Origin: Allacma fusca
Lineage: Eukaryota; Arthropoda; Collembola; Symphypleona; Sminthuridae
DNA: 64,000 nt
Direction: 5' to 3'
Assembly: GCA_947179485.1 (NCBI GenBank)
Contig: OX359246.1
Location: 44,681,632 to 44,745,631, forward strand
Shown: in pieces, positions 1 to 64,000 of the stretch
How positions within the stretch are numbered: the first letter of the stretch is position 1
How the letters are laid out: each line of letters starts with the position of its first letter
Translations under genes and position numbers: made by a program
The notes under the pieces: model-generated
The model's input: only the letters and a program-made list of their open reading frames with translations
The model's database searches: none
What the model was told of the DNA's origin: nothing

Positions 1-590
1 AGTGAGACTCCAAGTTTGACTCCAAGTTAGACTCCAAGTTTGACTCGAAGTTAGATTCCAAGTTAGACTCCAAGTTAGACTCCAAGTTAGACTCCAAGTT
101 AAACTCCAAGTTAGACTCCTTGTTAGACTCCAAGTGAGACTCCAAGTTTGACTCCAAGTTTGACTCCAAGTTTGACTCGAAGTTAGATTCCAAGTTAGAC
201 ACCAAGTTAGACTCCAAGTTAGACTCCAAGTTAAACTCTAAGTTAGACTCCAAGTTAGACTCCAAGTTAGACTCCAAGTTAGACTCCAGGTTAGACTCCA
301 AGTTAGACTCCAAGTTAGACTCCAAATTTGAATCCAAGTTAGACTCCAGGTTAGACTCTACGTTTGACTCAGAGTTAGACTCCAAGTTAAACTCCACGTT
401 TGACTCCAAGTTAGACTCCAAGTTAGACTCCAAGTTAGACTCCAAGTTAGACTCCTTGTTAGACTCCAAGTGAGACTCCAAGTTTGACTCCAAGTTGGAC
501 TCCAAGTTAGACTCCAAGTAAGACTCCTAGTTAGACTCCAAGTTAGACTTCAAGTTTGAATCCAAGTTTGACTCCAAGTTAGACTCCAAG
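1..590. repeat. Partial domain I HOR at the left edge
   Basis: This is the tail of a domain I unit cut by the window edge. It has the GACACC variant near 200, the TCTACGTTTGACTCAGAG variant at 358-375, and the GTAAGACTCCTAG motif near 518 that precedes each 16-nt landmark in this domain. It lacks the CGGCTCC pair and the CCAAATAG one-base loss seen in the complete units to the right, so it is a shortened or different unit type. Confidence 0.8.
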
Positions 591-2173
591 TTATAATCGT
601 GGTTGGACTCCAAGTTTGACTCCAAGTTAGATTCCAAGTTAGACTCCAAGTTAGACTCCAAGTTAGATTCCAAGTTAGACTCCAAGTTAGACTCCAAGTT
701 AGACTCCAAATTAAACTACAAGTTACACTCCAAGTTAGACTCCAAGTTAGACTCCAAATTTGAATCCAAGTTAGACTCCAGGTTAGACTCCAAATTTGAA
801 TCCAAGTTAGACTCCAGGTTAGACTCTACGTTTGACTCAGAGTTAGACTCCAAGTTAAACTCCACGTTTGACTCCAAGTTAGACTCCAAGTTAGACTCCA
901 AGTTAGACTCCAAGTTAGACTCCAAGTTAGACTCCAAGTGAGACTCCAAGTTTGACTCCAAGTTAGACTCCAAGTTTGACTCGAAGTTAGATTCCAAGTT
1001 AGACTCCAAGTTAGACTCCAAGTTAGACTCCAAGTTAAACTCCAAGTTAGACTCCTTGTTAGACTCCAAGTGAGACTCCAAGTTTGACTCCAAGTTTGAC
1101 TCCAAGTTTGACTCGAAGTTAGATTCCAAGTTAGACACCAAGTTAGACTCCAAGTTAGACTCCAAGTTAAACTCTAAGTTAGACTCCAAGTTAGACTCCA
1201 AGTTAGACTCCAAGTTAGACTCCAGGTTAGACTCCAAGTTAGACTTCAAGTTAGACTCCAAATTTGAATCCAAGTTAGACTCCAGGTTAGATTCCACGTT
1301 TGACTCCAAGTTAGACTCCTAGTTAGACTCCACGTTTGACTCCAAGTTAAACTCCATGTTAGACTCCAAGTTAGACTCCAAGTTAGACTCCAAGTTAGAC
1401 TCCAAGTTAGACTCCACGTTTGACTCCAAGTTGGACTCCAAGTTAGACTCCAAGTTAGACTCCTAGTTAGACTCCAAGTTAGACTCCAAGTTAGACTCCA
1501 ATTTAGACTCCACGTTTGACTCCAAGTTGGACTCCACGTTAGACTCCAAATTTGAATCCAAGTTAGACTCCAGGTTAGACTCTACGTTTGACTCAGAGTT
1601 AGACTCCAAGTTAAACTCCACGTTTGACTCCAAGTTAGACTCCAAGTTAGACTCCAAGTTAGACTCCAAGTTAGACTCCTTGTTAGACTCCAAGTGAGAC
1701 TCCAAGTTTGACTCCAAGTTAGACTCCAAGTTTGACTCGAAGTTAGATTCCAAGTTAGACTCCAAGTTAGACTCCAAGTTAGACTCCAAGTTAGACTCCA
1801 TGTTAGACTCCAAGTTAGACTCCAAGTTAGACTCCAAGTTAGACTTCAAGTTCGGCTCCAGGTTAGACTCCAAGTTTGACTCCAAGTTCGGCTCCTGGTT
1901 AGACTCCAAGTTAGACTCGAAGTTAGACTCGAACTTAGACTCGAAGTTAGACTCCAAGTTAGACTCGAAGTTAGACTCCAAGTTAGACTCCATGTTAGAC
2001 TCCAAGTTAGACTCCAAGTTAGACTCCAAATAGACTCCAAGTTAGACTCCACGTTAGACTCCACGTTTGACTCCAAGTTGGACTCCAAGTTAGACTCCAA
2101 GTAAGACTCCTAGTTAGACTCCAAGTTAGACTTCAAGTTTGAATCCAAGTTTGACTCCAAGTTAGACTCCAAG
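591..2173. repeat. Domain I HOR, long type, copy 1 (1,583 bp)
   Basis: This unit runs from one TTATAATCGTGGTTGG landmark to the next. It contains two successive segments of the CCAAATTTGAATCC / TGACTCA type. Between them is a segment starting near 1,317 with CCTAGTTAGACTCCACG and a GTTAAACTCCATG variant. The CGGCTCC pair follows at 1,848-1,898, then the CCAAATAG one-base loss at 2,026-2,033. The length is 131 monomers plus 11 bases, as expected for one lost base. Confidence 0.88.
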
Positions 2174-3444
2174 TTATAATCGTGGTTGGACTCCAAGTTT
2201 GACTCCAAGTTAGATTCCAAGTTAGACTCCAAGTTAGACTCCAAGTTAGATTCCAAGTTAGACTCCAAGTTAGACTCCAAGTTAGACTCCAAATTAAACT
2301 ACAAGTTACACTCCAAGTTAGACTCCAAGTTAGACTCCAAATTTGAATCCAAGTTAGACTCCAGGTTAGACTCCAAATTTGAATCCAAGTTAGACTCCAG
2401 GTTAGACTCTACGTTTGACTCAGAGTTAGACTCCAAGTTAAACTCCACGTTTGACTCCAAGTTAGACTCCAAGTTAGACTCCAAGTTAGACTCCAAGTTA
2501 GACTCCAAGTTAGACTCCAAGTGAGACTCCAAGTTTGACTCCAAGTTAGACTCCAAGTTTGACTCGAAGTTAGATTCCAAGTTAGACTCCAAGTTAGACT
2601 CCAAGTTAGACTCCAAGTTAAACTCCAAGTTAGACTCCTTGTTAGACTCCAAGTGAGACTCCAAGTTTGACTCCAAGTTTGACTCCAAGTTTGACTCGAA
2701 GTTAGATTCCAAGTTAGACACCAAGTTAGACTCCAAGTTAGACTCCAAGTTAAACTCTAAGTTAGACTCCAAGTTAGACTCCAAGTTAGACTCCAAGTTA
2801 GACTCCAGGTTAGACTCCAAGTTAGACTCCAAGTTAGACTCCAAATTTGAATCCAAGTTAGACTCCAGGTTAGACTCTACGTTTGACTCAGAGTTAGACT
2901 CCAAGTTAAACTCCACGTTTGACTCCAAGTTAGACTCCAAGTTAGACTCCAAGTTAGACTCCAAGTTAGACTCCTTGTTAGACTCCAAGTGAGACTCCAA
3001 GTTTGACTCCAAGTTAGATTCCAAGTTAGACTCCAAGTTAGACTCCAAGTTAGACTCCAAGTTAGACTCCATGTTAGACTCCAAGTTAGACTCCAAGTTA
3101 GACTCCAAGTTAGACTTCAAGTTCGGCTCCAGGTTAGACTCCAAGTTTGACTCCAAGTTCGGCTCCTGGTTAGACTCCAAGTTAGACTCGAAGTTAGACT
3201 CGAACTTAGACTCGAAGTTAGACTCCAAGTTAGACTCGAAGTTAGACTCCAAGTTAGACTCCATGTTAGACTCCAAGTTAGACTCCAAGTTAGACTCCAA
3301 ATAGACTCCAAGTTAGACTCCACGTTAGACTCCACGTTTGACTCCAAGTTGGACTCCAAGTTAGACTCCAAGTAAGACTCCTAGTTAGACTCCAAGTTAG
3401 ACTTCAAGTTTGAATCCAAGTTTGACTCCAAGTTAGACTCCAAG
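2174..3444. repeat. Domain I HOR, short type, copy 1 (1,271 bp)
   Basis: Landmark-to-landmark unit that lacks the CCTAGTTAGACTCCACG / GTTAAACTCCATG segment of the long type. The two CCAAATTTGAATCC / TGACTCA segments follow each other directly, so the - strand LESN frame stays open from 3,300 down to 2,299. It carries the CGGCTCC pair near 3,120-3,170 and the one-base loss at 3,297-3,304, exactly 1,271 bp from the previous loss. Confidence 0.88.
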
Positions 3445-4907
3445 TTATAATCGTGGTTGGACTCCAAGTTTGACTCCAAGTTAGATTCCAAGTTAGACTC
3501 CAAGTTAGACTCCAAGTTAGATTCCAAGTTAGACTCCAAGTTAGACTCCAAGTTAGACTCCAAATTAAACTACAAGTTACACTCCAAGTTAGACTCCAAG
3601 TTAGACTCCAAATTTGAATCCAAGTTAGACTCCAGGTTAGACTCCAAATTTGAATCCAAGTTAGACTCCAGGTTAGACTCTACGTTTGACTCAGAGTTAG
3701 ACTCCAAGTTAAACTCCACGTTTGACTCCAAGTTAGACTCCAAGTTAGACTCCAAGTTAGACTCCAAGTTAGACTCCAAGTTAGACTCCAAGTGAGACTC
3801 CAAGTTTGACTCCAAGTTAGACTCCAAGTTTGACTCGAAGTTAGATTCCAAGTTAGACTCCAAGTTAGACTCCAAGTTAGACTCCAAGTTAAACTCCAAG
3901 TTAGACTCCTTGTTAGACTCCAAGTGAGACTCCAAGTTTGACTCCAAGTTTGACTCCAAGTTTGACTCGAAGTTAGATTCCAAGTTAGACACCAAGTTAG
4001 ACTCCAAGTTAGACTCCAAGTTAAACTCTAAGTTAGACTCCAAGTTAGACTCCTAGTTAGACTCCACGTTTGACTCCAAGTTAAACTCCATGTTAGACTC
4101 CAAGTTAGACTCCAAGTTAGACTCCAAGTTAGACTCCAAGTTAGACTCCACGTTTGACTCCAAGTTGGACTCCAAGTTAGACTCCAAGTTAGACTCCTAG
4201 TTAGACTCCAAGTTAGACTCCAAGTTAGACTCCAATTTAGACTCCACGTTTGACTCCAAGTTGGACTCCACGTTAGACTCCAAATTTGAATCCAAGTTAG
4301 ACTCCAGGTTAGACTCTACGTTTGACTCAGAGTTAGACTCCAAGTTAAACTCCACGTTTGACTCCAAGTTAGACTCCAAGTTAGACTCCAAGTTAGACTC
4401 CAAGTTAGACTCCTTGTTAGACTCCAAGTGAGACTCCAAGTTTGACTCCAAGTTAGACTCCAAGTTTGACTCGAAGTTAGATTCCAAGTTAGACTCCAAG
4501 TTAGACTCCAAGTTAGACTCCAAGTTAGACTCCATGTTAGACTCCAAGTTAGACTCCAAGTTAGACTCCAAGTTAGACTTCAAGTTCGGCTCCAGGTTAG
4601 ACTCCAAGTTTGACTCCAAGTTCGGCTCCTGGTTAGACTCCAAGTTAGACTCGAAGTTAGACTCGAACTTAGACTCGAAGTTAGACTCCAAGTTAGACTC
4701 GAAGTTAGACTCCAAGTTAGACTCCATGTTAGACTCCAAGTTAGACTCCAAGTTAGACTCCAAATAGACTCCAAGTTAGACTCCACGTTAGACTCCACGT
4801 TTGACTCCAAGTTGGACTCCAAGTTAGACTCCAAGTAAGACTCCTAGTTAGACTCCAAGTTAGACTTCAAGTTTGAATCCAAGTTTGACTCCAAGTTAGA
4901 CTCCAAG
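3445..4907. repeat. Domain I HOR, long type, copy 2 (1,463 bp)
   Basis: Same organisation as 591-2,173 but 120 bp (ten monomers) shorter. The missing segment lies just before the CCTAG motif near 4,052 and corresponds to about 1,190-1,310 of copy 1. The one-base loss is at 4,760-4,767, exactly 1,463 bp from the previous one. Confidence 0.88.
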
Positions 4908-6202
4908 TTATAATCGTGGTTGGACTCCAAGTTTGACTCCAAGTTAGATTCCAAGTTAGACTCCAAGTTAGACTCCAAGTTAGATTCCAAGTTAGACTCC
5001 AAGTTAGACTCCAAGTTAGACTCCAAATTAAACTACAAGTTACACTCCAAGTTAGACTCCAAGTTAGACTCCAAATTTGAATCCAAGTTAGACTCCAGGT
5101 TAGACTCCAAATTTGAATCCAAGTTAGACTCCAGGTTAGACTCTACGTTTGACTCAGAGTTAGACTCCAAGTTAAACTCCACGTTTGACTCCAAGTTAGA
5201 CTCCAAGTTAGACTCCAAGTTAGACTCCAAGTTAGACTCCAAGTTAGACTCCAAGTGAGACTCCAAGTTTGACTCCAAGTTAGACTCCAAGTTTGACTCG
5301 AAGTTAGATTCCAAGTTAGACTCCAAGTTAGACTCCAAGTTAGACTCCAAGTTAAACTCCAAGTTAGACTCCTTGTTAGACTCCAAGTGAGACTCCAAGT
5401 TTGACTCCAAGTTTGACTCCAAGTTTGACTCGAAGTTAGATTCCAAGTTAGACACCAAGTTAGACTCCAAGTTAGACTCCAAGTTAAACTCTAAGTTAGA
5501 CTCCAAGTTAGACTCCAAGTTAGACTCCAAGTTAGACTCCAGGTTAGACTCCAAGTTAGACTCCAAGTTAGACTCCAAATTTGAATCCAAGTTAGACTCC
5601 AGGTTAGACTCTACGTTTGACTCAGAGTTAGACTCCAAGTTAAACTCCACGTTTGACTCCAAGTTAGACTCCAAGTTAGACTCCAAGTTAGACTCCAAGT
5701 TAGACTCCTTGTTAGACTCCAAGTGAGACTCCAAGTTTGACTCCAAGTTAGACTCCAAGTTTGACTCGAAGTTAGATTCCAAGTTAGACTCCAAGTTAGA
5801 CTCCAAGTTAGACTCCAAGTTAGACTCCATGTTAGACTCCAAGTTAGACTCCAAGTTAGACTCCAAGTTAGACTTCAAGTTCGGCTCCAGGTTAGACTCC
5901 AAGTTTGACTCCAAGTTCGGCTCCTGGTTAGACTCCAAGTTAGACTCGAAGTTAGACTCGAACTTAGACTCGAAGTTAGACTCCAAGTTAGACTCGAAGT
6001 TAGACTCCAAGTTAGACTCCATGTTAGACTCCAAGTTAGACTCCAAGTTAGACTCCAAATAGACTCCAAGTTAGACTCCACGTTAGACTCCACGTTTGAC
6101 TCCAAGTTGGACTCCAAGTTAGACTCCAAGTAAGACTCCTAGTTAGACTCCAAGTTAGACTTCAAGTTTGAATCCAAGTTTGACTCCAAGTTAGACTCCA
6201 AG
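4908..6202. repeat. Domain I HOR, short type, copy 2 (1,295 bp)
   Basis: Matches 2,174-3,444 with 24 extra bp (two monomers). It lacks the CCTAG / GTTAAACTCCATG segment and has the one-base loss at 6,055-6,062. With the preceding unit it repeats the long-short pair, giving a dimer period of 2,734 bp measured between the two short units. Confidence 0.88.
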
Positions 6203-7210
6203 TTATAATCGTGGTTGGACTCCAAGTTTGACTCCAAGTTAGATTCCAAGTTAGACTCCAAGTTAGACTCCAAGTTAGATTCCAAGTTAGACTCCAAGTT
6301 AGACTCCAAGTTAGACTCCAAATTAAACTACAAGTTACACTCCAAGTTAGACTCCAAGTTAGACTCCAAATTTGAATCCAAGTTAGACTCCAGGTTAGAC
6401 TCCAAATTTGAATCCAAGTTAGACTCCAGGTTAGACTCTACGTTTGACTCAGAGTTAGACTCCAAGTTAAACTCCACGTTTGACTCCAAGTTAGACTCCA
6501 AGTTAGACTCCAAGTTAGACTCCAAGTTAGACTCCAAGTTAGACTCCAAGTGAGACTCCAAGTTTGACTCCAAGTTAGACTCCAAGTTTGACTCGAAGTT
6601 AGATTCCAAGTTAGACTCCAAGTTAGACTCCAAGTTAGACTCCAAGTTAAACTCCAAGTTAGACTCCTTGTTAGACTCCAAGTGAGACTCCAAGTTTGAC
6701 TCCAAGTTTGACTCCAAGTTTGACTCGAAGTTAGATTCCAAGTTAGACACCAAGTTAGACTCCAAGTTAGACTCCAAGTTAAACTCTAAGTTAGACTCCA
6801 AGTTAGACTCCAAGTTAGACTCCAAGTTAGACTCCAGGTTAGACTCCAAGTTAGACTCCAAGTTAGACTCCAAATTTGAATCCAAGTTAGACTCCAGGTT
6901 AGATTCCACGTTTGACTCCAAGTTAGACTCCTAGTTAGACTCCACGTTTGACTCCAAGTTAAACTCCATGTTAGACTCCAAGTTAGACTCCAAGTTAGAC
7001 TCCAAGTTAGACTCCAAGTTAGACTCCACGTTTGACTCCAAGTTGGACTCCAAGTTAGACTCCAAGTTAGACTCCTAGTTAGACTCCAAGTTAGACTCCA
7101 AGTTAGACTCCAATTTAGACTCCACGTTTGACTCCAAGTTGGACTCCACGTTAGACTCCAAGTTAGACTCCTAGTTAGACTCCAAGTTAGACTTCAAGTT
7201 TGACTCCAAA
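6203..7210. repeat. Domain I HOR, long type, copy 3 (partial)
   Basis: Starts with the landmark and follows long type copy 1 through the CCTAG / GTTAAACTCCATG segment at about 6,930-7,130. It keeps the 120 bp missing in copy 2. It then passes into the new variants of domain II instead of reaching a CGGCTCC pair. The dimer period between long units is 2,854 bp, then 2,758 bp. Confidence 0.85.
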
Positions 7211-8939
7211 TTAAACTACAAGTTACACTCCAAGTTCGGCTCCAAGTTAGACTCCAAATTTGAATCCAAGTTAGACTCCAGGTTAGACTCCACGTTTGAC
7301 TCCAAGTTAGACTCCAAGTTAGACTCCACGTTTGACTCCAAGTTAGACTCCAAGTTAGACTCCAAGTTAGACTCCAAGATAGACTCCAAGTTAGACTCCA
7401 AGTTAGACTCCAAGTTAGACTCCAAGTTAGACTCCAAATTTGACTCTAAGTTAGACTCCATGTTAAACTTCAAGTTAGACTCCAAGTTAGACTCCAAATT
7501 TGACTCCAAGTTTGACTCCAAGTTAGACTCCACGTTTAACTCCAAGTTAGACTCCAGGTTAGACTCCAAGTTAGACTCCAAATTTGAATCCAAGTTAGAC
7601 TCCAGGTTAGACTCCAAGTTAGACCCCACGTTTGACTCCAAGTAAGACTCCAAGTTAGACTCCAAATGGGACTACAAGTTAGACTCCAAGTTAGACTCCA
7701 AGTTAGACTCCAAATTTGACTCCAAGTTAGTCTTCATGTTAAACTCCAAGTTAGACTCCAAGTTAGACTCGAAGTTAGACTCGAAATTGGACTCCAAGTT
7801 ATACTCCAAGTTTGACTCCAAGTTAGACTCCACGTTTGACTCCAAGTTAGACTCCAAGTTAGACTCCAAGTTAGACTCCAAGATAGACTCCAAGTTGGAC
7901 TCCACGTTAGACCCCAAGTTAGACTCCAAGTTAGACTCCAAGTTAGACTCCAAGTTAGACTCCAAGTTAGACTCCAAATTAAACTCCATGTTAGACTCCA
8001 TGTTAGACTCCAAGTTAGACTCCAAGTTAGACTCCTTGTTAGACTCCAAGTGAGACTCCAAGTTTGACTCCAAGTTAGACTCCAAGTTTGACTCGAAGTT
8101 AGATTCCAAGTTAGACTCCAAGTTAGACTCCAAGTTAGACTCCAAGTTAGACTCCATGTTAGACTCCAAGTTAGACTCCAAGTTAGACTCCAAGTTAGAC
8201 TTCAAGTTCGGCTCCAGGTTAGACTCCAAGTTTGACTCCAAGTTCGGCTCCTGGTTAGACTCCAAGTTAGACTCGAAGTTAGACTCGAACTTAGACTCGA
8301 AGTTAGACTCCAAGTTAGACTCGAAGTTAGACTCGAAGTTAGACTCCAAGTAAGACTCCAAGTTAGATTCCAAGTTACACTCCAAGTTAGACTCCAAATT
8401 AGACTCCACGTTTGACTCCAAGTTAGACTCCAGGTTAGACTCCACGTTTGACTCCAAGTTAGACTCCAAGTTAGACTCCAAGTTAGACTCCAAGTTCGGC
8501 TCCAGGTTAGACTCTAAGTTAGACTCGAAGTTAGACTCGAAGTTAGACACCAAGTAAGACTCCAAGTTAGACTCCAAGTTAGACTCCATGTTAGACTCCA
8601 AGTTAGACTCCAAGTTAGACTCCAAATAGACTCCAAGTTAGACTCCACGTTAGACTCCACGTTTGACTCCAAGTTGGACTCCAAGTTAGACTCCAAGTAA
8701 GACTCCTAGTTAGACTCCAAGTTAGACTTGAAGTTATAATCGTGGTTGGACTCCAAGTTTGACTCCAAGTTAGATTCCAAGTTAGACTCCAAGTTAGACT
8801 CCAAGTTAGATTCCAAGTTAGACTCCAAGTTATAATCGTGGTTGGACTCCAAGTTTGACTCCAAGTTAGATTCCAAGTTAGACTCCAAGTTAGACTCCAA
8901 GTTAGATTCCAAGTTAGACTCCAAGTTAGACTCCAAGTT
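7211..8939. repeat. Domain II entry: first block with GTCTTCATG variants
   Basis: The first appearance of several variants absent from 1-7,200: AGACCCCACG near 7,622, CCAAATGGGACTAC near 7,662, GTTAGTCTTCATGTTAAAC at 7,726-7,744 and TATACTCC near 7,800. After these the block returns to the domain I type, with the CGGCTCC pair at about 8,205-8,250 and the one-base loss at 8,622-8,629. It is therefore a fusion of a new unit type to the end of a domain I unit. Confidence 0.85.
8734..8925. repeat. 96-bp tandem duplication holding the 16-nt landmark
   Basis: TTATAATCGTGGTTGG occurs at 8,734 and again at 8,830. The 96 bp (eight monomers) following each are alike. This is the only place where two landmarks sit less than 800 bp apart. 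The first copy is preceded by GACTTGAAG, which looks like a junction variant. Confidence 0.9.
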
Positions 8940-10246
8940 AGACTCCAAATTAAACTACAAGTTACACTCCAACTTAGACTCCAAGTTAGACTCCAAATTT
9001 GACTCCAAGTTTGACTCCAAGTTAGACTCCACGTTTAACTCCAAGTTAGACTCCAGGTTAGACTCCAAGTTAGACTCCAAATTTGAATCCAAGTTAGAAT
9101 CCAGGTTAGACTCCAAGTTAGACCCCACGTTTGACTCCAAGTAAGACTCCAAGTTAGACTCCAAATGGGACTACAAGTTAGACTCCAAGTTGGACTCCAA
9201 GTAAGACTCCAAGTTAGACTCCAAATTTGACTCCAAGTTAGTCTTCATGTTAAACTCCAAGTTAGACTCCAAGTTAGACTCGAAGTTAGACTCGAAATTG
9301 GACTCCAAGTTATACTCCAAGTTTGACTCCAAGTTAGACTCCACGTTTGACTCCAAGTTAGACTCCAAGTTAGACTCCAAGTTAGACTCCAAGATAGACT
9401 CCAAGTTGGACTCCACGTTAGACCCCAAGTTAGACTCCAAGTTAGACTCCAAGTTAGACTCCAAGTTAGACTCCAAGTTAGACTCCAAATTAAACTCCAT
9501 GTTAGACTCCATGTTAGACTCCAAGTTAGACTCCAAGTTAGACTCCTTGTTAGACTCCAAGTGAGACTCCAAGTTTGACTCCAAGTTAGACTCCAAGTTT
9601 GACTCGAAGTTAGATTCCAAGTTAGACTCCAAGTTAGACTCCAAGTTAGACTCCAAGTTAGACTCCATGTTAGACTCCAAGTTAGACTCCAAGTTAGACT
9701 CCAAGTTAGACTTCAAGTTCGGCTCCAGGTTAGACTCCAAGTTTGACTCCAAGTTCGGCTCCTGGTTAGACTCCAAGTTAGACTCGAACTTAGACTCGAA
9801 CTTAGACTCGAAGTTAGACTCCAAGTTAGACTCGAAGTTAGACTCGAAGTTAGACTCCAAGTAAGACTCCAAGTTAGATTCCAAGTTACACTCCAAGTTA
9901 GACTCCAAATTAGACTCCACGTTTGACTCCAAGTTAGACTCCAGGTTAGACTCCACGTTTGACTCCAAGTTAGACTCCAAGTTAGACTCCAAGTTAGACT
10001 CCAAGTTCGGCTCCAGGTTAGACTCTAAGTTAGACTCGAAGTTAGACTCGAAGTTAGACACCAAGTAAGACTCCAAGTTAGACTCCAAGTTAGACTCCAA
10101 ATAGACTCCAAGTTAGACTCCACGTTAGACTCCACGTTTGACTCCAAGTTGGACTCCAAGTTAGACTCCAAGTAAGACTCCTAGTTAGACTCCAAGTTAG
10201 ACTTCAAGTTTGAATCCAAGTTTGACTCCAAGTTAGACTCCAAGTT
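8940..10246. repeat. 1,307-bp tandem pair, copy 1
   Basis: Starts near CCAAATTAAACTACAAG at 8,946. It contains the GTCTTCATG variant at about 9,242, the CGGCTCC pair at about 9,715-9,765 and the one-base loss at 10,097-10,104. Every marker recurs 1,307 bp downstream. One visible difference between copies is GTTGGACTCC at about 9,188 against GTTAGACTCC at the matching place. Boundaries are uncertain by about 25 bp because the flanks are also monomers. Confidence 0.85.
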
Positions 10247-11553
10247 AGACTCCAAATTAAACTACAAGTTACACTCCAACTTAGACTCCAAGTTAGACTC
10301 CAAATTTGACTCCAAGTTTGACTCCAAGTTAGACTCCACGTTTAACTCCAAGTTAGACTCCAGGTTAGACTCCAAGTTAGACTCCAAATTTGAATCCAAG
10401 TTAGAATCCAGGTTAGACTCCAAGTTAGACCCCACGTTTGACTCCAAGTAAGACTCCAAGTTAGACTCCAAATGGGACTACAAGTTAGACTCCAAGTTAG
10501 ACTCCAAGTAAGACTCCAAGTTAGACTCCAAATTTGACTCCAAGTTAGTCTTCATGTTAAACTCCAAGTTAGACTCCAAGTTAGACTCGAAGTTAGACTC
10601 GAAATTGGACTCCAAGTTATACTCCAAGTTTGACTCCAAGTTAGACTCCACGTTTGACTCCAAGTTAGACTCCAAGTTAGACTCCAAGTTAGACTCCAAG
10701 ATAGACTCCAAGTTGGACTCCACGTTAGACCCCAAGTTAGACTCCAAGTTAGACTCCAAGTTAGACTCCAAGTTAGACTCCAAGTTAGACTCCAAATTAA
10801 ACTCCATGTTAGACTCCATGTTAGACTCCAAGTTAGACTCCAAGTTAGACTCCTTGTTAGACTCCAAGTGAGACTCCAAGTTTGACTCCAAGTTAGACTC
10901 CAAGTTTGACTCGAAGTTAGATTCCAAGTTAGACTCCAAGTTAGACTCCAAGTTAGACTCCAAGTTAGACTCCATGTTAGACTCCAAGTTAGACTCCAAG
11001 TTAGACTCCAAGTTAGACTTCAAGTTCGGCTCCAGGTTAGACTCCAAGTTTGACTCCAAGTTCGGCTCCTGGTTAGACTCCAAGTTAGACTCGAACTTAG
11101 ACTCGAACTTAGACTCGAAGTTAGACTCCAAGTTAGACTCGAAGTTAGACTCGAAGTTAGACTCCAAGTAAGACTCCAAGTTAGATTCCAAGTTACACTC
11201 CAAGTTAGACTCCAAATTAGACTCCACGTTTGACTCCAAGTTAGACTCCAGGTTAGACTCCACGTTTGACTCCAAGTTAGACTCCAAGTTAGACTCCAAG
11301 TTAGACTCCAAGTTCGGCTCCAGGTTAGACTCTAAGTTAGACTCGAAGTTAGACTCGAAGTTAGACACCAAGTAAGACTCCAAGTTAGACTCCAAGTTAG
11401 ACTCCAAATAGACTCCAAGTTAGACTCCACGTTAGACTCCACGTTTGACTCCAAGTTGGACTCCAAGTTAGACTCCAAGTAAGACTCCTAGTTAGACTCC
11501 AAGTTAGACTTCAAGTTTGAATCCAAGTTTGACTCCAAGTTAGACTCCAAGTT
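10247..11553. repeat. 1,307-bp tandem pair, copy 2
   Basis: Copy of 8,940-10,246 with the same marker order and the one-base loss at 11,404-11,411. The - strand LESN frame across 10,478-11,407 translates identically to 9,171-10,100, so the duplication is recent relative to the rest of the array. It ends at the landmark at 11,552. Confidence 0.85.
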
Positions 11554-14008
11554 ATAATCGTGGTTGGACTCCAAGTTTGACTCCAAGTTAGATTCCAAGT
11601 TAGACTCCAAGTTAGACTCCAAGTTAGATTCCAAGTTAGACTCCAAGTTAGACTCCAAGTTAGACTCCAAATTAAACTACAAGTTACACTCCAAGTTAGA
11701 CTCCAAGTTAGACTCCAAATTTGAATCCAAGTTAGACTCCAGGTTAGACTCCAAATTTGAATCCAAGTTAGACTCCAGGTTAGACTCTACGTTTGACTCA
11801 GAGTTAGACTCCAAGTTAAACTCCACGTTTGACTCCAAGTTAGACTCCAAGTTAGACTCCAAGTTAGACTCCAAGTTAGACTCCAAGTTAGACTCCAAGT
11901 GAGACTCCAAGTTTGACTCCAAGTTAGACTCCAAGTTTGACTCGAAGTTAGATTCCAAGTTAGACTCCAAGTTAGACTCCAAGTTAGACTCCAAGTTAAA
12001 CTCCAAGTGAGACTCCTTGTTAGACTCCAAGTGAGACTCCAAGTTTGACTCCAAGTTTGACTCCAAGTTTGACTCGAAGTTAGGTTCCAAGTTAGACTCC
12101 AAGTTAGACTCCAAGTTAGACTCCAAGTTAAACTCTAAGTTAGACTCCAAGTTAGACTCCAAGTTAGACTCCAAGTTAGACTCCAAGTTAGACTCCAAGT
12201 TAGACTCCAAATTTGAATCCAAGTTAGACTCCAGGTTAGATTCCACGTTTGACTCCAAGTTAGACTCCTAGTTAGACTCCAAGTTAGACTCCAAGTTAGA
12301 CTCCAAGTTAGACTCCAAGTTAGACTCCAAATTTGAATCCAAGTTAGACTCCAGGTTAGACTCCAAGTTAGACCCCACGTTTGACTCCAAGTAAGACTCC
12401 AAGTTAGACTCCAAATGGGACTACAAGTTAGACTCCAAGTTAGACTCCAAGTTAGACTCCAAATTTGACTCCAAGTTAGTCTTCATGTTAAACTCCAAGT
12501 TAGACTCCAAGTTAGACTCGAAGTTAGACTCGAAATTGGACTCCAAGTTATACTCCAAGTTTGACTCCAAGTTAGACTCCACGTTTGACTCCAAGTTAGA
12601 CTCCAAGATAGACTCCAAGTTAGACTCCAAGTTAGACTCCAAGTTAGACTTCAAGTTCGGCTCCAGGTTAGACTCCAAGTTTGACTCCAAGTTCGGCTCC
12701 TGGTTAGACTCCAAGTTAGACTCGAAGTTAGTCTCGAACTTAGACTCGAAGTTAGACTCCAAGTAAGACTCGAAGTTAGACTCGAAGTTAGACTCCAAGT
12801 AAGACTCCAAGTTAGATTCCAAGTTACACTCCAAGTTAGACTCCAAATTAGACTCCACGTTTGACTCCAAGTTAGACTCCAGGTTAGACTCCACGTTTGA
12901 CTCCAAGTTAGACTCCAAGTTAGACTCCAAGTTAGACTCCAAGTTCGGCTCCAGGTTAGACTCTAAGTTACACTCGAAGTTAGACTCGAAGTTAGACACC
13001 AAGTAAGACTCCAAGTTAGACTCCAAGTTAGACTCCATGTTAGACTCCAAGTTAGACTCCAAGTTAGACTCCAAATAGACTCCAAGTTAGACTCCACGTT
13101 AGACTAGACGTTTGACTCCAAGTTGGACTCCAAGTTAGACTCCAAGTAAGTCTCCTAGTTAGACTCCAAGTTAGACTTCAAGTTTGAATCCAAGTTTGAC
13201 TCCAAGTTAGACTCCAAGTTATAATCGTGGTTGGACTCCAAGTTTGACTCCAAGTTAGATTCCAAGTTAGACTCCAAGTTAGACTCCAAGTTAGATTCCA
13301 AGTTAGACTCCAAGTTAGACTCCAAGTTAGACTCCAAATTAAACTACAAGTTACACTCCAAGTTAGACTCCAAGTTAGACTCCAAATTTGAATCCAAGTT
13401 AGACTCCAGGTTAGACTCCAAATTTGAATCCAAGTTAGACTCCAGGTTAGACTCTACGTTTGACTCAGAGTTAGACTCCAAGTTAAACTCCACGTTTGAC
13501 TCCAAGTTAGACTCCAAGTTAGACTCCAAGTTAGACTCCAAGTTAGACTCCAAGTTAGACTCCAAGTTAGACTCCAAGTGAGACTCCAAGTTTGACTCCA
13601 AGTTAGACTCCAAGTTTGACTCGAAGTTAGATTCCAAGTTAGACTCCAAGTTAGACTCCAAGTTAGACTCCAAGTTAAACTCTAAGTTAGACTCCAAGTT
13701 AGACTCCAAGTTAGACTCCAAGTTAGACTCCAAGTTAGACTCCAAGTTAGACTCCAAATTTGAATCCAAGTTAGACTCCAGGTTAGATTCCACGTTTGAC
13801 TCCAAGTTAGACTCCTAGTTAGACTCCACGTTTGACTCCAAGTTAAACTCCATGTTAGACTCCAAGTTAGACTCCAAGTTAGACTCCAAGTTAGACTCCA
13901 AATTTGAATCCAAGTTAGACTCCAGGTTAGACTCCAAGTTAGACCCCACGTTTGACTCCAAGTAAGACTCCAAGTTAGACTCCAAATGGGACTACAAGTT
14001 AGACTCCA
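10785..14008. repeat. 3.2-kb segmental pair, copy 1
   Basis: Markers here recur 3,322 bp downstream at the left and 3,346 bp downstream at the right. The offset changes by 24 bp just after CCTAG at about 12,267. The copy holds landmarks at 11,552 and 13,219 and one-base losses at 11,404 and 13,071. It includes a shortened domain II unit around 12,421-13,074. It ends where CCAAATGGGACTAC near 13,983 leads into a different continuation. It overlaps the 1,307-bp copy to its left, so this duplication was laid over existing structure. Confidence 0.82.
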
Positions 14009-14106
14009 CGTTAGACTCCACGTTTGACTCCAAGTTGGACTCCAAGTTAGACTCCAAGTAAGACTCCTAGTTAGACTCCAAGTTAGACTTCAAGTTTGAA
14101 TCCAAG

Positions 14107-17100
14107 TTAGACTCCAAATTAAACTCCATGTTAGACTCCATGTTAGACTCCAAGTTAGACTCCAAGTTAGACTCCTTGTTAGACTCCAAGTGAGACTCCA
14201 AGTTTGACTCCAAGTTAGACTCCAAGTTTGACTCGAAGTTAGATTCCAAGTTAGACTCCAAGTTAGACTCCAAGTTAGACTCCAAGTTAGACTCCATGTT
14301 AGACTCCAAGTTAGACTCCAAGTTAGACTCCAAGTTAGACTTCAAGTTCGGCTCCAGGTTAGACTCCAAGTTTGACTCCAAGTTCGGCTCCTGGTTAGAC
14401 TCCAAGTTAGACTCGAACTTAGACTCGAACTTAGACTCGAAGTTAGACTCCAAGTTAGACTCGAAGTTAGACTCGAAGTTAGACTCCAAGTAAGACTCCA
14501 AGTTAGATTCCAAGTTACACTCCAAGTTAGACTCCAAATTAGACTCCACGTTTGACTCCAAGTTAGACTCCAGGTTAGACTCCACGTTTGACTCCAAGTT
14601 AGACTCCAAGTTAGACTCCAAGTTAGACTCCAAGTTCGGCTCCAGGTTAGACTCTAAGTTAGACTCGAAGTTAGACTCGAAGTTAGACACCAAGTAAGAC
14701 TCCAAGTTAGACTCCAAGTTAGACTCCAAATAGACTCCAAGTTAGACTCCACGTTAGACTCCACGTTTGACTCCAAGTTGGACTCCAAGTTAGACTCCAA
14801 GTAAGACTCCTAGTTAGACTCCAAGTTAGACTTCAAGTTTGAATCCAAGTTTGACTCCAAGTTAGACTCCAAGTTATAATCGTGGTTGGACTCCAAGTTT
14901 GACTCCAAGTTAGATTCCAAGTTAGACTCCAAGTTAGACTCCAAGTTAGATTCCAAGTTAGACTCCAAGTTAGACTCCAAGTTAGACTCCAAATTAAACT
15001 ACAAGTTACACTCCAAGTTAGACTCCAAGTTAGACTCCAAATTTGAATCCAAGTTAGACTCCAGGTTAGACTCCAAATTTGAATCCAAGTTAGACTCCAG
15101 GTTAGACTCTACGTTTGACTCAGAGTTAGACTCCAAGTTAAACTCCACGTTTGACTCCAAGTTAGACTCCAAGTTAGACTCCAAGTTAGACTCCAAGTTA
15201 GACTCCAAGTTAGACTCCAAGTGAGACTCCAAGTTTGACTCCAAGTTAGACTCCAAGTTTGACTCGAAGTTAGATTCCAAGTTAGACTCCAAGTTAGACT
15301 CCAAGTTAGACTCCAAGTTAAACTCCAAGTGAGACTCCTTGTTAGACTCCAAGTGAGACTCCAAGTTTGACTCCAAGTTTGACTCCAAGTTTGACTCGAA
15401 GTTAGGTTCCAAGTTAGACTCCAAGTTAGACTCCAAGTTAGACTCCAAGTTAAACTCTAAGTTAGACTCCAAGTTAGACTCCAAGTTAGACTCCAAGTTA
15501 GACTCCAAGTTAGACTCCAAGTTAGACTCCAAATTTGAATCCAAGTTAGACTCCAGGTTAGATTCCACGTTTGACTCCAAGTTAGACTCCTAGTTAGACT
15601 CCACGTTTGACTCCAAGTTAAACTCCATGTTAGACTCCAAGTTAGACTCCAAGTTAGACTCCAAGTTAGACTCCAAATTTGAATCCAAGTTAGACTCCAG
15701 GTTAGACTCCAAGTTAGACCCCACGTTTGACTCCAAGTAAGACTCCAAGTTAGACTCCAAATGGGACTACAAGTTAGACTCCAAGTTAGACTCCAAGTTA
15801 GACTCCAAATTTGACTCCAAGTTAGTCTTCATGTTAAACTCCAAGTTAGACTCCAAGTTAGACTCGAAGTTAGACTCGAAATTGGACTCCAAGTTATACT
15901 CCAAGTTTGACTCCAAGTTAGACTCCACGTTTGACTCCAAGTTAGACTCCAAGATAGACTCCAAGTTAGACTCCAAGTTAGACTCCAAGTTAGACTTCAA
16001 GTTCGGCTCCAGGTTAGACTCCAAGTTTGACTCCAAGTTCGGCTCCTGGTTAGACTCCAAGTTAGACTCGAAGTTAGTCTCGAACTTAGACTCGAAGTTA
16101 GACTCCAAGTAAGACTCGAAGTTAGACTCGAAGTTAGACTCCAAGTAAGACTCCAAGTTAGATTCCAAGTTACACTCCAAGTTAGACTCCAAATTAGACT
16201 CCACGTTTGACTCCAAGTTAGACTCCAGGTTAGACTCCTCGTTTGACTCCAAGTTAGACTCCAAGTTAGACTCCAAGTTAGACTCCAAGTTCGGCTCCAG
16301 GTTAGACTCTAAGTTACACTCGAAGTTAGACTCGAAGTTAGACACCAAGTAAGACTCCAAGTTAGACTCCAAGTTAGACTCCATGTTAGACTCCAAGTTA
16401 GACTCCAAGTTAGACTCCAAATAGACTCCAAGTTAGACTCCACGTTAGACTAGACGTTTGACTCCAAGTTGGACTCCAAGTTAGACTCCAAGTAAGTCTC
16501 CTAGTTAGACTCCAAGTTAGACTTCAAGTTTGAATCCAAGTTTGACTCCAAGTTAGACTCCAAGTTATAATCGTGGTTGGACTCCAAGTTTGACTCCAAG
16601 TTAGATTCCAAGTTAGACTCCAAGTTAGACTCCAAGTTAGATTCCAAGTTAGACTCCAAGTTAGACTCCAAGTTAGACTCCAAATTAAACTACAAGTTAC
16701 ACTCCAAGTTAGACTCCAAGTTAGACTCCAAATTTGAATCCAAGTTAGACTCCAGGTTAGACTCCAAATTTGAATCCAAGTTAGACTCCAGGTTAGACTC
16801 TACGTTTGACTCAGAGTTAGACTCCAAGTTAAACTCCACGTTTGACTCCAAGTTAGACTCCAAGTTAGACTCCAAGTTAGACTCCAAGTTAGACTCCAAG
16901 TTAGACTCCAAGTTAGACTCCAAGTGAGACTCCAAGTTTGACTCCAAGTTAGACTCCAAGTTTGACTCGAAGTTAGATTCCAAGTTAGACTCCAAGTTAG
17001 ACTCCAAGTTAGACTCCAAGTTAAACTCTAAGTTAGACTCCAAGTTAGACTCCAAGTTAGACTCCAAGTTAGACTCCAAGTTAGACTCCAAGTTAGACTC

Positions 17101-17354
17101 CAAATTTGAATCCAAGTTAGACTCCAGGTTAGATTCCACGTTTGACTCCAAGTTAGACTCCTAGTTAGACTCCACGTTTGACTCCAAGTTAAACTCCATG
17201 TTAGACTCCAAGTTAGACTCCAAGTTAGACTCCAAGTTAGACTCCAAATTTGAATCCAAGTTAGACTCCAGGTTAGACTCCAAGTTAGACCCCACGTTTG
17301 ACTCCAAGTAAGACTCCAAGTTAGACTCCAAATGGGACTACAAGTTAGACTCCA
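14107..17354. repeat. 3.2-kb segmental pair, copy 2
   Basis: Copy of 10,785-14,008 with landmarks at 14,874 and 16,565 and losses at 14,726 and 16,417. It carries 24 bp more than copy 1 after the CCTAG at about 15,589. A private substitution, GACTCCTCG at about 16,236, stands for GACTCCACG. Between the copies (14,009-14,106) is a short piece like the sequence that usually precedes a landmark, ending in CTTCAAGTTTGAATCC. Confidence 0.82.
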
Positions 17355-17740
17355 AGTTAGACTCCAAGTTAGACTCCAAATTTGACTCCAAGTTAGTCTT
17401 CATGTTAAACTCCAAGTTAGACTCCAAGTTAGACTCGAAGTTAGACTCGAAATTGGACTCCAAGTTATACTCCAAGTTTGACTCCAAGTTAGACTCCACG
17501 TTTGACTCCAAATTAGACTCCAAGTTAGACTCCAAGTTAGACTCCAAGATAGACTCCAAGTTGGACTCCACGTTAGACCCCAAGTTAGACTCCAAGTTAG
17601 ACTCCAAGTTAGACTCCAAGTTAGACTCCAAGTTAGACTCCAAATTAAACTCCATGTTAGACTCCATGTTAGACTCCAAGTTAGACTCCAAGTTAGACTC
17701 CTTGTTAGACTCCAAGTGAGACTCCAAGTTTGACTCCAAA
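17355..17740. repeat. Linking domain II segment
   Basis: Monomers of the domain II type with GTCTTCATG at about 17,397, AGACCCC near 17,575 and GACTCCTTG near 17,697, leading into the 2,028-bp pair. No other feature is seen. Confidence 0.75.
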
Positions 17741-19768
17741 TTTGAATCCAAGTTAGACTCCAGGTTAGACTCCAAATTTGAATCCAAGTTAGACTCCAGG
17801 TTAGACTCTACGTTTGACTCAGAGTTAGACTCCAAGTTAAACTCCACGTTTGACTCCAAGTTAGACTCCAAGTTAGACTCCAAGTTAGACTCCAAGTTAG
17901 ACTCCAAGTTAGACTCCAAGTGAGACTCCAAGTTTGACTCCAAGTTAGACTCCAAGTTTGACTCGAAGTTAGATTCCAAGTTAGACTCCAAGTTAGACTC
18001 CAAGTTAGACTCCAAGTTAAACTCCAAGTTAGACTCCTTGTTAGACTCCAAGTGAGACTCCAAGTTTGACTCCAAGTTTGACTCCAAGTTTGACTCGAAG
18101 TTAGGTTCCAAGTTAGACTCCAAGTTAGACTCCAAGTTAGACTCCAAGTTAAACTCTAAGTTAGACTCCAAGTTAGACTCCAAGTTAGACTCCAAGTTAG
18201 ACTCCAAGTTAGACTCCAAATTAGACTCCAAATTTGAATCCAAGTTAGACTCCAGGTTAGATTCCACGTTTGACTCCAAGTTAGACTCCTAGTTAGACTC
18301 CACGTTTGACTCCAAGTTAAACTCCATGTTAGACTCCAAGTTAGACTCCAAGTTAGACTCCAAGTTAGACTCCAAGTTAGACTCCAAGTTAGACTCCACG
18401 TTTGACTCCAAGTTGGACTCCAAGTTAGACTCCAAGTTAGACTCCTAGTTAGACTCCAAGTTAGACTCCAAGTTAGACTCCAATTTAGACTCCACGTTTG
18501 ACTCCAAGTTGGACTCCACGTTAGACTCCAAGTTAGACTCCTAGTTAGACTCCAAGTTAGACTTCAAGTTTGACTCCAAATTAAACTACAAGTTACACTC
18601 CAAGTTCGGCTCCAAGTTAGACTCCAAATTTGAATCCAAGTTAGACTCCAGGTTAGACTCCACGTTTGACTCCAAGTTAGACTCCAAGTTAGACTCCACG
18701 TTTGACTCCAAGTTAGACTCCAAGTTAGACTCCAAGTTAGACTCCAAGATAGACTCCAAGTTAGACTCCAAGTTAGACTCCAAATTTGACTCTAAGTTAG
18801 ACTCCATGTTAAACTTCAAGTTAGACTCCAAGTTAGACTCCAAATTTGACTCCAAGTTTGACTCCAAGTTAGACTCCACGTTTAACTCCAAGTTAGACTC
18901 CAGGTTAGACTCCAAGTTAGACTCCAAATTTGAATCCAAGTTAGACTCCAGGTTAGACTCCAAGTTAGACCCCACGTTTGACTCCAAGTAAGACTCCAAG
19001 TTAGACTCCAAATGGGACTACAAGTTAGACTCCAAGTTAGACTCCAAGTTAGACTCCAAATTTGACTCCAAGTTAGTCTTCATGTTAAACTCCAAGTTAG
19101 ACTCCAAGTTAGACTCGAAGTTAGACTCGAAATTGGACTCCAAGTTATACTCCAAGTTTGACTCCAAGTTAGACTCCACGTTTGACTCCAAGTTAGACTC
19201 CAAGTTAGACTCCAAGTTAGACTCCAAGATAGACTCCAAGTTGGACTCCACGTTAGACCCCAAGTTAGACTCCAAGTTAGACTCCAAGTTAGACTCCAAG
19301 TTAGACTCCAAGTTAGACTCCAAATTAAACTCCATGTTAGACTCCATGTTAGACTCCAAGTTAGACTCCAAAAAAAACTCCAAGTTAGACTCTAAGTTAG
19401 ACTCCACGTTTGACTCCAAGTTTGACTCCAAGTTAGACTCCAAAATTGACTCCAAGATAGACTCGAAGTAAGACTCCAAGTTACACTCCAAGTTTGACTC
19501 CAAGTTAGTCTTCATGTTAAACTCCAAGTTTGACTCCAAGTTTGAATCCAAGTTAGACTCCAGGTCAGACTCCACGTTTGACTTCAAGTTAGACTCCAAG
19601 TTAGACTCCACGTTTGACTCCAAGTTTGACTCCAAGTTAGACTCCAAGATAGACTCCACGTTTGACTCCAAGTTAGACTCCAGGTTAGACTCCACGTTTG
19701 ACTCCAAGTTAGACTCCAAGTTAGACTCCAAGTTTGACTCCAAGTTAGACTCCAAGATAGACTCCACG
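17741..19768. repeat. 2,028-bp tandem pair, copy 1
   Basis: All variants recur exactly 2,028 bp (169 monomers) downstream, including GTCTTCATG at 19,077, an eight-A tract at 19,370-19,377 and the CCTAG motifs. The copy starts in a TGACTCCAAATTTGAATCC context. Its end at about 19,769 shows a fused monomer, CCACGTTTGAATCC, half from one variant and half from another. This marks the junction created by the duplication. Confidence 0.88.
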
Positions 19769-21796
19769 TTTGAATCCAAGTTAGACTCCAGGTTAGACTC
19801 CAAATTTGAATCCAAGTTAGACTCCAGGTTAGACTCTACGTTTGACTCAGAGTTAGACTCCAAGTTAAACTCCACGTTTGACTCCAAGTTAGACTCCAAG
19901 TTAGACTCCAAGTTAGACTCCAAGTTAGACTCCAAGTTAGACTCCAAGTGAGACTCCAAGTTTGACTCCAAGTTAGACTCCAAGTTTGACTCGAAGTTAG
20001 ATTCCAAGTTAGACTCCAAGTTAGACTCCAAGTTAGACTCCAAGTTAAACTCCAAGTTAGACTCCTTGTTAGACTCCAAGTGAGACTCCAAGTTTGACTC
20101 CAAGTTTGACTCCAAGTTTGACTCGAAGTTAGGTTCCAAGTTAGACTCCAAGTTAGACTCCAAGTTAGACTCCAAGTTAAACTCTAAGTTAGACTCCAAG
20201 TTAGACTCCAAGTTAGACTCCAAGTTAGACTCCAAGTTAGACTCCAAATTAGACTCCAAATTTGAATCCAAGTTAGACTCCAGGTTAGATTCCACGTTTG
20301 ACTCCAAGTTAGACTCCTAGTTAGACTCCACGTTTGACTCCAAGTTAAACTCCATGTTAGACTCCAAGTTAGACTCCAAGTTAGACTCCAAGTTAGACTC
20401 CAAGTTAGACTCCAAGTTAGACTCCACGTTTGACTCCAAGTTGGACTCCAAGTTAGACTCCAAGTTAGACTCCTAGTTAGACTCCAAGTTAGACTCCAAG
20501 TTAGACTCCAATTTAGACTCCACGTTTGACTCCAAGTTGGACTCCACGTTAGACTCCAAGTTAGACTCCTAGTTAGACTCCAAGTTAGACTTCAAGTTTG
20601 ACTCCAAATTAAACTACAAGTTACACTCCAAGTTCGGCTCCAAGTTAGACTCCAAATTTGAATCCAAGTTAGACTCCAGGTTAGACTCCACGTTTGACTC
20701 CAAGTTAGACTCCAAGTTAGACTCCACGTTTGACTCCAAGTTAGACTCCAAGTTAGACTCCAAGTTAGACTCCAAGATAGACTCCAAGTTAGACTCCAAG
20801 TTAGACTCCAAATTTGACTCTAAGTTAGACTCCATGTTAAACTTCAAGTTAGACTCCAAGTTAGACTCCAAATTTGACTCCAAGTTTGACTCCAAGTTAG
20901 ACTCCACGTTTAACTCCAAGTTAGACTCCAGGTTAGACTCCAAGTTAGACTCCAAATTTGAATCCAAGTTAGACTCCAGGTTAGACTCCAAGTTAGACCC
21001 CACGTTTGACTCCAAGTAAGACTCCAAGTTAGACTCCAAATGGGACTACAAGTTAGACTCCAAGTTAGACTCCAAGTTAGACTCCAAATTTGACTCCAAG
21101 TTAGTCTTCATGTTAAACTCCAAGTTAGACTCCAAGTTAGACTCGAAGTTAGACTCGAAATTGGACTCCAAGTTATACTCCAAGTTTGACTCCAAGTTAG
21201 ACTCCACGTTTGACTCCAAGTTAGACTCCAAGTTAGACTCCAAGTTAGACTCCAAGATAGACTCCAAGTTGGACTCCACGTTAGACCCCAAGTTAGACTC
21301 CAAGTTAGACTCCAAGTTAGACTCCAAGTTAGACTCCAAGTTAGACTCCAAATTAAACTCCATGTTAGACTCCATGTTAGACTCCAAGTTAGACTCCAAA
21401 AAAAACTCCAAGTTAGACTCTAAGTTAGACTCCACGTTTGACTCCAAGTTTGACTCCAAGTTAGACTCCAAAATTGACTCCAAGATAGACTCGAAGTAAG
21501 ACTCCAAGTTACACTCCAAGTTTGACTCCAAGTTAGTCTTCATGTTAAACTCCAAGTTTGACTCCAAGTTTGAATCCAAGTTAGACTCCAGGTCAGACTC
21601 CACGTTTGACTTCAAGTTAGACTCCAAGTTAGACTCCACGTTTGACTCCAAGTTTGACTCCAAGTTAGACTCCAAGATAGACTCCACGTTTGACTCCAAG
21701 TTAGACTCCAGGTTAGACTCCACGTTTGACTCCAAGTTAGACTCCAAGTTAGACTCCAAGTTTGACTCCAAGTTAGACTCCAAGATAGACTCCACG
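19769..21796. repeat. 2,028-bp tandem pair, copy 2
   Basis: Copy of 17,741-19,768, with the eight-A tract at 21,398-21,405 and GTCTTCATG at about 21,105 and 21,537. At the right end the sequence reads CCACGTTTGACTCC where the inner junction reads CCACGTTTGAATCC, which gives the direction of the fusion. No 16-nt landmark is present in either copy; the gap in landmarks runs from 16,565 to 23,212. Confidence 0.88.
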
Positions 21797-23244
21797 TTTG
21801 ACTCCAAGTTAGACTCCAGGTTAGACTCCACGTTTGACTCCAAGTTAGACTCCAAGTTAGACTCCACGTTTGACTCCAAGTTAGACTCCAAGTTAGACTC
21901 CAAGTTAGACTCCAAGATAGACTCCAAGTTAGACAGAAGTTAGACTCCAAGTTAGACTCCAAGTTAGACTCCAAATTTGACTCCAAGTTAGACTCCATGT
22001 TAAACTTCAAGTTAAACTCCAAGTTAGACTCCAAGTTTGACTCCAAGTTTGACTCCAAGTTAGACTCCAAATTTGACTCCAAGTTAGTCTTCATGTTAAA
22101 CTCCAAGTTAGACTCCAAGTTAGACTCGAAGTTAGACTCGAAATTGGACTCCAAGTTATACTCCAAGTTTGACTCCAAGTTAGACTCCAGGTTAGACTAA
22201 ACGTTTGACTCCAAGTTAGACTCCAAGTTAGACTCCACGTTTGACTCCAAGTTTGACTCCAAGTTAGACTCCAAGATAGACTCCAAGTTAGACTCCAAGT
22301 TAGACTCCAAGTTAGACTTCAAATTTGACTCCAAGTTAGATTCCATGTTAAACTTCAAGTTAAACTCCAAGTTAGACTCCAAGTTAGACTCGAAGTTAGA
22401 CTCGAAGTTAGACTCGAAGTTAGACTCGAAGTTAGACTCGAAGTTCGATTCCAAGTTAGACTCCACGTTTGACTCCAAGTTAGACTCCAAGTTAGACTCC
22501 AAGTTAGACTCCAAGTTAGACTCCACGTTTGACTCCAAGTTGGACTCCAAGTTCGGCTCCAAGTTAGACTCCAAATTTGAATCCAAGTTAGACTCCAGGT
22601 TAGACTCCACGTTTGACTCCAAGTTAGACTCCAAGTTAGACTCCACGTTTGACTCCAAGTTAGACTCCAAGTTAGACTCCAAGTTAGACTCCAAGATAGA
22701 CTCCAAGTTAGACTCCAAGTTAGACTCCAAGTTAGACTCCAAGTTAGACTCCAAATTTGACTCCAAGTTAGACTCCATGTTAAACTTCAAGTTAGACTCC
22801 AAGTTAGACTCCAAATTTGACTCCAAGTTTGACTCCAAGTTAGACTCCACGTTTAACTCCAAGTTAGACTCCAGGTTAGACTCCAAGTTAGACTCCAAAT
22901 TTGAATCCAAGTTAGACTCCAGGTTAGACTCCAAGTTAGACCCCACGTTTGACTCCAAGTAAGACTCCAAGTTAGACTCCAAATGGGACTACAAGTTAGA
23001 CTCCAAGTTAGACTCCAAGTTAGACTCCAAATTTGACTCCAAGTTAGTCTTCATGTTAAACTCGAAGTTAGACTCCAAGTTAGACTCCAAGTTAGACTCC
23101 AAGTTAGACTCCACGTTTGACTCCAAGTTGGACTCCAAGTTAGACTCCAAGTTAGACTCCAAGTTAGACTTCAAGTTTGACTCCAAGTTTGACTCCAAGT
23201 TAGACTCCAAGTTATAATCGTGGTTGGACTCCAAGTTTGACTCC
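21797..23244. repeat. Mosaic segment with an unusual one-base loss
   Basis: Varied monomers with no long duplicate that I can see. It has a private junction, TTAGACAGAAGTTAG, near 21,930 that loses one base. It also has TTAGACTAAACG near 22,196, a run of TCGAAG monomers near 22,390, CCAAATGGGACTAC near 22,980 and the landmark at 23,212. It marks the change from the TGACTCA-bearing left part to the units further right. Confidence 0.75.
22388..22445. repeat. Five consecutive TCGAAG monomers
   Basis: ACTCGAAG occurs five times at exact 12-bp steps and is followed by TTCGATTCC. Elsewhere this variant usually comes singly or in pairs. The run is best explained as local amplification of one variant monomer, a small-scale event beside the kilobase ones. 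Confidence 0.9.
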
Positions 23245-24780
23245 AAGTTAGATTCCAAGTTAGACTCCAAGTTAGACTCCAAGTTAGATTCCAAGTTAGA
23301 CTCCAAGTTACACTCCAAGTTAGACTCCAAGTTAAACTCCAAGTTACACTCCAAGTGAGACTCCAGGTTAGACTCCAAATTTGAATCCAAGTTAGACTCC
23401 AGGTTAGACTCCACGTTTGACTCCAAGTTAGACTCCCAGTTAGACTCCACGTTTGACTCCAAGTTAGACTCCAAGTTAGACTCCAAGTTAGACTCCAAGA
23501 TAGACTCCAAGTTAGACTCCAAGTTAGACTCCAATTTAGACTCCAATTTAGACTCCAAATTTGACTCCAAGTTAGACTCCATGTTAAACTTCAAGTTAAA
23601 CTCCAAGTTAGACTCCACGTTTGACTCCAAGTTTGACTCCAAGTTAGACTCCAAATTTGACTCCAAGTTAGTCTTCATGTTAAACTCCAAGTTAGACTCC
23701 AAGTTAGACTCGAAGTTAGACTCGAAATTGGACTCCAAGTTATACTCCAAGTTTGACTCCAAGTTAGACTCCACGTTTTACTCCAAGTTAGACTCCAGGT
23801 TAGACTCCACGTTTGACTCCAAGTTAGACTTCAAGTTAGACTCCACGTTTGACTCCAACTTTGACTCCAAGTTAGACTCCAAGATAGACTCCAAGTTAGA
23901 CTCCAAGTTAGACTCCAAGTTAGACTTCAAATTTGACTTCAAGTTAGATTCCATGTTAAACTTCAAGTTAGACTCCAAGTTAGACTCCAAGTTAGACTCG
24001 AAGTTAGACTCGAAGTTAGACTCCAAGTTAGACTCCAAGTTTGACTCCAAGTTAGACTCCACGTTTGACTCCAAGTTAGACTCCAAGTTAGACTCCAAGT
24101 TAGACTCCACGTTTGACTCCAAGTTGGACTCCAAGTTAGACTCCAAGTTAGACTCCTAGTTAGACTCCAAGTTAGACTTCAAGTTTGACTCCAAGTTTGA
24201 CTCCAAGTTAGACTCCAAGTTATAATCGTGGTTGGACTCCAAGTTTGACTCCAAGTTAGATTCCAAGTTAGACTCCAAGTTAGACTCCACGTTTGACTCC
24301 GAGTTTCACTCCAAGTTAGACTCCAAGATAGACTCCAAGTTAGACTCCAAGTTAGACTCCAAGTTAGACTCCAATTTAGACTCCAAATTCGACTCCAAGT
24401 TAGACTCCATGTTAAACTTCAAGTTAAACTCCAAGTTAGACTCCACGTTTGACTCCAAGTTTGACTCCAAGTTAGACTCCAAATTTGACTCCAAGTTAGT
24501 CTTCATGTTAAACTCCAAGTTAGACTCCAAGTTAGACTCGAAGTTAGACTCGAAATTGGACTCCAAGTTATACTCCAAGTTTGACTCCAAGTTAGACTCC
24601 ACGTTTGACTCCAAGTTAGACTCCAGGTTAGACTCCACGTTTGACTCCAAGTTAGACTCCAAGTTAGACTCCAGGTTAGACTCCACGTTTGACTCCAAGT
24701 TAGACTCCAAGATAGACTCCAAGTTAGACTCCAAGTTAGACTCCAAGTTAGACTTCAAATTTGACTTCAAGTTAGATTCC
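23245..24780. repeat. 1,536-bp tandem pair, copy 1
   Basis: Markers recur 1,536 bp (128 monomers) downstream: CTCCCAG near 23,431, GTCTTCATG at about 23,671 and the landmark at 24,220. Also shared are the GACTCCGAGTTTCACTCC variant near 24,295 and two GACTTC monomers around CAAATTTGA near 23,930. No base is lost within the unit. Boundaries are uncertain by tens of bases. Confidence 0.85.
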
Positions 24781-26316
24781 ATGTTAAACTTCAAGTTAGA
24801 CTCCAAGTTAGACTCCAAGTTAGATTCCAAGTTAGACTCCAAGTTACACTCCAAGTTAGACTCCAAGTTAAACTCCAAGTTACACTCCAAGTGAGACTCC
24901 AGGTTAGACTCCAAATTTGAATCCAAGTTAGACTCCAGGTTAGACTCCACGTTTGACTCCAAGTTAGACTCCCAGTTAGACTCCACGTTTGACTCCAAGT
25001 TAGACTCCAAGTTAGACTCCAAGTTAGACTCCAAGATAGACTCCAAGTTAGACTCCAAGTTAGACTCCAATTTAGACTCCAATTTAGACTCCAAATTTGA
25101 CTCCAAGTTAGACTCCATGTTAAACTTCAAGTTAAACTCCAAGTTAGACTCCACGTTTGACTCCAAGTTTGACTCCAAGTTAGACTCCAAATTTGACTCC
25201 AAGTTAGTCTTCATGTTAAACTCCAAGTTAGACTCCAAGTTAGACTCGAAGTTAGACTCGAAATTGGACTCCAAGTTATACTCCAAGTTTGACTCCAAGT
25301 TAGACTCCACGTTTTACTCCAAGTTAGACTCCAGGTTAGACTCCACGTTTGACTCCAAGTTAGACTTCAAGTTAGACTCCACGTTTGACTCCAACTTTGA
25401 CTCCAAGTTAGACTCCAAGATAGACTCCAAGTTAGACTCCAAGTTAGACTCCAAGTTAGACTTCAAATTTGACTTCAAGTTAGATTCCATGTTAAACTTC
25501 AAGTTAGACTCCAAGTTAGACTCCAAGTTAGACTCGAAGTTAGACTCGAAGTTAGACTCCAAGTTAGACTCCAAGTTTGACTCCAAGTTAGACTCCACGT
25601 TTGACTCCAAGTTAGACTCCAAGTTAGACTCCAAGTTAGACTCCACGTTTGACTCCAAGTTGGACTCCAAGTTAGACTCCAAGTTAGACTCCTAGTTAGA
25701 CTCCAAGTTAGACTTCAAGTTTGACTCCAAGTTTGACTCCAAGTTAGACTCCAAGTTATAATCGTGGTTGGACTCCAAGTTTGACTCCAAGTTAGATTCC
25801 AAGTTAGACTCCAAGTTAGACTCCACGTTTGACTCCGAGTTTCACTCCAAGTTAGACTCCAAGATAGACTCCAAGTTAGACTCCAAGTTAGACTCCAAGT
25901 TAGACTCCAATTTAGACTCCAAATTCGACTCCAAGTTAGACTCCATGTTAAACTTCAAGTTAAACTCCAAGTTAGACTCCACGTTTGACTCCAAGTTTGA
26001 CTCCAAGTTAGACTCCAAATTTGACTCCAAGTTAGTCTTCATGTTAAACTCCAAGTTAGACTCCAAGTTAGACTCGAAGTTAGACTCGAAATTGGACTCC
26101 AAGTTATACTCCAAGTTTGACTCCAAGTTAGACTCCACGTTTGACTCCAAGTTAGACTCCAGGTTAGACTCCACGTTTGACTCCAAGTTAGACTCCAAGT
26201 TAGACTCCAGGTTAGACTCCACGTTTGACTCCAAGTTAGACTCCAAGATAGACTCCAAGTTAGACTCCAAGTTAGACTCCAAGTTAGACTTCAAATTTGA
26301 CTTCAAGTTAGATTCC
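24781..26316. repeat. 1,536-bp tandem pair, copy 2
   Basis: Copy of 23,245-24,780 with its landmark at 25,756 and the same rare variants at +1,536. The match runs to about 26,360, where one copy has TTAGATTCC and the other TTAGACTCG. Confidence 0.85.
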
Positions 26317-27125
26317 ATGTTAAACTTCAAGTTAGACTCCAAGTTAGACTCCAAGTTAGACTCGAAGTTAGACTCGAAGTTAGACTCCAAGTTAGACTCC
26401 AAGTTTGACTCCAAGTTAGACTCCACGTTTGACTCCAAGTTAGACTCCAAGTTAGACTCCAAGTTAGACTCCACGTTTGACTCCAAGTTGGACTCCAAGT
26501 TAGACTCCAAGTTAGACTCCTAGTTAGACTCCAAGTTAGACTTCAAGTTTGACTCCAAGTTTGACTCCAAGTTAGACTCCAAGTTATAATCGTGGTTGGA
26601 CTCCAAGTTTGACTCCAAGTTAGATTCCAAGTTAGACTCCAAGTTAGACTCCAAGTTAGACTCCAAGTTAGACTCCAAGTTAGACTCCAAGTTAAACTCC
26701 AAGTTACACTCCAAGTGAGACTCCAAGTTAGACTCCAAATTTGAATCCAAGTTAGACTCCAGGTTAGACTCCAAGTTTGACTCCAAGTTAGACTCCAAGT
26801 TAGACTCCACGTTTGACTCCAAGTTAGACTCCAAGTTAGACTCCAAGATAGACTCCAAGATAGACTCCAAGTTAGACTCCAAGTTAGACTCCAAGTTAGA
26901 CTCCAAGTTAGACTCCAAATTTCACTCCAAGTTAGACTCCATGTTAAACTTCAAGTTAAACTCCAAGTTAGACTCCAAGTTTGACTCCAAGTTAGACTCC
27001 AAGTTAGACTCCAAATTTGACTCCAAGTTAGTCTTCACGTTAAATTCCAAGTTAGACTCCAAGTTAGACTCGAAGTTAGACTCGAAATTGGACTCCAAGT
27101 TATACTCCAAGTTTGACTCCAAGTA
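26317..27125. repeat. HOR segment around the 26,584 landmark
   Basis: A short landmark unit (828 bp before it, 924 bp after it) with TTTCACTCC near 26,920 and a GTCTTCACG form of the usual GTCTTCATG at about 27,030. It is built from pieces found elsewhere and nothing else is seen in it. Confidence 0.75.
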
Positions 27126-30100
27126 AGACTCCACGTTTGACTCCAAGTTTGAATCCAAGTTAGACTCCAAGATAGACTCCAAGTTAGACTCCAAGTTAGA
27201 CTCCAAGTTAGACTTCAAATTTGACTCCAAGTTAGATTCCATGTTAAACTTCAAGTTAGACTACAAGTTAGACTCCAAGTTAGACTCGAAGTTAGACTCG
27301 AAGTTAGACTCCAAGTTAGACTCCAAGTTTGATTCCAAGTTAGACTCCACGTTTGACTCCAAGTTAGACTCCAAGTTAGACTCCAAGTTAGACTCCAAGT
27401 TAGACCCTACGTTTGACTCCAAGTTGGACTCCAAGTTAGACTCCAAGTTAGACTCCAAGTTAGACTTCAAGTTTGACTCCAAGTTTGACTCCAAGTTAGA
27501 CTCCAAGTTATAATCGTGGTTGGACTCCAAGTTTGACTCCAAGTTAGATTCCAAGTTAGACTCCAAGTTAGACTCCAAGTTAGATTCCAAGTTAGACTTC
27601 AAGTTACACTCCAAGTTAATCTCCAAGTTAAACTCCAAGTTACACTCCAAGTGAGACTCCAAGTTAGACTCCGAATTTGAATCCAAGTTAGACTCCAGGT
27701 TAGACTCCACGTTTGACTCCAAGTTAGACTCCCAGTTAGACTCCACGTTTGACTCCAAGTTAGACTCCAAGTTAGACTCCAAGTTAGACTCCAGATAGAC
27801 TCCAAGTTAGACTCCAAGTTAGACTCCAAGTTAGACTCCAATTTAGACTCCAAATTTGACTCCAAGTTAGACTCCATGTTAAACTTCAAGTTAAACTCCA
27901 AGTTAGACTCCACGTTTGACTCCAAGTTTGACTCCAAGTTAGACTCCAAATTTGACTCCAAGTTAGTCTTCATGTTAAACTCCAAGTTAGACTCCAAGTT
28001 AGACTCGAAGTTAGACTCGAAATTGGACTCCAAGTTATACTCCAAGTTTGACTCCAAGTTAGACTCCAGGTTAGACTCCACGTTTGACTCCAAGTTAGAC
28101 TCCAAGTTAGACTCCACGTTTGACTCCAACTTTGACTCCAAGTTAGACTCCAAGATAGACTCCAAGTTAGACTCCAAGTTAGACTTCAAATTTGACTTCA
28201 AGTTAGATTCCATGTTAAACTTCAAGTTAGACTCCAAGTTAGACTCCAAGTTAGACTCGAAGTTAGACTCGAAGTTAGACTCCAAGTTAGACTCCAAGTT
28301 TGAGTCCAAGTTAGACTCCACGTTTGACTCCAAGTTAGACTCCAAGTTAGACTCCAAGTTAGACTCCACGTTTGACTCCAAGTTGGACTCCAAGTTAGAC
28401 TCCAAGTTAGACTCCTAGTTAGACTCCAAGTTAGACTTCAAGTTTGACTCCAAGTTTGACTCCAAGTTAGACTCCAAGTTATAATCGTGGTTGGACTCCA
28501 AGTTTGACTCCAAGTTAGACACCAAGTTAGACTCCAAGTTAGACTCCAAGTTAGACTCCAAGTTAGACTCCAAGTTAGACTCCAAGTTAAACTCCAAGTT
28601 ACACTCCAAGTTTGACTCCAAGTTAGACTCCAAGTTAGACTCCACGTTTGACTCCAAGTTAGACTCCAAGTTAGACTCCAAGTTAGACTCCAAGATAGAC
28701 TCCAAGTTAGACTCCAAGTTAGACTCCAAGTTAGACTCCAAGTTAGACTCCAAATTTCACTCCAAGTTAGTCTTCATGTTAAATTCCAAGTTAGACTCCA
28801 AGTTAGACTCGAAGTTAGACTCGAAATTGGACTCCAAGTTATACTCCAAGTTTGACTCCAAGTAAGACTCCACGTTTGGCTCCAAGTTAGACTCCAAAAT
28901 AGACTCCACGTTTGACTCCAAGTAAGACTCCAAGTTTGACTCCAAGTTGGACTCCAGGTTAGACTCCAAGTTAGACTCCAAGTTAGACTCCAAGTTAGAC
29001 TCCAAGTTAGACTCCAAGTAAGACTCCAAGTTAGACTCCAAGTTCGACTCCAAGTTCGACTGCAAGTTAGACTCCAAGTTAGACTGCAAGTTAGACTCCA
29101 AGTTAGACTAAAAGTTAGACAGCAAGTTAGACTGCAAGTTAGACTGCAAGTTAGACTCCAAGTTAGACTGCAAGTTAGACTCCAAGTTAGACTAAAAGTT
29201 AGACAGCAAGTTAGACTGCAAGTTAGACTCCAAGTTAGACTCCAAGTTAGACTCCAAGTTAGACTCCAAGTTAGAACCCAAGTTAGACTCCAAGTTAGAC
29301 TCCAAAAAAAACTCCAAGTTAGACTCTAAGTTAGACTCCACGTTTGACTCCAAGTTTGACTCCAAGTTAGACTCCAAAATTGATTCAAAGATAGACTCCA
29401 AGTAAGACTCCAAGTTAAACTCCAAGTTTGACTCCAAGTTAGTCTTCATGTTAAACTCCAAGTTTGACTCCAAGTTTGACTCCAAGTTTGACTCCAAGTT
29501 TGACTCCAAGTTAGATTCCAAGTTAGACTCCAAGTTAGACTCGAAGTTAGACTCCAATTTAGACTCTAAATTTGAATCCAAGTTAGACTCCAAGTTTGAC
29601 TCCAAGTTAGACTCCAAGTTATAATCGTGGTTGGACTCCAAGTTAGATTCCAAGTTAGACTCCAAGTTAGACTCCAAGTTAGACTCCAAGTTAGACTCCA
29701 AGTTAGACTCCAAGTTAAACTCCAAGTTACACTCCAAGTGAGACTCCAAGTTAGACTCCAAATTTGAATCCAAGTTAGACTCCAGGTTAGACTCCAAGTT
29801 TGACTCCAAGTTAGACTCCAAGTTAGACTCCACGTTTGACTCCAAGTTAGACTCTAAGTTAGACTCCAAGTTAGACTCCAAGATAGACTCCAAGTTAGAC
29901 TCCAAGTTAGACTCCAAGTAAGACTCCAAGTTAGACTCCAAATTTGACTCCAAGTTAGACTCCATGTTAAACTTCAAGTTAAACTCCAAGTTAGACTCCA
30001 AGTTTGACTCCAAGTTTGACTCCAAGTTAGACTCCAAATTTGACTCCAAGTTAGTCTTCATGTTAAATTCCAAGTTAGACTCCAAGTTAGACTCGAAGTT

Positions 30101-30438
30101 AGACTCGAAATTGGACTCCAAGTTATACTCCAAGTTTGACTCCAAGTAAGACTCCACGTTTGACTCCAAGTTAGACTCCAAAATAGACTCCACGTTTGAC
30201 TCCAAGTAAGACTCCAAGTTTGACTCCAAGTTGGACTCCAGTTTAGACTCCAAGTTAGACTCCAAGTTAGACTCCAAGTTAGACTCCAAGTTAGACTGCA
30301 AGTAAGACTCCAAGTTAGACTCCAAGTTCGACTCCAAGTTCGACTGCAAGTTAGACTCCAAGTTAGACTGCAAGTTAGACTCCAAGTTAGACTAAAAGTT
30401 AGACAGCAAGTTAGACTGCAAGTTAGACTGCAAGTTAG
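27126..30438. repeat. 3.3-kb block, left member of a distant pair
   Basis: The order of variants here returns at about 48,551-51,900. The offset starts at 21,425 bp, becomes 21,426, and varies up to 21,486 after gains and losses of whole monomers. Landmarks are at 27,508, 28,479 and 29,619. A private one-base loss (CCAGATAG at 27,791) is absent from the distant member, so it arose after the two separated. The first GACTAAAAG and GACTGCAAG variants of the window occur here, from about 29,050. Confidence 0.8.
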
Positions 30439-30647
30439 ACTCCAAGTTAGACTAAACGTTAGACTCCAAGTTCGACTGCAAGTTAGACTCCAAGTTAGTC
30501 TGCAAGTTAGACTCCAAGTTAGACTAAAAGTTAGACAGCAAGTTAGACTGCAAGTTAGACTGCAAGTTAGACTCCAAGTTAGACTAAAAGTTAGACTCCA
30601 AGTTAGACTCCAAGTTAGAACCCAAGTTAGACTCCAAGTTAGACTCC
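29304..30647. repeat. 1,344-bp tandem unit, copy 1
   Basis: Measured from the start of one eight-A tract to the next. It holds the landmark at 29,619, GTCTTCATG at about 30,054 and the GACTAAAAG / GACTGCAAG cluster from about 30,330. CCAGTTTAG at about 30,240 is shared with copy 2 but not copy 3. The length is exactly 112 monomers. Confidence 0.87.
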
Positions 30648-31991
30648 AAAAAAAACTCCAAGTTAGACTCTAAGTTAGACTCCACGTTTGACTCCAAGTT
30701 TGACTCCAAGTTAGACTCCAAAATTGATTCAAAGATAGACTCCAAGTAAGACTCCAAGTTAAACTCCAAGTTTGACTCCAAGTTAGTCTTCATGTTAAAC
30801 TCCAAGTTTGACTCCAAGTTTGACTCCAAGTTTGACTCCAAGTTTGATTCCAAGTTAGATTCCAAGTTAGACTACAAGTTAGACTCGAAGTTAGACTCCA
30901 ATTTAGACTCTAAATTTGAATCCAAGTTAGACTCCAAGTTTGACTCCAAGTTAGACTCCAAGTTATAATCGTGGTTGGACTCCAAGTTAGATTCCAAGTT
31001 AGACTCCAAGTTAGACTCCAAGTTAGACTCCAAGTTAGACTCCAAGTTAGACTCCAAGTTAAACTCCAAGTTACACTCCAAGTGAGACTCCAAGTTAGAC
31101 TCCAAATTTGAATCCAAGTTAGACTCCAGGTTAGACTCCAAGTTTGACTCCAAGTTAGACTCCAAGTTAGACTCCACGTTTGACTCCAAGTTAGACTCTA
31201 AGTTAGACTCCAAGTTAGACTCCAAGATAGACTCCAAGTTAGACTCCAAGTTAGACTCCAAGTTAGACTCCAAGTTAGACTCCAAATTTGACTCCAAGTT
31301 AGACTACATGTTAAACTTCAAGTTAAACTCCAAGTTAGACTCCAAGTTTGACTCCAAGTTTGACTCCAAGTTAGACTCCAAATTTGACTCCAAGTTAGTC
31401 TTCATGTTAAATTCCAAGTTAGACTCCAAGTTAGACTCGAAGTTAGACTCGAAATTGGACTCCAAGTTATACTCCAAGTTTGACTCCAAGTAAGACTCCA
31501 CGTTTGACTCCAAGTTAGACTCCAAAATAGACTCCACGTTTGACTCCAAGTAAGACTCCAAGTTTGACTCCAAGTTGGACTCCAGTTTAGACTCCAAGTT
31601 AGACTCCAAGTTAGACTCCAAGTTAGACTCCAAGTTAGACTGCAAGTAAGACTCCAAGTTAGACTCCAAGTTCGACTCCAAGTTCGACTGCAAGTTAGAC
31701 TCCAAGTTAGACTGCAAGTTAGACTCCAAGTTAGACTAAAAGTTAGACAGCAAGTTAGACTGCAAGTTAGACTGCAAGTTAGACTCCAAGTTAGACTAAA
31801 AGTTAGACTCCAAGTTCGACTGCAAGTTAGACTCCAAGTTAGTCTGCAAGTTAGACTCCAAGTTAGACTAAAAGTTAGACAGCAAGTTAGACTGCAAGTT
31901 AGACTGCAAGTTAGACTCCAAGTTAGACTAAAAGTTAGACTCCAAGTTAGACTCCAAGTTAGAACCCAAGTTAGACTCCAAGTTAGACTCC
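30648..31991. repeat. 1,344-bp tandem unit, copy 2
   Basis: Copy of the preceding unit at exactly +1,344, with the landmark at 30,963. It shares CCAGTTTAG at about 31,584 with copy 1. A private change, GACTACATG near 31,307, stands for GACTCCATG. Confidence 0.87.
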
Positions 31992-33294
31992 AAAAAAAAC
32001 TCCAAGTTAGACTCTAAGTTAGACTCCACGTTTGACTCCAAGTTTGACTCCAAGTTAGACTCCAAAATTGATTCAAAGATAGACTCCAAGTAAGACTCCA
32101 AGTTAAACTCCAAGTTTGACTCCAAGTTAGTCTTCATGTTAAACTCCAAGTTTGACTCCAAGTTTGACTCCAAGTTTGACTCCAAGTTTGATTCCAAGTT
32201 AGATTCCAAGTTAGACTACAAGTTAGACTCGAAGTTAGACTCCAATTTAGACTCTAAATTTGAATCCAAGTTAGACTCCAAGTTTGACTCCAAGTTAGAC
32301 TCCAAGTTATAATCGTGGTTGGACTCCAAGTTAGATTCCAAGTTAGACTCCAAGTTAGACTCCAAGTTAGACTCCAAGTTAGACTCCAAGTTAGACTCCA
32401 AGTTAAACTCCAAGTTACACTCCAAGTGAGACTCCAAGTTAGACTCCAAATTTGAATCCAAGTTAGACTCCAGGTTAGACTCCAAGTTTGACTCCAAGTT
32501 AGACTCCAAGTTAGACTCCACGTTTGACTCCAAGTTAGACTCTAAGTTAGACTCCAAGTTAGACTCCAAGATAGACTCCAAGTTAGACTCCAAGTTAGAC
32601 TCCAAGTTAGACTCCAAGTTAGACTCCAAATTTGACTCCAAGTTAGACTCCATGTTAAACTTCAAGTTAAACTCCAAGTTAGACTCCAAGTTTGACTCCA
32701 AGTTTGACTCCAAGTTAGACTCCAAATTTGACTCCAAGTTAGTCTTCATGTTAAATTCCAAGTTAGACTCCAAGTTAGACTCGAAGTTAGACTCGAAATT
32801 GGACTCCAAGTTATACTCCAAGTTTGACTCCAAGTAAGACTCCACGTTTGACTCCAAGTTAGACTCCAAAATAGACTCCACGTTTGACTCCAAGTAAGAC
32901 TCCAAGTTTGACTCCAAGTTGGACTCCAGGTTAGACTCCAAGTTAGACTCCAAGTTAGACTCCAAGTTAGACTCCAAGTTAGACTGCAAGTAAGACTCCA
33001 AGTTAGACTCCAAGTTCGACTCCAAGTTCGACTGCAAGTTAGACTCCAAGTTAGACTGCAAGTTAGACTCCAAGTTAGACTAAAAATTAGACGGCAAGTT
33101 AGACTGCAAGTTAGACTGCAAGTTAGACTCCAAGTTAGACTAAAAGTTAGACTCCAAGTTCGACTGCAAGTTAGACTCCAAGTTAGTCTGCAAGTTAGAC
33201 TCAAAGTTAGACTAAAAGTTAGACAGCAAGTTAGACTGCAAGTTAGACTGCAAGTTAGACTCCAAGTTAGACTAAAAGTTAGACTCCAAGTCAG
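31992..33294. repeat. 1,344-bp tandem unit, copy 3 (slightly short)
   Basis: Third copy with the landmark at 32,307. It has CCAGGTTAG at about 32,929 where copies 1 and 2 have CCAGTTTAG. It leaves the pattern near 33,290 at CCAAGTCAGACTAAAAG. GACTAAAAATTAGACGG near 33,080 is a private variant. Confidence 0.85.
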
Positions 33295-36200
33295 ACTAAA
33301 AGTTAGACTCCAAGTTAGACTCCAAGTTAGACTCCAAGTTAGACTCCAAGTTAGACTCCAAGTTAGACTCCAAGTTAGAACCCAAGTTAGACTCCAAGTT
33401 AGACTCCAAGTTAGACTCCAAGTTTGACTCCAAGTTAGACTCCAAATTAAACTCTATGTTAGACTCCATGTTAGACTCCAAGTTAGACTCCAAAAAAACT
33501 CCAAGTTAGACTCTAAGTTAGACTCCACGTTTGACTCCAAGTTTGACTCCAAGTTAGACTCCAAAATTGATTCAAAGATAGACTCCAAGTAAGACTCCAA
33601 GTTAAACTCCAAGTTTGACTCCAAGTTAGTCTTCATGTTAAACCCTAAGTTTGACTCCAAGTTTGACTCCAAGTTTGACTCCAAGTTAGATTCCAAGTTA
33701 GACTCCAAGTTAGACTCGAAGTTAGACTCCAATTTAGACTCTAAATTTGAATCCAAGTTAGACTCCAAGTTTGACTCCAAGTTAGACTCCAAGTTATAAT
33801 CGTGGTTGGACTCCAAGTTTGACTCCAAGTTAGATTCCAAGTTAGACTCCAAGTTAGACTCCAAGTTAGACTCCAAGTTAGACTCCAAGTTAAACTCCAA
33901 GTTACACTCCAAGTGAGACTCCTAGTTAGACTCCAAATTTGAATCCAAGTTAGACTCCAGGTTAGACTCCAAGTTTGACTCCAAGTTAGACTCCAAGTTA
34001 GACTCCACGTTTGACTCCAAGTTAGACTCCAAGTTAGACTCCAAGTTAGACTTCAAGATAGACTCCAAGTTAGACTCCAAGTTAGACTTCAAGATAGACT
34101 CCAAGTTAGTCTCCAAGTTAGACTCCAAGTTAGACTCCAAGTTAGACTCCAAGTTAGACTCCAAGTTCGACTGCAAGTTAGACTCCAAGTTAGTCTGCAA
34201 GTTAGACTCCAAGTTAGACTAAAAGTTAGACAGCAAGTTAGACTGCAAGTTAGACTGCAAGTTAGACTCCAAGTTAGACTAAAAGTTAGACTCCAAGTCA
34301 GACTAAAAGTTAGACTCCAAGTTAGACTCCAAGTTAGACTCCAAGTTAGACTCCAAGTTAGACTCCAAGTTAGACTCCAAGTTAGAACCCAAGTTAGACT
34401 CCAAGTTAGACTCCAAGTTAGACTCCAAGTTTGACTCCAAGTTAGACTCCAAATTAAACTCTATGTTAGACTCCATGTTAGACTCCAAGTTAGACTCCAA
34501 AAAAACTCCAAGTTAGACTCTAAGTTAGACTCCACGTTTGACTCCAAGTTTGACTCCAAGTTAGACTCCAAAATTGATTCAAAGATAGACTCCAAGTAAG
34601 ACTCCAAGTTAAACTCCAAGTTTGACTCCAAGTTAGTCTTCATGTTAAACCCTAAGTTTGACTCCAAGTTTGACTCCAAGTTTGACTCCAAGTTAGATTC
34701 CAAGTTAGACTCCAAGTTAGACTCCAAGTTAGACTCCAATTTAGACTCTAAATTTGAATCCAAGTTAGACTCCAAGTTTGACTCCAAGTTAGACTCCAAG
34801 TTATAATCGTGGTTGGACTCCAAGTTTGACTCCAAGTTAGATTCCAAGTTAGACTCCAAGTTAGACTCCAAGTTAGACTCCAAGTTAGACTCCAAGTTAA
34901 ACTCCAAGTTACACTCCAAGTGAGACTCCAAGTTAGACTCCAAATTTGAATCCAAGTTAGACTCCAGGTTAGACTCCAAGTTTGACTCCAAGTTAGACTC
35001 CAAGTTAGACTCCACGTTTGACTCCAAGTTAGACTCCAAGTTAGACTCCAAGTTAGACTTCAAGATAGACTCCAAGTTAGTCTCCAAGTTAGACTCCAAG
35101 TTAGACTCCAAGTTAGACTCCAAGTTAGACTCCAAGTTTGACTCCAAGTTTGACTCCAAGTTAGACTCCAAATTTGACTCCAAGTTAGTCTTCATGTTAA
35201 ATTCCAAGTTAGACTCCAAGTTAGGCTCGAAGTTAGACTCGAAATTGGACTCCAAGTTATACTCCAAGTTTGACTCCAAGTAAGACTCCACGTTTGACTC
35301 CAAGTTAGACTCCAAAATAGACTCCACGTTTGACTCCAAGTAAGACTCCAAGTTTGACTCCAAGCTGGACTCCAGGTTAGACTCCAAGTTAGACTCCAAG
35401 TTAGACTCCAAGTTAGACTCCAAGTTAGACTGCAAGTAAGACTCCAAGTTAGACTCCAAGTTCGACTCCAAGTTCGACTGCAAGTTAGACTCCAAGTTAG
35501 ACTGCAAGTTAGACTCCAAGTTAGACTAAAAGTTAGACAGCAAGTTAGACTGCAAGTTAGTCTGCAAGTTAGACTCCAAGTTAGACTAAAAGTTAGACTC
35601 CAAGTCAGACTAAAAGTTAGACTCCAAGTTAGACTCCAAGTTAGACTCCAAGTTAGACTCCAAGTTAGACTCCAAGTTAGAACCCAAGTTAGACTCCAAG
35701 TTAGACTCCAAGTTAGACTCCAAGTATGACTCCAAGTTAGACTCCAAATTAAACTCTATGTTAGACTCCATGTTAGACTCCAAGTTAGACTCCAAAAAAA
35801 CTCCAAGTTAGACTCTAAGTTAGACTCCACGTTTGACTCCAAGTTTGACTCCAAGTTAGACTCCAAAATTGATTCAAAGATAGACTCCAAGTAAGACTCC
35901 AAGTTAAACTCCAAGTTTGACACCAAGTTAGTCTTCATGTTAAACTCCAAGTTTGACTCCAAGTTTGACTCCAAGTTTGACTCCAAGTTTGACTCCAAGT
36001 TAGATTCCAAGTTAGACTCCAAGTTAGACTCGAAGTTAGACTCCAATTTAGACTCTAAATTTGAATCCAAATTAGACTCCAGGTTAGACTCCACGTTAGA
36101 CTCCAAGTTAGACTTCAAATTTGACTCCAAGTTAGATTCCATGTTAAACTTCAAGTTAGACTCCAAGTTAGACTCCAAGTTAGACTCGAAGTTAGACTCG

Positions 36201-37759
36201 AAGTTAGACTCCAAGTTTGACTCCAAGTTAGACTCCACGTTTCACTCCAAGTTAGACTCCAAGTTAGACTCCAAGTTAGATTCCAAGTTAGACTCCACGT
36301 TTGACTCCAAGTTGGACTCCAAGTTAGACTCCTAGTTAGACTCCAAGTTAGACTTCAAGTTTGACTCCAAGTTTGACTCCAAGTTAGACTCCAAGTTATA
36401 ATCGTGGTTGGACTCCAAGTTTGACTCCAAGTTAGATTCCAAGTTAGACTCCAAGTTAGACTCCAAGTTAGATTCCAGGTTAGACTCCAAGTTAGACTCC
36501 AAGTAAGACTCCAAGTTAAACTCCAAGTTATACTCCAAGTTAGACTCCAAGTTAGACTCCAAATTTGAATCCAAGTAAGACTCCAGGTTAGACTCCACGT
36601 TTGACTCCAAGTTAGACTCCAAGTTAGACTCCACGTTTGACTCCAAGATAGACTCCAAATTAGACTCCAAGTTAGACTCCAAATTTGACTCCAAGTTAGA
36701 CTCCATGTTAAACTTCAAGTTAGACTCCACGTTTGACTCCAAGTTAGACTCCAAGTTAGACTCCAAGTTAGACTCCAAGATAGATTCCAAGTTAGACTCC
36801 AAGTTAGACTCCAAGTTAGACTCCAAGTTAGACTCCAAATTTGACTCCAAGTTAGACTCCATGTTAAACTTCAAGTTAAACTCCAAGTTAGACTCCAAGT
36901 TTGACTCCAAGTTTGACTCCAAGTTAGACTCCAAATTTGACTCCAAGTTAGTCTTCATGTTAAACTCCAAGTTAGACTCCAAGTTAGACTCGAAGTTAGA
37001 CTCGAAATTGGACTCCAAGTTATACTCCAAGTTTGACTCCAAGTTAGACTCCACGTTTGACTCCAAGTTAGACTCCAAGTTAGACTCCACGTTTGACTCC
37101 AAGTAAGACTCCAAGTTTGACTCCAAGTTAGACTCCAGGTTAGATTCCAAGTTAGACTCCAAGTTCGGCTCCAAGTTAGACTCCAAGTTAGACTCCAAGT
37201 TAGACTCCAAGTTAGACTCCAAGTTAGACTCCAAGTTCGACTCCAAGTTCGACTGCAAGTTAGACTCCAAGTTAGACTGCAAGTTAGACTGCAAGTTAGA
37301 CTCCTAGTTAAACTCCAAGTTAGACTAAAAGTTAGACTGCAAGTTAGACTCCAAATTAGACTGCAAGTTAGGATCCAAGTTAGACTAAAAGTTAGACTCC
37401 AAGTTAGACTAAACGTTAGACTCCAAGTTAGACTCCAAGTTAGACTCCAAGTTAGACTCCAAGTTAGACTCCAAGTTAGACTCCAAGTTAGAACCCAAGT
37501 TAGACTCCAAGTTAGACTCCAAGTTAGACTCCAAGTTTGACTCCAAGTTAGACTCCAAGTTAGACTCCACGTTTGACTCCAAGTTTCACTCCAAGTTAGA
37601 CTCCAAGATAGACTCCAAGTTAGACTCCAAGTTAGACTCCAAGTTAGACTTCAAATTTGACTCCAAGTTAGATTCCATGTTAAACTTTAAGTTAGACTCC
37701 AAGTTAGACTCCAAGTTAGACTCGAAGTTAGACTCCAAGTTAGACTCCAAGTTAGACTC

Positions 37760-40700
37760 CAAGTTAGACTCCAAGTTAGACTAAAAGTTAGACAGCAAGT
37801 TAGACTGCAAGTTAGACTGCAAGTTAGACTCCAAGTTAGACTAAAAGTTAGACTCCAAGTTCGACTGCAAGTTAGACTCCAAGTTAGTCTGCAAGTTAGA
37901 CTCCAAGTTAGACTAAAAGTTAGACAGCAAGTTAGACTGCAAGTTAGACTGCAAGTTAGACTCCAAGTTAGACTAAAAGTTAGACTCCAAGTTAGACTCC
38001 AAGTTAGAACCCAAGTTAGACTCCAAGTTAGACTCCAAAAAAAACTCCAAGTTAGACTCTAAGTTAGACTCCACGTTTGACTCCAAGTTTGACTCCAAGT
38101 TAGACTCCAAAATTGATTCAAAGATAGACTCCAAGTAAGACTCCAAGTTAAACTCCAAGTTTGACTCCAAGTTAGTCTTCATGTTAAACTCCAAGTTTGA
38201 CTCCAAGTTTGACTCCAAGTTTGACTCCAAGTTTGATTCCAAGTTAGATTCCAAGTTAGACTACAAGTTAGACTCGAAGTTAGACTCCAATTTAGACTCT
38301 AAATTTGAATCCAAGTTAGACTCCAAGTTTGACTCCAAGTTAGACTCCAAGTTATAATCGTGGTTGGACTCCAAGTTAGATTCCAAGTTAGACTCCAAGT
38401 TAGACTCCAAGTTAGACTCCAAGTTAGACTCCAAGTTAGACTCCAAGTTAAACTCCAAGTTACACTCCAAGTGAGACTCCAAGTTAGACTCCAAATTTGA
38501 ATCCAAGTTAGACTCCAGGTTAGACTCCAAGTTTGACTCCAAGTTAGACTCCAAGTTAGACTCCACGTTTGACTCCAAGTTAGACTCTAAGTTAGACTCC
38601 AAGTTAGACTCCAAGATAGACTCCAAGTTAGACTCCAAGTTAGACTCCAAGTTAGACTCCAAGTTAGACTCCAAATTTGACTCCAAGTTAGACTCCATGT
38701 TAAACTTCAAGTTAAACTCCAAGTTAGACTCCAAGTTTGACTCCAAGTTTGACTCCAAGTTAGACTCCAAATTTGACTCCAAGTTAGTCTTCATGTTAAA
38801 TTCCAAGTTAGACTCCAAGTTAGACTCGAAGTTAGACTCGAAATTGGACTCCAAGTTATACTCCAAGTTTGACTCCAAGTAAGACTCCACGTTTGACTCC
38901 AAGTTAGACTCCAAAATAGACTCCACGTTTGACTCCAAGTAAGACTCCAAGTTTGACTCCAAGTTGGACTCCAGTTTAGACTCCAAGTTAGACTCCAAGT
39001 TAGACTCCAAGTTAGACTCCAAGTTAGACTGCAAGTAAGACTCCAAGTTAGACTCCAAGTTCGACTCCAAGTTCGACTGCAAGTTAGACTCCAAGTTAGA
39101 CTGCAAGTTAGACTCCAAGTTGGACTAAAAGTTAGACAGCAAGTTAGACTGCAAGTTAGACTGCAAGTTAGACTCCAAGTTAGACTAAAAGTTAGACTCC
39201 AAGTTCGACTGCAAGTTAGACTCCAAGTTAGTCTGCAAGTTAGACTCCAAGTTAGACTAAAAGTTAGACAGCAAGTTAGACTGCAAGTTAGACTGCAAGT
39301 TAGACTCCAAGTTAGACTAAAAGTTAGACTCCAAGTTAGACTCCAAGTTAGAACCCAAGTTAGACTCCAAGTTAGACTCCAAAAAAAACTCCAAGTTAGA
39401 CTCTAAGTTAGACTCCACGTTTGACTCCAAGTTTGACTCCAAGTTAGACTCCAAAATTGATTCAAAGATAGACTCCAAGTAAGACTCCAAGTTAAACTCC
39501 AAGTTTGACTCCAAGTTAGTCTTCATGTTAAACTCCAAGTTTGACTCCAAGTTTGACTCCAAGTTTGACTCCAAGTTTGATTCCAAGTTAGATTCCAAGT
39601 TAGACTACAAGTTAGACTCGAAGTTAGACTCCAATTTAGACTCTAAATTTGAATCCAAGTTAGACTCCAAGTTTGACTCCAAGTTAGACTCCAAGTTATA
39701 ATCGTGGTTGGACTCCAAGTTAGATTCCAAGTTAGACTCCAAGTTAGACTCCAAGTTAGACTCCAAGTTAGACTCCAAGTTAGACTCCAAGTTAAACTCC
39801 AAGTTACACTCCAAGTGAGACTCCAAGTTAGACTCCAAATTTGAATCCAAGTTAGACTCCAGGTTAGACTCCAAGTTTGACTCCAAGTTAGACTCCAAGT
39901 TAGACTCCACGTTTGACTCCAAGTTAGACTCTAAGTTAGACTCCAAGTTAGACTCCAAGATAGACTCCAAGTTAGACTCCAAGTTAGACTCCAAGTTAGA
40001 CTCCAAGTTAGACTCCAAATTTGACTCCAAGTTAGACTCCATGTTAAACTTCAAGTTAAACTCCAAGTTAGACTCCAAGTTTGACTCCAAGTTTGACTCC
40101 AAGTTAGACTCCAAATTTGACTCCAAGTTAGTCTTCATGTTAAATTCCAAGTTAGACTCCAAGTTAGACTCGAAGTTAGACTCGAAATTGGACTCCAAGT
40201 TATACTCCAAGTTTGACTCCAAGTAAGACTCCACGTTTGACTCCAAGTTAGACTCCAAAATAGACTCCACGTTTGACTCCAAGTAAGACTCCAAGTTTGA
40301 CTCCAAGTTGGACTCCAGGTTAGACTCCAAGTTAGACTCCAAGTTAGACTCCAAGTTAGACTCCAAGTTAGACTGCAAGTAAGACTCCAAGTTAGACTCC
40401 AAGTTCGACTCCAAGTTCGACTGCAAGTTAGACTCCAAGTTAGACTGCAAGTTAGACTCCAAGTTAGACTAAAAGTTAGACAGCAAGTTAGACTGCAAGT
40501 TAGACTGCAAGTTAGACTCCAAGTTAGACTAAAAGTTAGACTCCAAGTTCGACTGCAAGTTAGACTCCAAGTTAGTCTGCAAGTTAGACTCAAAGTTAGA
40601 CTAAAAGTTAGACAGCAAGTTAGACTGCAAGTTAGACTGCAAGTTAGACTCCAAGTTAGACTAAAAGTTAGACTCCAAGTCAGACTAAAAGTTAGACTCC

Positions 40701-43700
40701 AAGTTAGACTCCAAGTTAGACTCCAAGTTAGACTCCAAGTTAGACTCCAAGTTAGACTCCAAGTTAGAACCCAAGTTAGACTCCAAGTTAGACTCCAAGT
40801 TAGACTCCAAGTTTGACTCCAAGTTAGACTCCAAATTAAACTCTATGTTAGACTCCATGTTAGACTCCAAGTTAGACTCCAAAAAAACTCCAAGTTAGAC
40901 TCTAAGTTAGACTCCACGTTTGACTCCAAGTTTGACTCCAAGTTAGACTCCAAAATTGATTCAAAGATAGACTCCAAGTAAGACTCCAAGTTAAACTCCA
41001 AGTTTGACTCCAAGTTAGTCTTCATGTTAAACCCTAAGTTTGACTCCAAGTTTGACTCCAAGTTTGACTCCAAGTTAGATTCCAAGTTAGACTCCAAGTT
41101 AGACTCGAAGTTAGACTCCAATTTAGACTCTAAATTTGAATCCAAGTTAGACTCCAAGTTTGACTCCAAGTTAGACTCCAAGTTATAATCGTGGTTGGAC
41201 TCCAAGTTTGACTCCAAGTTAGATTCCAAGTTAGACTCCAAGTTAGACTCCAAGTTAGACTCCAAGTTAGACTCCAAGTTAAACTCCAAGTTACACTCCA
41301 AGTGAGACTCCAAGTTAGACTCCAAATTTGAATCCAAGTTAGACTCCAGGTTAGACTCCAAGTTTGACTCCAAGTTAGACTCCAAGTTAGACTCCACGTT
41401 TGACTCCAAGTTAGACTCCAAGTTAGACTCCAAGTTAGACTTCAAGATAGACTCCAAGTTAGACTCCAAGTTAGACTTCAAGATAGACTCCAAGTTAGTC
41501 TCCAAGTTAGACTCCAAGTTAGACTCCAAGTTAGACTCCAAGTTAGACTCCAAGTTCGACTGCAAGTTAGACTCCAAGTTAGTCTGCAAGTTAGACTCCA
41601 AGTTAGACTAAAAGTTAGACAGCAAGTTAGACTGCAAGTTAGACTGCAAGTTAGACTCCAAGTTAGACTAAAAGTTAGACTCCAAGTCAGACTAAAAGTT
41701 AGACTCCAAGTTAGACTCCAAGTTAGACTCCAAGTTAGACTCCAAGTTAGACTCCAAGTTAGACTCCAAGTTAGAACCCAAGTTAGACTCCAAGTTAGAC
41801 TCCAAGTTAGACTCCAAGTTTGACTCCAAGTTAGACTCCAAATTAAACTCTATGTTAGACTCCATGTTAGACTCCAAGTTAGACTCCAAAAAAACTCCAA
41901 GTTAGACTCTAAGTTAGACTCCACGTTTGACTCCAAGTTTGACTCCAAGTTAGACTCCAAAATTGATTCAAAGAAAGACTCCAAGTAAGACTCCAAGTTA
42001 AACTCCAAGTTTGACTCCAAGTTAGTCTTCATGTTAAACCCTAAGTTTGACTCCAAGTTTGACTCCAAGTTTGACTCCAAGTTAGATTCCAAGTTAGACT
42101 CCAAGTTAGACTCGAAGTTAGACTCCAATTTAGACTCTAAATTTGAATCCAAGTTAGACTCCAAGTTTGACTCCAAGTTAGACTCCAAGTTATAATCGTG
42201 GTTGGACTCCAAGTTTGACTCCAAGTTAGATTCCAAGTTAGACTCCAAGTTAGACTCCAAGTTAGACTCCAAGTTAGACTCCAAGTTAAACTCCAAGTTA
42301 CACTCCAAGTGAGACTCCAAGTTAGACTCCAAATTTGAATCCAAGTTAGACTCCAGGTTAGACTCCAAGTTTGACTCCAAGTTAGACTCCAAGTTAGACT
42401 CCACGTTTGACTCCAAGTTAGACTCCAAGTTAGACTCCAAGTTAGACTTCAAGATAGACTCCAAGTTAGTCTCCAAGTTAGACTCCAAGTTAGACTCCAA
42501 GTTAGACTCCAAGTTTGACTCCAAGTTTGACTCCAAGTTAGACTCCAAATTTGACTCCAAGTTAGTCTTCATGTTAAATTCCAAGTTAGACTCCAAGTTA
42601 GGCTCGAAGTTAGACTCGAAATTGGACTCCAAGTTATACTCCAAGTTTGACTCCAAGTAAGACTCCACGTTTGACTCCAAGTTAGACTCCAAAATAGACT
42701 CCACGTTTGACTCCAAGTAAGACTCCAAGTTTGACTACAAGCTGGACTCCAGGTTAGACTCCAAGTTAGACTCCAAGTTAGACTCCAAGTTAGACTCCAA
42801 GTTAGACTGCAAGTAAGACTCCAAGTTAGACTCCAAGTTCGACTCCAAGTTCGACTGCAAGTTAGACTCCAAGTTAGACTGCAAGTTAGACTCCAAGTTA
42901 GACTAAAAGTTAGACAGCAAGTTAGACTGCAAGTTAGTCTGCAAGTTAGACTCCAAGTTAGACTAAAAGTTAGACTCCAAGTCAGACTAAAAGTTAGACT
43001 CCAAGTTAGACTCCAAGTTAGACTCCAAGTTAGACTCCAAGTTAGACTCCAAGTTAGAACCCAAGTTAGACTCCAAGTTAGACTCCAAGTTAGACTCCAA
43101 GTATGACTCCAAGTTAGACTCCAAATTAAACTCTATGTTAGACTCCATGTTAGACTCCAAGTTAGACTCCAAAAAAACTCCAAGTTAGACTCTAAGTTAG
43201 ACTCCACGTTTGACTCCAAGTTTGACTCCAAGTTAGACTCCAAAATTGATTCAAAGATAGACTCCAAGTAAGACTCCAAGTTAAACTCCAAGTTTGACAC
43301 CAAGTTAGTCTTCATGTTAAACTCCAAGTTTGACTCCAAGTTTGACTCCAAGTTTGACTCCAAGTTTGACTCCAAGTTAGATTCCAAGTTAGACTCCAAG
43401 TTAGACTCGAAGTTAGACTCCAATTTAGACTCTAAATTTGAATCCAAATTAGACTCCAGGTTAGACTCCACGTTTGACTCCAAGTTTCACTCCAAGTTAG
43501 ACCTCAAGATAGACTCCAAGTTAGACTCCAAGTTAGACTCCAAGTTAGACTTCAAATTTGACTCCAAGTTAGATTCCATGTTAAACTTCAAGTTAGACTC
43601 CAAGTTAGACTCCAAGTTAGACTCGAAGTTAGACTCGAAGTTAGACTCCAAGTTTGACTCCAAGTTAGACTCCACGTTTCACTCCAAGTTAGACTCCAAG

Positions 43701-45165
43701 TTAGACTCCAAGTTAGACTCCAAGTTAGACTCCACGTTTGACTCCAAGTTGGACTCCAAGTTAGACTCCTAGTTAGACTCCAAGTTAGACTTCAAGTTTG
43801 ACTCCAAGTTTGACTCCAAGTTAGACTCCAAGTTATAATCGTGGTTGGACTCCAAGTTTGACTCCAAGTTAGATTCCAAGTTAGACTCCAAGTTAGACTC
43901 CAAGTTAGATTCCAGGTTAGACTCCAAGTTAGACTCCAAGTAAGACTCCAAGTTAAACTCCAAGTTATACTCCAAGTTAGACTCCAAGTTAGACTCCAAA
44001 TTTGAATCCAAGTAAGACTCCAGGTTAGACTCCACGTTTGACTCCAAGTTAGACTCCAAGTTAGACTCCACGTTTGACTCCAAGATAGACTCCAAATTAG
44101 ACTCCAAGTTAGACTCCAAATTTGACTCCAAGTTAGACTCCATGTTAAACTTCAAGTTAGACTCCACGTTTGACTCCAAGTTAGACTCCAAGTTAGACTC
44201 CAAGTTAGACTCCAAGATAGATTCCAAGTTAGACTCCAAGTTAGACTCCAAGTTAGACTCCAAGTTAGACTCCAAATTTGACTCCAAGTTAGACTCCATG
44301 TTAAACTTCAAGTTAAACTCCAAGTTAGACTCCAAGTTTGACTCCAAGTTTGACTCCAAGTTAGACTCCAAATTTGACTCCAAGTTAGTCTTCATGTTAA
44401 ACTCCAAGTTAGACTCCAAGTTAGACTCGAAGTTAGACTCGAAATTGGACTCCAAGTTATACTCCAAGTTTGACTCCAAGTTAGACTCCACGTTTGACTC
44501 CAAGTTAGACTCCAAGTTAGACTCCACGTTTGACTCCAAGTAAGACTCCAAGTTTGACTCCAAGTTAGACTCCAGGTTAGATTCCAAGTTAGACTCCAAG
44601 TTCGGCTCCAAGTTAGACTCCAAGTTAGACTCCAAGTTAGACTCCAAGTTAGACTCCAAGTTAGACTCCAAGTTCGACTCCAAGTTCGACTGCAAGTTAG
44701 ACTCCAAGTTAGACTGCAAGTTAGACTGCAAGTTAGACTCCTAGTTAAACTCCAAGTTAGACTAAAAGTTAGACTGCAAGTTAGACTCCAAATTAGACTG
44801 CAAGTTAGGATCCAAGTTAGACTAAAAGTTAGACTCCAAGTTAGACTAAACGTTAGACTCCAAGTTAGACTCCAAGTTAGACTCCAAGTTAGACTCCAAG
44901 TTAGACTCCAAGTTAGACTCCAAGTTAGAACCCAAGTTAGACTCCAAGTTAGACTCCAAGTTAGACTCCAAGTTTGACTCCAAGTTAGACTCCAAGTTAG
45001 ACTCCACGTTTGACTCCAAGTTTCACTCCAAGTTAGACTCCAAGATAGACTCCAAGTTAGACTCCAAGTTAGACTCCAAGTTAGACTTCAAATTTGACTC
45101 CAAGTTAGATTCCATGTTAAACTTTAAGTTAGACTCCAAGTTAGACTCCAAGTTAGACTCGAAGT
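37760..45165. repeat. 7.4-kb segmental tandem pair, copy 2
   Basis: Copy of 30,371-37,759 with landmarks at 38,352, 39,696, 41,183, 42,190 and 43,833. Unit-specific variants are copied in order. CCAGTTTAG near 38,973 matches unit 2 of copy 1, and CCAGGTTAG near 40,318 matches unit 3. Few private changes are visible: TTGGACTAAAAG near 39,121, AAAGAAAGAC near 41,970 and GACCTCAAG near 43,500. It ends near 45,165, where TCGAAG pairs replace a TCGAAG single. Confidence 0.88.
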
Positions 45166-48100
45166 TAGACTCGAAGTTAGACTCCAAGTTAGACTCCAAG
45201 TTAGACTCCAAGTTAGACTCCAAATTTGACTCCAAACTAGACTCCATGTTAAACTTCAAGTTAAACTCCAAGTTAGACTCCAAGTTTGACTCCAAGTTTG
45301 ACTCCAAGTTAGACTCCAAATTTGACTCCAAGTTAGTCTTCATGTTAAACTCCAAGTTAGACTCCAAGTTAGACTCGAAGTTAGACTCGAAATTGGACTC
45401 CAAGTTATACTCCAAGTTTGACTCCAAGTTAGACTCCACGTTTGACTCCAAGTTAGACTCCAAGTTAGACTCCACGTTTGACTCCAAGTAAGACTCCAAG
45501 TTTGACTCCAAGTTAGACTCCAGGTTAGATTCCAAGTTAGACTCCAAGTTCGGCTCCAAGTTAGACTCCAAGTTAGACTCCAAGTTAGACTCCAAGTTAG
45601 ACTCCACGTTTGACTCCAAGTAAGACTCCAAGTTTGACTCCAAGTTTGACTCCAAGTTAGACTCCAAGTTAGACTCCAAGTTAGACTCCAAGTTAGACTC
45701 CACGTTTGACTCCAAGTTGGACTCCAAGTTAGACTCCAAGTTAGACTCCAAGTTAGACTTCAAGTTTGACTCCAAGTTTGACTCCAAGTTAGACTCCAAG
45801 TTATAATCGTGGTTGGACTCCAAGTTTGACTCCAAGTTAGATTCCAAGTTAGACTCCAAGTTAGACTCCAAGTTAGATTCCAAGTTAGACTCCAAGTTAC
45901 ACTCCAAGTTAGACTCCAAGTTAAACTCCAAGTTACACTCCAAGTGAGACTCCAGGTTAGACTCCAAATTTGAATCCAAGTTAGATTCCAGGTTAGACTC
46001 CACGTTTGACTCCAAGTTAGACTCCCAGTTAGACTCCACGTTTGACTCCAAGTTAGACTCCAAGTTAGACTCCAAGTTAGACTCCAAGATAGACTCCAAG
46101 TTAGACTCCAAGTTAGACTCCAATTTAGACTCCAATTTAGACTCCAAATTTGACTCCAAGTTAGACTCCAAGTTAGACTCCAAGATAGACTCCAAGTTAG
46201 ACTCCAAGTTAGACTCCAAGTTAGACTCCAAGTTAGACTCCAAATTTGACTCCAAGTTAGACTCCATGTTAAACTTCAAGTTAAACTCCAAGTTAGACTC
46301 CAAGTTTGACTCCAAGTTTGACTCCAAGTTAGACTCCAAATTTGACTCCAAGTTAGTCTTCATGTTAAACTCCAAGTTAGACTCCAAGTTAGACTCGAAG
46401 TTAGACTCGAAATTGGACTCCAAGTTATACTCCAAGTTTGACTCCAAGTTAGACTCCACGTTTGACTCCAAGTTAGACTCCAAGTTAGACTCCACGTTTG
46501 ACTCCAAGTAAGACTCCAAGTTTGACTCCAAGTTAGACTGCAGGTTAGATTCCAAGTTAGACTCCAAGTTCGGCTCCAAGTTAGACTCCAAGTTAGACTC
46601 CAAGTTAGACTCCAAGTTGGACTCCAAGTTAGACTACAAGTTCGACTCCAAGTTCGACTGCAAGTTAGACTCCAAGTTAGACTGCAAGTTAGACTGCAAG
46701 TTAGACTCCTAGTTAAACTCCAAGTTAGACTAAAAGTTAGACTGCAAGTTAGACTCCAAATTAGACTGCAAGTTAGGATCCAAGTTAGACTAAAAGTTAG
46801 ACTCCAAGTTAGACTAAACGTTAGACTCCAAGTTAGACTCCAAGTTAGACTCCAAGTTAGACTCCAAGTTAGACTCCAAGTTAGACTCCAAGTTAGAACC
46901 CAAGTTAGACTCCAAGTTAGACTCCAAGTTAGACTCCAAGTTTGACTCCAAGTTAGACTCCAAGTTAGACTCCACGTTTGACTCCAAGTTTCACTCCAAG
47001 TTAGACTCCAAGATAGACTCCAAGTTAGACTCCAAGTTAGACTCCAAGTTAGACTTCAAATTTGACTCCAAGTTAGATTCCATGTTAAACTTTAAGTTAG
47101 ACTCCAAGTTAGACTCGAAGTTAGACTCGAAGTTAGACTCCAAGTTAGACTCCAAGTTTGATTCCAAGTTAGACTCCACGTTTGACTCCAAGTTAGACTC
47201 CAAGTTAGACTCCAAGTTAGACTCCAAGTTAGACTCCACGTTTGACTCCAAGTTGGACTCCAAGTTAGACTCCAAGTTAGACTCCAAGTTAGACTTCAAG
47301 TTTGACTCCAAGTTTGACTCCAAGTTAGACTCCAAGTTATAATCGTGGTTGGACTCCAAGTTTGACTCCAAGTTAGATTCCAAGTTAGACTCCAAGTTAG
47401 ACTCCAAGTTAGATTCCAAGTTAGACTCCAAGTTACACTCCAAGTTAGACTCCAAGTTAAACTCCAAGTTACACTCCAAGTGAGACTCCAGGTTAGACTC
47501 CAAATTTGAATCCAAGTTAGACTCCAGGTTAGACTCCACGTTTGACTCCAAGTTAGACTCCCAGTTAGACTCCACGTTTGACTCCAAGTTAGACTCCAAG
47601 TTAGACTCCAAGTTAGACTCCAAGATAGACTCCAAGTTAGACTCCAAGTTAGACTCCAATTTAGACTCCAATTTAGACTCCAAATTTGACTCCAAGTTAG
47701 ACTCCATGTTAAACTTCAAGTTAAACTCCAAGTTAGACTCCACGTTTGACTCCAAGTTTGACTCCAAGTTAGACTCCAAATTTGACTCCAAGTTAGTCTT
47801 CATGTTAAACTCCAAGTTAGACTCCAAGTTAGACTCGAAGTTAGACTCGAAATTGGACTCCAAGTTATACTCCAAGTTTGACTCCAAGTTAGACTCCACG
47901 TTTGACTCCAAGTTAGACTCCAGGTTAGACTCCACGTTTGACTCCAAGTTAGACTCCAAGTTAGACTCCACGTTTGACTCCAACTTTGACTCCAAGTTAG
48001 ACTCCAAGATAGACTCCAAGTTAGACTCCAAGTTAGACTCCAAGTTAGACTCGAAGTTAGACTCGAAATTGGACTCCAAGTTAAACTCCAAGTTAGACTC

Positions 48101-48550
48101 CAAGTTTGACTCCAAGTTTGACTCCAAGTTAGACTCCAAATTTGACTCCAAGTTAGTCTTCATGTTAAATTCCAAGTTAGACTCCAAGTTAGACTCGAAG
48201 TTAGACTCGAAATTGGACTCCAAGTTATACTCCAAGTTTGACTCCAAGTAAGACTCCACGTTTGACTCCAAGTTAGACTCCAAAATAGACTCCACGTTTG
48301 ACTCCAAGTAAGACTCCAAGTTTGACTCCAAGTTGGACTCCAGGTTAGACTCCAAGTTAGACTCCAAGTTAGACTCCAAGTTAGACTGCAAGTAAGACTC
48401 CAAGTTAGACTCCAAGTTCGACTCCAAGTTCGACTGCAAGTTAGACTCCAAGTTAGACTCGAAGTTAGACTCCAAGTTAGACTCCAAGTTAGACTCCAAG
48501 TTTGATTCCAAGTTAGACTCCACGTTTGACTCCAAGTTAGACTCCAAGTT
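45166..48550. repeat. Reshuffled units with 1,968- and 1,536-bp offsets
   Basis: The landmark at 45,801 is 1,968 bp after 43,833. The CCTAGTTAAAC and GACTAAAAG cluster at 46,708 onward is also exactly 1,968 bp after its partner at 44,740. A pair-like relation therefore covers parts of 43.8-47.1 kb. The landmark at 47,337 follows 1,536 bp later. CTCCCAG units like those of 23.2-26.3 kb reappear near 46,020 and 47,550. No bases are lost, so the - strand LESN frame is open over 45,023-46,627 and 46,991-49,831 (946 codons). Confidence 0.78.
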
Positions 48551-51500
48551 AGACTCCACGTTTGACTCCAAGTTTGAATCCAAGTTAGACTCCAAGATAT
48601 ACTCCAAGTTAGACTCCAAGTTAGACTCCAAGTTAGACTTCAAATTTGACCCCAAGTTAGATTCCATGTTAAACTTCAAGTTAGACTCCAAGTTAGACTC
48701 CAAGTTAGACTCGAAGTTAGACTCGAAGTTAGACTCCAAGTTAGACTCCAAGTTTGATTCCAAGTTAGACTCCACGTTTGACTCCAAGTTAGACTCCAAG
48801 TTAGACTCCAAGTTAGACTCCAAGTTAGACTCCACGTTTGACTCCAAGTTGGACTCCAAGTTAGACTCCAAGTTAGACTCCAAGTTAGACTTCAAGTTTG
48901 ACTCCAAGTTTGACTCCAAGTTAGACTCCAAGTTATAATCGTGGTTGGACTCCAAGTTTGACTCCAAGTTAGATTCCAAGTTAGACTCCAAGTTAGACTC
49001 CAAGTTAGATTCCAAGTTAGACTCCAAGTTACACTCCAAGTTAGACTCCAAGTTAAACTCCAAGTTACACTCCAAGTGAGACTCCAAGTTAGACTCCGAA
49101 TTTGAATCCAAGTTAGACTCCAGGTTAGACTCCACGTTTGACTCCAAGTTAGACTCCCAGTTAGACTCCACGTTTGACTCCAAGTTAGACTCCAAGTTAG
49201 ACTCCAAGTTAGACTCCAAGTTAGACTCCAAGTTAGACTCCAAGTTAGATTCCAAGTTAGACTCCAATTTAGACTCCAAATTTGACTCCAAGTTAGACTC
49301 CATGTTAAACTTCAAGTTAAACTCCAAGTTAGACTCCACGTTTGACTCCAAGTTTGACTCCAAGTTAGACTCCAAATTTGACTCCAAGTTAGTCTTCATG
49401 TTAAACTCCAAGTTAGACTCCAAGTTAGACTCGAAGTTAGACTCGAAATTGGACTCCAAGTTATACTCCAAGTTTGACTCCAAGTTAGACTCCAGGTTAG
49501 ACTCCACGTTTGACTCCAAGTTAGACTCCAAGTTAGACTCCACGTTTGACTCCAACTTTGACTCCAAGTTAGACTCCAAGATAGACTCCAAGTTAGACTC
49601 CAAGTTAGACTTCAAATTTGACTTCAAGTTAGATTCCATGTTAAACTTCAAGTTAGACTCCAAGTTAGACTCCAAGTTAGACTCGAAGTTAGACTCGAAG
49701 TTAGACTCCAAGTTAGACTCCAAGTTTGAGTCCAAGTTAGACTCCACGTTTGACTCCAAGTTAGACTCCAAGTTAGACTCCAAGTTAGACTCCACGTTTG
49801 ACTCCAAGTTGGACTCCAAGTTAGACTCCAAGTTAGACTCCTAGTTAGACTCCAAGTTAGACTTCAAGTTTGACTCCAAGTTTGACTCCAAGTTAGACTC
49901 CAAGTTATAATCGTGGTTGGACTCCAAGTTTGACTCCAAGTTAGACTCTAAGTTAGACTCCAAGTTAGACTCCAAGTCAGACTCCAAGTTAGACTCCAAG
50001 TTAGACTCCAAGTTAAACTCCAAGTTACACTCCAAGTTTGACTCCAAGTTAGACTCCAAGTTAGACTCCAAGTTAGACTCCACGTTTGACTCCAAGTTAG
50101 ACTCCAAGTTAGACTCCAAGTTAGACTCCAAGATAGACTCCAAGTTAGACTCCAAGTTAGACTCCAAGTTAGACTCCAAGTTAGACTCCAAATTTCACTC
50201 CAAGTTAGACTCCATGTTAAACTTCAAGTTAAACTCCAAGTTAGACACCAAGTTTGACTCCAAGTTTGACTCCAAGTTACACCCCAAATTTGACTCCAAG
50301 TTAGTCTTCATGTTAAATTCCAAGTTAGACTCCAAGTTAGACTCGAAGTTAGACTCGAAATTGGACTCCAAGTTATACTCCAAGTTTGACTCCAAGTAAG
50401 ACTCCACGTTTGGCTCCAAGTTAGACTCCAAAATAGACTCCACGTTTGACTCCAAGTAAGACTCCAAGTTTGACTCCAAGTTGGACTCCAGGTTAGAATC
50501 CAAGTTAGACTCCAAGTTAGACTCCAAGTTAGACTCCAAGTTAGACTGCAAGTAAGACTCCAAGTTAGACTCCAAGTTCGACTCCAAGTTCGACTGCAAG
50601 TTAGACTCCAAGTTAGACTGCAAGTTAGACTCCAAGTTAGACTAAAAGTTAGACAGCAAGTTAGACTGCAAGTTAGACTGCAAGTTAGACTCCAAGTTAG
50701 ACTCCAAGTTCGACTCCAAGTTAGACTCCAAGTTAGACTCCAAGTTAGACTCCAAGTTAGAACCCAAGTTAGACTCCAAGTTAGACTCCAAAAAAAACTC
50801 CAAGTTAGACTCTAAGTTAGACTCCACGTTTGACTCCAAGTTTGACTCCAAGTTAGACTCCAAAATTGATTCAAAGATAGACTCCAAGTAAGACTCCAAG
50901 TTAAACTCCAAGTTTGACTCCAAGTTAGTCTTCATGTTAAACTCCAAGTTTGACTCCAAGTTTGACTCCAAGTTTGACTCCAAGTTTGACTCCAAGTTAG
51001 ATTCCAAGTTAGACTCCAAGTTAGACTCGAAGTTAGACTCCAATTTAGACTCTAAATTTGAATCCAAGTTAGACTCCAAGTTTGACTCCAAGTTAGACTC
51101 CAAGTTATAATCGTGGTTGGACTCCAAGTTAGATTCCAAGTTAGACTTCAAGTTAGACTCCAAGTTAGACTCCAAGTTAGACTCCAAGTTAGACTCCAAG
51201 TTAAACTCCAAGTTACACTCCAAGTGAGACTCCAAGTTAGACTCCAAATTTGAATCCAAGTTAGACTCCAGGTTAGACTCCAAGTTTGACTCCAAGTTAG
51301 ACTCCAAGTTAGACTCTAAGTTAGACTCCAAGTTAGACTCCAAGATAGACTCCAAGTTAGACTCCAAGTTAGACTCCAAGTTAGACTCCAAGTTAGACTC
51401 CAAATTTGACTCCAAGTTAGACTCCATGTTAGACTTCAAGTTAAACTCCAAGTTAGACTCCAAGTTTGACTCCAAGTTTGACTCCAAGTTAGACTCCAAA

Positions 51501-51900
51501 TTTGACTCCAAGTTAGTCTTCATGTTAAATTCCAAGTTAGACTCCAAGTTAAACTCGAAGTTAGACTCGAAATTGGACTCCAAGTTATACTCCAAGTTTG
51601 ACTCCAAGTAAGACTCCACGTTTGACTCCAAGTTAGACTCCAAAATAGACTCCACGTTTGACTCCAAGTAAGACTCCAAGTTTGACTCCAAGTTGGACTC
51701 CAGGTTAGACTCCAAGTTAGACTCCAAGTTAGACTCCAAGTTAGACTCCAAGTTAGACTGCAAGTAAGACTCCAAGTTAGACTCCAAGTTCGACTCCAAG
51801 TTCGACTGCAAGTTAGACTCCAAGTTAGACTGCAAGTTAGACTCCAAGTTAGACTAAAAGTTAGACAGCAAGTTAGACTGCAAGTTAGACTGCAAGTTAG
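48551..51900. repeat. 3.3-kb block, right member of a distant pair
   Basis: Matches 27,126-30,438 in variant order, with landmarks at 48,933, 49,905 and 51,105 and an eight-A tract at 50,790-50,797. The + strand KLDS translation at 49,302-49,844 is identical to that at 27,876-28,418. Differences include an intact register where the left member lost a base, and whole-monomer gains and losses near 50.6-51.4 kb. Confidence 0.8.
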
Positions 51901-53155
51901 ACTAAAAGTTAGACTCCAAGTTCGACTGCAAGTTAGACTCCAAGTTAGTCTGCAAGTTAGACTCCAAGTTAGACTAAAAGTTAGACAGCAAGTTAGACTG
52001 CAAGTTAGACTGCAAGTTAGACTCCAAGTTAGACTAAAAGTTAGACTCCAAGTTAGACTCCAAGTTAGACTCCAAGTTAGACTCCAAGTTAGACTCCAAG
52101 TTAGACTCCAAGTTAGAACCCAAGTTAGACTCCAAGTTAGACTCCAAGTTAGACTCCAAGTTTGACTCCAAGTTAGACTAAAAGTTAGACTCCAAGTTAG
52201 ACTCCAAGTTAGACTCCAAGTTAGACTCCAAGTTAGACTCCAAGTTAGACTCCAAGTTAGAACCCAAGTTAGACTCCAAGTTAGACTCCAAGTTAGACTC
52301 CAAGTTTGACTCCAAGTTAGACTCCAAATTAAACTCTATGTTAGACTCCATGTTAGACTCCAAGTTAGACTCCAAAAAAAACTCCAAGTTAGACTCTAAG
52401 TTAGACTCCACGTTTGACTCCAAGTTTGACTCCAAGTTAGACTCCAAAATTGATTCAAAGATAGACTCCAAGTAAGACTCCAAGTTAAACTCCAAGTTTG
52501 ACTCCAAGTTAGTCTTCATGTTAAACCCTAAGTTTGACTCCAAGTTTGACTCCAAGTTTGACTCCAAGTTAGATTCCAAGTTAGACTCCAAGTTAGACTC
52601 GAAGTTAGACTCCAATTTAGACTCTAAATTTGAATCCAAGTTAGACTCCAAGTTTGACTCCAAGTTAGACTCCAAGTTATAATCGTGGTTGGACTCCAAG
52701 TTTGACTCCAAGTTAGATTCCAAGTTAGACTCCAAGTTAGACTCCAAGTTAGACTCCAAGTTAGACTCCAAGTTAGACTCCAAGTTAAACTCCAAGTTAC
52801 ACTCCAAGTGAGACTCCAAGTTAGACTCCAAATTTGAATCCAAGTTAGACTCCAGGTTAGACTCCAAGTTTGACTCCAAGTTAGACTCCAAGTTAGACTC
52901 CACGTTTGACTCCAAGTTGGACTCCAGGTTAGACTCCAAGTTAGACTCCAAGTTAGACTCCAAGTTAGACTCCAAGTTAGACTGCAAGTAAGACTCCAAG
53001 TTAGACTCCAAGTTCGACTCCAAGTTCGACTGCAAGTTAGACTCCAAGTTAGACTGCAAGTTAGACTCCAAGTTAGACTAAAAGTTAGACAGCAAGTTAG
53101 ACTGCAAGTTAGACTGCAAGTTAGACTCCAAGTTAGACTAAAAGTTAGACTCCAA
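51901..53155. repeat. Units with GACTAAAAG clusters and a mixed A-tract context
   Basis: GACTAAAAG / GACTGCAAG clusters lie at about 51,850-52,050 and 53,010-53,160, with the landmark at 52,677. The tract at 52,374-52,381 has eight A, yet its left flank (AAACTCTATGTTAGACTCC) is the flank that elsewhere goes with seven A. The segment is 11,494 bp right of a like unit at 41,183. Confidence 0.8.
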
Positions 53156-54600
53156 GTCAGACTAAAAGTTAGACTCCAAGTTAGACTCCAAGTTAGACTC
53201 CAAGTTAGACTCCAAGTTAGACTCCAAGTTAGAACCCAAGTTAGACTCCAAGTTAGACTCCAAGTTAGACTCCAAGTATGACTCCAAGTTAGACTCCAAA
53301 TTAAACTCTATGTTAGACTCCATGTTAGACTCCAAGTTAGACTCCAAAAAAACTCCAAGTTAGACTCTAAGTTAGACTCCACGTTTGACTCCAAGTTTGA
53401 CTCCAAGTTAGACTCCAAAATTGATTCAAAGATAGACTCCAAGTAAGACTCCAAGTTAAACTCCAAGTTTGACTCCAAGTTAGTCTTCATGTTAAACTCC
53501 AAGTTTGACTCCAAGTTTGACTCCAAGTTTGACTCCAAGTTTGACTCCAAGTTAGATTCCAAGTTAGACTCCAAGTTAGACTCGAAGTTAGACTCCAATT
53601 TAGACTCTAAATTTGAATCCAAGTTAGACTCCAGGTTAGACTCCACGTTTGACTCCAAGTTTCACTCCAAGTTAGACTCCAAGATAGACTCCAAGTTAGA
53701 CTCCAAGTTAGACTCCAAGTTAGACTTCAAATTTGACTCCAAGTTAGATTCCATGTTAAACTTCAAGTTAGACTCCAAGTTAGACTCCAAGTTAGACTCG
53801 AAGTTAGACTCGAAGTTAGACTCCAAGTTTGACTCCAAGTTAGACTCCACGTTTGACTCCAAGTTAGACTCCAAGTTAGACTCCAAGTTAGACTCCAAGT
53901 TAGACTCCACGTTTGACTCCAAGTTGGACTCCAAGTTAGACTCCTAGTTAGACTCCAAGTTAGACTTCAAGTTTGACTCCAAGTTTGACTCCAAGTTAGA
54001 CTCCAAGTTATAATCGTGGTTGGACTCCAAGTTTGACTCCAAGTTAGATTCCAAGTTAGACTCCAAGTTAGACTCCAAGTTAGACTCCAAGTTAGACTCC
54101 AAGTTAGACTCCAAGTTAGACTCCAAGTTAAACTCCAAGTTACACTCCAAGTGAGACTCCAAGTTAGACTCCAAATTTGAATCCAAGTTAGACTCCAGGT
54201 TAGACTCCAAGTTTGACTCCAAGTTAGACTCCAAGTTAGACTCCACGTTTGACTCCAAGTTAGACTCCAAGTTAGACTCCAAGTTAGACTCCAAGATAGA
54301 CTCCAAGTTAGTCTCCAAGTTAGACTCCAAGTTAGACTCCAAGTTAGACTCCAAATTTGACTCCAAGTTAGACTCCATGTTAAACTTCAAGTTTAACTCC
54401 AAGTTAGACTCCAAGTTTGACTCCAAGTTTGACTCCAAGTTAGACTCCAAATTTGACTCCAAGTTAGTCTTCATGTTAAATTCCAAGTTAGACTCCAAGT
54501 TAGGCTCGAAGTTAGACTCGAAATTGGACTCCAAGTTATACTCCAAGTTTGACTCCAAGTAAGACTCCACGTTTGACTCCAAGTTAGACTCCAAAATAGA
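53156..54600. repeat. Copy of the 43-44 kb unit, also repeated at +1,354
   Basis: Variant order from 53,162 to about 54,010 matches 42,987-43,833 at an offset of exactly 10,175 bp. The first part recurs again 1,354 bp downstream (53,308 to 54,662; landmark 54,008 to 55,362). The seven-A tract is at 53,346-53,352. The offset of 1,354 is 112 monomers plus 10, because two one-base losses lie between. Confidence 0.82.
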
Positions 54601-54718
54601 CTCTATGTTAGACTCCATGTTAGACTCCAAGTTAGACTCCAAAAAAACTCCAAGTTAGACTCTATGTTAGACTCCATGTTAGACTCCAAGTTAGACTCCA
54701 AAAAAACTCCAAGTTAGA
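54601..54718. repeat. 59-bp tandem duplication spanning the seven-A tract
   Basis: CTCTATGTTAGACTCCATG begins at 54,601 and again at 54,660. Each copy includes a seven-A tract (54,641-54,647 and 54,700-54,706). The period is five monomers minus one base, so this duplication happened after the base loss and copied it. Confidence 0.92.
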
Positions 54719-56964
54719 CTCTAAGTTAGACTCCACGTTTGACTCCAAGTTTGACTCCAAGTTAGACTCCAAAATTGATTCAAAGATAGACTCCAAGTAA
54801 GACTCCAAGTTAAACTCCAAGTTTGACTCCAAGTTAGTCTTCATGTTAAACTCCAAGTTTGACTCCAAGTTTGACTCCAAGTTTGACTCCAAGTTTGACT
54901 CCAAGTTAGATTCCAAGTTAGACTCCAAGTTAGACTCGAAGTTAGACTCCAATTTAGACTCTAAATTTGAATCCAAGTTAGACTCCAGGTTAGACTCCAC
55001 GTTTGACTCCAAGTTTCACTCCAAGTTAGACTCCAAGATAGACTCCAAGTTAGACTCCAAGTTAGACTCCAAGTTAGACTTCAAATTTGACTCCAAGTTA
55101 GATTCCATGTTAAACTTCAAGTTAGACTCCAAGTTAGACTCCAAGTTAGACTCGAAGTTAGACTCGAAGTTAGACTCCAAGTTTGACTCCAAGTTAGACT
55201 CCACGTTTGACTCCAAGTTAGACTCCAAGTTAGACTCCAAGTTAGACTCCAAGTTAGACTCCACGTTTGACTCCAAGTTGGACTCCAAGTTTAACTCCTA
55301 GTTAGACTCCAAGTTAGACTTCAAGTTTGACTCCAAGTTTGACTCCAAGTTAGACTCCAAGTTATAATCGTGGTTGGACTCCAAGTTTGACTCCAAGTTA
55401 GATTCCAAGTTAGACTCCAAGTTAGACTCCAAGTTAGATTCCAGGTTAGACTCCAAGTTAGACTCCAAGTTAGACTCCAAGTTAAACTCCAAGTTACACT
55501 CCAAGTTAGACTCCAAGTTAGACTCCAAATTTGAATCCAAGTAAGACTCCAGGTTAGACTCCACGTTTGACTCCAAGTTAGACTCCAAGTTAGACTCCAC
55601 GTTTGACTCCAAGATAGACTCCAAATTAGACTCCAAGTTAGACTCCAAATTTGACTCCAAGTTAGACTCCATGTTAAACTTCAAGTTAGACTCCACGTTT
55701 GACTCCAAGTTAGACTCCAAGTTAGACTCCAAGTTAGACTCCAAGATAGACTCCAAGTTAGACTCCAAGTTAGACTCCAAGTTAGACTCCAAGTTAGACT
55801 CCAAATTTGACTCCAAGTTAGACTCCATGTTAAACTTCAAGTTAAACTCCAAGTTAGACTCCAAGTTTGACTCCAAGTTTGACTCCAAGTTTGACTCCAA
55901 GTTAGACTCCAAATTTGACTCCAAGTTAGTCTTCATGTTAAACTCCAAGTTAGACTCCAAGTTAGACTCGAAGTTAGACTCGAAATTGGACTCCAAGTTA
56001 TACTCCAAGTTTGACTCCAAGTTAGACTCCACGTTTGACTCCAAGTTAGACTCCAAGTTAGACTCCAAGTTAGACTCCAAGTTAGACTGCAAGTAAGACT
56101 CCAAGTTAGACTCCAAGTTCGACTCCAAGTTAGACTGCAAGTTAGACTCCAAGTTAGACTGCAAGTTAGACTCCAAGTTAGACTAAAAGTTAGACAGCAA
56201 GTTAGACTGCAAGTTAGACTGCAAGTTAGACTCCAAGTTAGACTAAAAGTTAGACTCCAAGTCAGACTAAAAGTTAGACTCCAAGTTAGACTCCAAGTTA
56301 GACTTCAAGTTAGACTCCAAGTTAGAACCCAAGTTAGACTCCAAGTTAGACTCCAAGTTAGACTCCAAGTATGACTCCAAGTTAGACTCCAAATTAAACT
56401 CTATGTTAGACTCCATGTTAGACTCCAAGTTAGACTCCAAAAAAACTCCAAGTTAGACTCTAAGTTAGACTCCACGTTTGACTCCAAGTTTGACTCCAAG
56501 TTAGACTCCAAAATTGATTCAAAGATAGACTCCAAGTAAGACTCCAAGTTAAACTCCAAGTTTGACTCCAAGTTAGTCTTCATGTTAAACTCCAAGTTTG
56601 ACTCCAAGTTTGACTCCAAGTTTGACTCCAAGTTTGACTCCAAGTTAGATTCCAAGTTAGACTCCAAGTTAGACTCGAAGTTAGACTCCAATTTAGACTC
56701 TAAATTTGAATCCAAGTTAGATTCCATGTTAGACTCCAAGTTAGACTTCAAATTTGACTCCAAGTTAGATTCCATGTTAAACTTCAAGTTAGACTCCAAG
56801 TTAGACTCCAAGTTAGACTCGAAGTTAGACTCGAAGTTAGACTCCAAGTTTGACTCCAAGTTAGACTCCACGTTTGACTCCAAGTTAGACTCCAAGTTAG
56901 ACTCCAAGTTAGACTCCAAGTTAGACTCCACGTTTGACTCCAAGTTGGACTCCAAGTTAGACTC
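54719..56964. repeat. HOR segment with landmark at 55,362
   Basis: The left part repeats 53.4-54.1 kb at +1,354. The right part is a unit like 36.3-37.1 kb, followed by a GACTAAAAG / GACTGCAAG cluster at about 56,080-56,280 and a seven-A tract at 56,439-56,445. GTTTAACTCCTAG near 55,290 is a private variant. The 16-nt landmark spacing to the next copy is 1,667 bp, with one lost base. Confidence 0.78.
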
Positions 56965-58524
56965 CTAGTTAGACTCCAAGTTAGACTTCAAGTTTGACTC
57001 CAAGTTTGACTCCAAGTTAGACTCCAAGTTAAAATCGTGGTTGGACTCCAAGTTTGACTCCAAGTTAGATTCCAAGTTAGACTCCAAGTTAGACTCCAAG
57101 TTAGATTCCAGGTTAGACTCCAAGTTAGACTCCAAGTTAGACTCCAAGTTAAACTCCAAGTTACACTCCAAGTTAGACTCCAAGTTAGACTCCAAATTTG
57201 AATCCAAGTAAGACTCCAGGTAAGACTCCACGTTTGACTCCAAGTTAGACTCCAAGTTAGACTCCACGTTTGACTCCAAGATAGACTCCAAATTAGACTC
57301 CAAGTTAGACTCCAAATTTGACTCCAAGTTAGACTCCATGTTAAACTTCAAGTTAGACTCCACGTTTGACTCCAAGTTAGACTCCAAGTTAGACTCCAAG
57401 TTAGACTCCAAGATAGACTCCAAGTTAGACTCCAAGTTAGACTCCAAGTTAGACTCCAAGTTAGACTCCAAATTTGACTCCAAGTTAGACTCCATGTTAA
57501 ACTTCAAGTTAAACTCCAAGTTAGACTCCAAGTTTGACTCCAAGTTTGACTCCAAGTTAGACTCCAAATTTGACTCCAAGTTAGTCTTCATGTTAAACTC
57601 CAAGTTAGACTCCAAGTTAGACTCGAAGTTAGACTCGAAATTGGACTCCAAGTTATACTCCAAGTTTGACTCCAAGTTAGACTCTACGTTTGACTCCAAG
57701 TTAGACTCCAAGTTAGACTCCACGTTTGACTCCAAGTAAGACTCCAAGTTTGACTCCAAGTTAGACTCCAGGTTAGATTCCAAGTTAGACTCCAAGTTAG
57801 ACTCCAAGTTAGACTCCAAGTTAGACTCCAGGTTAGACTCCAAGTTAGACTCCAAGTTAGACTCCAAGTTCGACTCCAAGTTCGACTGCAAGTTAGACTC
57901 CAAGTTAGACTGCAAGTTAGACTGCAAGTTAGACTCCTAGTTAAACTCCAAGATAGACTAAAAGTTAGACTGCAAGTTAGACTCCAAATTAGACTGCAAG
58001 TTAGGATCCAAGTCAGACTAAAAGTTAGACTCCAAGTTAGACTAAACGTTAGACTCCAAGTTAGACTCCAAGTTAGACTCCAAGTTAGACTCCAAGTTAG
58101 ACTCCAAGTTAGACTCCAAGTTAGAACCCAAGTTAGACTCCAAGTTAGACTCCAAGTTAGACTCCAAGTTTGACTCCAAGTTAGACTCCAAGTTAGACTC
58201 CACGTTTGACTCCAAGTTTCACTCCAAGTTAGACTCCAAGATAGACTCCAAGTTAGACTCCAAGTCAGACTCCAAGTTAGACTCCAAGTTAGACTTCAAA
58301 TTTGACTCCAAGTTAGATTCCATGTTAAACTTTAAGTTAGACTCCAAGTTAGACTCCAAGTTAGACTCCAAGTTAGACTCGAAGTTAGACTCGAAGTTAG
58401 ACTCCAAGTTTGACTCCAAGTTAGACTCCAAGTTAGACTCCAAGTTAGACTCCAAGTTAGACTCCAAGTTAGACTCCAAGTTAGACTCCACGTTTGACTC
58501 CAAGTTGGACTCCAAGTTAGACTC
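56965..58524. repeat. 1,560-bp tandem pair, copy 1
   Basis: Most markers recur 1,560 bp (130 monomers) downstream. The landmark here, at 57,029, reads TTAAAATCGTGG and is the only altered copy among 38. The unit resembles those at 36.3-37.9 kb and 43.8-45.1 kb, with CCTAGTTAAAC near 57,936 and TTTAAGTTAG near 58,330. Confidence 0.85.
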
Positions 58525-59640
58525 CTAGTTAGACTCCAAGTTAGACTTCAAGTTTGACTCCAAGTTTGACTCCAAGTTAGACTCCAAGTTATAATCGTGG
58601 TTGGACTCCAAGTTTGACTCCAAGTTAGATTCCAAGTTAGACTCCAAGTTAGACTCCAAGTTAGATTCCAGGTTAGACTCCAAGTTAGACTCCAAGTTAG
58701 ACTCCAAGTTAAACTCCAAGTTACACTCCAAGTTAGACTCCAAGTTAGACTCCAAATTTGAATCCAAGTAAGACTCCAGGTTAGACTCCACGTTTGACTC
58801 CAAGTTAGACTCCAAGTTAGACTCCACGTTTGACTCCAAGATAGACTCCAAATTAGACTCCAAGTTAGACTCCAAATTTGACTCCAAGTTAGACTCCATG
58901 TTAAACTTCAAGTTAGACTCCACGTTTGACTCCAAGTTAGACTCCAAGTTAGACTCCAAGTTAGACTCCAAGATAGACTCCAAGTTAGACTCCAAGTTAG
59001 ACTCCAAGTTAGACTCCAAGTTAGACTCCAAATTTGACTCCAAGTTAGACTCCATGTTAAACTTCAAGTTAAACTCCAAGTTAGACTCCAAGTTTGACTC
59101 CAAGTTTGACTCCAAGTTAGACTCCAAATTTGACTCCAAGTTAGTCTTCATGTTAAACTCCAAGTTAGACTCCAAGTTAGACTCGAAGTTAGACTCGAAA
59201 TTGGACTCCAAGTTATACTCCAAGTTTGACTCCAAGTTAGACTCCACGTTTGACTCCAAGTTAGACTCCAAGTTAGACTCCACGTTTGACTCCAAGTAAG
59301 ACTCCAAGTTTGACTCCAAGTTAGACTCCAGGTTAGATTCCAAGTTAGACTCCAAGTTCGGCTCCAAGTTAGACTCCAAGTTAGACTCCAAGTTAGACTC
59401 CAAGTTAGACTCCAAGTTAGACTCCAAGTTCGACTCCAAGTTCGACTGCAAGTTAGACTGCAAGTTAGACTCCTAGTTAAACTCCAAGTTAGACTAAAAG
59501 TTAGACTGCAAGTTAGACTCCAAATTAGACTGCAAGTTAGGATCCAAGTTAAACTAAAAGTTAGACTCCAAGTTAGTTTAAACGTTAGACTCCAAGTTAG
59601 ACTCCAAGTTAGACTCCAAGTTAGACTCCAAGTTAGACTC
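58525..59640. repeat. 1,560-bp tandem pair, copy 2
   Basis: Copy of the preceding unit with a normal landmark at 58,589, the last in the window. A CGGCTCC variant at about 59,358 is missing from copy 1. CCTAGTTAAAC comes at about 59,472. Whole-monomer losses make the copy shorter toward its right end. Confidence 0.82.
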
Positions 59641-62201
59641 CAAGTTAGACTCCAAGTTAGAACCCAAGTTAGACTCCAAGTTAGACTCCAAGTTAGACTC
59701 CAAGTTTGACTCCAAGTTAGACTCCAAGTTTCACTCCAAGTTAGACTCCAAGATAGACTCCAAGTTAGACTCCAAGTTAGACTCCAAGTTAGACTTCAAA
59801 TTTGACTCCAAGTTAGACTCCATGTTAAACTTCAAGTTAAACTCCAAGTTAGACTCCAAGTTAGACTCCAAGTTTGACTCCAAGTTAGACTCCTAATTAG
59901 ACTCCAAGTTAGACTCCAAGATAGACTCCAAGTTAGACTCCAAGTTAGACTCCAAGTTAGACTCCAAATTTGACTCCAAGTTAGACTCCATGTTAAAATT
60001 CAAGTTAAACTCCAAGTTAGACTCCAAGTTAGACTCCAAGTTTGACTTCAAGTTAGACTCCAAATTTGACTTCAAGTTAGTCTTCATGTTAAACTCCAAG
60101 TTAGACTCCAAGTTAGACTCGAAGTTAGACTCCAAGTTCGACTCCAAGTTCGACTGCAAGTTAGACTCCAAGTTAGACTGCAAGTTAGACTCCAAGTTAG
60201 ACTCCAAGTTAGACTCCAAGTTAGACTAAAAGTTAGACTGCAAGTTAGACTCCAAATTAGACTGCAAGTTAGGATCCAAGTTAGACTAAAAGTTAGACTC
60301 CAAGTTAGACTAAACGTTAGACTCCAAGTTAGACTCCAAGTTAGACTCCAAGTTAGACTCCAAGTTAGACTCCAAGTTAGACTCCAAGTTAGAACCCAAG
60401 TTAGACTCCAAGTTAGACTCCAAGTTAGACTCCAAGTTTGACTCCAAGTTAGACTCCAAGATAGACTCCAAGTTAGACTCCAAATTTGACTCCAAGTTAG
60501 ACTCCATGTTAAACTTCAAGTTAGACTCCACGTTTGACTCCAAGTTAGACTCCAAGTTAGACTCCAAGTTAGACTCCAAGATAGACTCCAAGTTAGACTC
60601 CAAGTTAGACTCCAAGTTAGACTCCAAGTTAGACTCCAAGTTAGACTCCAAATTTGACTCCAAATTTGACTCCAAGTTAGAATCCACGTTAAACTTCAAG
60701 TTAAACTCCAAGTTAGACTCCAAGTTTGACTCCAAGTTTGACTCCAAGTTAGACTCCAAATTTGACTCCAAGTTAGTCTTCATGTTAAACTCCAAGTTAG
60801 ACTCCAAGTTAGACTCGAAGTTAGACTCGAAATTGGACTCCAAGTTATACTCCAAGTTTGACTCCAAGTTAGACTCCAAGTTTGACTCCAAGTTAGACTC
60901 CAAGTTAGACTCCACGTTTGACTCCAAGTAAGACTCCAAGTTTGACTCCAAGTTAGACTCCAGGTTAGATTCCAAGTTAGACTCCAAGTTCGGCTCCAAG
61001 TTAGACTCCAAGTTAGACTCCAAGTTAGACTCCAAGTTAGACTCCAAGTTAGACTCCAAGTTAGACTGCAAGTAAGACTCCAAGTTAGACTCCAAGTTCG
61101 ACTCCAAGTTCGAATGCAAGTTAGACTGCAAGTTAGACTGCAAGTTAGACTCCAAGTTTGACTCCAAGTTTGACTCCAAGTTAGACTCCAAATTTGACTC
61201 CAAGTTAGTCTTCATGTTAAACTCCAAGTTAGACTCCAAGTTAGACTCGAAGTTAGACTCCAAGTTCGACTCCAAGTTCGACTGCAAGTTAGACTCCAAG
61301 TTAGACTGCAAGTTAGACTCCAAGTTAGACTCCAAGTTAGACTCCAAGTTAGACTCCAAGTTAGACTAAAAGTTAGACTGCAAGTTAGACTCCAAATTAG
61401 ACTGCAAGTTAGGATCCAAGTTAGACTAAAAGTTAGACTCCAAGTTAGACTAAACGTTAGACTCCAAGTTAGACTCCAAGTTAGACTCCAAGTTAGACTC
61501 CAAGTTAGACTCCAAGTTAGACTCCAAGTTAGAACCCAAGTTAGACTCCAAGTTAGACTCCAAGTTAGACTCCAAGTTTGACTCCAAGTTAGACTCCAAG
61601 ATAGACTCCAAGTTAGACTCCAAATTTGACTCCAAGTTAGACTCCATGTTAAACTTCAAGTTAGACTCCACGTTTGACTCCAAGTTAGACTCCAAGTTAG
61701 ACTCCAAGTTAGACTCCAAGATAGACTCCAAGTTAGACTCCAAGTTAGACTCCAAGTTAGACTCCAAGTTAGACTCCAAGTTAGACTCCAAATTTGACTC
61801 CAAGTTAGAATCCATGTTAAACTTCAAGTTAAATTTCAAGTTAGACTCCAAGTTTGACTCCAAGTTTGACTCCAAGTTAGACTCCAAATTTGACTCCAAG
61901 TTAGTCTTCATGTTAAACTCCAAGTTAGACTCCAAGTTAGACTCGAAGTTAGACTCCAAGTTAGACTCCAAGTTAGACTCCAGGTTAGATTCCAAGTTAG
62001 ACTCCAAGTTCGGCTCCAAGTTAGACTCCAAGTTAGACTCCAAGTTAGACTCCAAGTTAGACTCCAAGTTAGACTCCAAGTTAGACTGCAAGTAAGACTC
62101 CAAGTTAGACTCCAAGTTCGACTCCAAGTTCGACTGCAAGTTAGACTGCAAGTTAGACTGCAAGTTAGACTCCAAGTTAGACTCCAAGTTAGACTCCAAG
62201 T
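59641..62201. repeat. Landmark-free units with a 1.13-1.14-kb duplication
   Basis: The 16-nt landmark is gone from here on. TTAGACTAAACG at 60,308-60,319 recurs at 61,448-61,459, and GACTCCATG at about 60,502 recurs at 61,642, both at +1,140. The left edge of the pair aligns at +1,128, a difference of one monomer. Variants CCTAATTAG near 59,890 and GTTAAAATTCAAG near 59,994 are private. Confidence 0.8.
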
Positions 62202-63136
62202 TAGCTTAAAAGTTAGACTGCAAGTTAGACTCCAAGTTTGACTCCAAGTTAGACTCCAAATTAAACTCTATGTTAGACTCCATGTTAGACTCCAAGTTAG
62301 ACTCCAAAAAAACTCCAAGTTAGACTCTAAGTTAGACTCCACGTTTGACTCCAAGTTTGACTCCAAGTTAGACTCCAAAATTGACTCCAAGATAGACTCC
62401 AAGTAAGACTCCAAGTTACACTCCAAGTTTGACTCCAAGTTAGTCTTCATGTTAAACTCCAAGTTTGACTCCAAGTTAGACTCCAAGTTAGACTCCAAGA
62501 TAGACTCCAAGTTAGACTCCAAATTTGACTCCAAGTTAGACTCCAAGATAGACTCCAAGATAGACTCCAAATTTGACTCCAAGTTAGACTCCATGTTAAA
62601 CTTCAAGTTAGACTCCACGTTTGACTCCAAGTTAGACTCCAAGTTAGACTCCAAGTTAGACTCCAAGATAGACTCCAAGTTAGACTCCAAGTTAGACTCC
62701 AAGTTAGACTCCAAGTTAGACTCCAAATTTGACTCCAAGTTAGATTCCATGTTAAACTTCAAGTTAAACTCCAAGTTAAACTCCAAGTTAGACTCCAAGT
62801 TAGACTCCAAGTTAGACTCCAAGTTAGACTCCAAGTTTGACTCCAAGTTAGACTCCAAGTTAGACTCCACGTTTGACTCCAAGTAAGACTCCAAGTTTGA
62901 CTCCAAGTTAGACTCCAGGTTAGATTCCAAGTTAGACTCCAAGTTCGGCTCCAAGTTAGACTCCAAGTTAGACTCCAAGTTAGACTCCAAGTTAGACTCC
63001 AAGTTAGACTCCAAGTTAGACTGCAAGTAAGACTCCAAGTTAGACTCCAAGTTCGACTCCAAGTTCGACTGCAAGTTAGACTGCAAGTTAGACTGCAAGT
63101 TAGACTCCAAGTTAGACTCCAAGTTAGACTCCAAGT
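62202..63136. repeat. 935-bp tandem pair, copy 1
   Basis: TTAGCTTAAAAG at 62,201 recurs at 63,136, and the seven-A tract at 62,306-62,312 recurs at 63,241-63,247. The period is 78 monomers minus one, the lost base being in the A tract. The unit joins the A-tract segment typical of 33-57 kb directly to landmark-free monomers. Confidence 0.87.
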
Positions 63137-64000
63137 TAGCTTAAAAGTTAGACTGCAAGTTAGACTCCAAGTTTGACTCCAAGTTAGACTCCAAATTAAA
63201 CTCTATGTTAGACTCCATGTTAGACTCCAAGTTAGACTCCAAAAAAACTCCAAGTTAGACTCTAAGTTAGACTCCACGTTTGACTCCAAGTTTGACTCCA
63301 AGTTAGACTCCAAAATTGACTCCAAGATAGACTCCAAGTAAGACTCCAAGTTACACTCCAAGTTTGACTCCAAGTTAGACTTCATGTTAAACTCCAAGTT
63401 TGACTCCAAGTTTGACTCCAAGATAGACTCCAAGTTAGACTCCAAGTTAGACTCCAAGATAGACTCCAAGTTAGACTCCAAATTTGACTCCAAGTTAGTC
63501 TTCATGTTAAACTCCAAGTTTGACTCCAAGTTTGACTCCAAGATAGACTCCAAGTTAGACTCCAAGTTAGACTCCAAGATACACTCCAAGTTAGACTCCA
63601 AATTTGACTCCAAGTTAGACTCCAAGATAGACTCCAAGATAGACTCCAAATTTGACTCCAAGTTAGACTCCATGTTAAACTTCAAGTTAGACTCCACGTT
63701 TGACTCCAAGTTAGACTCCAAGTTAGACTCCAAGGTAGACTCCAAGATAGACTCCAAGTTAGACTCCAAGTTAGACTCCAAGTTAGACTCCAAGTTAGAC
63801 TCCAAATTTGACTCCAAGTTAGACTCCATGTTAAACTTCAAGTTAAACTCCAAGTTAAACTCCAAGTTAGACTCCAAGTTAGACTCCAAGTTAGACTCCA
63901 AGTTAGACTCCAAGTTTGACTCCAAGTTAGACTCCAAGTTAGACTCCACGTTTGACTCCAAGTAAGACTCCAAGTTTGACTCCAAGTTAGACTCCAGGTT
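63137..64000. repeat. 935-bp tandem pair, copy 2, cut by the window edge
   Basis: Continues the pattern of 62,202-63,136 with a 120-bp gain near 63,384 and a further small gain, so the offset grows to about 1,079 bp at the right. The array runs on past 64,000. Confidence 0.85.
63384..63623. repeat. 120-bp tandem duplication
   Basis: TTCATGTTAAACTCC followed by two TTTGACTCC monomers and CAAGATAG occurs at 63,381 and again 120 bp (ten monomers) later. Copy 1 has GTTAGACTTCATG and copy 2 the usual GTTAGTCTTCATG. Copy 2 also has CCAAGATACACTCC near 63,580. Confidence 0.88.

Follow-up and report, generated by a model that had tools for sequence, protein, structure and literature searches.

The window, by which we mean the whole 64-kb stretch of DNA analysed, contains no N and is occupied from end to end by a single unbroken 12-bp tandem array (TRF: period 12, 5,335 copies). 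Its head-to-tail monomers, which share 86% identity (TRF), belong to one family, designated B, with the unit AGTTAGACTCCA; 64 kb of one short unit repeated in this manner is satellite DNA. The surrounding family B array spans ~240 kb of contig C8, which we infer is chromosome 2 of Allacma fusca, the family being found at points sampled between 44,566,397 and 44,807,800. DNA searches in which only some candidate loci were scored revealed related arrays on contigs C1, C8, C10 and C44. Forward 36-mers numbered 2,471, against ~1,500 extrapolated for C8 as a rough estimate, and runs of TTAGG occur close to the right end of C1. A gap of 200 N (44,566,197-44,566,396) intervenes between the family B array and the neighbouring family A, so that the A-B part of a continuous layered A-B-C locus on C8 is unsupported. 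C8 and C1 alike pass from family B to family C without a gap, but through different junction sequences, and a common B-C breakpoint is therefore also unsupported.

Comparison of the window's monomer string with itself yielded 412 off-diagonal segments scoring at least 50 and 1,372 scoring at least 25, counts that are non-independent because nested copies multiply segments. Permuted strings (n=3) reached a score of 16 at most, and first-order Markov strings (n=3) a maximum of 34, with 12-20 segments at or above 25. When partners were sought in 104 contiguous kb, copy pairs at least 300 bp long and no less than 99% identical accounted for 94.5% of the window, and exact pairs for 34%. Off-diagonal copies thus far exceed the monomer-order controls, and the multi-scale duplication hierarchy described in the first-pass annotation is real. 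All 13 offsets that it listed are present, with a clarity that varies by size (Table 1): the large ones are mostly clean (1,307, 1,536, 2,028 and ~7,400 bp, and 1,344 bp three times over), those of 935, 1,140, 1,560 and ~3,250 bp are present but eroded, and the smallest (12, 59 and 120 bp) are present but weak. These observations support the proposed copying at many scales inside one array, in which repeated rounds of local copying, from tens of base pairs to 7.4 kb, can still be read.

Table 1. Repeat features of the window (window coordinates)
Feature	Position	Strand	Detail
12-bp satellite array (family B, AGTTAGACTCCA)	1..64000	+	5,336 monomers, 142 types, gapless
Local repeat set, units ~1.27-1.46 kb	493..6896	+	copies at 1741, 3012, 4475, 5770
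11-bp monomer AATAGACTCCA, ten copies	2029..16430	+	marks local domain I
96-bp tandem duplication	8732..8923	+	strict scan
1,307-bp tandem duplication	8917..11549	+	1,331 bp matched, 1 internal mismatch
~3.3-kb tandem duplication	10783..17354	+	offset 3,322, then 3,346
2,028-bp tandem duplication (169 monomers)	17741..21830	+	2,033 bp exact
Five consecutive AGTTAGACTCGA monomers (TCGAAG run; 12-bp duplication)	22382..22441	+	
1,536-bp tandem duplication (128 monomers)	23256..26353	+	1,569 bp exact
828-bp pair, older	25022..26653	+	99.0%, looser scan
Three 1,344-bp units (112 monomers each)	29209..33288	+	5-10 base differences pairwise
~7.4-kb tandem duplication (616 monomers)	30373..45162	+	copies 30373-37725, 37762-45162
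1,007-bp tandem pair	33145..35074	+	recurs at 40534-42463 in second 7.4-kb copy
Second 11-bp monomer AAAAAACTCCA, twelve copies	33493..63252	+	marks right half of window
Two 1,344-bp units carried by second 7.4-kb copy	37786..40677	+	
120-bp offset	51799 and 63385		weak scores, 21 and 17
59-bp tandem duplication (5 monomers, including an 11-bp monomer)	54606..54723	+	strict scan
3,227-bp offset pair	55120..59114	+	768 bp, 99.48%
1,560-bp offset pair	56787		1,104 bp at 99.28%
1,140-bp offset pair	60181..61803	+	483 bp exact
935-bp offset pair	61971..63408	+	503 bp matched, 1 difference

Nesting is most explicit in the centre of the window, where the two ~7.4-kb copies are displaced by 7,389 bp at 30373 and then by 7,377 and 7,437 bp, and differ by 10 bases over ~7.34 kb and by indels of 1 and 5 monomers. 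The 7.4-kb unit begins within the 1,344-bp triplet, so that five 1,344-bp units occur overall. Units 2 and 3 each differ at 2 positions from their counterparts in the second 7.4-kb copy; since units 1-3 differ from one another at 5-10 positions, the triplication is older than the 7.4-kb duplication, which copied units 2 and 3. The earlier reading of three 1,344-bp units, two of them inside the 7.4-kb copy, is correct, and pairwise differences order the two events as it had claimed.

Among the other kilobase-scale features, 86 monomers are common to, and identical in, all four copies of the 1.27-1.46-kb set. This four-copy set (1741-6.9k) and the 828- and 1,007-bp pairs are additional to those listed previously. 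The copies of the ~3.3-kb duplication show a single base difference across 3,214 bp and one 2-monomer indel. The ~3,250-bp duplication listed previously corresponds either to the 3,227-bp offset at 55120, a pair that partly overlaps the 1,560-bp pair, or to the far clearer ~3.3-kb duplication.

At the lower end of the size range, the strict scan returned 0 tandem segments with units of 1-3 monomers, compared with Markov control means of 2.4 and 1.5, and the 12-bp duplication is thus without separate support; the excess at lag 1 ranks 8th among the lags compared. The 4-6-monomer class, which holds the 59-bp duplication, contains 2 segments in 104 kb versus 1.3 in controls, and the 59-bp copy includes a rare 11-bp monomer. 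The 7-11-monomer class, which holds the 120-bp offset, contains 9 segments versus 0.1 in controls.

Junctions and copies in the window respect the 12-bp register, an observation that is new here and is what unequal exchange entails. Monomers of other lengths are restricted to four distinct 11-bp variants (10, 12, 1 and 1 copies) and an end fragment, and the multi-copy variants reside in nearly constant contexts. Adjacent segments are separated by 60 lag changes, each of 1-17 whole monomers, many of which represent the same event seen again. The register is less strict outside the window: the 104 kb contain 48 non-12-bp monomers and one end fragment, and pieces L009, L010 and L017 of the sampled arrays contain 17 of ~835, 19 of ~835 and 82 of 860, respectively, all being counts of monomers not sorted into events. 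Identity at junctions averaged 24 bp, as against 14 bp at random in-register points (P 0.047), for 9 clean two-copy events picked from 19, five of them to the left of the window; this is weakly above random, and one of the nine values is negative.

Copying is also local, which is likewise new here. With the C8 array cut into 10-kb pieces, exact 80-mer sharing between two pieces has a median of 0.54 at a distance of 10 kb, dropping to 0.06 by 50 kb and to 0.02 by 100 kb. The matched fraction, 0.0071 at 0.8-1.6 kb, is down to 0.00025 above 51 kb. Exceptions are found in 10 of 104 ordered piece pairs at least 50 kb apart, which share more than 0.10 and up to 0.30. Spacings to the next copy of less than 0.8 kb are rare in the window (0.7% of covered positions) and those above 10 kb are common (10.5%). 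Only 2 of 192 runs of tandem-only simulations reached this share of long spacings, and in no run did it occur together with so few spacings below 0.8 kb, which argues that simple tandem exchange is insufficient and that conversion-like or larger events are needed. The simulations are coarse, with gain and loss at random places and few size laws, and none of the simulated settings fits all spacing classes.

Duplication scales are unevenly filled in the 104-kb core, where the tandem units detected by the strict scan measure either 48-372 bp or at least 887 bp, leaving the range 384-876 bp empty; the 828-bp pair, recovered by a looser scan, is an exception. As a general rule the size gap fails, because the piece at the right edge of the array (L015) has units of 420 and 708 bp. 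Family C holds a 348-bp unit. The rarity of short spacings similarly breaks down at the right edge and on C1, where L015 and the C1 piece each have short spacings at roughly one in four covered positions. Pieces L008-L010, which lie left of the core, yielded no unit of 4 or more monomers in the strict scan, which misses larger or non-adjacent units; as exact self-repeats of 1,240-1,473 bp are present in them, the notion of low tandem activity there was rejected, and no age gradient is claimed.

The copies, the order of some of them, their register and the local decay of sharing are direct observations, and in-register, out-of-place recombinational repair, supplemented by small slippage, is probably their best explanation. 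Broken or stalled DNA would re-pair out of place, in the 12-bp register, on the sister chromatid or nearby, by unequal sister exchange and/or break-induced replication. Each event would duplicate a block, which in the window is mostly ~0.8-2.6 kb long and reaches 7.4 kb, and presumably delete elsewhere; later events would copy earlier duplications and thereby generate nesting, and steps of 1 to ~20 monomers would fit replication slippage. The enzymes, and crossover or break-induced replication as the route, we can only infer, the two routes being inseparable in one assembled haplotype; the suggestion of unequal exchange or replication-based copying made in the first-pass annotation holds up as an either/or. 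A further, unlikely possibility is that recombination has a minimum stride, in-register events below ~0.8 kb being strongly suppressed between slippage-size and kilobase-size steps, with separate transfers of 0.5-1.5 kb over 10-25 kb. The evidence for such a stride comes from the C8 core, and the right edge and C1 lack the pattern. Were it true, the satellite would record the smallest offset of out-of-place re-pairing in the germ line.

Slippage or template switching at forks might alone have made every size, without homologous exchange, as the small in-register steps of 1-17 monomers between copies and the tandem pairs of 84-372 bp would suggest. Dominant slippage, however, predicts common short spacings, and models with frequent small events placed 7-63% of covered positions at spacings below 0.8 kb; all 39 simulated settings (15 + 24) gave a higher mean share than the 0.7% of the window, an argument limited to the C8 core. 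Slippage across 2-7 kb is moreover implausible, and we regard this account as improbable. Rolling-circle amplification followed by reinsertion of excised circles could produce runs of the same unit, such as the 1,344-bp triplet and the set of four, and is compatible with the exact 0.6-kb copies separated by 11-13 kb. Circles would be expected to yield many copies of the same length, whereas most tandem units here have about two copies and unit length shifts between events, making this origin very improbable.

False duplication during assembly merits consideration, as the array is hard to assemble and the N gap beside family A indicates that the scaffold is incomplete here. Against this, the window itself lacks N, and private substitutions and indels distinguish the copies of several pairs, the 1,536-bp pair being exact. 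Typical HiFi reads are longer than these repeat units. The published A. fusca assembly is based on HiFi reads and has a QV of 58.7, and we give an artefact slightly less credence even than circle reinsertion. It is almost inconceivable that the array is a gene for a repetitive protein (of LDSK or VRLQ repeats) evolving under selection: the 12-bp unit is in frame and the minus strand contains an open frame of 949 codons (46991-49840), but this is the sole frame of at least 600 codons in 64 kb, and the monomer AGTTATAATCGT, present in 37 copies, interrupts the LDSK frame with a TAA stop. Under the preferred reading, recombinational repair, the array would be non-coding and its change driven by homology-dependent repair.

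The array is compact and readable, with several clean events, few substitutions and 1-bp deletion markers, and the sizes, order and register of events can therefore be counted. Satellite papers on the springtail group from which it comes are also few in the literature searched. Allacma fusca is thought to have paternal genome elimination, and its satellites could be tracked through chromosome loss.

Several known satellites resemble this array in part. The Drosophila dodeca satellite, from arthropod heterochromatin, is similarly short, with a ~12-bp unit of unrelated sequence. As in higher-order repeats, block copies in the window are far more alike (99-100%) than monomers (86%); these blocks do not form a regular array, as each unit has two to five copies and its length changes along the window. 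Nested multi-monomer duplications also characterize the higher-order repeats of alpha-satellite, which, unlike the window, has ~171-bp monomers in long regular arrays. For alpha-satellite, out-of-register repair has been proposed, and array change in U2OS cells found to require RAD52 and PIF1 (PMC11034957). Human satellites 2 and 3 (HSat2,3) offer another likeness, a very short ancestral unit diverged into kilobase-scale repeat units; their published description gives CATTC as the ancestral unit and 1.77 kb as an HSat2 unit, and invokes unequal crossover or sequence conversion to explain array change (PMC4022460). The window differs in that AGTTAGACTCCA is unrelated and not derived from CATTC, in having local sets rather than a single long-running unit, and in extent, the array here spanning ~240 kb and HSat2,3 megabases. 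That satellites undergo unequal or replication-based exchange is already known, and the window is an unusually clear example of it.

Analysis with Tandem Repeats Finder revealed that the window is a single array with a period of 12, spanning all 64,000 bases. Cyclic alignment divided it into 5,336 monomers, namely 5,311 with a length of 12 bp, 24 with a length of 11 bp and a single end fragment. They fall into 142 types, among which AGTTAGACTCCA is the most frequent (2,188 copies). The first-pass annotation had read from this array a nested hierarchy of duplications of thirteen sizes: 12, 59, 96, 120, 935, about 1,140, 1,307, 1,344, 1,536, 1,560, 2,028, about 3,250 and about 7,400 bp. When the window was compared with itself as a string of monomers, each off-diagonal being scored for segments by the rarity of the identical monomers, the expected runs were present at these offsets and far exceeded controls: 412 segments, which are not independent events, scored 50 or more (top score 1,120), versus maxima of 16 in three random permutations of monomer order and 34 in three first-order Markov strings. 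With partners sought within the contiguous 104-kb core of C8 array that contains the window, 94.5% of the window lies in copy pairs of at least 300 bp at ≥99% identity; the fraction is 83% at 99.5% and 34% for exact copies.

All thirteen offsets were located, albeit with differing quality. Some represent strong tandem blocks of two or three copies; those of 935, 1,140, 1,560 and about 3,250 bp are shorter, eroded matches, and the smallest are the weakest. A strict tandem scan of the 104 kb detected 0, 0 and 2 segments with units of 1, 2-3 and 4-6 monomers, versus control means of 2.4, 1.5 and 1.3, and nine with units of 7-11 monomers versus 0.1; controls, searched up to 119 monomers, contained none with units above 11.

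Coordinates of duplicated units, register variants and related satellites (window positions unless a contig is named)
Feature	Position	Remarks
Five 1,344-bp units	starts 29209, 30553, 31897, 37942, 39286	
7.4-kb duplication	30373-37725 and 37762-45162	
11-bp monomer AATAGACTCCA	2.0-16.4 kb	ten copies
11-bp monomer AAAAAACTCCA	33.5-63.2 kb	twelve copies
Remaining two 11-bp monomers		singletons in window
GTTTAATTCCAA 12-bp array	C8 44,530,000-44,566,196	outside window; loci L064, L063, L030, L059, L060, L074
Related 12-bp families elsewhere	C1 17.31, 17.545-17.727, 18.80 Mb; C10 52.88 Mb; C44 12-15 kb	partial list; genome search scores some candidates only

Base differences between copies allow some of these events to be ordered. 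Units 1-3 of the 1,344-bp repeat differ pairwise at 7, 10 and 5 bases, whereas units 2 and 4 differ at only 2, as do units 3 and 5; the triplication therefore preceded the 7.4-kb duplication, which carried units 2 and 3 of the earlier triplet, in agreement with the nesting originally proposed. The two 7.4-kb copies differ at 10 bases across ~7.34 kb, and also by an indel of one monomer and another of five, both in register. Duplications of 2,028, 1,536 and 1,307 bp and of 3.3 kb show 0 or 1 difference each and, on these small counts, are probably younger. The members of a 1,007-bp pair differ at 3 bases in the first 7.4-kb copy and 2 in the second, counts too small to order this pair relative to the 7.4-kb event.

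Copying distances are concentrated in the kilobase range. For covered positions of the window, the distance to the next identical 10-monomer word is below 0.8 kb in 0.7% of cases, 0.8-2.6 kb in 61.6% and above 10 kb in 10.5%. The share below 0.8 kb is 1.8% in the 104-kb core and, by a 120-mer table, ~1%, 6% and <1% in three pieces to its left (L008, L009 and L010), ~24% in a right-edge piece (L015) and 28% in a C1 piece. The strict scan of the 104 kb, in which nested copies are counted repeatedly, found 17 segments whose units span 4-31 monomers, 19 whose units span 74-210 and none between 31 and 74. A universal gap in unit size was considered and rejected, because a looser scan added an 828-bp pair and L015 holds 420- and 708-bp units. 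When gain and loss were simulated with frequent small events, the mean share below 0.8 kb was 7-63%. Among 192 simulated runs, the share below 0.8 kb was no higher than in the window in six, each with a size law starting at 70 monomers; two attained the observed share beyond 10 kb, and none did both. The surplus of short copies at long distances suggests extra conversion-like transfers, or larger events that have since eroded.

When 10-kb pieces of the C8 array are compared for exact 80-mers, their sharing forms a pattern of local domains. The median share is 0.54 at 10 kb between starts (range 0.19-0.85), falling to 0.30 at 20 kb, 0.09 at 40, 0.06 at 50 and 0.02 at 100; of the 104 ordered pairs separated by at least 50 kb, 94 share ≤0.10 (maximum 0.30). 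Mutual shares are 0.45-0.85 among pieces from 44.66 to 44.70 Mb, 0.54-0.70 among the three at 44.71-44.74 Mb and 0.54 between the last two core pieces, with 0.19-0.39 between neighbors across domain edges. Because L009 and L010 share 0.13-0.42 with the first domain, it extends further left, and L008 and L015 share ≤0.10 with any core piece. The domain edge near 20-30 kb of the window matches the separation of the AATAGACTCCA and AAAAAACTCCA markers. C1 pieces have shares of up to 0.23 with certain C8 pieces, which we interpret as runs of pure consensus; in the other direction, C8 pieces share ≤0.03 with C1.

Two of the four distinct 11-bp monomers in the window are present in multiple copies, and each most likely had a single origin and was then copied, as its context is nearly constant: 8 of 10 AATAGACTCCA and 11 of 12 AAAAAACTCCA copies have the same two neighbors on either side. 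Since the other window monomers are all 12 bp, junctions and indels in the window comprise whole numbers of monomers. This is predicted by homology-guided pairing, whereas homology-free joining would break the register in most events. In the 104 kb, the exceptions to 12 bp are 44 monomers with 11 bp, three with 13 and one with 9, plus an end fragment, and the register is looser outside the window (17 of 836 monomers in L009, 19 of 835 in L010 and 82 of 860 in L017, a AGCTTAACTACA-family piece, are not 12 bp, counted as individual monomers). Across nine of the 19 large events, selected for having two clean copies and including five left of the window, mean junction identity was 24 bp, versus 14 bp at random in-register points (P = 0.047); one value was negative, its match being shorter than the unit. 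This weakly supports a preference of junctions for local identity.

The array is best explained by out-of-place homologous repair plus slippage. Such repair, acting between sister chromatids or between neighboring stretches of the array, would make kilobase-sized in-register copies, and slippage could account for the smallest steps. Homologous repair is favored because of the in-register junctions, nested blocks of two to five copies, local reach and mostly kilobase steps. Unequal crossover and break-induced replication are expected to leave identical end products in a single haplotype. Change in human centromere arrays has been tied to RAD52 and PIF1 in a cell study (PMC11034957).

The window occupies positions 44,681,632-44,745,631 of C8. 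Its satellite family was found on C8 at points sampled from 44,566,397, right beside a 200-N gap, to ~44,807,800, where it switches abruptly and without a gap to a related 12-bp family, AGCTTAACTACA, seen at sampled points up to 44,860,999; non-satellite DNA resumes at 44,865,000. On C1 the window's family lies in reverse orientation at points from ~17.555 to 17.727 Mb, adjoining AGCTTAACTACA. The switch is abrupt and in the same order on C8 (44,807,808; L016) and C1 (near 17.555 Mb; L042), but the junction sequences differ. A third 12-bp family, GTTTAATTCCAA, occurs to the left of the 200-N gap. It was sampled in five pieces totalling 6,001 bases, of which four are variant-free and one has 2 mismatches between successive units, a sharp contrast with the 142-type array across the gap. 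Genome-wide, GTTTAATTCCAA has 7,762 forward and 40 reverse exact 36-mers, including near C1 18.80 Mb, and AGCTTAACTACA has 12,685, the highest among the three families counted. These related families on several contigs are candidates for a shared group of heterochromatin or centromere satellites.

The Allacma fusca genome note (PMC10427803) describes a genome of 392.8 Mb in which chromosomes 1 and 2 measure 81.9 and 75.61 Mb and the mitochondrion 14.94 kb; we strongly infer that C8 is chromosome 2. The last 10 kb of this scaffold (L041) consists of 5,000 N and then 5 kb containing a cut 18S rRNA gene (Rfam) that runs off the scaffold end. A run of three TTAGG units is absent from these 10 kb; TTAGG runs are present on C1, close to its right end. 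Nuclear copies of mitochondrial DNA occur on C12 (57.62 and 58.14 Mb), C5 (4.64 Mb) and C8 (22.97-22.99 and 30.03 Mb), matching the COX1-bearing contig C91 at 96.6-98.4% over ~2.2 kb; several of them carry a COX1 match broken by TGA only, a codon that mitochondria translate as W.

No account of this satellite was found in literature on the Allacma fusca genome and on Collembola or springtail satellites, a search mostly confined to papers outside subscription, and a term search of an A. fusca genetics paper (PMC9630974) found the words satellite, tandem, centromer and repeat absent. Its mode of evolution is known from other satellites. In having a short unit that evolved into kilobase-scale repeats, the array resembles human satellites 2 and 3, in which array change is expected to result from unequal crossover or conversion (PMC4022460).
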